Below, piece after piece: positions 1-64,000 of a DNA stretch of 64,000 bases. This stretch comes from Antennarius striatus. Taxonomy: Eukaryota > Chordata > Actinopteri > Lophiiformes > Antennariidae. The notes beneath the pieces were generated by a model. The model had not been told where the DNA came from and did not search any database. It worked only from the letters and a program-made list of their open reading frames with translations. The DNA lies in NCBI RefSeq assembly GCF_040054535.1, contig NC_090797.1, forward strand, positions 10,614,501 through 10,678,500, read 5' to 3'. Position numbers and translations under genes: made by a program. The first letter of the stretch is position 1; the number at the start of each line of letters is the position of its first letter.

Positions 1-150
1 GATGAATGCAAGAGAAAGAAATGATAATAAGACACAGATATAGTCTGAAAAAAGAAGGGGTGACAAAAATAAAACAAAATGGGAAACCTGTGGCACAAAT
101 AGACTGATAATAAGGGAAGAAAAGCTACAGTGAGGAAAGGACAAACTTAC

Positions 151-3100
151 TTTAGAAGTGACAAATGGACAGAGGATTCCCAAAGTGAATACACCAAGTA
201 AAGGACCTCCAGTAGCACCAAAGACGACAACACTTGCCTGTTTGAAACAACTCAAAATTACAAACTGGGGATCATGATTCCAAAATCTGGTACACTGTGC
301 TAAAAATATTTTTAAGTGATTCAGAGCATGTTGTATTAATATAAAAGTTTTTTTTCAAATTCCACAGAATACATATGGTTCCTATTTGTGTTTATTAAGG
401 AATTGTGATGCTAACATATCCACAGATCAACTATACCTGCATCATTGCTCCCATGGCTGAAGCCAATCCAGCCATGCCAATACATAAAATCCCATAAAAG
501 AAAGCTGGAAGCAAATCACATTAGAAACAGACATTTCATTTCTGCACAATTTGGCAACTGCAGACTGAGTTACAGCTTAAGTGACACTCTAGTGCTCATC
601 CACTCACTCAGTCCTTTGGACATCCAAAACAGATGCTTCTCTGACATGTTAGTGTATGGTTTGATCAGGTCCTCCAGTGTCACTGCAGCCAGTGCATTGA
701 TGCTGGTAGAAACTGTGCTGTGGTGAAATAATGGCAAAATCAGAACATGACTGATATGAACCATCATATTCATGCAAGTTTGTCTGGCTAAGGTTAATTT
801 GCAGTACTGCACATGTGCAATAATTTGATATGCACTATTCCATACAGTCTGCCTAAAGATTTACAGCAGTACAGTTGTCAATATGATACAACTTAAAATG
901 CAGAGTGTGTGCATTGGATCTACGAAGTGAAATAACTTTCATGAACATGAACCTTAGAGAGCCGCTACATACGGCTGCAAAAAATAGTCCAGGAAGGCCA
1001 GAGTAGTCACTCAAGATGTCCATCACCAAATATGGAATCAGCTGAGAAGAGTGTTGCGGATGTTAGCATTTATTACATGGAAGTGACACAATAATGTTAA
1101 TATAGTTATCTATTTATATGTAAAGATATACAATACAGCATGTTGGAGGAGTGCTAGTATAGTATAGTGGAAGAATACTAACTACTAACTAACAGCTATA
1201 ACCTTCCATTGTGTCTTATACCTGATCAAGAGCAGAAACTTTTCCAGATGTCCATGGGTCACAGTTCTTATAAATTGAGAAGAGGCACATTCCAGCAAAC
1301 ACTGTGGACACCGTGAAGATACACAGACCTACTATATAGATGCACATAGCTCTGGGGAAAAAAAGGAACAATGAAACTCAGTGCAAAAAAAAGGCAAAAT
1401 GCATGAACACTAACATTATTCCAGACTCATTCATTCAAAACATTGGGAAGATTTACAGATAATGTAACAGTCTGTATAAATGCTGATATATTTCACTATT
1501 TACCCAATTTGTGTTCATTTGCAAGATGCTGCTATCGTCTTTGTGCCTCTACTTAACATATAACATATGTTTTTAAGCATTTCTCTTGGTCCTTCTTGCC
1601 TTGTAACTTCCCAAAATGGCAGCCTATACATTGCCTGTTGTGCTCAGTCATCAACCTAACCTTGATGTTGTCACAATAGCAAGTGCCAGATTTCAGAACT
1701 CGGAGTTAACATGTTAATCACTGACTAATGCTAAACCATGTTAATGTTGAAAACTTGAGAATAGAGGGGCAAAACAGCTTCCTTTAGAGCTAAGCTCCAA
1801 GAATACATACACCTGATCCAAGAATGAAGTTGTTTAGAAATCTGAAATAAGATTTTGGAAGGAAACTTCAGGTGGGGTCTCAAGTGCTCTACAGGTTTGT
1901 GCTGCTAAATATAATATATATTACAATATAATATAATATAATAATATAATCTTCACAAAATTCTAACTTCTTTTGATGGACTTTGTATCCCTGGAACTGC
2001 AAAAGTTGGACAAGAGATATATTTTGGATTGTAAATCAGTTACCAAGTAAACAACTGCCACCCCATCAACCAAACAAAATGTATATACAGTGTTAACTTA
2101 TCTTTTGTTGTTTCCCAAATAGTTGCCCAGCCTTCAGGAACCACATCTCAAATCTCACTTAACACCAATATACAGTCTGTAAAAAGCTTCAAAGTGTGAC
2201 TCACGTTCGTGCATGAGTGATGCTCTTGCAGGAGACATATCTCTGCACCTGGGATTGGGTAGCCCCATTAACACCAGCCCAGTGTATTGCTGCCCCAATG
2301 ACCATGGTCCAAAAAGTGTGTCTTCTGAGAGGGTTTATGTCAAAACTGATGAAACACAGTCACATTTTTTATTCATTCATTATTTTATTCAAGCCAGTTT
2401 GTTCAAAAATACATCACATTAAACTTATTTGAGCAGAAAGATTATAATGGTAAAAAATGTACACACAGTACATCTGTACTAAATGGGCCTATTTCACAAA
2501 GCAGGTTTAATGGAAAACCTGGGTAAGGTAACCCTGAAATCAGGGCAAACCAGGGTTTTTGGTTTCATAAAGGGAGGTAACTTAACCCAGAGTTAGAGCA
2601 GTAACCCTGGCCTGTTTCATGAAGCGAGGTAAACTGAACCTCTGGATTTGTTACCGCAGTAAGACTCTCTGAAGCTAACCTGGTCGGGAGCAGGTTTTAT
2701 TCCACAAACCCAGGGTTTCTTCTGACTACACCCCCTTTCACAGCCGCTCATGCCGTTTCATTACCTGGTTCTGTCGGACGGTGAGTTTATAGTTTAATCC
2801 ACTATACATTACAGGAGAGAGTCTAGGTCACCTCAGGATGATTCCAGCTATCCAGAATGGCAGAGCAGTGACAGACACCATCTGCCAGAATCACTTCAGA
2901 GTCAGAATCACCACCATCACAGTGGGCAATAAAAACATACAATACGTGTTTCCTTTGGTCATCTTTATTTCTTACAAATACAAAGTTCATTTTTGTATCG
3001 TTACAATGGTTAACGTTCTAATATTTAACATGATTCACCTGTAACCATTCCCACCTCTAACTTGTGCTCCAATATTTCTTTGTCCAGATCTGCCCTATTC

Positions 3101-6100
3101 TATAAACGTCTTTAGTGGATAGCTGGTAATACATGGAATACCTTAAAGCAGCTATAAGCAGTACAATGCCACAGATATTGATATAACAAGTAAAGCGGTT
3201 TTGGCTATTATTAAGGAAACCATTCAAAGGAGCTAGATGTCAGCTCCTGATTTCAGTTCTTAGTTAATATAGGTATAGGCAATGGTATGAATATTCTTCT
3301 CAACTGTTTTTGTAACGTGCATATGCCAATTTACTGTTTTATTTACATAACATTTAAACGTTTCAATAAATGTCTTTATTTAACAGAACTTGATCTAGAT
3401 GAGAGCACATTTTTGTGTGTGAAAAGAGCATTACGTTGGTGATAAAGCAACTGAAAAGTCAAACGTCCACTTAATATTTACTGTACAATATCAAACATAA
3501 TGAGGATGAAGAGGATCCCTAATGAGATGGTGCAGAAGTCTGACCTGTTTGAACGATGTTTTTATACTTCGTTCTCAGTGCTGACATGTGCGCTTCTCCC
3601 CCGCTGGATTGCACCTAAAGAAAATAAATTAATAAACTATTATTGAAGCCATTCACCTACATAATTTTACCATGAGTGCAACAGACTACGTTTAAACTTA
3701 CTTGAGCAGCAATTCACTCCCACACCATCTCCCTCTTCTTTGCAGCTGCAACGCTGTTTGTCTTTCTTCTGAAAATGTCCTCAAAGTCTTCATACTCATA
3801 AATTAAAATCTGGACTCCGACTGCCGTAAAGTGCGCATCTTGTCCGTCGTCATGGTGAATCGTCGAATCGAGGCTCCATTGATGATGGCTTTTTTTTAGA
3901 GTTGTCGCACCTGTTAAACTGCTTAACAAAACTAACCCTGAAAAGCATTTGCGAAACCGAAATCCCTGGTTCTCCAAATTCAGGGTAAATCAATCCATAA
4001 CCACAAGTTTACCTCAGGGTATGTTAACCCTGCCTTTGTAAAATGGACCCAATATATGTGCAAATAAATCCTGTTCCCGCAACACATTCTAATTCATATA
4101 AAACATTCATGACTTCCTTAAAGATATGTATAATCTATTGTTTGTGATACAAGCAAACTACTGTAGTATTTCCTCTCTCTCGGTCACTTGTGCATCATAC
4201 TCACTCCAAAAAGTTGAGTCTTCCTCCTTGTTGTGAATCTGAAATTACGTTGAATAGCCCACCTCGTATGATCACAGACATAATGATGACAGCCAGGCAA
4301 CCTGCAAGCATTATTAGAATCTAGGAGATAAAATAAGACACCATTGGGTTGGAAATCAGTAGTAATAGAGCTTTGAAAAACAAAAAAAATAGTAAATGAC
4401 ATGCATTTAAATTATTTTACATTGATTTTAGGTCCTACACTACTGTATTTTCTCTGGATATGATTGTGATTGTGTGACATTTTGCAAGAATACAATTCCT
4501 AATTTCTATGTCACTGAGAAAACAGTTCATGTTTATTTGTTTTGATTTGTTATGCATTGAAGAACAAAGGTCTATGGGCTGTATATTCAGTGACATATAC
4601 TGTATGTCTTTATGTGTGTGTTTTCATTATTCACAGGACACTATACCTGGAATACATCAGTCCACACCACTGCCTTCAGTCCACCCTGTAAGGATATAGT
4701 TTGTCACAAGATATTGGAATTACATCAATCATTCAGTCCATGCCAACATACCTCTGTAGACGTTACCAAATCAAATTGGTGGTATCTATATATACCTGTA
4801 TACTGTGTCATACAGTACTGTACTGACTAAGTAATCTGACTTGAATGCAGGAGGTCGTGGGTTTGAATCCCAGTCAGGGCAAGCACTATCCAGTTTACTT
4901 ACTCAAATGCAGGAGGGACATGGCTTCGAATAAAGGAGGGCATGGTTTCGAACCCCAGTCAGTGGGGGTCCTTAAGCAAGACCCTTAATGCTATACCAGC
5001 CTACCTCAGTTATGAGCACAGTAATGAAAGAGTCATACTGGCTCGGACATCGCCTGAGTCAACAAGGTCTACTTCAGTTGCTAGGGAACCAGGGCAAACC
5101 GTAGGGGACTGGTGCAGTTTGGATTGAGTGGTAGTCAACAGCATGGGGCTCAGTGATCCAATCCCCGGACAAAGCATCTGGCTCTATATGTGTTATGTTT
5201 GTATTAATTTACTAACCAATGTGCAGTAAAAAGTACACACAGAGCCTGTAGTAATAATTCCACCCCATAGATCTATATCAGCAACTATAGAGAAAGAGGG
5301 AACAAAGGGCGGACAACATCAGACTCAAATAACACACTGAATTATTTTTAGTTTTCTGATGTTAGTCTTAATTTGATATGAACGACATAGACTGAAAACA
5401 ACATACTTTGGTTTAGAGCAAGGGCTGGACCATAGATGACGATTCCAACATACAGCATCTGTGTTGGACAGAAAAATGAAATGCAGATATAAATGACCCA
5501 TTTTGATGACAGTCTCATGGGTAAATGTCTTGTCATTATATATTGTGATGCTTCTCACTCACTGTCTGAAAAATGAAGATCACAGTTCCTAGAAGACGGG
5601 TTGCTCTATTGAAACGCATCTCCAGATACTTTATATTGGCATAACAAAAAACACACACATTGTAAAAAAAAAATGCTTTCACTTGTTAATATATAAATGG
5701 AGTCCAGTTATTTATATGCAGTCAAGTATCATTCTTTGTCAGACAGGAAAATTGTGTAAAATCTGTGGACTTGAATCAAATGAATTTAGCATTATGACAT
5801 TAAAATAGGTCAAACACTCTGATCTGACAAATGCATTCCACTGTTTCAAGATCAGGAGCTATGATATTACAATGCATTATTTCTAATGAAAGAGAATTTA
5901 AAATGGAATTAGAGCAATGACACTTTTAACATAAAATGTAACTATTAACCATCATTTACTTTATATGTGTTCCCTTTGTTCCCCCTTTTTAATTAGATAA
6001 TAGCAAGTATACAGAAACATTCCATAGGGCAGGGGTGGTCAATTTGTTGATTGACCTGTCGATCGCGATCGGATAGATAGTATGATCAGTAGATCATACT

Positions 6101-8049
6101 ATGACATTAAAAAAATAGAAATCAGCCTATAACCCACTGCATGACTTGATTGACACACAGGACAGCCAGTCAGATGACATCTGATTTTCTCTTGACCTTG
6201 TGTCACCACGCAGGCACAAACAACATTGCCAAGCCAGCAACACTGATAAGCTAGCTAGATAATTCAAGTTTTAGCCCGGGGTTTTTGTCTTAAACTTATG
6301 AGTGGGGGAGTAGAACCAAGTAAGAAATCAGAAACTATGATGTTTTTGAAGTGCATTTGCCTGATCTGCCAGTCTACTATCTCAAAACCGAAGAAGGGAA
6401 ACGTGGGGTGGCATTTTTAGACTCTTCATAGAAACTACAACAACTGTCCACCGAAAGTGAGCCGAGAAAGAGTAAAGTGAGGGAACTGAGAAACCAGATG
6501 TTTGGACAGCAGTCGTTTTTCTCACAGCCAACTTCAAAAGTGAAAACCGTCACTGAAGTATCAGTCTGGTTGAGTCACCTCATCGTCAAGAACAGAAAGT
6601 CCTTCCAAGATGGAGAGATGGTAAAAGGAGAATATTGTTGACGCAGCTGACTTTATTAATAAATAGTTAATCTTCTCAAATGAAAGGTGTGACACCTTTC
6701 TATGCAGTGCCATTATTTGGCAAATTAACAGAACCTGGTCTCAAACCTGGAGATGCAAGAAAAGGTCTGTGTGTAACCTGACTATCCACGCTACACAGAG
6801 CCGATCGACAATTGTCTGTCAGTGTTTGATAAACACTTTTGATTAAGACTTTTCTTTGTTGAAGCCAGTCGCTACATTCACATACTATCCTTTTCTGGAA
6901 GATGCTGAGGGTGATTCATGCGCATCAAAAATTGGTGCGCTGTTCCACCTGAAGTCTTCTAGAGTGGAAGATGAGATTTTTACACTACAATTGGACATTC
7001 AGCTTAAGTTCAGAGCTCATGGATAGTTCAGGAACTTACTCATGGAGGAAAAGTACCCCAACATGAGGACATGTGCTACCTCCTTGATTGCATTACTCGG
7101 CTCCACTTATTCATGTGAGTCAGCCTTTTCCCAAATCATTAAGTCCAAGGTCCACCATGACTGATGATCATTTGGAATTGTACCTGAGGCTGGTTGTCAG
7201 CAGCAACTGTCCAAACTATGCATCACTGGTGGATTCCATTCAGTGAAAGTCATCAAAGTAAAATCAGGACATGTACATAGTTAATTGTTTTAGTGATGCA
7301 TTTTTTTAGTATGTATATTATTTTGACTTGGTCATTTTGTAAGTAGCTTGCATGCTGAAAAAGTGTGAGCACCCCTACCATAGAGGAACATTTACGTCTT
7401 ACAACTAACATGACACTTGATCATTTCTTATTAAACATCCATTATGTGTCCAAACAACTGCTCAGAAGCAAATGTAAGTAAGTCTATTCTATGATACACA
7501 ATATAGAGAACAACATTTAATTTAAAAAAATGCACCTAAACGTATATTCTTACCTCATAGGTGCTGATAGTGGCCAGCCTGTAAAAGACTGGGAGGAATA
7601 TCTCAGATACCATCACCACTGCCAAGGTTTGGCCCAAACCAAAATATACAAAGCTTGCTCCATAACGATACACCTACAATACAGGAATAGGTCTTATCAG
7701 TTCAAGTCTGCATAAACTGGCTGAGATTAAATTACCTGTCTGACAAAAAAAATCCTTGTACAGTATTTTATTTTTTTCCCGTAAACTTTGAATTAAAGAA
7801 CAGTGTCAGCCTTACTTCGGCTGGGCTGGACAACACTGTCACGGAAGATAAGAAACTGGCTGTCAATGATAAAGAGACAGGAAAGGCTGTCAGTGTTCGA
7901 CCCCCTGTAAGGAAGTCTCTGGAGTTTTCTCGGCCCCTGTTGGCCCATGCAAAATAGACCCCGATGGAGATGGACACCAACAGCACAAGAGCGAACACTA
8001 CATAGTCAGCTGCAAAAAGGGAACCAGCAACATGAGAATCCCCTGACAT
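151..8049 (-). CDS. slc5a8-like: SLC5A8-like sodium-coupled monocarboxylate transporter, copy 5 (3' part outside window)
   Basis: Plasma-membrane symporter of the SLC5 (LeuT-fold) family; SLC5A8 proteins move lactate, pyruvate, short-chain fatty acids and nicotinate with Na+. Exons 1-13, in order: 7816-8049, 7554-7673, 5563-5628, 5407-5458, 5217-5284, 4647-4685, 4205-4320, 2205-2345, 1222-1351, 953-1041, 608-717, 437-504, 151-237; all have GT..AG borders and compatible phases, giving 440 open codons. Exons 14-17 would lie left of base 1. The start is the ATG of [20 protein letters not shown], the same context (CAAAGCAAAATG) as in copy 4. Visible signatures: [54 protein letters not shown]. Odd: the SLC5 motif NQSQVQRY reads TQSQVQRY in exon 8. 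Intron 2 holds a hAT remnant and intron 7 a Harbinger remnant. The N-terminal coding exons look intact; functionality of the whole gene cannot be judged here. Confidence 0.9.
2485..4050 (-). mobile_element. Degenerate PIF/Harbinger-like DNA transposon
   Basis: The ends are imperfect terminal inverted repeats: left GGGCCTATTTCACAAAGCAGG, right (reverse complement) GGGTCCATTTTACAAAGGCAGG. A 3-bp AAT duplication flanks it (2482-2484 and 4051-4053), and the paralogous intron of copy 4 (near 16231) shows the unoccupied site. On the minus strand, 3714-3977 encodes [20 protein letters not shown] followed by KKREMVWE, a stop and IAAQV. This resembles the Myb/SANT-like DNA-binding protein of Harbinger elements (the source of vertebrate NAIF1). 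No DDE transposase was recognised. Class assignment rests on GGGCC ends, 3-bp duplication and the Myb-like piece; AAT is not the usual TWA target. Confidence 0.7.
3714..3977 (-). pseudogene. Myb/SANT-like protein remnant of the Harbinger-like element
   Basis: An 87-codon open frame whose last third ([20 protein letters not shown]) matches the start of the Myb/SANT-like domain typical of Harbinger accessory proteins; the next in-frame codons after a TGA continue the domain (IAAQV). The N-terminal two thirds are not recognisable. It ends in a nonsense codon and is probably dead. Being inside a transposon in an intron and antisense-neutral to the host frame, it is not part of the transporter gene. 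Confidence 0.5.
4845..5165 (+). repeat. Dispersed repeat with tRNA-like promoter box (SINE-like)
   Basis: Contains two degenerate tandem copies of a TTTGAATCCCAGTCAGGGCAAG-type stretch (GGTTTGAATCCC and GGTTTCGAACCCC), resembling a B box (GGTTCGAATCC), followed by GTCCTTAAGCAAGACCCTTAA. Absent from the same intron (exons 5-6) of the other copies. Class is an inference; no A box or tail was identified with confidence. Confidence 0.4.
6030..7377 (+). mobile_element. Degenerate hAT-family DNA transposon
   Basis: Ends CAGGGGTGGTCAA and (reverse complement) TAGGGGTGCTCACA; flanked by 8-bp duplications CCATAGGG (6022-6029) and CCATAGAG (7378-7385). Copy 3 has the empty site (CCCATAGAGGA near 38611). 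In plus orientation fragments of a transposase are readable in broken frames: a BED/zinc-like [22 protein letters not shown] near 6355 and a C-terminal dimerisation region with [13 protein letters not shown] and [17 protein letters not shown] near 7040-7155, then a stop. Many in-frame stops show it is inactive. Confidence 0.8.
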
Positions 8050-10175
8050 TTTGCTTTGATTCAGAGCAAAACTAATGGCACAAGTGGTCGGTGAACAGTT
8101 ATGCTCTCAGACCAAAAAAAAAAACTCAGACATGACTAACTGAAGTCAATGATCGTCTAACACTGAACTGAACTGAAGAAAAATAAACAAACCTTTAACC
8201 CAAGTGACAATGACGTAAAGTACCTTATACAAATTTTTTAAGCCCAAAATTAATTCACTGTAAGCATTCTGTCTTTACCAAAACTGAGCCATGAAAAGGA
8301 GGCTTTATGCCCTGACCTTGCTCCACAATGGAAAACGTTTATGTCAGAAAAATCCCAGAAAGTAAAGAATTAATCTGTTTCAGGAACAAATTGCAGGAGA
8401 GTCCCAAAGTTGTTGTTTTTTTGTGTGTGTGTGTGTGTGGTAAATGCTAAATTTATGGAAAGGCTCTCTGTATGGACTCTAAAACACCCATTACCACTGA
8501 CCCAAAAGAACAAAGAAAAGCCATTTTCAATAGCTCCAAACCATCTTGAGTTGATGCAGAAGGTTAAAGATTCTGGAGCAGTGAATTACTGTAATCAAAA
8601 CTTTTCAGTCCAGAAAGAGTGAGACATGCTGAGAAGTTGATTTTTGCCAATAAACCTAATGTAGCATGTGTACTGAATACTTTCATCTCAACTTTCCCCT
8701 GCTGGTTTTTGCTTAGGGCCACTGGCACACTTGCGTCAGTCACATCTGTTATTGTTAAACCCAGTAGTCTTCTGAGAATTTCTCATTTCATTAAACTATA
8801 TTCAGAATGCTCTGTGACAATGTTGGGCACCAACAGGAATTCTAAGCAGACCTCAAGATGTCATGTTTCATTGTCCACTCCTTTCTGTCCCGCCCCCTCC
8901 TCGTCTCTGTTCATCTGATCTCTGATTGTGTCTCCCACAATCACTCCCTGTTAGTCTTGCTTATATTCCCTATTTTTGTCTTGTCTCGTTGCCAGTTCAT
9001 TGCAGCTCTGACCCAAAACTGGCGTTGGTGTCTTTGATGAGGAACATGAATGGATGAATGAATGAATGAATGAATGAATGAATGAATGAATTTTATTTTT
9101 GTTGTACAAAAAAAACAGGGTTTCATTGAGAATAAGATGAGTACTTTCCCCCTCGAGTGCATTTAAAACAAAAGAAAAACAACAAAAATAGACACAGGGC
9201 AATGAAGAAATATACAATATATAATATAAACTTCACGACTCCAATAAAAGAAAAAACAGAAGGACAAATATTCAGGTGTTAAGCATGTTTGTCAACATAT
9301 CTTCGATGTGGAATAGTGACACGTCAGATAATAACCAACCTTGGTTTGTGCTCAATGTGCAGCAGCACTTAGGCTTCATCAACAAGATTGCTACAAACAC
9401 CTGCAGGTAAGAGGTATCAAGACCAAAAAAGCTTCAGTTACAACCGTACACACAAAAACGTATACCTGGAGTTTTCGAAAAGCTTCACTTTGGCCAGTGT
9501 TTTCAAAAACCCCAGTTTTCGTGTGGACTATAGGCCTAACCGTAATAAAAAAACGTTTTGAAAAAGACCCAGCTATGTGTGGACGGGGTCTCAGTCACAG
9601 TCTTGCCATAGCCTTCCAGTCCTTGCCTGTATTTGACCTTTGTCTCATGTTTTGGACATGTCTGCCCACTTCCTGTGTACCGACCTCTACCTGGTAATAA
9701 ACCTGCCTTTTGTATTTCTACTGGTCTCTGTTGTGCTTTTGAGTCCTGTATTCCCTTTGCCACATTCATGACACAAGTATCCACCGATCAAATATTGAAT
9801 CAAAAATGGAATAGAATTTTTCACTTCATGAACAGAATGGGACAAAGCAATATAATTTGGGGGCTGTTGGTTTGACACAGCTGAAAGATTATCACACAGT
9901 CGTTGTTTTAGGAGACTTTTTATTATTATTTTTTAGGTGAGCTGAAGATGTAAGAAGAAAGGGGGAGGGAGAGAAAACGAGTAGGAAGTTGGGCAACTCT
10001 AGTTGGAATTCGGTAGTGGGGTTGTAGCTGTAATTTCCTGACTCTTTATAATAACAGAAAGTAGTTTTCATGTAATTTCTTGTAATTTTTGAAATGTCGG
10101 ATTAGTCTACATTCATAATGTTCATGTGATCAATGGCAAATTTGACTGTAAATATTTTATAATGGACTATTTTCT
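8050..10175. other. Intergenic segment between copies 4 and 5
   Basis: Contains no gene. The parts near 8640-8860 and 9900-10175 match DNA downstream of copy 3 (20820-20960 and 21120-21997), so flank was duplicated with the gene. Between them sit a non-LTR retrotransposon tail (about 9046-9290, minus strand) and LTR-like pyrimidine-rich DNA (about 8880-9000 and 9570-9775, with TAATAAACCTGCC and an end near CATGACA) that I can only tentatively call a broken LTR. Sequence just upstream of the copy 5 ATG is likely its promoter, but no TATA box is evident. Confidence 0.6.
9046..9290 (-). repeat. Non-LTR retrotransposon 3' tail ending in (CATT)n
   Basis: Read on the minus strand, an AT-rich 3'-UTR-like sequence (TGTACAACAAAAATAAAATT) ends in about eleven CATT units (9046-9091). 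This layout, UTR then short tandem repeat, is typical of fish LINE tails. No coding part is present, so the family is not assigned. Confidence 0.45.
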
Positions 10176-19211
<9,036 letters not shown>

Positions 19212-20008
19212 TTTGCTTTGAGTCAGACTAAAACCAATAACACAGCTGTTCAGTGCCCAGTTTTTCATTCAGATAAAAAACACACACACACTGATATCTA
19301 GACAATGATCGTCTAGCATGACACTGAACTAAATAAATGTTTAACCCCAAAATTAAATCATTCTAGTGGATAACATGCTGTTATTATTGCAAAATTATGT
19401 TCAACATATATTTCATTAATTCATTCATTTTATTAATTTGTCATGAGTTTTAGGCCAAAAAATTTTGAGACATTCAAAAATGGAATAAGTTTGTGGAAGT
19501 ATTCAATTCCCTTTCCTTTGGCAGACCTGAGTTAAAAAAAAGCATCATCACAGCAGGATCTGGTTGGATCCATTGTAAAGTAATTACGACGCAAACTGTC
19601 AGCAATTGGAACGTTAACGTGATCGATCTAAGGGATATTGACTAGATTGGCAGTGCATCGCGCTGTTTCATCCATTCTAACACACCTGGGACCGGCCGAT
19701 GTTTCGGATCACCCATTGATCCGGACCGCTAAACTGGTTCACCTGGTGAATTTTGGATTTTCTCTTATGTATGACCCAGCCTGGTTTCTGGATTCAGCCC
19801 ATCGCCTGTCCTTTGTCTGATTCTCCTGTCTGTTGGACTGATTACCCGATACCTGACCCCTGCCTGTCCGATTAAACCCTTTTTGAGACTTGACCTACCT
19901 GCTTCCCCGTCGTGCTTTTAGCTTCCTCCCACCAGTCGTGTTCGGGTCGTGCCAGAGGCCATCTGCTTCTGATTTGTGTACTGTACTGTGATGTGATACT
20001 GCGAGACT

Positions 20009-20340
20009 ATGTATGATGGGTCATGTGTGTTAAATGACAAGGTTAATGAAAAGAGTTTCCAGATGGGAGATAAAGTCAGAGAGGCCAGACTGAGATGGTT
20101 TGGACATGTCCAGAGGAGAGATAGTGAATATATTGGTGGATGGATGCTGAGTTTTGAACTGCCAGGCAGGAGGTCTAGAGGAAGACCAAAGAGGAGGTTT
20201 ATGGATGTAATGAAAGAGGACATGAAGGTAGTTGGTGTGAGAGAAGAGGATGCAGAAGACAGGGTTAGATGGAGGCTACTGATTCGCCGTGGCGACCCCT
20301 GAAGGGAAAAGCAGAGGAGGAGGAGAAGGAGAAGAAGATT
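20009..20340 (+). mobile_element. 3' end of a non-LTR retrotransposon reverse-transcriptase frame
   Basis: The frame includes REARLRWFGHVQRRDSEYIG, GRRSRGRPKRRFMDV and [18 protein letters not shown], the C-terminal signature of a LINE polyprotein (probably RTE/Rex3-like by memory), followed by a purine-rich AAGCAGAGGAGGAGGAGAAG tail. The 5' part is absent (5' truncation). A second copy lies at 53241-53470 on the other strand. Confidence 0.7.
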
Positions 20341-21389
20341 ATGCGCATGGCGATCTTTCATCCTACTATATAATGGTCACAAGAAAAATAATTTGGAATG
20401 TAAGATGACTAGTGTTGTGAGATGTAATACCTCTGCAACAAACAGTGAAAACAACAAAAGACAATTGGGTGAAAGAAAAATTGGAACTGGGACCATGACA
20501 AGAACCGCATAAAATGAAAATTTGAGTAGAATCGATAAAGTCAGTCAGTGCAATTGGTAGTTGTATAGTTTACGGTAAAATATATGTAGAATGTTCATTG
20601 AAAATCAGTCTTGTTTTTAAAACAACAAACTACAAAACACTCCTGACGGCAGCTCAGTCTCCGCACGATGCCTTTGATTACATCTGGGACTGCATGTGCA
20701 GTAGTACCTGATAACAACATAAATAAATGTTCTTCAACATTTATTTGCAATTTTGCAGAGAACCACTGAAATGGGATTCATCACGAAGGAATAAACACCA
20801 TTCCATCATAATAATCATTGTGGCACTGGCACAGTTGCATTTGTGTTTGTTAAACCAAGAAGTCTTCCTAGAACTCCTCCTTTCACACAATTGTATTTAG
20901 GTTTCTCTGTAACAATGCAGGACACTAGCAGGCATTCTAAGCAGACCTCAAGTATGACTGGACATCAACCAATTCAATATACACCTGGCTGTGGGATATT
21001 TTTAAACTAAAAACTGATAAAGAATTTTATATTTTCACTTCATAAATACAAGGGGACAAAAGAGTATCTGTTGGTTCGACAATCAGGCAGGAGAAAGAAG
21101 GACAAATCACCACTCAATCCTTTTTATTGTTTTATTTGTTTTGTTCCATTTTATTCTTAGGACAGCTGAGTATGTAAGAAAAAAGGAAGTGTGGAAGTGT
21201 GTGGTGTGGAGCTCAAGCAATGTCCAAGTAGGACCCCGGGTACATAAGCATGATTTTCAACAGGTACAGGAGGGAAGAGGGGCTTTAACAATCACATGTT
21301 GTTATAAATAATTTATGTATTTGTTTATATGCACTATGTTTATTTCAATACTTATTTTTTGTAAATATGTATGTTTGTTTAATTTGTTT

Positions 21390-21645
21390 TCTGTTTTTGT
21401 AAATACATCTAAATATAAGAGATTGAGATAACTGATTGATAGGTATTTGAGAAGGGGTAGGCATTAAAAAAATTATGCTTCACCCTACTCCTTTTTTGGA
21501 CATGTGGGAGTCATTGTGTTGACTATTGTAATTGTTGTTCTGTCTACTTTCAATGGTCCTGTTTGTTTTTCTGTTCAGTCTATTTTGTTGTTTTACTTCC
21601 TCATGTACAAAATGAAAAAATAAAAACATTCATTTATTCAATAGG
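21390..21645 (+). repeat. LINE 3' UTR-like tail
   Basis: Contains GAGAAGGGGTAGGCATTAA and CTTCACCCTACTCCTTTTTT, then AAAATAAAAACATTCATTTATTC, a 3' UTR with polyadenylation-like motif and CATT-type end as in fish L2-like LINEs. No coding sequence remains. Confidence 0.5.
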
Positions 21646-21997
21646 GAGGGAAAACAAGAGTAAAAGTTGGAGCTATTGTAGTGCGAGTTTGACCCTGAAG
21701 TGGACCACCAGATCCGAGGATGAACTTAAGCAGGACAGTAAGGATGAAAATAGAAAGTAAACAAATACAAAGTTTACAACAAGATTAGAAAATTTTAGTA
21801 AATAAAATGTTAGGGTTTATTTTTGAATACAGGTGCATATTTGAAGCTGTGATTTTCTGGTACTTAATCAAAGACAGAAAATGGTTTCTTGTCATTTACG
21901 GTAAATGTTTGAAATGTCTCAGATTAGGCTATAGTCATATCTTTCATGTAATCAATGGTAAATTTGAGTGTAGACTTTTCACGATGGACTATTTTCT

Positions 21998-24900
21998 TCA
22001 TGTTGGAGTTACATTTAGTAAGTCCATCTCAGTGCTACTCAGATCAGGTTTTGTAACTCCACTTTTATTCTGTCTGCTCCCTTTCACTTTTGACCTCCCT
22101 TCTTTCCTCATGATCTGAACAGGGAAAAGCACAACAAAAAAAGTCGTTAGCTGTCATTAGTCTGCAGCGTCTGATATTGTTTCGCTGCTCCAGCACTTAC
22201 TCTGTCTTTGAAGAACATGAATATGTAATAAAAAGTTGTGTCTTCTTTCATTAATGTAACCCTTGATTCTGCTCTGGACCTCCAACCCCCTGAAAGATAC
22301 AAAAAAACATAATTAATGTTCATTTGTTGTATTTAATTATCACTGACAAAACGTATTGTTTACCTGTAAACATGCTGACCACAAGTCCAACAATGATAGC
22401 TGTTACAGTTCCAATAGGACCAAAATAGAGATAGGAAGGAGATTGCCAGGTAGCTGCCAGCAGATGTCTGTTGGTGGAAGAAATAAATAAGAAATACCAA
22501 TACCAATCGACCAACAAACCAACCTACCTACCCACCTATCTAACTACCCACCTCTGCCACACTAGTTTGACATGAAGACTGCAAACTTGCAGCCCAGTTC
22601 CTGGAAACGTGACACTGGAAAAGACACTTGATGCTCTGACAGCTTCAGTCCACTCCTTGTGATATTCCAAACAGTTACTGAATCAACTTTGCTTGGCAAT
22701 CCACTCAAGCCAGGGGTCTCCCTGTTTGCACTTTCTCCTAACACACTTTGTCCTTCCAGTTAACTTTTCAGTAGTTTGCTTTGATGCAGCTCTTTGTGAA
22801 CAGCCAACCTTTCAGCAATGATCTGAAGACTCTCTTTCCTTTTGGAGGATGTCAGTGTCTTCTGTCAATTCACCAGTGTTCTCCATGATTGATGCAGTGT
22901 GTATAAAACTGAGACAATCATGAGATTTATAAATTAATTATTTAAATGTATTTTAAATACTGATTTTCTCAAATGTGGCATGAAACGCTTGACTATTTTG
23001 AGATAATTTTCATTGTAGGCCATAATACTAAACATAGAAATTACAAAAAATATTGAAACCATTTGATTCTAGAATTTTATGCATTTCATATACATGCAGG
23101 ATTAGATTTGTATCAATTCTGAGTACCCAGTGTATGTGCTCCAGTAGCAAAGTTATGTATTGCTACATTATTAAACCTGCAGGATTGTCCAGGTCATTCG
23201 TTACACATTCACCCTCCGCATTGCTTTCATAATAATTTGATTTAATCACTCACCACAGCCAGTTACAAACTTACTCGTCATCCATGTTCTGTACAAGGGA
23301 TGCGGTTATGGAGATTGATTCTATTGGCAGAGCAGTGGGGGTCCAGTTGGAGATGTTTGTGGGGTTGAAACAGCCCTCAGTGGTCAGTGGTAGAGGTCTG
23401 GCCATTGCAAGAGAAGGGGGATATATCACGCCTCCAATGCTGACAAAGGAGGAGGCAGCAAACCCCAACAAAAGACCCAACAATGCCCCCTGTAGAAAAA
23501 CTCTGTATTAAATCTCACATTAAAAACAGGTGATAGTATTCAATTAAAAATAATATTTAAAAAAAAGCTAATAAATCATATGAGCATGAACCAAAACTCA
23601 TGACATTAATCTTTGACTAAAAATGTTTGTTTTGACTTAGAGTAATTTCAGTACATAGATAAGTATGCAGGCAACCAGTCCAATATGGAGTGTGTCAGGG
23701 CAAAGTCCAAAAGCAAAATTGTTTAGAGTAAATTGTAACTCACATTTAACATTAGAGAAGGGTGGGTAAAGACACAAGGGAAGTAGATATTGGCAAAGAA
23801 GGGAAGGGGAGCACAGCACAAATGCAAGAGAAAGAAGAGATAGCAAGACACAGTTTTAAAAAAGAAGGGAAAAGAAAAGCAAAACAAAACGGGGAACATG
23901 TAACACAAATAGACTGATAAGGTTAAAAAAAGAAAGGAAAGGAACAGTCAGGACAGGACAAACTTACTTTAGAAGTGGCAAATGGACAGAGGATACCCAA
24001 AGTGAATACGCCAAGTAAAGGACCTCCAGTAGCACCACTGATGACAACACTTGCCTGTTTGAAACAGCTTACAATTACACAAGAAGGATGATGACTCCAC
24101 TACCTTATTCATTGTTTTGAAGTTATTTAGAAAATGTATTAATATAAAACTTCTTTTTAATTTCATAAATTACAAGTCCAAGTCCTCAAGATACGAACAT
24201 TTTACTTACGAATATTCGTAGCAATATACGTCCTACCATAGTCAACTACTGTAGTTCCTTTTCTGTCACAACCCATGGCAAGCAGCATGGATTGCGGCAG
24301 AAAACCACTGTTGCGTTTGTGGATCTCCAACGCTCATTTCAGCCCAGTTTGTTCTTGTATGTGTCTCTGTGAGTATCTCAGCGCATCAGGATTCGTACCC
24401 CCCTCATTATTGCTTTTCAGGCAATAACTCCTCCATCCTCTTCCGAGATACGGTCATCCTCTCCGCTGTAAGTTACATTACAAGGTTCATTCAGGAACAC
24501 ACTCACACCTACTGGCAATTTTGACATGACCAATCCGCATAAACTGCATGCGCTTGGAGGTTTGAGGAAGCAGGAGAGCCCGGAGAGAACCCATGCAGAC
24601 ACGGGGACAGCATGAAAACTTCACACAGAAGGGACTCAAACCAGGACGGTGACAGTGCTACTTACTGTGCCACCATGCTGCCTGTAATTATAAACTGAAA
24701 TTGATCTATAAGGACTTACAAACAATTCAGCTTACAAACAGCCTCACGGAACCAATTGTGTTCGCAGGTTGAGGACTACCTGTATATATATGGATCCTAT
24801 TTGTGTCTATTACAGAACTTTGATACACATGTATCCACAGATCAACTGTACCTGCATCATTGCCCCCATGGTTGAAGCCAATCCAGCCATGGCAATACAT

Positions 24901-27900
24901 AAAATCCCATAAAAGAAAGCTGGAAACGAATCACATAGAAACCGATATTTCAGTTCTGCAAAGTTATACAACTACTGACTGAGTTACAGCTTAAGTGACA
25001 CTCTAGTGCTCATCCACTCACTCAGTCCTTTGGACATCCAGAACAGATGCTTCTCTGACATATTAGTGTATGGTTTGATCAGGTCCTCCAGTGTCACTGC
25101 AGCCAGTGCATTGATGCTGGTAGAAACTGTGCTGTGGTGAAATGACAACAAATTACAACATAGTTTTTATGACGAATGTTAATTTGTATTACTGAACATG
25201 CACGATAAGTTGATATCTTAAAATGTTTGGATCTACAGAGTGGAATAACTTTCATGAACATGAACCTTAGAGAGCCGCTAAATACGGCTGCAAAAAATAG
25301 TCCAGGAAGGCCAGGATAGTCAGTCAAGATGTCCATCACCAAATATGGCATCAGCTGAGAAGAATATTGCATACATTAGCATATATGACATGAAAAATGA
25401 AATGATAGTGTTCATATTGTTATACATGTTATCTATTTCTTTGTAACAATCTTCAGTATAGCATGTGGGAGCACTAGAAACAGCTATAACCATTAGCTAT
25501 GCCATGCTTCTTGTCTTATACTTGATCGAGAGCAGAAACTTGTCCAGCTGTCCATGGGTCACAGCTCTTATAGAATGAGTAGAGGCACAGTCCGGCAAAC
25601 ACTGTGGACACCAGGAAGGTGCACAGTCCTAACATTAAGATGTACAGAGCTCTGGAAAAAAGGAAAGTGAAACTCAATGCCAAAAAAGGCAAAATACTTG
25701 CACACAAACATTCAAGTATTTTAGATTTATTCATTCATTCAAAACATTGGGAGACATGACAAACAATGTGCCAATCTGTATAAAAGCTGATAAATTTCAC
25801 TGTCTCCCCCGTTTGTGTTCATTTTCTGTGTTGGTTTTGCCAATTAGGGACTGCATATTTTGACAACAACTAAGAGGAATAATGGCCTGCCCGATCTGAA
25901 CCCAAATGGTATTCAGTTTTTGGACTTTGTCTAGTCACATTTTGTCCATAATTAACACCATGTTTGAGTGTAAGAGTGTCCGCAAGTAAGCTTGATACCA
26001 GGACAGCCTAGGTTGTAGTTTGATGACTTAGTTTTTAGTTGTATCAACAACCATATGTTCTAGACACAGGTAAGGCGAGGATCTAAGCTTTCAACTGATC
26101 ATCAAGTGGTGTTGAATTGAATTAGGCAGCAGGGGTAAATATCGGACAGACCTGGAAAACCTAAATGGATAATGAGACTCTGATCGGAATGCCTTGAACA
26201 GATCAAGTTGGTCTATAACAAACTACCTTGGGCTAAACCTCGATGAAATTAGTTTTCTCCACGAGATGGCTAGGTTTAACCTTAGAAACAGGATGAAGAA
26301 CTTGGACACCCGGGATAGGCTCAAGGTAAAGCCACTGTTACTTAAGCAGAGTCAGCTAATGCGGTTCAGCTATCTAGTCAGAATGCCCCCTGGATACCTA
26401 TCTCGCCTAGAAGCAGACTCAATACTCGCTGGAGAGTGTATACTGTATCTCTAGGTTGGCCTGGGAACACCTTGGTATTCCCGAGAGGTCGTAGTGGCTT
26501 GGGAGAGGAGTGTTAGGGCTTCCTTGCTAAAACTCCTGCTTGGACAAGCAACTGAAAATGAGAGGAAAACTGAGATATTACTACTACCTTTATAAATCCC
26601 CATATGGTATGCCATACATCTTGAAATGATATTGAAGATGAAGACTGAGATGCAGTCACAGCTGATATTCCATCTGAGAACTAGCAGTGCTCTTCCAAGA
26701 CTCTTCCAAGTGCTCTTCCAAGGCATGGCTCTTACCTCAGAGTTTTGTTTGTTGTACAAAAATGTGAACAGAGCAGTGACTCGTATCTCAACAAAATGTC
26801 GAGCAGCTCATATCTCAAGGTACAACTATACTGGGGTCTGTCTGTCAAGTAATTGGTGATTCGGCTCATGAAATGGGGGTCTACAGTGGTCAGTTTTTCT
26901 TTCAGTACCAAGGGCTTGATGGTGTTAACAGCAACAAAGAAATTGAAGAAGAGCACCCTAACAGCACAGCCCTGGACAAGCATTGTCAACACCAACCTGG
27001 GCATAGTAATCAAACTGGAGAGGGTCCATTGCATCCTGCACCTGAGGATGTATGAGCTAAAGGGCTTCATCACATGGGTATGAATATGAGTATAAGTATG
27101 AGAAACTGGTTGGTACTCTTTGAGCTCAGTGGGGCATCCCTTCATAGGCAAAGGGATGATGCAGGAAGTGTTCACCCATGGATGGGACCCTCCCCAACTG
27201 AGGTTGGGGTTAGGCTGAGGTTAAAAAGGTGCAGTAGAGGTTCTCCCAGTTCTGCAGCATAGTATCAAAGTGGTGCTTACATGTGTGTGTTGCACTATGG
27301 TACTGTGGTCTAAGGAGGACCAGAGCAAGACATTGGATGTTGTTAAACATCGTTCTTGATCCTTTTTACAATGTAACCTCCCAAAATGGCATCCTTTTAT
27401 CTTGCTTATTTTAATCAATCACCAAGTTGACCCTGATGTAGTCATTACAGCAAGTGCCAGACAGCAGAAATCAGACTTAAGGTGTTAATAAATGTTAACC
27501 TGACTAATGTTAAACCATGTCATTCTCCAAATTGAGAAAAATGTGTGGAAACAACCTTGCTTAAGAGATAAGAGTTGGACAATATCAACTCCATGAAACT
27601 TCTAAATGGTTTTGATGAACTTTGTCGCTCTTGAACTATACCAGTTGGACAAAGGTTTTTTTAAGATTGCAAATCTCTTACCAAGTTAGCAATTGCCACT
27701 TGATCATCCAAACAAAATACATACACTGTCAACTTAATTATCCAGTATGGTTTCCCATAATAATCATACAACTCTCAGGAACCCCATACCACTCCAAGGA
27801 GTGTATTACTTGCCCTACAAGGTCTTCAAGACCACAAGATATCTCACTAGTGTGATTTTGCAAAGTCTGTGCCTACAATGATGCCAAAATAGTAACATTG

Positions 27901-30900
27901 AATAAAACTATACATCACAGATATACAATTGCCTTGGATTCTGAGGTTGGGCATGGGTAATGATTAATTACATTTAAGGAAACAGACAAAAATCCAAGTA
28001 CTGAAAAGAGAGTTGGAACCCTCCATGTTGATGCCATCAGACAAGGAAACAAAGACCATGCACTCAAAAACCTACATGGGGATTTATCAATCACCCCAGA
28101 AAAGGGAAAATAACCCTTTTCTGGGATAAGCTGTCTTTGTTCTATTACAGATCTGGTGAGTGTAAATTGAAGAAGATCTAACTCATAAATGATAACTGAT
28201 TTTGATTTTCAAATAAGGAGTGCATGTAGTACAAGATTTTTTCTTTAACCCAGTGTCCAATATAAAAAGTAAAAAAGTGTGACTCACATTCTGGCATGAG
28301 TGATGCTCTTGCAAGAGACATATCTCTGCACCTGGGATTGGGTAGTCCCATTAACACCAATCCAGCCCATTGTTGCCCCGAAGACCATGGTCCAAAAAGT
28401 GTGTCTCCTCAGAGGGTTTGTGTCAAAACTGATGAAATACAAAGATCCAGGTTGCATTTTCTTATTCATTCATTATTCTATTAATGTTCAAAAGTACATC
28501 ACAATAAACATATGTAACCAGGTGGTAAAACTATTTAAAGATACTCAGGGAATAAGAACCACTGTAATTAATATATTCTCAGTTGTAGTAGTCCTGCAGT
28601 AAGAATTAACTTTGGACAGCAGGGGGCAGAGTGACGGTCTCTGGGAGACGCGCGCTTTCGGGGAAAAATACCGGAAGTAAACAGTATCGTGCGGGTTTGT
28701 TTCACAGAGTTGAGTTACCGGTGCCGACCTTGAGACGATTTCTGGACGTTAACAGGTTGGTTAACGATAAGTTTGCACAAAATACACATCCGTTATTGTA
28801 AGGTTGTACGATGTTGTCATAGAACCATGTTTTGTGTACAGATGCCAAGTTAGGATTGCTGATGCTGGTGGATCACATTAGCATGTGTGCTACCGGAGCT
28901 CAGTGTGTTTAAGCTAGGTAAGAGACTGAAGACAAGTTCGGGATTCATGCTCTGTATTTCTTTTGCTAACTATGATATGGACATGATTTGTTTTGTTTAT
29001 GGACTAAAATACTGTGTTGTAATTATACAGGGCATTGATATGAATGTTGTCTATTTTCTCTGTAGCCAGAGGTGCCACTGTCGTATTTTCATACATATTT
29101 TTCTACATATTTTGTTTTGGTAAATTGACAAATTTATTTAACACCTTAAATTTCATTTATAATTATTTCCAATATTATATTTTGATTTGGGGAACACAAT
29201 AAAGACCCACAAAAAATTGCATTTGAAGTCTGTGTGTTACTTATCCCGGCTTCAAATCTTGGTACCAGGAGTGGGGTCTCTTTTGTCTTTCCCGTCAAAT
29301 TTGAAGTTGGCGATAGTTGTATGAATAGTAGAGTAAAAATACGGCAGTGGTGAAGAGTGGCCTGACAGCAGATCTGGAGGGACAGAGATAGCTGTGTCGT
29401 ATGGTGCAGTGAACCACAGAGACTTCCTAAGTGTGCTAGCTGGTTGGACTCGGTGAGGCAGACCCAACGAGGAGGGACGGTTGTCTGCGGCTGGAGAGGA
29501 CGTCGGCCAAGGTTGCGCCAGACAGAGTGGGACTCCAGGCCGGAGGAGACATTGTCCAGGAGTGACGGTTGGACTCATCGCTGAACCAATTTAGTCTTTG
29601 CTTGTAAAAAAAGAGACTGAACTGTGTTAAAGAACACTAGAAGAAAAAGAAAAAACAAACAAAACTGATTTAAAAAAGGAAGAACAATGTCAATCCAAGG
29701 TGAAGGCAGTGTTGTAAATGAACAGATGATGAACAATGACGAACACAGTAGTTCTGAGGATGAAGTAGAACAAGGAGATGTACAAAGGCAAATAGGTGAT
29801 TTAGCTAAAAAACAGCAAGAAGTCATGGCTGCCATATCCTCATTGAACAGTGTGCCTACGAGGTCATATGTTTACGTGCCAAGGGAGCGCCATATTGCAC
29901 CATTTAGTGGGGACATAGACAGAGATGGAAGGTCTGTGGATGAATTCATTGAAGAGGTAGAACGAGTTCTTTCTGCCAGAAACCAGACCCCGCCTGAGCA
30001 GTTTGATTACATTATGTCACTGTTGAGAGGACCAGCTTTAGAAGAGGTGCGTTTACGCAATGATGAGGGAACTGATCAGATGAGTGATATATTTTGCTAC
30101 CTTAGAGAAGCTTTTGGAGATAAACGCAGTGCCTCCCAGCTACTTCAGAACTTCTATAGCTGCAAACAGAAAGACGGTGAGGGCATACGTGAGTTTTCAC
30201 ATGCTTTATCACAAGCACTAAGTTCGGTACTGAAACGGTATCCCAGCTCCGTTGCTAATGAGAAAGTGGCATTAAGAGACCAGTTTGTCGATGGAGTGAG
30301 AGACCCTGCATTGAGAAGAGAACTTCGTAAATATGTCAGGGCTCATCCAGATTCAATTTTGATAGAAGTACGTGAAGAAGCTTATTTGTGGGCCTCAGAA
30401 GAGCATGCAATAAGTGCAAAAGATGTAAAGAGTAGAGTTAAAGTCTGTAGCCATGTAACAGCAGATGCACAGTGTACAGCTGCAATGGCTAGTGAGAAAA
30501 AAGGGTACCTTGAGGGTGTCATGAAGGTCCTCGCAGAGCAAGAGAAAGTATGCACAACTGGTCAAGTTAGTGAGAAATCTGTCTCACTTGGTGATGTTAT
30601 GACTATTCTTGCAGAACAAGGGAAAGTTATCATTGAACTAACTAAGGCAGTAAAGAATTTGACTAATCAGGATCGAAGTCCTAGCACCACATCAGCTACT
30701 AGACCAAAAACTCTACCAAGGTTTACAACTGATGGTAAACCAATATGTTTCAGATGTCAAACTGAAGGTCATGTTGCTAAACAGTGTCCACAGAAACAAC
30801 TGAAGCATACAGAGAACACTTCTGCTTCAAGTCGGCAGGGAAACGAGAACCCCTGGTTGTAGTGAGTCGAACAATGCAGGGACAAATGTCAGACTCAACC

Positions 30901-33900
30901 AAACCTGAACTTACTCGAGAGAAAGTTATTGAGCGTGCAATCGGCAAGTGTCCAGTAGTTGATCTTAAGCTCAATAGTACACCAGCTCTTGGCTTACTAG
31001 ATACAGGTAGCCAAGTCAGCACGATTACAGATGCGTTTTTCAGAAATCAGTTGTGTGGAGGTGATGATACCTTGCTTGTCACTTCTAGTTGGCTCAAGAT
31101 AACGGCTGCAAACGGCCTTGAGATACCTTATCAAGGTTACGTTGAACTGGAAGTGGAGACAATGGGCTTGAAAATCCCACACTGTGGTTTCCTGGTCTTG
31201 AAACCCTCAGCGAATGTAGCCACGGCAGAACAGTGCATCATCGGTATGAATGTCATTCGCAGATGTCAACAACTTGTCATATCAGAGTTTGATACAGGGT
31301 TGAAAGGAATGGCAGCTTCTGGTTGGACAACTGCATTTCAGCAAATACAAACATGCATTGTTCCAAAGAAAACAATTGTCAGGGTAGCAGGTAGGGAAAA
31401 AGTGAGAATACCTGCTTCTTCTGTTGCCACTGTCATGGTTAGGGGTCACTCCAAAGAGACAGGCAACGATACACAAAAGATTATTGAGCCTATAAACACA
31501 CCCCTACCCACTGGTGTAGTTGTCATCCCAGCACTTGTAGACAGCAAGTGGCATGTCATTCCGGTCCAGATCGTAAATTTCTCACAAGAAGACGTGTGGC
31601 TGTGTCCAAGAACCAAACTAGGAATCATCTCAACCGTTGAGTGTGTCGAAAGTGACCAGACCTGTGAAGTTAAGTTTAATCGCATTTCTGCGGATGTCGA
31701 ACAGGTCTCTGTTAACACCAAAGATGGACACATTGAAAGTAAAATGCAGACTATCTTAGACAATCTTGACATTGGTGGTAATGATGAGGAGAAAGCGTCT
31801 CTGTGTGCCTTATTGGCAAGGTACATTGATGTATTCGCTGATGATGAGGAAGATCTCGGTTGTACTGCTGAAGTGAAACATGAAGTTAAGCTGGTTGATG
31901 ATATACCTGTCACACAGCCTTATAGGAGAATACCACCCAACCAATATAAAGAAGTCCAAGAACACATTTCAAAGCTGTTGAAAAAGGGCATAATCCAAGA
32001 GAGTGAGAGTTCATATGCTTCACCTGTGGTTGTAGTCCGTAAAAAGGATGGCAGCATACGTCTATGTGTAGACTATCGCAAGCTAAACCTGAAAACAAAG
32101 AGAGATGCGTTCCCACTACCTCGCATCGACGAAAGCTTTGATGCTTTGAAAGGTGCCAGATACTTTTCCACCATTGACCTTGCAAGTGGTTATCACCAGG
32201 TGGTTGTGGAGGAGCATGACAGGCATAAGACTGCATTTACAACGCCGTTCGGGCTGTTTGAGTACTTGCGTATGCCTATGGGTGTTTGCAATGGTCCGGC
32301 GACCTTTCAAAGGTTAATGCAAGCGACTATGAAAGACTTGATCTTTGACATCATGCTTGTATACCTTGATGATATTTTGGTGTACTCGCCCTCGTTTCAG
32401 TCACACCTGGATAGGCTTGACATAGTGTTAAAGCGTCTCAGAGACACCGGACTGAAGGTTAAGTTGGGAAAATGTCACTTTTTGCAGAAGGAAGTCAGAT
32501 TTTTAGGGCATCAGATCTCAGCAGATGGTATTGCAACAGACCCTTGTAAGGTGGTAGCTGTCAAGGAATGGCCTGCACCTTCTACGGTGAAAGAACTGCA
32601 ATCTTTCTTGGGCCTGTGTAGTTACTACCGAAGGTACGTTGAAGGATTTTCAAAGATTGCTTCTCCCTTACATGATGTGGTGAATCAATGCCGTGCAGTT
32701 TGCAGTCCTGCGAAGGCCAGCCAAAAGCTCAGTGCCTTGTGGGACGATAATTGTCAACAGGCCTTTGATCTGTTAAAAGAAAAACTAATTACTGCACCGG
32801 TGTTAGGTTTTGCAGATTTCACGTGCCCTTTCATTTTGGAAACTGACGCAAGCAGTCAGGGTCTAGGAGCTATCCTATATCAGCAACAAGGTGACAGAAA
32901 AAGGGTGATTGCATATGCAAGCAGACGACTAAGAAATGCAGAACAAAATGACAAAAACTATAGCAGCATGAAGTTAGAACTGCTAGCACTCAAGTGGTCC
33001 ATAGTTGAGAAGTTTCGAGGTTATTTACTTGGCTCCAAATTTACTGTCATTACTGATAATAACCCCTTGTGTCATCTAAAAAATGCAAAACTAGGAGCCA
33101 TTGAACAGAGATGGGTGGCACAGTTAGCTGCATTTGACTTTGATGTACAGTACCGTCCAGGACGATCCAACACAGCTGCTGATGCTCTCTCACGGCACCC
33201 GTTAGCAGGGGAGCCAGTACCTGACCAAGATGACGAGGAATTTGATGACTGTGTGGCCATTTGCAACATGATTTGGAGAGGAACCTCCCTTGAACCTGAG
33301 TTGGTTACTGCAGGGGTCAAATGTTGTCAGGTTAATCTGATCAGAGCACTTGATGCAGATCCGTGTCAGTCTGTTGTAAAGGAGGCTACACCAACACTTC
33401 CAGGCTATTCAAAGGAAGAGTTAAGGACATTTCAGAGTCAGGATTCAGAGCTCAGTGTATTTCGCACATTTTGGGATCAAAAACGTAATCCACGTCCTCA
33501 GGAAAGGAGAAATCTCTCCAGAGCTGTGAAGTCACTGTTTAAACAGAGGAAACGTGTAAGAGAGAAAGATGGCTTGTTGTACCGAGTGGTTGAAGATGTG
33601 CACCATGGAGACTGTCTTCAGTTGCTTGTTCCAAACTGTTTGCGAAAACAGGTACTGGAGAGTGTGCATGACTCCATGGGTCATCAAGGCATAGAGAGAA
33701 CCTTGCATTTGTTGAGACAGAGGGCATTTTGGGCAGGCATGCATAATGACGTTGAACGGTGGATAAAAAACTGCCAGCGGTGCATTTTGACCAAAATGCC
33801 TCATCCCAAGATTCATCCACCTATTAAGTCATTTCTCGCATCCCGACCCCTAGAGGTGGTGGCGGTGGACTTTACACTGCTTGACCCAGCCACTGATGGC

Positions 33901-36900
33901 AGAGAAAATGTTTTGGTGATCACGGATGTGTTCACAAAGTTCACTCAAGCATTTCCCACCCGTGACCAGAAAGCAGAGACCACAGCAAAGGTGCTGTTGA
34001 AAGAATGGTTCATGAAGTACGGTGTACCAGAGAGATTACACTCAGATCAGGGCCGTAATTTCGAAAGTGAGGTTATTGCAGAGCTATGTAAATTGTATGG
34101 TGTGAGGAAAACACGGACAACCCCACATCATCCGACTGGAAATGCTCAGTGTGAACGCTTTAACCGTACACTACATGAGCTGCTACGTACACTTCCAAAT
34201 GACAAAAAAAGACGATGGCCTGACCACTTACCAGAACTGGTGTATGCTTACAATGTAACTCCACATGCCACAACAGGTTATTCCCCGTACTATTTGCTGT
34301 ATGGGATTGAACCACACCTTCCAGTTGATGCACTTCTTTCAAAAGAGCATCATGGGGACAAGAAGTTTGACTGGCTTGAAGTTCATCAGCAAAGACTAAA
34401 AGAGGCACATGCCAGGGCTAGGGAATATACAGAACAGAAAGCGACGGAACGTATTGCCCGCCAGAAAGATAAAGTGTACTGTCCAGCAGTCGACGTTGGC
34501 CAGCATGTTTATCTGCGACATTGGCCTGCAGGTCGCAACAAAATCCAAGATGCATGGAGTTCAACTGTATATCAGGTTGTGGACATACTAGGGACAACTT
34601 ACACTGTACAGCCTGTACAGGGGGGACCTTTGAAAAGGGTGAACAGAGTGGATATCAGACCATGTGTTAATCTGCCAGTCTTAACCCCCAGGAATGAGAC
34701 AGAGCCAGTATGGAAGCCTGATGATATCAAAGAAACAGAAACCCAGTCAGAGATGTCAGATGGAGATTCAGAGGAGGGAATTATTGTTGAAGATGTTTCC
34801 TTTGGTTTAAACTCTGATCCAAACACAGAGAGTTCACTTGTCAGGGACTGTGAGGGTGAAACAGATAATTCTGAGTTTGTGTTGAGAGAGGATGAGGGTC
34901 CAATTTTTTATCAGGGAGTAGCAGGGTCTGATGTACTTGACCCTAGGTCTCTCCAGACACCTGATGTACATGCGCCTCTCCCAGTTTGTCAGAGACAGAA
35001 ACCGAATTCAGAGGTGCAACCACCAATACCTGCCCCTCGGAGAAGTAAACGGGCAAATGCTGGAGTTCACCCAAACCCACATCATGAGCCCAGATCAGTT
35101 TTAGAGTCATCGTCTCTAAGTCCTGCAATGGTATCTCATATCCTGGCAAGTATGGGATCTGTATTCTTCAGAGAAGCGCTTAATGAAGTGAAAAATACCT
35201 TTGCTGTCAACGAGGACGTTAACAGTTAAGCAGGGGAGAATGTAACCAGGTGGTAAAACTATTTAAAGATACTCAGGGAATAAGAACCACTGTAATTAAT
35301 ATATTCTCAGTTGTAGTAGTCCTGCAGTAAGAATTAACTTTGGACAGCAGGGGGCAGAGTGACGGTCTCTGGGAGACGCGCGCTTTCGGGGAAAAATACC
35401 GGAAGTAAACAGTATCGTGCGGGTTTGTTTCACAGAGTTGAGTTACCGGTGCCGACCTTGAGACGATTTCTGGACGTTAACAGGTTGGTTAACGATAAGT
35501 TTGCACAAAATACACATCCGTTATTGTAAGGTTGTACGATGTTGTCATAGAACCATGTTTTGTGTACAGATGCCAAGTTAGGATTGCTGATGCTGGTGGA
35601 TCACATTAGCATGTGTGCTACCGGAGCTCAGTGTGTTTAAGCTAGGTAAGAGACTGAAGACAAGTTCGGGATTCATGCTCTGTATTTCTTTTGCTAACTA
35701 TGATATGGACATGATTTGTTTTGTTTATGGACTAAAATACTGTGTTGTAATTATACAGGGCATTGATATGAATGTTGTCTATTTTCTCTGTAGCCAGAGG
35801 TGCCACTGTCGTATTTTCATACATATTTTTCTACATATTTTGTTTTGGTAAATTGACAAATTTATTTAACACCTTAAATTTCATTTATAATTATTTCCAA
35901 TATTATATTTTGATTTGGGGAACACAATAAAGACCCACAAAAAATTGCATTTGAAGTCTGTGTGTTACTTATCCCGGCTTCACATATTTGAGAAAAAAGT
36001 TTATGATTGTAAAAATATTAAGTACTTAAAATATGTGAATGCTTCCTGTTTCCATACCACATCCACATCCATAACACATCTGGTCCATACATACACTTTC
36101 ATAACTTCCTTGAAGATATATATGATTTATCATTTGAGATACATACAAACTACTGTAGTTATTTCCTCTCTCTCGAACACTTGTCATACTTACTCCATAA
36201 AATTGAGTCTCCCTCCTTGTTGTGAATCTGAAATGACTTTGAAGAGTCCTCCTTGTAAGATCACTGACTTAACGATGACAGCCAGGTAACCTGAGAGCAT
36301 TATTCCAATCTAGAAGAAAAAATAAGACACATTCGGGTTGGAAAGTTTTTGCAATACAGTTTTGAATACAGAGTTATATTTTATTGTAACATGTTATTGA
36401 GGGCGAAAGGGTGGCGCAGTGTGTTGCGCTGTTGCCACCCAGACAGGTTGTTCCAGGTTTGTGTCCTGCTCTGTGCGGACTTTGCATGTTCTCCCCGTGT
36501 CTGCGTGGGTTCTCTTTAGGTTCTCCAGCTTCCTCCCATCTTCAAAAACATGCACTTCAGGTTAATTGGCCAAATTGACCGTAGGTTTCAGTGTGCGGGT
36601 GTATGTATGTCTGTGTCTCTGTGTGGCTCCGTGGTGCACTGGTGTCACGCCCGGGGTTTCGCCTCACGCCCACAGTCAGCTGGGATAGGCTCCAGCTCCC
36701 CTGACCCATGGCAGCGAATGAAGCGGTTGTGAAAATGAATGAAAGAATGAATGAATGTAACATGTTATTGCATTTAAAGTATTTTATGTGGTAGAGTACT
36801 ATATGAATGACATTTTGCAAAGATTTACAATAGCTAATTTCTCTGTCACTGAAGTTAAGAAGTTTGTGCTTTTTCTTTTGATTTGCTTTACTATTCAGGA

Positions 36901-37158
36901 ACAAATATTTACGTGTTCTATATTCAGTGACAGATATCTTTTTCTGTGTGTGTCTTCGGTATTAACAGAGAGACCCACCTGGAATACGTCAGTCCACACC
37001 ACTGCCTTCAGTCCACCCTGTAAGGATATAGATCATAATACAGATCATAATAATAAAATGAATCATAATCATTCATCTTTTACCACTTCTTCAGCTTTTG
37101 CAGATCATATATACATATATATATGTATATATACTGTATACACACACACACACACACA

Positions 37159-37203
<45 letters not shown>

Positions 37204-39271
37204 ATTTAGTTAGTTAGTAAGTTTGTTTAGTTAGTTATTTAGCTATTTATTTATTTACCAACCAATGTGCAGTACAGAGTACACACAATGCCTGTTGTAA
37301 TAATTCCACCCCACAGATCTATATCAGCAACTATAGAGAAAGAGAACAAAAGACAGAATAAACACATTGATGTCAAATAAAACACTAAAGGTTATTAGTA
37401 AATTTCTGATGTCAGTAATAATTTGATGTGAACACCGAGGACTAAAAACAACATACTCTGGTTTAAAGCAAGGGCTGGGCCATAGATGACGATTCCAGTG
37501 TAGAGCATCTATGTTGGACAGAAAAATGTAATACATATATAAATGACCCTCGTGTGTCTGATTTTGATGACACCCTCTTGGGTAAATGTCTTCTTATTAT
37601 ATATTGTGATGCTTTTCACTCACTGTCTGAACAATGAAGATCACAGTTCCTAGGAGACGGGTTGCTCTGTTGAAACGCATCTCCAGATACTTCTCAGTTT
37701 CATGACAGAAAAACAGACAATGTAAATTAGTGCTTTTATTTGTTAATATATTAATGGAGTCCAGTTGTTTATATGCAGGAAAGTGTCATTCTTTGTCCAA
37801 CAGGCTTGTTGTATGAAATTTGTGGACTTGAATCAAATCAAATGGTCATTATATACCAATGCGCGATTTGTTTGAAGGGGATGTGGCGGATGGGAGGATT
37901 GTTCCCCCACCCCTGATTTTTACCTCTCTACCTCTGCTGAATGAATTTTATCCTCCACAGGTTGTGACAGACTTTTCTTACAGGTAGTATATAGTCTACA
38001 TTGCTGACATTAACTTTCAACCTGAACTAAATTGTCGGCAGTCTCGATGTTCGCGAACATTCCCATGCTATTTAATAATATATTTTATTTTCCTTGCCTG
38101 CTCAGAAGTTCTCAGAAATGAGGATAAAAGAATGTCAGAATGCTTCAGATGATAGGCAAACGGGAAAGCCAAAAAGGCCACCGAAAGTTTGACATCAGAG
38201 CAAACTTCACTTACCTGTAGTTTGATATTTTCAGAGTTATTTTGACATGACATCTGAAATCTTAATCCGTGGGGTGTCAATGTTATGTTTGCATTTCACT
38301 AAATCTTCATGCCATGTTGGTATTTATCAGCCCTTAGCCTAAATAGGTCATCTTCCACATTGTGGCCAGCACAGTAAATTAAATGTTTCATGGATTTTTA
38401 AGTTTGTAGTAAATACGAATGTTCAGCTGTTTGGAATTTAGGTTCATGAGGCCTACCATTGACCTACAAAAGAATTAGGCCTGTTGATTGCTCATTTTTC
38501 ATGACAATGGCACAATTGAAACAAATTTTAGCTATTAACCATCATCTACAGTATTTGTGTTAACTTTTTTATAGATAATAGCCAGTATACAGACACATCC
38601 CATAGAGGATAAAACAGAATGGCTAGCTCTTACAACTGATACGACACTTTGATCAGTTCTTATTATACCCATCATGTGTCCAACATTTGCTCTACAGTAA
38701 ATGTCAGTCGGTCTATTTCATGATATGCAATATGTAAAATAATAATAATAATATCATAAAATCCACAGACATATATTCCTACCTCATAGCTGCTGGTAAT
38801 GGCCAGCCTGTAGAAGACTGGGAGAAAGACCTCAGATACCACCACAATCGACAATATTTGGCCCAAACAAAAAAATGCAAAGATTGCTCCATAACGATAC
38901 ACCTACAAAACAGGAATATCTCAAATCACTTCAAACTTGCATCAACTGGAGGAGATTAAATAAACTGTCGGAAAAAAGTGGGGTTTTTTTTTGTCCATTC
39001 CAACAAAGTTTGATGTAAACAACAATATCAACTTCACCTCAGCTGGGCTGGACAACACTGTGATGGAAGACATGAAGCTAGCAGTCAAAGATATGGAGAC
39101 AGGAAAGGCCGTCAGTCTCCGGCCCCCTGTAAGGAAGACTCTGGAGTTTTCTTGGCCTCTGTTGGCCCATGCAAAGTAGACCCCGATGGCGGTGGACACC
39201 ACCAGCATGAGAGCAAACACCACATAGTCAGCTGCCACAAGGGAGCCAGCGGCAAGAGAATCCCCTGACAT
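21998..39271 (-). CDS. slc5a8-like: SLC5A8-like sodium-coupled monocarboxylate transporter, copy 3 (complete, intron 7 holds a Ty3/gypsy element)
   Basis: Seventeen coding exons: 39038-39271, 38783-38902, 37624-37689, 37457-37508, 37263-37330, 36979-37017, 36194-36309, 28288-28428, 25522-25651, 25266-25354, 25022-25131, 24852-24919, 23968-24054, 23275-23489, 22364-22467, 22201-22289, 21998-22114. They join to 1845 bp, 614 residues, without stops or frameshifts. Exon sizes match the other copies. The protein has [76 protein letters not shown] and a tail ending [12 protein letters not shown]. The usual NQSQVQRY is TQSQVQRY. Exon 9 has a CAA/GTATAA donor where the others have CAG. The gypsy insertion makes intron 7 about 7.8 kb but leaves both flanking exons and splice sites untouched, and it is antisense to this gene. 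Na+-coupled monocarboxylate uptake is inferred from the family. Confidence 0.92.
24178..24785. repeat. MITE with GTCCTCAA ends, carrying a nested repeat
   Basis: Left end CAAGTCCTCAAGATACGAAC and right end GGTTGAGGACTACCTGTA are related inverted ends; the same family is complete at 56077-56612. Nested inside (about 24450-24690, minus strand) is the dispersed repeat also seen at 36403, 54660 and 58650, recognisable by AACCCATGCAGACACGGGGA. It lies in intron 12 of copy 3. Confidence 0.6.
26180..26590 (+). mobile_element. Degenerate non-LTR retrotransposon 3' coding remnant
   Basis: Frame 26194-26454 has [20 protein letters not shown] and LVRMPPGYL, the C-terminal LINE motif written WFGHLVRMPPG in intact elements, followed in another frame by [15 protein letters not shown]. 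Frameshifts and stops show it is dead. It sits in intron 8 of copy 3 and is absent from copies 4 and 5. The next stretch to about 27330 is also insert and not recognised. Confidence 0.6.
28513..29254 (+). repeat. 5' LTR of the Ty3/gypsy element
   Basis: Begins TGTAACCAGG and ends CCCGGCTTCA. A polyadenylation signal AATAAA is at 29198-29203. Read by eye against the 3' LTR I found no difference. A chance 78-codon open frame (28887-29123) is repeated exactly in the other LTR and is not a gene. Confidence 0.95.
29260..29276 (+). other. Primer-binding site, tRNA-Leu type
   Basis: Five bases after the 5' LTR, TGGTACCAGGAGTGGGG is complementary to the 3' end of vertebrate tRNA-Leu(UAA) as I remember it (CCCCACTCCTGGTA plus CCA). 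It would prime minus-strand cDNA synthesis. Confidence 0.75.
29687..30862 (+). CDS. gag: Gag polyprotein of the Ty3/gypsy element
   Basis: 391 residues, forming the capsid/nucleocapsid of the intracellular particle. The N-terminus is acidic ([11 protein letters not shown]), followed by a retrotransposon-gag type capsid region (about residues 70-240) and one CCHC zinc knuckle at residues 354-367 (C354, C357, H362, C367; [14 protein letters not shown]). A 430-base leader separates it from the 5' LTR. The start codon is the first ATG of the frame after a purine-rich AAAAGGAAGAACA. The stop TAG at 30860-30862 lies in the loop of the predicted frameshift hairpin; pol overlaps in the -1 frame. Confidence 0.95.
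   Translation: MSIQGEGSVVNEQMMNNDEHSSSEDEVEQGDVQRQIGDLAKKQQEVMAAISSLNSVPTRSYVYVPRERHIAPFSGDIDRDGRSVDEFIEEVERVLSARNQTPPEQFDYIMSLLRGPALEEVRLRNDEGTDQMSDIFCYLREAFGDKRSASQLLQNFYSCKQKDGEGIREFSHALSQALSSVLKRYPSSVANEKVALRDQFVDGVRDPALRRELRKYVRAHPDSILIEVREEAYLWASEEHAISAKDVKSRVKVCSHVTADAQCTAAMASEKKGYLEGVMKVLAEQEKVCTTGQVSEKSVSLGDVMTILAEQGKVIIELTKAVKNLTNQDRSPSTTSATRPKTLPRFTTDGKPICFRCQTEGHVAKQCPQKQLKHTENTSASSRQGNENPWL
30784..35229 (+). CDS. pol: Pol polyprotein of the Ty3/gypsy element (expressed by -1 frameshift)
   Basis: The open frame starts after a stop at 30778 and has no ATG near its start; translation should enter from gag at 30838-30844, giving a Gag-Pol of about 1847 residues. Counting from 30784: aspartic protease LLDTGSQVS (D73); reverse transcriptase with YLDD at 527-530; RNase H LETDAS (D688); integrase zinc finger H962, H967, C997, C1000; integrase core D1029, D1088, E1124, a D,D35E spacing; then a chromatin/DNA-binding C-terminal region and an acidic-to-basic tail with [12 protein letters not shown]. 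No stop or frameshift interrupts it. Its products copy the element RNA and insert the cDNA. The long C-terminal extension after the integrase takes the place where retroviruses have env, but is in the pol frame. Confidence 0.95.
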   Translation: MSTETTEAYREHFCFKSAGKREPLVVVSRTMQGQMSDSTKPELTREKVIERAIGKCPVVDLKLNSTPALGLLDTGSQVSTITDAFFRNQLCGGDDTLLVTSSWLKITAANGLEIPYQGYVELEVETMGLKIPHCGFLVLKPSANVATAEQCIIGMNVIRRCQQLVISEFDTGLKGMAASGWTTAFQQIQTCIVPKKTIVRVAGREKVRIPASSVATVMVRGHSKETGNDTQKIIEPINTPLPTGVVVIPALVDSKWHVIPVQIVNFSQEDVWLCPRTKLGIISTVECVESDQTCEVKFNRISADVEQVSVNTKDGHIESKMQTILDNLDIGGNDEEKASLCALLARYIDVFADDEEDLGCTAEVKHEVKLVDDIPVTQPYRRIPPNQYKEVQEHISKLLKKGIIQESESSYASPVVVVRKKDGSIRLCVDYRKLNLKTKRDAFPLPRIDESFDALKGARYFSTIDLASGYHQVVVEEHDRHKTAFTTPFGLFEYLRMPMGVCNGPATFQRLMQATMKDLIFDIMLVYLDDILVYSPSFQSHLDRLDIVLKRLRDTGLKVKLGKCHFLQKEVRFLGHQISADGIATDPCKVVAVKEWPAPSTVKELQSFLGLCSYYRRYVEGFSKIASPLHDVVNQCRAVCSPAKASQKLSALWDDNCQQAFDLLKEKLITAPVLGFADFTCPFILETDASSQGLGAILYQQQGDRKRVIAYASRRLRNAEQNDKNYSSMKLELLALKWSIVEKFRGYLLGSKFTVITDNNPLCHLKNAKLGAIEQRWVAQLAAFDFDVQYRPGRSNTAADALSRHPLAGEPVPDQDDEEFDDCVAICNMIWRGTSLEPELVTAGVKCCQVNLIRALDADPCQSVVKEATPTLPGYSKEELRTFQSQDSELSVFRTFWDQKRNPRPQERRNLSRAVKSLFKQRKRVREKDGLLYRVVEDVHHGDCLQLLVPNCLRKQVLESVHDSMGHQGIERTLHLLRQRAFWAGMHNDVERWIKNCQRCILTKMPHPKIHPPIKSFLASRPLEVVAVDFTLLDPATDGRENVLVITDVFTKFTQAFPTRDQKAETTAKVLLKEWFMKYGVPERLHSDQGRNFESEVIAELCKLYGVRKTRTTPHHPTGNAQCERFNRTLHELLRTLPNDKKRRWPDHLPELVYAYNVTPHATTGYSPYYLLYGIEPHLPVDALLSKEHHGDKKFDWLEVHQQRLKEAHARAREYTEQKATERIARQKDKVYCPAVDVGQHVYLRHWPAGRNKIQDAWSSTVYQVVDILGTTYTVQPVQGGPLKRVNRVDIRPCVNLPVLTPRNETEPVWKPDDIKETETQSEMSDGDSEEGIIVEDVSFGLNSDPNTESSLVRDCEGETDNSEFVLREDEGPIFYQGVAGSDVLDPRSLQTPDVHAPLPVCQRQKPNSEVQPPIPAPRRSKRANAGVHPNPHHEPRSVLESSSLSPAMVSHILASMGSVFFREALNEVKNTFAVNEDVNS
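30838..30881 (+). promoter_or_regulatory. Programmed -1 ribosomal frameshift signal (gag to pol)
   Basis: Slippery heptamer GGGAAAC at 30838-30844 is set exactly as G-GGA-AAC in the gag frame. After a 6-base spacer (GAGAAC), 30851-30881 can fold: CCCTGGTTG pairs with CAATGCAGGG, nine pairs with one bulged G and a 12-base loop containing the gag stop. The -1 frame after the heptamer is pol (CGA GAA CCC). The geometry is that of retroviral sites. Confidence 0.85.
35232..35240 (+). other. Polypurine tract
   Basis: AGGGGAGAA directly abuts the TG of the 3' LTR, the expected primer for plus-strand synthesis. Confidence 0.85.
35241..35982 (+). repeat. 3' LTR of the Ty3/gypsy element
   Basis: 742 bp, same length as and apparently identical to the 5' LTR; polyadenylation signal at 35926-35931; followed by the CATA target duplicate. 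Confidence 0.95.
36403..36745 (+). repeat. Dispersed teleost repeat ending in (GAAT)n
   Basis: Contains GGTGGCGCAGTGTGTTGCGC, TTCTCCCCGTGTCTGCGTGG, CTTCCTCCCATCTTCAAAAAC and GCTGGGATAGGCTCCAGC, the word series of one of the commonest fish repeats. Other members here: about 24450-24690 (minus), 39509-39570 (fragment), 54660-54960 and 58650-58915. Lies in intron 6 of copy 3. Superfamily not assigned. Confidence 0.7.
37140..37202. repeat. (CA)n(CACG)n microsatellite
   Basis: CA units, a CGCA-type tetranucleotide block, then CA units again, in intron 5 of copy 3. Confidence 0.95.
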
Positions 39272-39569
39272 TTTTCTTTGATTCAGAAGAAACTAATGAA
39301 ACATCTGTTCAGAGCAGTCAGATTAAAGAAAACCCAGAAATGACTAACTCATATCCAGGCAATGATTGTCTAACATGACACTGAATTGAAGATAAATGAA
39401 CAAACCTTTACACCATGTAACATGCAGTGCCTTACATAAATTAAATAATTTTACCAGATAACAATCATTATTGTGAAGTGACTTTCAACATATAATGCTT
39501 TAATTTAGGGGCGGCACGGTGGCGCAGCGGGCAGCGTTGTCACTGCACAACAGGGCAGTTCCGGGTTCC

Positions 39570-39728
39570 TATTCCAATCTAGGATATACATTAAAACACC
39601 TTTGGTTGGAAAGCACATGACCTGAGTGATGCAAATTTTATTTTCTCTGCTTCTTTTTAGTTGGCTACACTGCTGTGTAGGACACATCTATGGGCAATGC
39701 ATCATAAGTAACACACATCACACCGTGT

Positions 39729-39777
<49 letters not shown>

Positions 39778-40091
39778 TGTGGGGACAATAAATAACTGTC
39801 AGAAAACAATCTCTCTCTTACTTTTAAAATTTGATGTAAAGGACAATATCAACCTTACCTCAGCTGGATTGGACAACACTGTGATGGCAGACATAAAGCT
39901 GGCAGTCAGAGATATGGAAACAGATAAGGCTGTCAGTGTTTGACCCCCTGTAAAAGTCTCTGGAGCTTTCTTGACCCCTTGTTTGCCTGTGCGAGGTAGA
40001 CCCCAATGGAGGTGGACACCACCAACATGAGAGCAAACACTTTATAGTCAGCTGCCACAAGGGAGCCAGCTACAAGAGAATCCCCTGACAT
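39570..40091 (-). pseudogene. Relict sixth slc5a8-like copy: exon 1 plus scraps
   Basis: Exon 1 is at 39859-40091, starts [20 protein letters not shown] with the normal ATG context and ends at a normal GAG/GTAAGG donor, but is 233 bp instead of 234: a 1-base gain (AACAAGGGG for AACAGGGG) and a 2-base loss (GACTTTTACAGG for GACTTCCTTACAGG) put the region between and after them out of frame, with a TGA. After 75 bases of intron 1 comes a TG/G tract (39725-39784) and then sequence matching intron 6 of copy 2 (39580-39720; GGCTACACTGCTGT) and the first 9 bases of exon 7. Exons 2-6 and 8-17 are gone. Its upstream flank resembles that of copy 2, so it is a deleted duplicate, not an alternative first exon. 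Confidence 0.85.
39725..39784. repeat. (TG)n(G)n tract at the relict deletion junction
   Basis: TG units pass into a run of 17 G. It lies exactly where intron 1 and intron 6 sequences of the relict copy meet. Confidence 0.9.
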
Positions 40092-40983
40092 TTTGCTTTG
40101 AGCTGACTCTAGCAATACCCCAGTGTTATGTGCATCTTGCACTTAGACTTCATCCAGTAATAACTAACTGAAGATTACAATAGAATTTACCATAAATTGA
40201 CAATGAATTGCAGAATATAAAGAAAATTTTCTCTTTGGGAACAAAAATACACCCTAAACCCATCATAAATACATAAAAGTATTATGTCTTTAAACTTGTT
40301 TCAGTATTTTTTTACAAATGAATGAAATAACTTGAGCTGCAATTTCTCTGCATCTGCCAATATGCCAATTGTTTTCATGAAAAGTTAAGGAATAGTGACA
40401 CTGTTTGGCCAGATGGCCTGATTTCAGGTTTAAAATTGTACAAAAGTTTCCCAAGTATGCATAATTTAGCATTAGTTGTTCACAAGAGAGATCAGAGTTC
40501 ATGGGCGTCCACCTCAATGATAACTTGCCAGGTAAATGATACAGCTAAAGATGTTTAAACAGTATTTTGAACTGTCTTAATTTTAGACCGGAAGCAGACA
40601 CTTGGAAATCAGTCACACTACCGTATGTACAGAGAGTACACAGTTGGAAGGAGAATTGATTATTTTGACTTTATATCAGAGGTAGCAGTGTACATGTATT
40701 TCAAATTGCCTGTTCTCAGTATAGAGCTCACATCGGTGACTTTTAGGCAGGTGAAATTCAGGACCACGGACCAGTTTGGGAAAATACATTTCAAATAGTT
40801 CAGTTGAGTATCTGTCAGCTGTATGAACTTGATTAAAAAACAAAAATATAAAACAGGACCTTTAAGTCACATATTAACTTAAAGTGCAGTATTCACACGA
40901 TGAACAACAAAACATGATTGCAGATTTTAACACAACCATGAATTATTTCATTTGGAACTTGTGGGTCTAAATCCGTCTCAATA

Positions 40984-43900
40984 TCACAGTCTGCTCTCGG
41001 TTGTATTCGACTTTGCTTCTCTACTCATGACCTGAAAGGGAAAAGCACAAAATAAGATCAGGGTCTGTCAGCTGTCATCAGGCTGATATTGTTTCTCTGC
41101 TGCAGCACTTACTCTGTCTTTGATCAACATGAACAGGTAATAAAAAGTTGTGTCTTCTTTCATGAATGTAACCCTTGAATCCACTCTGGACCTCTGACCC
41201 CCTAATACATACAATACAGCATCATTAAGGTTCATTTGTTGTATTTAAATATCACTAACAAAACTTGTTGTTTTACCTGTAAACAAGCTGACCACAAGTC
41301 CAACAATGATGGTTGTTACAGTTCCAATAGGACCAAAGTAGAGATAGGAAGGAGACTGCCAGATATCTGCTAGCTGATGGCTGGTGGTGGAAGAAGAAAA
41401 TAAGTACAGTGCGCCCTTGTTCCTCGCGGTTAATGTGTACCAGGAACCACATGCGATTAACAAATTAATTTACGGTAATTAAAACGTTTATGAACCCTCC
41501 CCATACTGATAATAAACCACCTTCTATCTGCATTACCTTTTTTGTAAGCTGCACCCTTATTATTTTGTCTTGGGTGCTGACATTTAGCCTCACCTATGGA
41601 AACAATCGCATCCATTGCAGTACAAATGTTTGGATTTTTCCTGGTTTTCGCTTGGCTTCTCCTGCGTCTTCATCTGTACTGTCCACAGTAACATCTGTCT
41701 CGTTTTCTTCATTAAATTCTGATTGTTTTTTAGTCAAGAAAGCACTCATTGTCACAACTCGTCGCTCTCTCACTGCAGTGTGTAAAATGAGCAGACGTCG
41801 TGTTCCCATTTGGTCAATTTTGATAAAGCTGAATCACGCAGGTGAGTCTCAAGAAAAACTTGCGTGAGACCTATGACATATGGGTGTCAAAGACGCAAGG
41901 ATGCATGCTAAGAAATATAAGAATACTTTGAAAAAAATACAATGAAAATATTGTATTATCCATAATGTTTGGATACAACTGTATATGCAATGGCACTCCA
42001 GCATACTGTTAAAAAATGCAAATATCTGTATGATTGGGATTTGTATCTATTCTAAATAACTGATTCATCTGTTTCCTTGAGCAATGTTATACATTTCTAG
42101 ACCATAAAACCGGAAGGATTGTTCAGGTCAATTGATCCCACATATGCCTGCTTGGTTGCTCTCTCTATACTATAAGTTAGTCATTCACTACAACTGGTTA
42201 CACACTTACTTGCCATCACCGTTTAGGGATGTGATGATGGAGATAGATTCTTTTGGAAAAGCAGTGGAGGTCCAGTTGAAACTGTCTGTAGCGTTGAAAT
42301 CACAGCCCTCAGTACTCAGTGGCAGAGGTCGGGCCATTGCAGGAGAGGGGGGATATATCAGACCTCCAATGCTGACACAGGAGGAGGCAGCCAACCCCAA
42401 CAAAAGACCTGATAAAGCCCCCTGTAGAAAAACTGTACATTAAATCTCATACATATCAAAACAAGTGATAAGGTCAACTGAAACCAACAATTGTATTGTG
42501 AACAAATACCTGGAATTTTTGACTAATAAATGACAACCCATGATTTACAGATTTCCAGTGTAATGCCTGTTAATACATTTCTGCATAATTTTATGGCAAA
42601 TCACTAATCTGAACAAACAACTGGGCTGATGGAGTAGAAAAAAAGTCACCCTGACATATATGTATTTTCAAATTTGAATTTAAGGTTATCAGACATAAAT
42701 ATTCCAGGTTGTAGAGGGGAAGACCTTAAGATAGTTAATGTGGGATAGTTGTTTTTTTTTTTTGGGGGGGGGGGGGGGTTCATGCAAAGTTTAGTAAAGT
42801 GACCAACTGAAAGGCACTGTTTCCTTAAATAAAATGAGATAAAAACAGTTCTAAGAGTTTCAACATTTTTAGAAATATTATTGACCCTCTATACAATGAA
42901 ACAAAATATAAGAAAGATCTTTAGTGCTTTTGGACATGTCAGTGTTAACAACATAGTTCACTTCAGCTCCAAAATCTACAGAACACAGCAGAAATCATTT
43001 TTCCATTTCACGCATTCCATAAATCACAGAAGATAAGGCAAAAGCTATCATGAAGAGAAGGGACTTACTTTGGAATTGGTGAATGGAAAAAGGATACCCA
43101 AAATGAACGTGCCCAGTAATGGACCTCCAGTAGCAGTGAAAACAGTGACACTTGCCTGAAACAAAAATGAGGATGATGATAACCTTGCTCTGTTGCAGTA
43201 AGACTTTTTAAGACTCTAAAATATATGGCTACTTTCTTAATTAAATAATTGTGATACAAACATATCACAGATCAACTGTACCTGTATCATTGTTCCCAAG
43301 ACTGAAGCTAGTCCAGCCAAAGCAATGCATAAAATCCCATAAAAGACGGCTGGAAATAAAATTCAGTAATGGGATTTTAATTCTGTACAGTTTTACAGCC
43401 GCAGACTGACATTCAGACACACTTATGATCATGAAACAAATTCATGCAGTCGATGCAAACATGGAGCATCTACTCACTCAGTCCTTTGGATAACCATAAC
43501 AGATGCTTCTCTGACATGTTAGTGTATGGTTTAATCAAGTCTTCCAGTGTAACTGCAGCCAGTGCATTGATGCTGGTAGAAACTGTACTGTGGTGAAAGG
43601 ACAATGACATTATGTCTTTGTAGATTCTCATTTATCCAGGTTATCCAAAGCTGTTAAATTCAATCCACTGGACTTTATTGTCTTCAAGAAACTTTAAAAT
43701 CCAGTGGATTGATTTACAGTTTTGGATAACAATGAAATTATTTAATAGTAATAATAAATTTGTCAATTTATTCTACTAAAGCACTGATAATGTAAAGTTA
43801 GGTGATATTGAATGCTGTTCAAATTGATTTTTTCATATTTTTTAAAAATATATACTGTACATTCATCAGCCACTTTATTAGATACACCTTGCTAGTATCG

Positions 43901-44479
43901 GGTTGGACCCCCTTTTGCCTTCAGAACCTCCTTAATCCTTCGTGGCATGGTTTCAAAAAGGTACTGGAAACATTCCTCAGGAAGTTTGGTCATATTGACA
44001 TAATAGCATCAATCAGCTGCTGCAGATTTGTCGGCTGCACATCCATTATGCAAATCTCCCGTTCTACCACATCCCAAAGGTGCTCTATTGGATTGAGCTC
44101 TGGTGACCGTGGAAGCCTTTTGCATACAGTAAACTCATTGTCATGTTCAAGAAACGAGTCCAAAAGATGATAAGAGTTTTATGGCATGGTGCCTTATCTT
44201 ACTGGAATTAATGATCAGAAGATGGGTACACTGTGGTCATAAAGGGATGGCCAGCAACATTGCTCAGGTAGGCTGAGGCATTGAAACAATGTTTGGTGCA
44301 ATAATTGGTACTAAGGGGCTCAAAGTGTGCAAAGAAAATATCCCCTGTACCATTCCACCACAACCAGCCTGAACAGTTGATACATGGCAGGATGGATCCA
44401 TGCTTTCATGTTGTTGACGCCATATTCTGACCCTACCATCTGAAGGTTACAGCAGACCAGACACACACACACACACGCA

Positions 44480-44511
<32 letters not shown>

Positions 44512-47500
44512 CAGTCTATTCATACAGTATGCAATGGGGAGAAAACACCTATGAGATAATTACTGCATTTAAATTCTTACCAGATGTTAACAGTTATAAC
44601 TACAGCAATCATCATGGTAGAGTTTAAAATTATGAGTGGGCACATTGAACCTACAGTACATAGTGGAATAACTCATGAACCTCAGAGCGCCGCTCCAGAC
44701 TGCTGCAACAAATAGTCCAGGAAGGCCAGAATGGTCAGTCAAGACGTACATCACCAAATACGGCATCAGCTGAGAAAAATAGATTACAGTGATTAATGTA
44801 GTGTTACAAAACGTAGTATTTAACTGACTCCCAAATACCACGTAGCGTAGTACTGTATTTGAGAGCCATATGTCAAGAAATTAAATCCTTGGCTATACTG
44901 TGCATGTATGTCTCTTTGTACCTGATCAAGAGACGAAACTTGTCCAGCTGTCCATGGATCACAGTTCTTATAAACTGAGAAGAGGCACATTCCTGCAAAC
45001 ACTGTGAACACCAGGAAAGTGCACATACCCACCATGTAGATGTACAGAGCTCTGGGGAAAAAGTAACAATGAACATTATTGCCAGTAAAGGCAAAATACA
45101 TTTAAAGGTCTCATTTTATACTCTTTTTAATCAATTTTACACAGCTGTCTGACATCCAACTACACTTAATTCAAAAGGTATTGCCTAAAACTGAAACGTG
45201 GTTCTGAATTTCAGCTGTCTAAAAGTTTCTGAAACCATCTCTACTGAGAATATTCTGTTTCTGTGCCTGCATCATTAAACGCAAATGAGCTCCGTTTGTC
45301 AATGCCTTCCTTGTAGTAGCCGGGACGTTGTCAGTAAAAATTATACACAACCACGGTCTCTTCTGTTCCTCTTAGGCTGGAACAGAACATAAGCACTTAT
45401 GTTCATTTGTAGAACCAACAACTGAGCAACTTATGAGTCTGGATGACGACATTGCGACACACTGCTACCTTACGATGGACACACCAAACTTCCCCCCGGG
45501 GATGGAGAGAAGGGGATGTTCTCCCACAGATAGGGCCTGGCTATGCAAATCACTCCTTTTGTTATGTCACAAAATGAGTGATTCTGATCAGCACGTTTGA
45601 GCACCATATCACAAGTTTTTGGGCTGTAGTTTTTAATTTAATTTTTTTTTATTTGACATCCCAAGATAAAGATACCCACCAATTCATCAACAGAATAAAA
45701 AACAAAAACAAAGCAAAAACACTTTATCGTAATCTAACTGATATTTCATACACAAGTTTCACAAACTGCAGTTTCATTCTTTAAACCATATACCAATAAA
45801 ATTAAGAAAGTTTGACTCACATTCTGGCATGAGTGATGGTCTTACAAGAGACATATCTCTGAACCTGGGGTTGGTGTATCCCACTGATAACAAGATTGTT
45901 AAGTGTTCCTCCAATTACCAAGGTCCAAAAAGTGTATTTCCTCATAGGGTTTATATCAAAGCTAGTGAAACACAATGAAAGATTCTGGTCCAAATTATTC
46001 ATACCAGTGTTTCAAGACAAACCATTGAAATACATGTACCTCAATACAAATAATTGAACAAAACAATTACAATCAAAGTAAGTACTTCAACAAAAAAAGA
46101 AGAAAAAACTCACTCCAAAAAGTTGAGTCTTCCTCCTTGCTGTGAATCTGAAATGACTTTGAAGAGTCCGCCTTGTAAGATCACAGACTTAATGATGACA
46201 GCCATGAAACCTGAAATCATTATTCCAATCTAGGAGATAAAATAATACATTTTATCTCCAACCCAAAAGTTGTTCCTTTCCAACCTTTGGGTGGGAAAGT
46301 AACAGCTGCATTTTCTTATTACTTGTTTTTTGGTTGTCTACACTGCTGTATTGGACACACCTATAGGCAATATATTGAACATGACACAGCTCAATTTTTT
46401 TCTCCATAGAGAGGCTTACCTGAAACACATCTGTCCACACCACCGCTTTCAATCCACCCTGTAATGATATAGACCACAAATAGATGTTGCACTTATGTCA
46501 ATCCTCCACAGTCTACCCAAACATACCTCTATAGATAATGGCAAAAATCAGCTATGCAGTATGATGTTTATTTTTGTTTACTAACCAATGTGCAGTACAG
46601 AGTGCACACAATCCCTGTTGTAATAATTCCACCCCACAAATCTATATCAGCAACTTGACAGAAAGAGGGAGAACAAAGGACAGAAGCCATCATTCTCAAA
46701 TAGCACAGTAAAGGTCATTAGTAATTTCCTGATGTTAGTAATAATTTGATGTGAACACCGTGGAATGAAAGCAACCTACTTTGGCTTAAAGCAAGGGCTG
46801 GACCATAGATGACAATTCCAGTGTAGAGCAACTGTGTGAAACAGAGAAAGGTAATACAGACATAGATTTCCTTCATGATTCAGATCTTGATGATAGCCTC
46901 ATTGGTAAATGTATTATTATGTATTGTGATGCTTCTCACTCACTGTCTGAAAAATAAAGATCACAGTTCCTAGGAGACGGGTGGCTCTGTTGAAACGCAT
47001 TTCCAAATACTTCATATTGACAAAAAAGGGACAGAAAGAGCATTCTTGTAAAACATTGATCCACTCAATATACAGTATATCTATCTGTTGACTGACTAAC
47101 CGTCAAAGATAGATGGAGATGGACAGACAGACAGATGAACAGCACATCTCCAAAGACTACGTACTGTATATACACTACAGTACTATGAAATACATACTCA
47201 ATTTATTTCTCACTTAACTGTTATGAGTTTGAGGACTGCTTGTTGTTTCCTGGCTCATTTTAAAGTCTATTCTCCCTAGTACACTTTCCCTCTTGTGTGA
47301 TGATCTAAATGTTTTCAACTGCATTTACTTCCAAAACTAGGATTTCTTGGAACAAATCTCAGAAAGGACTTTCACAGCTCTCACTGACTAGCATTGAAAA
47401 TGACAGACTCAGAAGTCTGTCACCATTGCCAATAGTTTTTTTATTTTGTTTTTTCTTATCCATCTGTTCCCGTAGTTTGTCTGTTTATTTGTATATCCAC

Positions 47501-48904
47501 ACATTCTATACTACCTGGTCCTCAAGCAATGTCTCGCCACTGTTACTGCTTCCCTATGCTGATTGTTATCAGCTACAGCTTGTTATCCCTGCCTACTATT
47601 GCATGTGGTTGCTGCCCTTCTGTGCGATTTTGTGATAGCCATTAACCTCTGTGTCTTTCATGACAGCCCTACTCTTATATTTCCTTGTTTTTTGGAGATG
47701 CTGATATATAGTTGTACTTGTAAGACATTCTTTCTGCACGTATCGGCTAGCTAATCATACACTCAGTCTTACCTCATAGGCGCTAGTGATGGCCATTCTG
47801 TAGAAGAATGGGAGAAAGACTTCAGATACCACCACCGTTGCTAGTATATAGCCGATGCCAAAATATAAACAGATGGCTCCATAAATGTACGTCTACAAAA
47901 CAGGAATGTTTCCAATTAGTCAATTATGACAGAAACTGAAAAAAAAGGAGACAGTAATTAATAATGAACCATCCATCCATCTGTCCATTTTCCTTTTTGG
48001 ATAGATTATGTTTGTCTAATTGTATATTATGTACAGTATTTTCCGCACTATAAGGCGCACCTAAAAGCCTTTAATTTTCTCAAAAACTGACAGTGCGCCT
48101 TATAATCCAGTGGGCCTTCTTTGTGAAAAAGATTTTGAAATAGGCCATTCATTGAAGGTGCGCCTTATAATCAGTTGCACCTTAAAATCCAGTGCGCCTT
48201 ATATATGAAAAAGGTTTAAAATATGCCATTCATTGAAGGTACGCCTTATAGTCCAGTGCGCTTTATAGTGTGGAGAATACTGCATATTATGTATTGTCTA
48301 ATTGTATATTATTTATATTATGTATAATTATGTTTGTCTAATTAATCCTGATGTTATGTTAACTAGATAAACATCATTAAATACATGTAACAGATTATGC
48401 GAGTTAGCTCCAAAACGAATTGTTGTTATTTTTATTGATTTATGAGCGAGCATGAATGCAAAGCCAAGCTCAAATATATATTTACTTCTATATTCCTTAT
48501 CTCTATAACAAAATAGGTTTCCAGTGTCACTGGTGTTTCATTCTAAATAACAGAAACAAAGAAAGGTCAGTAAGCACAGCAGCTAGATAAGAAATACCTG
48601 GTCAGAAAATTATTATTTAAAAGTGTTTTTTACCTTCAAATTTTGATGTAAAGAACAGTATCAATTTTACCTCAGCTGGAGTGGACAACACTGTGATTGA
48701 AGACATGAAGCTGGCAGTCAAAGATATGGAAACAGGAAAGGCTGTCAGTATTCGACCCCCTGTAAGGAAGTCTCTGGAACTTTCTTGACCCCTGTTGGCC
48801 CATACAAAGTAGACCCCGATGGAGGTAGACACCACCAGCATGAGAGCAAACACCACATAGTCAGCTGCCACAAGGGAGCCAGCTACAAGCGAATCCCCTG
48901 ACAT
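40984..48904 (-). CDS. slc5a8-like: SLC5A8-like sodium-coupled monocarboxylate transporter, copy 2 (short C-terminal tail)
   Basis: Seventeen coding exons: 48671-48904, 47773-47892, 46944-47009, 46780-46831, 46586-46653, 46420-46458, 46114-46229, 45821-45961, 44922-45051, 44681-44769, 43478-43587, 43282-43349, 43069-43155, 42210-42421, 41277-41380, 41113-41201, 40984-41031; 1773 bp, 590 residues, no internal stop. Family landmarks present: [54 protein letters not shown]. It departs from the other copies: exon 2 starts [20 protein letters not shown], exon 8 has [10 protein letters not shown] in place of NQSQVQRY, exon 12 [14 protein letters not shown]. The last exon has lost about 4 bases relative to copy 1 (just before TGTGATATTGAG), so the tail is short and ends TESRL, by chance or not a class I PDZ-type ending as in human SLC5A8 (TRL). 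Probably functional, but the most diverged of copies 2-5. Confidence 0.92.
41405..41600. repeat. Fragment of a TA-type MITE
   Basis: TTCCTCGCGGTTAATGTGTACCAGGAACC and CCCATACTGATAATAAACCACC match the element at 53993-54366 (GTTGATATGTTCCAGGACC, CCCATACTGATATTAAACCACC). The right end was not found. Located in intron 14 of copy 2. Confidence 0.5.
42752..42778. repeat. Homopolymer T then G tract
   Basis: About 12 T followed by about 15 G in intron 13 of copy 2. Confidence 0.9.
43639..43736. repeat. Imperfect long inverted repeat
   Basis: GTTATCCAAAGCTGTTAAAT and TCAATCCACTGGACTTTA on the left are repeated inverted on the right (AATCCAGTGGATTGATT, ACAGTTTTGGATAAC), arms of about 38 bases around a short centre. 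Palindromic MITE structure in intron 10 of copy 2; the words recur in the repeat fragment at 18130-18320. Confidence 0.7.
43850..44457 (-). mobile_element. Degenerate Tc1-like transposase remnant
   Basis: On the minus strand, pieces of the Tc1 transposase C-terminus are readable in shifting frames: [12 protein letters not shown]-like near 44250, APCHK near 44195, [18 protein letters not shown]-like near 44090, [20 protein letters not shown] and AKGGPTRY to the stop near 43900. Many stops and frameshifts; both inverted ends are not evident. Lies in intron 10 of copy 2. Confidence 0.75.
44460..44513. repeat. (AC)n(ACGC)n microsatellite
   Basis: AC units flanking a GCAC block next to the Tc1 remnant, same composition as the tract at 37140. 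Confidence 0.95.
48034..48282. repeat. MITE with CACTATAAGGCGCAC ends
   Basis: Ends CAGTATTTTCCGCACTATAA and, inverted, CAGTATTCTCCACACTATAA. The inside is built of diverged repeats of GTGCGCCTTATAATCCAGTG and GGCCATTCATTGAAGG. Intron 1 of copy 2. Superfamily not assigned. Confidence 0.65.
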
Positions 48905-50013
48905 TTTTCTTTGACTCTGACTCTAGTAATACTCTAGTTTAATTTATCTTTGCACTCAGACTTAACCCAGTAATAACTAACTAAAGATTAAAATGGAATT
49001 GACCTTCTGTCTTGACAATGAACTGCAGAACTCAAACAACCCTTTCATCATAAAAACATAAATTTTTTATGTGTTCACCTGTTTGAATGGAAAAATTTCA
49101 GCCGCCAGTTCTCTACATCCACCAATATGTTAGATGTTTTAATTAAAAGTTAAAGAATTTTTCACTAGTAACACTATTTGACATGATGGTAGGTTTAAAA
49201 TTCTATAATGAAAGTTTTACACGGAGGTGTAATTTAGCATTCATTGTTTACAGGGGAGATGAGAGCTCAAAGATCTTGATCTGACCTGTAACTTGCCAGG
49301 TAAATGATGGACTCGTACCTGTACAGTTACTGATTGGCTTGCAACATTGCAAAACCATACAAACATCCAACAGCAAGTTGGCAGGTGAATGCGATCATTT
49401 CACTTTCTGACTGTAAGGTTGCAGCCCCTGAGTATGCATTGTAAATTTAAATGTATTAACGAAAGCAGTGTTTGGTTACTGTGAGAAATGTTTGCATTAA
49501 AGTTCTCAGAGACATTGTGCCATTTGGGATTGGCCTGAGTAAATACAGTAAGGGGCATATCACTGACCCTAACAAGTGATTACCCTTCCTGGATTGCAGA
49601 GGGGCCAAGAAGTGAGGAGGTCCAGGAAACTAGAAAGTGAGCATTTGTGTGCAGTAAAATGTAAATCTGTTGTTGGGATGGGCTTGAAAAAAGTTTAAAA
49701 GAACAATTTGTTGTAACAACTGTTGGAGTATCACTCTCAAGTGCTCTGATCCCCATCCCGGTATGTATTAAAGAGACATGACTGATCCCACGTAACTTGT
49801 CCATAACTTGTAATTTTCTGAGAATTAGCAACTCTCATTTAGGAGGCAGATGTCCCTGACATTACTTTGTAGACAATGCAATATCTTTTTTTTTTAAAGT
49901 AGTTTATTTCTTAAAATAACATTTCTTGTAACAGGTCATGTTACGTAACATAACATGGTCATGTTATGTAACAAAAATTTCATAAATTGAGTTACAGACA
50001 TTAATTGCATATA
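48905..50013. other. Intergenic segment between copies 1 and 2
   Basis: Only 1.1 kb. The left half is the 5' flank of copy 2 (parts recur above the relict copy at 40091-40540); no TATA box is obvious. The right end is the 3' UTR of copy 1, with a poly(A) signal at 49903-49908 and a palindromic stretch at 49932-49971. No other gene seen. Confidence 0.65.
49903..49908 (-). terminator. Poly(A) signal of copy 1
   Basis: AATAAA on the minus strand about 110 bases after the copy 1 stop codon, the first such signal downstream, giving a short 3' UTR. Confidence 0.65.
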
Positions 50014-53000
50014 TCATGTTGGCTTGCTCCTTTTCCTTAAGTCCAACTCAATATCACAGAAAGCAGGATTTGAGTTACCGAACTTCTTCTCACGGTCTTT
50101 TGCCATGTCCAGCTTTCCTTTTTGTTTCATTGCCTGAAGTGGAAAGAGAAAAAAGCTGTCAGTAGCTGTCATTTATGTACATTTATTGGCATTGTTAAAC
50201 TGTTGAAGCACTCACTCTCTCTTTCAAAAGCATGGCAATGTGATAAAGACTTGTGTCCTCTTTCAGTAAAGTAAGCCTTGACTCCACCTTCTGCTTCATG
50301 CCTCCTAGAAAATAAATTGGGAACACATTAGCACCCTTAACATTAATTTCATACTAAATCTAATTTTCAAGCAATGAAATAGATAAACATAAAGTATGCA
50401 CATTATGCAACCGAGGTGTGGGGAAACATATAAAAGTGGTATACAGCCTCTATTCTTACTACAGAAAAAAGCCATAAGAATTCTTCACACTGTCCATTAT
50501 AGAGCGCACACAAATCAATCATTCATTACATACAAATTATTTAAGATATATGACCTCATACGCTATAGGACTGTTCAAATCATGTATAAGGCGGCCAACA
50601 ACTGTTTTCCACAAAATAAACTAGCACAACTCCAGAATAGTGAGTCCAACTACTAATTGAGAGAAAAGACAGCATTTTTACAGCAGAAAGCAAGAACAAC
50701 ATTTAAAACATCCTCAACTTCTTGTACTGGTATCAAACTTTGGAACAATTTGGACAAGGAAGTTAGGAATCTAGGAACCCTATCTGCCTTTAAAAAAAAA
50801 GCGTATAAAGACTTGACATTGCTTAATTAAAATACAAATGGAAATGTTGGTTAACTCTTTATATGGTTATTGTTTAATATGATCATAACATTGTTATGCA
50901 GAAACTGGAAGATCACTGGCTATATCAACTTCTGGTTTTGACCATGCATAACACTGACTACGCTTGCTGTCCCTTCAAAGAATGTCAATGTGACCGTGCT
51001 CTGGGTCACATCGGAACTACAAAAGGTCACTGAACAACTTATGTTCACAAAATGAACTGATGAAGACGTGTGAAGACACATACGTCTATTGGGACTGAAT
51101 GGACAGTTTTTCAACAGCAATGTGCCACAATGACTGTCACAAATTATTGTATTTATTGTATGATTTTGTTGAAAAATATTGTGATGTGAGAGGTGTTTCG
51201 TTGATTCTGAGGACGTGAACTACACAAGCCAAATGGCTTATACCCGTCGGCCCTTTTTTTTCGGATGTTGCTGATGTTGCAAATGAGAAGAAGCTGCTGA
51301 AGACTGTTGTAATGACATGTCCAAAAAAAAAAAACTACAAAAAAAAAAGAAAAAAAATGTCTGTAACTTACTTGTACACAAGCTGATTAATAGTCCAACA
51401 GTGACAACAATTATAGTTCCAACAGGACTCGAGTAAAGATACGACAGAGAGTACAAGTTACCTACTGGCACAGGTCTAGAGTGGACAGAGAGAATACAAT
51501 TCATTGTCAGGAATTAGAACACATTGACAAAACTGCTTCACTATACAGAAGCTCTGTATAATTCATCATACATGAGCAATGTTTTAGGTAAACAAGACAG
51601 CTTTTCTAAGGGTTGAGGAGTAACATATTTTTAAAAGTTACACACATTAGTTGCTAACTATATATTGCTTGTTTTTGAAAAAGAAAACCAATGCATTCAA
51701 CAAAAACTGTTTTTGCATTGTCAGTTTGTGTCCTCTGTGTCCTGAGTTATACACTTACATTCCATCAGTGGCTGTAGTGAAGGGGGTTGTAAATGTAGGC
51801 AGAATTGTAGAGGTTGAGTTGAGGCTGTCTGTTGTGGTGAAATTACAGCCCTCGGTGCTCAGAGGCAGAGGTCTGGTCAATTCGGGAGGGGGAGGATATA
51901 TATAGGCTCCAATACCCAACCACAGAGACACAGCCAACCCTGAGACAAGGCCTGACAAAGCTCCCTTCAAGACATATTAGGTACTGAAAATATATGTGAT
52001 AGTTTAAAGGGTAAACTATCATTTCAGCAAAAAAAATTCACATGCAGATTTATTTTGTTGGTTTGTCCAATGCTTAATTTTCTCTTGAGGAATCTCATTC
52101 AAACCAAAATCTAGGTTAAAATGAATAGAATAAGATTATCTTGCTTCATTGTCATCATACTATGGTACAACAAAATTGCAAGGTTAGATGGGAAGTTGAA
52201 CAGAACTTACTTTGGAGTTAGCAAATGGACAGAGAAACCCCAATGTGAACAACCCAAGTAAAGGGCCGCCAATGATCCCAAAAATGCTGTTGACTGCCTG
52301 TAGAAAATGATTACTTAAGGTACAGTTTCACCTATGTAATAAATCAAGAATCTCAGGTGAAGTCAACTGCTACAAAACTTTGAATATTCAACAATTGTGT
52401 GAGTTGAAAAATATTCTCAGACTTGGTTTAACTAAAGAGCACATGCACAAAAACTCCTTTTTACCTGCAGAATCCCTCCCATGAGTGAAACCAATCCAGC
52501 CATTCCAATAGCAATAAGACCAAATGCAAAACCTGCAAACATCGCAAACTTTAACATGTCTTTATATATATTGAACAGTATTGGTATTTAAAAAATAAAA
52601 AAACATTAGCCATTAAAAAACCTTAGCCGAAAAAAACCCAAACTGAAGGCAGTCTGCTTACTCAGTCCTTTGGTCATCCAGGACAGGTGTCTCTCTGACA
52701 TGTTAATGTATGGTTTGATCAGATCTTCCAGTGTCACTGTTGTCAGTGCATTGATGCTGGAAGACACTGTGCTGTGGTCAAAACATATACACACACATAA
52801 TCAGTCACAATTAATGAAGAATAAAGCTTGTAATTTCTCAGTGAAAGTTTCATCTATTGAGCAACATAACTTTATGTTAAATACAGTATTAACCTCAAAG
52901 ATCCACTATAAGCAGCAGCAACAAACAATCCAGGGAGGCCAGGATAGTCTGCCAAGATGTCCATTATTAAATGAGGCATCAACTAAAGAAGAGGGACACT

Positions 53001-56000
53001 GCATTGACACATCAGGAAGGTTGGTCTCACAATGTATACACCTTAATTCATGCATATATTTGTGAACCATACATAAGTACATACACAAAGAAAACAAAGG
53101 TGTTAAAAAGAGTTATTCAAAATATTTGAAATAAATTCATTCATCCATTCGTTAGTTCATTTACAATCATAAACATACAAAAAGAAAATAATCTTTTTAT
53201 TTTAAAATGTTGTGAGATCCAATTTCTTCATGCATACGGCTTCTTCTTCTTTTCCTTTCTGCTTTTCCCTTCAGGGGTCGCCACAGCGAATCAGTTGCCT
53301 CCATCTAACCCTGTCTTCTGCATCCTCTTCTCTCACACCAACTACCTTCATGTCCTCTTTCACTACATCCATAAACCTCTTAGGTCTTCCTCTAGGCCTC
53401 CTGCCTGGCAGTTCAAAACTCAGCATTCTTCTACCAATATATTCACTATCTCCCAATATATTCACTATCTCATGCATACAGCTACGTGTGTGTATTTTAA
53501 CACAATCACCATGAACCTCTTTCCCTCTGACCTGATCTGGAGCAGAGACCATTCCAATGGTCCAAGGATCACAGTCCTTATAGAATGAGTAGAGGCACAT
53601 TCCTGCAAACACTGAGAGAAGCATGATAGCTTCCACACCAATCAGGTTGATGTACAGAGCTCTGGAAACAGGGAGAATCACATGAACAGCCAAAAAACTG
53701 CTTGTCCATAAAAACGTGAAAATACTGAGAAACCGTTCACACAAACACCAATATACACCACATCAAATAATACTTTTTTTTAAATCAATTCCACACCTGA
53801 TCCAGTAGATTATTTTTCCTCCTGTCATATCATGGTAACTTTATTTTGCTAGGTTAATAATTGAAATCAGATTTGGTTTTAATTTAAATAAGCAGAACTG
53901 GTTGACCTTAGAAGAAGTCTGTGTTCCAATAAGTGACTTTATCTGTCTCTCTTCTTCTGAGCACAAAGCTTTTGACATTTGTAACTGGTATACAGTAATC
54001 CTTTGTTACTCGCTGTTGATATGTTCCAGGACCACCTGTTAAAATGAAATTCCACGATATAGCAATGAACTATTTATATATTTACATATGGTAATTTAAA
54101 CGTGTATGAACACTTCCCATACTGATATTAAACCACCTTATATCTGTATTACCTTTAATCATACTCTTAGAGACTGATTAAAGCGCTTTTGTATTAAAGA
54201 AAAGTGTTTCTTTAATACGTGTAAGTGTGCTGCGTTCCGTGAGTCTCAGAACGCAGTGCACGCACAGATGCTGTCAGCCAATAGCATATGCGTACTGTAT
54301 CATGTGACTACCTACTAAAAATCTGCGATGTAGTGAAACCATGCATTTTGAAGCGAGGGATTACTGTAAACCAAAGATGCCCAGATGACTTCCTGTCACA
54401 TGAACACTGCAGGACTCACAGTCTGGCTTGCGTAATGGTCTTGCAGGAGATGTATCTCTGCACCTGGGACTGGTTGATACCATAGATAGTTAACCACACA
54501 AATGTCCCACCAACAGCGATGGTCCAAAAAGTGTGTCTCCTCAGAGGATTTGTATCAAAGCTGGTTAAACAGGACAAAAAAGCCAGTTAAATTTTAAACA
54601 AATCTTTCAGGACCACAGAGAGAAACAGAAAGAATGAAATTAATAAAAAGCTTTGAGGGGCTTTATGGGGTCACAGTGGGTAGTGCTGTTGCCTCACAAG
54701 AAGTAAGTTCCATAGTTCAATTTCTCTGTGCTAAATTTTTAGATTATCCCCATGTCTTTGTGAGTTCTATCTGGGCTCTTCCACTTCCTCTGACCTCCAG
54801 AAACATGCGGCTTAGGTGAACTGATAACACACAACTCTTCACAGGTGTGAGTGTGATCGTGAGCAGTTCTTTGTCTTTCACATGGTCCCATGATGGCCTG
54901 CATCTTATCCAGGGTCCAACTGGCTGAGATAGACTCCAGTAGACCCGTCACCCATAAGGTGGTTAAGTGGCTGTAGACGAGACGATTGCGATCGTCTCAT
55001 CTACAAGAAAATGGATGGACGGATAAAGGTTTTGCACGTTTCACCACCTTAGACACAACAGTACGACCTAGTACTCATTGTACATCTTCCCGGAATCATA
55101 TTCTATAGTCCAAATATATGCAAAATGTTCTCCTGGGCTCACAAGACTTACTTTGCAAAAGTCTTTGTCCTGTTGATCTTGTGCTGTGTTGGGAAGTAAT
55201 AGTCTCCTCCCACCATTAGCCATAACCATACTCACAAATAATTGCATACTTACTCCCAAAAGTTGAGTCTTCCTCCTTCTTGTGAATCCAAAACAATGGG
55301 GAAAATTCCACCTCTCAAATTGACAGACATGATGATGACAGCTAGGAAGCCTGTAAACATAACACCAAGCTGGAGGGACATATTTTGACAATTTTAGAGA
55401 GCCTTCCTCATTTTTATTTAAATTTCACAGGTTAATTTAACAGAATATTGCATGTGAATAATAATATTCTAAGCATATATATATGATTGCAAAACATGGG
55501 CAAAAAAGGCAGAGAGGTACAGTCTCGACATACGTAGATACGCAGTCATCAGTCTCCTAGGAAAAGTCTATTCCAGGGTACTGGAGATTGAAGCAAGAGC
55601 TTGGTTTGCCATACCAGCAGTAAGTCAGACCTGTTTGAGGTGTGTGTTCGACTTTGACAGTGCTGCCCTTTATCACTGTTTCTGTTCATAATCTTTATTA
55701 ATCTAACTAATCCACCTCTTGATCAGACTAAACCATTTAAATCAAAAAAATTGGTACCAGTAGCTCCTACCTGAATAACATCTGTCCACACCACTGCCTT
55801 CAGACCACCCTGGAACAATGCAAAGGACACTCAGCCCCTGTGTCTAATGTACACCAGAAGTTAAAATAAAAGTTCTGGCGAATACAATAATTAATGTAAA
55901 AAAAACATATTAACAATAAAGTCCAGAAGCTTTAGTTACATACCATTGTGCAGTAAAATGTACAGACTACTCCTGTGGAAATAACTGCCCCCCACAGATT

Positions 56001-57959
56001 TATGCCAGTGACTGCAGAAGAGGGGGTAAGGGGGTACTTCAGACACACTCAACTGAGCTCACCTAGCAGTTTTAAGTACAGGTGGTCCTCAACATAAGAA
56101 CACAATTGGTACCAAGAGTTTGTTCAAGTTGAATTTTTTGTGAGTCGTTATTTATTAAATTTCAATCAATACTCACCATTTGAGGTAATTTAAATGTCAT
56201 AACTATTCAAAATACAAACGTGGACTTCCCAGAAACAATTGCAAAACATAAAAACAACACTTAATAAAATATAATATAGACACAGGTCGCTTCGAGTTGT
56301 CTTTTTCGATTTATATTGGTTTTAAATAAGAATAGGAACATATCATAACATATTTAAATACATACGTATAGTTCCAGCATCTTAAGCATCTTTAAGCGTC
56401 TCTCATGATTCATGCAATTGTTTTGAATTTAGATTAGTTTAATATATATAATGAATATAATTTAATCCTTGAGGAGAAGAAACACTTCAAGGAAATCTTG
56501 ACTGTTTTTTTATGCTCATCCAACAAATCAATCGTCGGATATGACTGCACTCATTTGTTTGTGTCTCCGAATGGTCATAAGTCGAATGTTTGTAAGTTGA
56601 GGATTATCTGTACTCTCATGCAGAATTGTTCAATGAATATAATTATTGTTGACTAAAAACAACAGACCTTGAGTCAAAGCAAGAGCTGGGGTATAAATGA
56701 CGAATCCAGTGTAGAGGATCTGTGATGGCCAGAGAGAAAAGAAGCAGTCAAAAATGATTTTTGGTTTTCCATCAGAGATCAAAAAAGTGTGATTATGTGC
56801 TTCTCACTCACTGTCTGACAGGAGAATAATACAATTCCCAGCAGACGTGTAGCTCTGTTGAAACGCAGCTCCAAATACTTTAGACATGAAGCAGGCAGGA
56901 GAAATCATGCAGTAGAAACGTCACGCATGAAAGTTCAAAATGCTTATCCAATGTATGAAATTAGACAAAAAACAGTTGCAGGACTTTCAATAGGAGATCA
57001 ACAGATGTTGTAATAAAATATATCACACATACATTCTTACATGGTATTCTTACAGTACCATACCACTGCTGTGCATTAACCTTTGGAACAGACACGTCAA
57101 TACATATCTTATCTTTGAGTTATTTAGACCATACTATATCTTACGTCAATGTGTTTTTTAATTTCCTATTTTAAAAGTATCTTTACACAATAAGGCCCTG
57201 GCAGTCAAAGCATTGTGTTATGTTCTGTAGTACTACAGAGGTTAATGAACATTAGAATAATTTCTTATGTGCCTTTTTTTAAAAAGAGAATTTCCTTCAT
57301 GAATGGAAAATAGTGTGTGAGTGCAGATCTGAATACTAACTCTCACTCACCTCATATGTGCTAGTGATGCCCAGTCTATAAAAGACTGGGAGAAAGATCT
57401 CAGATGTGATCACCATCGTCAATAATAAGGCGACAGCAAAATATATAATATTTGCACCATAAAAGTACACCTGCAGAATGAATAATTAATATGAACAAGA
57501 ATGTACAGTTGTTTATAAATTAATTCATTAGAAAATAATCTGTGGTTCAATTTATGATATCCTCTGAATGATTAATATCCCTGTATTGCATCTCAAAAGT
57601 TTATCATGGCAGTTACACTAGGAAAGTGGTTCCTCTGACCTAATAAAGAAGTTGTCTTGCATTTAATACATCACAAAAGTACTTTCTTTTTACACTTGCA
57701 CCTTTGGAATGTGATGAAGCCTTACCTCAGCTGGGTTGGACAGCATGGTGATGGCTGACATGAAGCTGGCCGTCAGCGACATGGAGACAGCCAGTGGCGG
57801 TAGCCTTCGACCCCCCATTAGGAAATCATCTGCACTTTGCCTGCCTCTATCTGCCCAGGCATAGTAGACCCCAACTGCTGCAGACACCAATAGCACAAGG
57901 GCAAACACCACATAGTCTGCCATGGCAAAAGCGGAAGAATTCAGGGAGTCTTTGAACAT
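50014..57959 (-). CDS. slc5a8: SLC5A8 sodium-coupled monocarboxylate transporter 1, copy 1 (complete, most human-like)
   Basis: Seventeen coding exons: 57726-57959, 57351-57470, 56812-56877, 56668-56719, 55944-56011, 55771-55809, 55254-55369, 54420-54560, 53532-53661, 52894-52982, 52662-52771, 52465-52532, 52211-52297, 51759-51964, 51372-51475, 50216-50304, 50014-50133; 1839 bp, 612 residues. Imports lactate, pyruvate, butyrate and nicotinate with Na+ in mammals, apically in gut and kidney. Landmarks closest to human SLC5A8: [75 protein letters not shown] (SSS in the sodium-2 helix, where copies 2-5 have STS), [19 protein letters not shown] and a tail with [10 protein letters not shown]. The tail ends SKPT, without T-R-L. 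Exon 14 is 9 bp shorter than in copy 4. A TATA box lies 82 bp upstream. Next to and divergent from utp20, as in human, so this is the best candidate for the ancestral orthologue. Confidence 0.95.
50396..50830 (+). mobile_element. Non-LTR retrotransposon reverse-transcriptase C-terminal remnant
   Basis: In frame: [53 protein letters not shown], then two stops and [19 protein letters not shown]. These are the C-terminal motifs of L2/Rex-like LINE polyproteins. Only the last ~140 codons remain; it sits antisense in intron 15 of copy 1. Confidence 0.7.
53241..53470 (-). mobile_element. 3' end of a non-LTR retrotransposon frame
   Basis: Same family as 20009-20340 in the other orientation: [54 protein letters not shown], then a GAAGGGAAAAGCAGAAAGGA tail. 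It lies in intron 9 of copy 1 in the host's sense, in the frame of exon 9, with no stop in between. Confidence 0.75.
53993..54366. repeat. TA-flanked MITE, complete
   Basis: 374 bp with ends CAGTAATCCTTTGTTACTCGC and, inverted, CAGTAATCCCTCGCTTCAAAA, flanked by TA (53991-53992, 54367-54368), as for Tc1/mariner-type MITEs. Intron 8 of copy 1. Confidence 0.75.
54660..54960 (+). repeat. Diverged copy of the common teleost repeat
   Basis: GGTCACAGTGGGTAGTGCTGTTGCCTC, CCCCATGTCTTTGTGAGTTC, CCTCTGACCTCCAGAAACATG follow the word order of the element at 36403. Intron 7 of copy 1. Confidence 0.6.
56077..56612. repeat. TA-flanked MITE with GGTCCTCAAC ends, complete
   Basis: Ends TACAGGTGGTCCTCAACATAAG and, inverted, TACAGATAATCCTCAACTTAC; TA at both edges. 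AT-rich inside with no coding capacity. Intron 4 of copy 1; relative at 24178-24785. Confidence 0.75.
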
Positions 57960-58040
57960 TATGGTAGAAGTCAGTAAGTTTTCAGTAAGTTATTCAAACA
58001 CAGGTCTTTGCTGTGAATGATGCACTGATGCTGCATCCCC

Positions 58041-58047
58041 TTTTATA
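58041..58047 (-). promoter_or_regulatory. TATA box of slc5a8 copy 1
   Basis: GTTATAAAAGGGG on the minus strand, 82 bases upstream of the copy 1 start codon; transcription should start near 58012-58016. Copies 2-5 have no comparable TATA element at this distance. Confidence 0.65.
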
Positions 58048-58254
58048 ACTGAGCTCAAGTAACTGAACACCGCTCTTGATTTGCCTGTGTGTGTGTGTGT
58101 GTGGGGGGGGGTCTCTGAAAAACAGAGTGTGTGTGTGAGGGGGGTGTACAGCAACACAGAAAGAGACAGAGTGACAGAGGATGTATGACAACCATGTGAA
58201 GTTGGTAGGATTTAAGTTAATCATTTATAGGGTATTGAACAATGTGTCTTTATA

Positions 58255-58450
58255 TTTATCTGAAGACTTTCTGAAAAGTGCGAAATGTGATATATTGTCA
58301 CTGGTAGCATCTGCGTGCTTACATGGCAAACACTTAATCCACTTTGAAAACATGTCAATGATAACCAGGCAGTATTTGTCACCTAAACATTTAATATCCA
58401 CAATAAAATCCATCATCAAATCTTTTGAGACATGGTTAGGACCATAACTA
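58255..58450 (-). pseudogene. Integrase core scrap of an LTR retroelement
   Basis: Minus-strand frame with MMDFIVDIKCLGDKYCLVII and DMFSKWIKCLPCKHADATSD, the beginning of a retroelement integrase catalytic core (first Asp in MDF). Only about 65 codons remain, with no LTRs near. It differs from the gypsy element at 28513. Confidence 0.6.
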
Positions 58451-58649
58451 CATTTTTCTTTAAAAAAAAAACAAACCAAAAAACAAATTGCCACAATATA
58501 TCATTTGCTGTATCAGCTTTCGCCATGTCTTAAAAGGGAAAAAAAAACATTATGTTGGACCAACAAAGGCATTTACAAAATGTGGAAGGCACGAGAAGGT
58601 GGAGTAATTTTCATGGCTGCATTCGCAGTTGTATTGCCTTGTGGGTATT

Positions 58650-58915
58650 AAATTTGACATCCCTGTGTCTGCATGGGTTCTCTCTGGGTTACCCAGTTTC
58701 CTCCCACCTCCAAAAACATCCACTTCAGGTGAAATGTTCGGTTCCAAATTACCCCTAAGTGTGAGTCTGTGGGTGACTGGTTGTTTGTTTTTCGTGTGGC
58801 TCCAGGGCGCACTGGCCTGACGCTCAGTGACCCCCGCCTCTCGTCCGTAAGTTAGCTGGGATACGCACCAGCAACCACTGTGACCTGCGAAAGCGGAATA
58901 AGCTGATAAGAAGAT
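58650..58915 (+). repeat. Diverged copy of the common teleost repeat
   Basis: CCCTGTGTCTGCATGGGTTC, TTCCTCCCACCTCCAAAAAC and TTAGCTGGGATACGCACCAGC in the same order as at 36403-36745. Intergenic between copy 1 and utp20. Confidence 0.65.
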
Positions 58916-59647
58916 AAAAGGAGTTTTATGATCTTTAGTCTTTTAATGTCATTTATTTCAGTGCCTTGTTTTTCCTTCGTAAAGCTTGTAATACAGTACA
59001 TTGTTCTTGTTTTATTTTTATTTTTCTACTTTATTTCATTGTACAATCATTTTGCCTTTGGATTATGGTATACCTGATTTTTTTATTTTATTTTTAAGAC
59101 ATTTATACTGCTTTGCTTTCCCTGCTATACCTGTAACGCATATTTGGTCAACTGTTGTGCTTGGACATGTGCTATGCAAATTAAATGAGTGGACTTGTGA
59201 CACTAAATCAACACATTTTTTGAGCTCGACATTTATATACTTGCACAGAGGCAGTCAATAGCAAGGCTGAGAATCTAAATAAATTCCACAGCACCTCGTA
59301 AATTATTAGCAAAGCTAAACCTGAGTCAAATACCTTGTTTGTGTGCACAAACTTGGCCAGTAAGGCTGATGCTGAAATAATCGCGTTCCGGCAGCAATTT
59401 CCGGTGTTATTACCAGCTACCACCGAAATGACAAAAAATATAAAGATAACTGAAACTCCAGAAAACATTCTCTTGTAGTCTCTTACCAAACTAGAATGTT
59501 TATAGCTCATTTCCATATTCAGTTTCAGGTTATTTAAGTATTTGCTTAAAAGAAGTTAGAGCTCGATGCCTCTAACGAAAGCGGAAATGACACACAGATT
59601 GTTCTCTTGTTTCATAGCCACTCTTTGACTACCATGCGGAGGAAACA

Positions 59648-59681
59648 TTCCCATAATGCTTTGCGCAAAAATGGCTGCGCC
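59648..59681 (+). promoter_or_regulatory. ZNF143-like and YY1-like sites in the utp20 promoter
   Basis: TTCCCATAATGCTTTGCGC fits the ZNF143/THAP11 consensus core (TCCCA..ATGC..TGCG), directly followed by AAAAATGGCTGCGCC, close to the YY1 consensus (AANATGGCGGC). Both lie about 110-145 bases before the utp20 ATG, with no TATA box, the usual design for ribosome-biogenesis genes. Assigned from remembered consensus only. Confidence 0.5.
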
Positions 59682-59791
59682 CTGGAATCGGCGTGTGTGT
59701 GTAAACAGTTGTAGGCAATAAAGGAAACACGTTTTTGTTTTCATGAATTAGATAAATCGTAGCAGGACGTCTGGAGTTGAGATTAGCCAAA

Positions 59792-62700
59792 ATGAAGATT
59801 AAATCTAAGTCTTCGTATCACAAGTCTGAGAATACCTACAAGGTGAGCGTCCGAATTTACTGCAGCATTATGCTAATAGAAAGACAAATGAGACATAATA
59901 AAGCTAATAACAGTATAGGGCATGTTTTTAATCAGCGTGAACATCTAGATGAAATTATTCGTTTTTAATTTAGTACAGTTTAAAAATCAGGAAATACATT
60001 CAGCCAGAAATGTTCAGTCAAGATCCATCAGTTCAGTGCCAGTGTTAGCACGAACAGGTTAAAAACGTGTCTCCTGTGTCTCTCTCAGTTTCTCACTTTT
60101 GCTGAAAGACTTGCCAATGTCAACATTGATGTCATCCACCGTATTGACAGGACTGGATCTTATGCAGAGGTTTGTGCAGTCATTAAATATGCAGCATACA
60201 TTTATACAGTGATGTCTGTTTTTATGGCTTGCCTCTGATAACAACTAGTTTGGTTTCTCAAACAGGAAGTAGAAACATATTTCTACGAAGGCCTGACAAA
60301 ATGGAGAGACCTCAACCTGACAGAACACTTCAGTACGTATCAGTAAAGTAACACATCATCAGCTTGAGACAGGAAAATAGCAAAAAAAAAAAATTCAAAC
60401 AGTGAAGAAGAAAATGTCTTTAGAATGAATGTCTTTCCTCCTCAGCCACTTTTCTAAAAGATGTCTCCAACAAGAGCCAGTCCTTCAACATGCTGGTTTT
60501 CCATCAGACATCAATAGTGGAAAGTTTGAAAACACACCTGACCATCAAGAACAGTCTAGCCTACCAGCCACTGCTGGAGTGAGTTGATTTGTCATGTTTT
60601 GCAGTGTGGACAAAGGTATTAAACTGTTTTTAAACTACCATTTGGTGTCCCGATGGTAGTTTAACTGTGACTTCAGTCACTTACAGTTTCTCCTTCTCTC
60701 TCCAGCCTCGTGGTGCAGCTGGCCAGAGACCTGCAGACTGACTTCTACCCCCACTTTCCAGACTTTTTCATTCTGATAACCTCACTGCTGGACACCAAGG
60801 ACACAGAGGTCCTGGAGTGGGCTTTCACTTCTCTTTCCTATCTATACAAGTATCTGTGGAGACTGATGGTGAAGGACATGAGCAACATCTACAGGTGAGA
60901 GACAGGAGGCAGATTCTGTGAGGGCTTTACAGATATTCTCTATTACATTGGAGATGAGTATCTCTTTCCACTCCACAGTTTGTACAGCACACTGTTGGCG
61001 CACAAGAAGGAGCACATCCGCAAGTTTGCAGCAGAGAGCTTCTCTTTTTTGATGAGAAAGGTGAGTTCATCACATGTGAGCAGTTGCAGCATGCCAAGCC
61101 TTGTTTCCTTGTGTCTCAGTGGTAAAATTATGTCTCTGTGTCATACAGGTTCCAGATCTCGATGCCCTGCTGATTCACATGTTCTCAGATCTGCAGCAAC
61201 ACCCTGACAAGGTGGAGGGAGCGGGTCAGCTGCTCTTTGAAATGTGCAAAGGAATCCGACACATGTTTCACTCCTGCACTGCTAATGTGAGTTTTTTCTT
61301 CTTTTTTCAATGAAAGTGAAGAAAGTGATCTGGCTGAGTCTCGTGATTTGAACCTAATTTGGTAGATTTAATTAAATGATGACTGAATTATCTGTCTGAA
61401 TTTCCTCTCCTCCTCACCGTTGCCTACAGGCTCTCTCTATAGCTTTGCGTAAGCTTGGACCCTCAACCTGCCCTGGACTCACTCTGCCATGGGATACTGT
61501 CAGGGATGCTCTGGATCACATGACATCAGCTGCAGCCAATCACATTGACAGAGAACACATCCTGGTTTTGTGGGAGTCCTTACAGGTTGGTTAGATCCAC
61601 ACACTGCGATGTCCAACTGTGCTTTCACCCAGAATCTTAAAAATACTGTTTCTTGTCTTGTATCTGGGGATGATGCTTCTTCATATACAGTTCAGCATGA
61701 TGGAGGTTTTGGGTGTCATGGAGGAGAAAGAAGAAGAGCAGTCAAGAGAGCAGTTAGAGAGGCTGCTGTTCATTCTTCATACTCTGGTGTCCCACAGAGA
61801 TGGAGCTAAGATCACCAAGCCAGAATCTGTCTGCCAGGTAGGAGGAGTGCTAATCTCCTCTGACACATAATAATGTGTATTTTCAGTGTGCTGACCATCT
61901 TGATATCTTGTGTCTACAGATCATATTGCGGCTGACTCAGACCTCATCCCTGCCGTCTTCTTGTTCCCGTCTGCTCCTGCAGGTCACCTCCTCTCTCCTC
62001 CTTGGGGAGAACATCACCCTCCCCAAACCCCTGATCCAGGAGATGATCCAGAGGGTTTGTGTTTGTCTTAAACATGAAAATAAAGGGGATTGTATTTGCA
62101 TCTTGGAGACTTTTTGTGCATGTGCAGGATACTTAATCTTTCTCTCCTTCACAAGGTGTTTGGCAGCTCAATGGGGAAAGATCTGATACTAGAGTTCACC
62201 AAAGAGATGTTCACAATGAAACAGTTTGAGCAGGTGAGTTATTTTCTGCGTCTGCCTCTTTTCTCTGTGACTTCCTGAGATCATCTCTCCCTCCTTCTCC
62301 TCCAGCTCTTCCTTCCCACCCTGTTGCGCTTTGTTACTGGATTGTTTGGCTGTGGCGAACCCCTCTCTTGTAACGACGCCCTGGAGGTGATGGTCAGTCT
62401 TATCCTCGCCAAGGCTCCACCCCCTACAGACGGCTCCCTGGCATTTGAAACGTACCCGCTGCTCTTCACCGGACAGACCACAGGGTGAGATTCTGCAGTG
62501 TGCATCGCAAATTGTGATTGCATTATTTTCTAGTGGTTAATGTGTTTTTCTTCTCAGAGTGTTTGGTATGGAGACGGTATCGGAGCAGCCTGAAGTGCCA
62601 GAGATGGTGCTATCTCTGATCACACTTCCTGAGGAGGAGGAGCAGCTCATCACTGACCTGTCATTACCATGGACTGCCCTGGTGCTGCTGCCACACCTCA

Positions 62701-64000
62701 GGTCACAAACACACACACGGTGCTAATGTCAATCTCAGGGTCACATTTAATAGAAGTAGAGCAGAGCAGTCTGGCGTTGTTACAGAAGAGGAAAAAAAAT
62801 CTCTTGATATGGATTTTCAGAATAAGAATCATACTTTAATAAACACTGTTGGGAAATTATTTTTCAACTCTTTTATATATTTCAAACACATATATATATA
62901 CAGGGCCTTGCAAGCACACACACACACATCATGTATTGTATATAGCATAATTACTTCAGGGGATGTTTTTTGTTCATCTTGTCCCCATTGAATTAAAGAA
63001 GACAGAACAGGATTTGTGAAAGTTTATACCAAAACAAACTCGTGTCAAATTAGAGTGTCTTTGTTAAAATGTGCTTCCTCAAACATGCATTTGCATGAAT
63101 TTGCAAGTTATGTTTATTTTACTAATGTATGGTGTGTGTTGTCTTTTTTCAGGCCACTTCCCTCCACTGGTGTTGTTCCCACTGTGGTGGCTTTCTTGAA
63201 CCACCTCCTGTGTCAGATCGAGAAAGAAAAACTGAAAAAAGGTTTGCACTGTTTTTATGACTTTAAGTCGCTATAAGGAAAGTGTCAAATGTATACTCTA
63301 CAACACGTTGGTAACAATAAGTACAGATATAACTAAAGGGGTGGCTTGTAGATTCATCAATAGGCTTAATATTTATATATTATGTGGGAAAAAAGTGTTT
63401 TCTGCTAACAGCTTTTCGAACTCTTAGACCATCATGCTTTTCTATACCTTGTGTTATACATTAAATATATTTGGGGTCCAAGTTCTTTTAGGGATGTAGT
63501 GTTTTGATGGACACTTATGTGTGTTCAATGCTTCAACTAATAATAAAGACAATGATTTAAATCATAATGAAAATAACGAAGTGCGTTTGCTGAAATGTGT
63601 TCATCGTAAAATGGGTCGATGTGCTTTTGCTGTTGTTGGGACTGACTGGAGCTTCTCTGCCCTCCAGCCGGTCTGTATGTAGCCAGACAGGCTCTGAGCT
63701 GCCTCCTCACCCTGGATGGCTCTGCCGACCTGCTGTCTATGATCCCTGTGGACAAGATCAACTCAATCCTGCGGTACTCGCTGCTGCTTTCAATGCTGAG
63801 TGACTTGTGTCGTCTCCTTTTATCACAGCACTCCTCTGATCGTGTCATTAATTCTGTTTGCAGACAATATCCCACAGACCTGTCTGCCCTGCTGCTGGGA
63901 GACCTGTACTACACTCGCCTGTCACTCAGTGGTGTTTCTGAGCACCTGTCCCATGATGCACTGCTGGAGGTCTACCAAATCCTTCATACCAACCTCTCCT
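59792..64000 (+). CDS. utp20: UTP20, small-subunit processome component (5' part)
   Basis: UTP20 is a large nucleolar HEAT-repeat protein (about 2,780 residues in human) of the U3 snoRNP/SSU processome, needed for 18S rRNA processing. Sixteen exons are in the window: 59792-59842, 60089-60169, 60266-60332, 60446-60578, 60706-60894, 60979-61060, 61149-61286, 61430-61585, 61691-61837, 61920-62054, 62156-62233, 62306-62484, 62558-62701, 63153-63241, 63668-63773, 63864 to beyond 64000; about 637 residues, all phases consistent. Start ATG in good context (GCCAAAATGA). Strongly conserved words: ENTYKFLTFAERLANVNIDV, IHRIDRTGSYAEEVETYF, GLTKWRDLNLTEHF, VVQLARDLQTDFYPHFPDFF, SYLYKYLWRLMVKDMSNIY, HKKEHIRKFAAESFSFLMRK, LLFEMCKGIRHMFHSCT. 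The remainder lies to the right. Orientation next to slc5a8 is as in human. Confidence 0.97.

What the first reader, a model, noticed from the sequence alone, without database searches (positions are those of the whole stretch)
1..57959. Five-gene tandem expansion of slc5a8 beside utp20
Mammals have a single SLC5A8 next to UTP20. Here at least five head-to-tail copies (four complete and open, one cut by the window edge) plus one relict occupy 58 kb. All share the 17-exon pattern (234/120/66/52/68/39/116/141/130/89/110/68/87/206-215/104/89 bp). Open frames over hundreds of codons in each copy argue for selection, so the fish may have a diversified set of Na+-coupled monocarboxylate carriers.
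Basis: partly seen in the sequence, partly recalled or inferred. Interest (0 to 1): 0.8.

Follow-up and report, generated by a model that had tools for sequence, protein, structure and literature searches.

The report
Frogfish slc5a8 tandem gene array
The striated frogfish carries a row of six neighbouring genes for a sodium-driven transporter of small organic acids: one is the ordinary vertebrate gene, and five descend from a second, faster-evolving fish version that was copied further in this lineage, a real but fairly ordinary kind of gene-family growth.

Summary
On the minus strand lie slc5a8-type genes A-D (complete) and E (cut by the window edge), plus one broken exon 1, beside utp20. 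Fetching 30 kb to the left completed E and added a sixth intact gene, F. All six have 17 exons, GT-AG introns (96 of 96) and open frames. The fish is Antennarius striatus.

It is not one expansion. A belongs to canonical slc5a8. B-F belong to a second percomorph clade (100/100) that shares a contig length with the first in 9 of 9 testable species. Only B-F are the frogfish-lineage amplification (99/97).

B-F reject omega = 1 (p 7e-14; omega 0.51). B, D, E and F are each constrained; C is not (0.93) and is relaxed against the rest (p 0.006), though still open. B has a shortened tail. Sodium-site residues are kept in all six; two TM6 pocket residues are repeatedly replaced in the second clade, but the pocket as a whole is not. 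Substrates are untested.

The parts
50014..57959 (-). Copy A, canonical slc5a8 (clade I), 17 exons, 612 aa
   Evidence: Exons 57959-57726, 57470-57351, 56877-56812, 56719-56668, 56011-55944, 55809-55771, 55369-55254, 54560-54420, 53661-53532, 52982-52894, 52771-52662, 52532-52465, 52297-52211, 51964-51759, 51475-51372, 50304-50216, 50133-50014; clade I; SSF domain
40984..48904 (-). Copy B, clade II, 17 exons, 590 aa; last exon ends early (48 bp)
   Evidence: identical to P0006; clade II
21998..39271 (-). Copy C, clade II, 17 exons, 614 aa; intron 7 (between 36194 and 28428) holds an LTR element
   Evidence: identical to P0004
10176..19211 (-). Copy D, clade II, 17 exons, 613 aa
   Evidence: identical to P0001
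1..8049 (-). Copy E, clade II, exons 1-13 in the window (8049-151); exons 14-17 lie outside, complete and open; copy F follows further left
39856..40091 (-). Relict: lone exon-1 copy with a frame break; about 450 bp of its 5' side resembles that of copy B
   Evidence: tblastn E 2e-14, frame changes within the exon; 5' side 65.7% over 464 columns to B
28513..35982 (+). Young LTR retrotransposon in intron 7 of copy C (bystander, not part of the array)
   Evidence: LTRs identical over 743 bp; RVT_1, RNase H and integrase domains in 30781-35226
60671..61063 (+). utp20 exons near its N-terminal end, divergent from the array
   Evidence: phmmer to 7mq8_SP, E 4e-39

Best explanation
A duplication of slc5a8 early in percomorph evolution, most likely in tandem, made two genes: a slowly evolving canonical slc5a8 (clade I; copy A here) and a faster second paralog (clade II). 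In the frogfish lineage, after its split from handfishes, unequal exchange amplified the clade II gene to five copies (B-F) and left a stray exon 1 between B and C. Each copy keeps the exon plan, the SSF fold and the sodium-site residues. All six most likely work as Na+-driven cotransporters of small anions, with clade II perhaps differing from SMCT1 in substrate range or coupling through TM6 changes; copy C is under weaker constraint. Shown: array, exon structure, clades, overall constraint. Inferred: unequal exchange, transport activity, any change of substrate.
For: Gene models and splice sites. Careful tree of 62 rows (bootstrap/SH-aLRT): clade II 100/100, with Thalassophryne 79/90, clade I 77/83, both together 98/93 apart from Ophidiiformes, antennarioid clade II 100/100, B-F 99/97. 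Both clades show equal contig length in 9 of 9 species of the tree with both clades and both lengths listed. B-F omega 0.51, omega = 1 rejected p 7e-14; terminal branches B p 4e-7, E 0.001, F 0.008, D 0.03. 0 frameshifts between the C and D CDS against about 29 expected from intron indels. SSF domain in A-E.
Against: Clade I support is modest (77/83; 86/86 before F was added). The order within B-F is unsure and differs between the protein tree and the codon fit. C: omega 0.93, p 0.78 against 1. B's last exon ends early. Pocket positions are not enriched for change, clade II against the rest (6 of 29 versus 52 of 206, p 0.82) or among B-F (10 of 40 versus 131 of 431, p 0.59). No support for positive selection (M1a versus M2a p 0.43, copies B-E). 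No expression or transport data. Same contig is inferred from equal length only.
Confidence: 0.8

Rival explanations
1. One recent expansion of slc5a8 in this fish, with A merely the oldest copy.
For: Shared exon plan and head-to-tail order.
Against: A shares 59-60% of residues with B-F, which share 77-86% with each other; A groups with handfish P0121 and ordinary percomorph slc5a8, B-F with the '-like' proteins of many families.
Confidence: 0.05
2. Part of the array is decaying: copy C, and perhaps B, are relaxed and on the way to pseudogenes, as the lone exon 1 already is.
For: C omega 0.93, above the background (p 0.006, one of five copies tested); B's tail cut short; broken exon 1; a stop-free C would arise in 6.7% of neutral runs.
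Against: No frameshift between C and D CDS while their introns hold 44 indels not divisible by three in 2791 aligned bases; all splice sites intact; B as a whole is constrained (p 4e-7).
Confidence: 0.25
3. Assembly artefact: haplotypic or false duplication.
For: None found.
Against: Copies differ by 14% or more in protein and 17-19% in alignable introns; the contig length equals one of a hifiasm assembly with purged duplicates.
Confidence: 0.02

Closest known systems
SLC5A8 / SMCT1 (human, PDB 7sl9)
   Same: SSF fold; A-E 57-65% identical over 487-488 residues; sodium-site residues; beside utp20
   Different: One gene each in human, mouse, rat and cow (table in passages of PMC3319611); B-F replace human Tyr257, and B, C, E and F also Asn260
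Tandem SMCT1 pairs in Xenopus tropicalis and Tetraodon (PMC3319611, passages)
   Same: Tandem duplication of the same gene
   Different: Two copies, not six; whether Tetraodon's second copy is clade II was not tested
slc5a8l and slc5a12 (PMC9309457, passages)
   Same: NIS-clade carriers of fish
   Different: slc5a8l lies at another locus (tshba-slc5a8l-sycp1); slc5a12 is reported absent from percomorphs; neither was in the trees here
SLC5A5 / NIS (rat, 7uuy)
   Same: Same fold; 48-51% identity to A-E
   Different: Iodide carrier; used here as outgroup and for residue numbers

Membership tests
SLC5 / sodium:solute symporter family | SSF domain PF00474 above its gathering score | tested here: met
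   A-E score 113-136 bits against a cut-off of 22.8; F not scanned; TIGR00813 met for A and D
SLC5A8 (SMCT1) | Closest solved relative is SMCT1 rather than NIS or SMVT | tested here: met
   Blocks of copy B: SMCT1 607 bits, NIS 469, SMVT 369
SLC5A8 (SMCT1) | Groups with vertebrate slc5a8 in a tree that also holds slc5a8l and slc5a12 | not tested
   Trees hold human SLC5A8, rat NIS and fish hits of the two searches only
SLC5A8 (SMCT1) | Locus beside utp20 | tested here: met
   utp20 exons at 60.7-61.1 kb; the mammalian neighbourhood is recalled
SLC5A8 (SMCT1) | Sodium-site residues kept (NIS 66, 69, 191, 194, 263, 353, 354) | tested here: met
   Same in A-F as in SMCT1 and NIS; all seven are in the modelled ion pocket of PMC7034854 (passage), their role as sodium ligands is recalled; position 66 is N or T in 5 of 25 other clade II rows
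SLC5A8 (SMCT1) | Na+-coupled monocarboxylate transport | not testable with these tools
   Needs uptake assays

The most novel reading that the evidence does not exclude
Clade II is an unnamed sister gene of slc5a8 across percomorphs that keeps the sodium sites in most members but has repeatedly re-made the TM6 face of its pocket (NIS positions 259 and 262: 8 parsimony changes each in clade II, none in 33 clade I and basal rows). The frogfish amplified it to five copies that also differ at position 94 (Y, Q, I, Q, H), which with 93, 255 and 259 has been tied to coupling in NIS. The array would then be a set of carriers with different substrates or Na+ stoichiometry.
Probability: 0.22. Interest if true: 0.6.

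Novelty: new member of a known kind. Interest (0 to 1): 0.4.

Why it matters
The published surveys seen here describe a single slc5a8 in stickleback (PMC9309457, passages) and tandem SMCT1 pairs only in Xenopus and Tetraodon (PMC3319611, passages). A second slc5a8 lineage across percomorphs, amplified in frogfish, would affect the naming of the 'SMCT1-like' genes and inferences about lactate, short-chain fatty acid or iodide handling in fish, the more so as percomorphs are reported to lack slc5a12. The natural TM6 and position-94 variants on an intact sodium site are a ready panel for asking what sets substrate and stoichiometry in NIS-clade carriers.

Tried and rejected
Pocket-wide re-specification: tested with the residue list of PMC7034854 and not supported, for clade II against the rest (p 0.82) or among the array copies (p 0.72 and 0.59). 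The stress on positions 259 and 262 is post hoc: they tie with 202 and 458 for second of 180 columns that are invariant outside clade II; 161 changes more. Positive selection by site models on B-E: not supported (p 0.43). In the five-gene free-ratio fit the short inner branch to C and D had omega 1.46; not tested further. Gene conversion: a D-E run (CDS 1150-1222, p 0.0034 on all variable sites, 0.011 on third positions) and a B-D run (CDS 17-70, p 0.0036, but 0.16 on third positions) among six pairs; suggestive only. Frameshift marks in A and B and in A and C came from a query that did not fit the exon 14/15 junction and vanished when that was read directly. The third protein search, structure prediction and fold search were not used.

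Searches listed no paper on the frogfish array or on a second percomorph slc5a8 clade; subscription journals and preprints are not held.
Full report
WHAT IS THERE. The window has no unknown bases. Self-comparison showed a repeated series of short blocks on the minus strand. Final models: A 57959-50014, B 48904-40984, C 39271-21998, D 19211-10176, each 17 exons; E 8049-151, 13 exons and then the window edge. All 76 introns are GT-AG; no internal stop in 5 of 5 frames. Between B and C lies one lone exon-1 copy whose frame breaks (40091-39856); other stray hits of the five proteins had E 0.1-0.4. utp20 exons lie at about 60.7-61.1 kb on the plus strand.

LEFT OF THE WINDOW. The window is C22:10614501-10678500 of its own genome, 548,383,777 bases in 42 contigs. 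In the 30 kb to the left, exons 14-17 of E are present at -185 to -2425 and a sixth copy, F, lies at -5220 to -13415; both are complete, 615 and 614 aa, 17 exons, GT-AG throughout, no internal stop. No further match was found to -30000. The array is therefore six genes over about 71 kb; its 96 introns are all GT-AG. The family search listed no row on C22, so it says nothing on copies elsewhere.

WHICH FISH, AND IS THE ARRAY REAL. D, C and B are identical to Antennarius striatus proteins and E's first 440 residues to a fourth. The contig length listed for these, 16,841,418, stands as contig N70 in Table 1 of the HiFi/Hi-C genome paper (PMC11192929, passages); the held C22 is 16,837,500 long, a small difference not explained. 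Clade II copies differ from each other by 14-23% and from A by 40-41% in protein, so haplotype duplication is excluded. No A. striatus protein equal to A was among the 120 rows listed for A, and none fitting F among the 120 for D; why is unknown. The annotated E isoform X2 (P0027) departs after exon 14, but the genome holds an intact exon 15 there.

FAMILY TREE. From the 148 proteins listed by two searches I chose 67 by hand and added A, human SMCT1 and rat NIS (70 rows, quick tree); leaving out 9 redundant rows gave a careful tree of 61; replacing the annotated E by the genomic one and adding F gave 62. Supports are bootstrap/SH-aLRT. Clade I (77/83; 86/86) holds canonical slc5a8 of many fish including stickleback and fugu, and copy A with handfish P0121. 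Clade II (100/100; 79/90 with the long-branched toadfish Thalassophryne) holds the '-like' proteins of mackerels, flatfish, archerfish, glassfish, wrasses, basses, sea breams, a snapper, Scatophagus, handfish, and B-F. The two join at 98/93, apart from Ophidiiformes. Handfish clade II rows and B-F form 100/100, B-F alone 99/97 (95/82 without F). The order inside B-F is unsure: the protein tree has C with D (95/78) and E with F (91/30); the codon fit preferred B, then F, then E, then C with D, among five orders tried. In nine of nine species of the 70-row tree with both clades and both contig lengths listed the lengths are equal (Toxotes, Scomber scombrus, S. japonicus, Symphorus, Parambassis, Halichoeres, Xyrichtys, Acanthopagrus, Brachionichthys); five more had both clades but lacked a length (Scatophagus, Dicentrarchus, Semicossyphus, Sparus, Paralichthys), and a second, near-identical S. 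scombrus row (P0012) is listed with another contig. Clade II rows are longer from the common node (median 0.53 of 27 rows against 0.18 of 24; A 0.41).

SELECTION. Pairwise NG86 omega is 0.31-0.33 for A against the others (dS 0.83-0.93, near saturation) and 0.28-0.55 among B-F. Terminal branches against 1: B 0.35 (p 4e-7), E 0.54 (0.001), F 0.45 (0.008), D 0.59 (0.03), C 0.93 (0.78); C alone differs from the rest (p 0.006 of five tests). Before F was known the values were B 0.39, E 0.48, D 0.64 (p 0.066) and C 0.84. Controls: neutral simulations with approximate branch lengths left a stop-free frame in 0.000, 0.067, 0.016 and 0.007 of 2000 runs for B, C, D and the 440 codons of E. Alignable introns of C and D hold 44 indels not divisible by three in 2791 bases, which would give about 29 frameshifts in 1845 bases of CDS; none is there. 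B's last exon, by contrast, ends at 48 bp instead of 114-120, its downstream bases no longer in the family's frame by my reading of the alignment. So C was kept open for most of its history but is now the least constrained.

RESIDUES. Positions 66, 69, 191, 194, 263, 353 and 354 (NIS numbers) are the same in A-F as in SMCT1 and NIS; all seven are in the modelled ion pocket of PMC7034854 (passage). TM6 positions 259 and 262 are invariant in 33 of 33 clade I and basal rows (A included; Thalassophryne counted as basal) but changed 8 times each in clade II; in B-F they read S, N, S, N, N and H, T, N, T, T. Copy B also has Asn for Trp255. Position 94 reads Y, Q, I, Q, H; the introduction of the same paper ties 93 and 94, with 255 and 259, to stoichiometry and ion coordination in NIS. 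Against a broad reading: the pocket list as a whole is not changed more than other columns, and 161, 202 and 458, outside the list, change as often or more.

MECHANISM. Each protein is most likely a Na+-driven symporter of small anions. Shown: fold family of A-E, sodium-site residues, constraint. Inferred: monocarboxylates as substrates of A; some shift of substrate or coupling in B-F. Upstream similarity is short: about 100-140 bp at 69-80% among C, D and E, none to A at E 1e-5, so expression may have diverged too.

WHAT IS KNOWN. PMC9309457 (abstract and passages) reports a single slc5a8 in stickleback and no slc5a12 in percomorphs. PMC3319611 (passages) reports tandem SMCT1 pairs in X. tropicalis and Tetraodon. 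The searches listed nothing on the frogfish array or on clade II. I file it as a new member of a known kind: a lineage-specific tandem array of a known carrier family.

Noticed in passing
28513-35982: Young LTR retrotransposon in intron 7 of copy C, antisense to the gene; LTRs identical over 743 bp. By eye it is flanked by CATA on both sides if the LTR is taken as TG...CA (my script's own scan printed no target-site repeat); a gag-like frame (zinc-knuckle motif, by eye) and a pol frame are open.
   Followed up: partly
50014-57959 (copy A) and -5220 to -13415 (copy F): Neither end gene of the array had a matching A. striatus protein among the 120 rows listed, although both gene models are complete. 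Copy A has the longest branch in clade I of the 61-row tree.
   Followed up: no
P0027 (copy E, annotated isoform X2): Its C-terminus departs after exon 14, as if exon 15 were skipped and exon 16 read in another frame; the genome holds an intact exon 15.
   Followed up: partly
P0002 (Scortum barcoo, 983 aa) and P0011 (Lates japonicus, 638 aa): Predicted proteins that look like two neighbouring slc5a8 genes fused into one model, a likely annotation error that itself points to tandem neighbours.
   Followed up: no
12743-13075, 24832-25161, 369-729: The exon 11-12 region with its intron is 91-92% alike between C and D and between C and E, while the next block is 78-82%, a hint of gene conversion.
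   Followed up: partly
15356-15498 and 11210-11307: A perfect GT array of 71 copies and a near-perfect TA array of 49 copies, both in introns of copy D.
   Followed up: no
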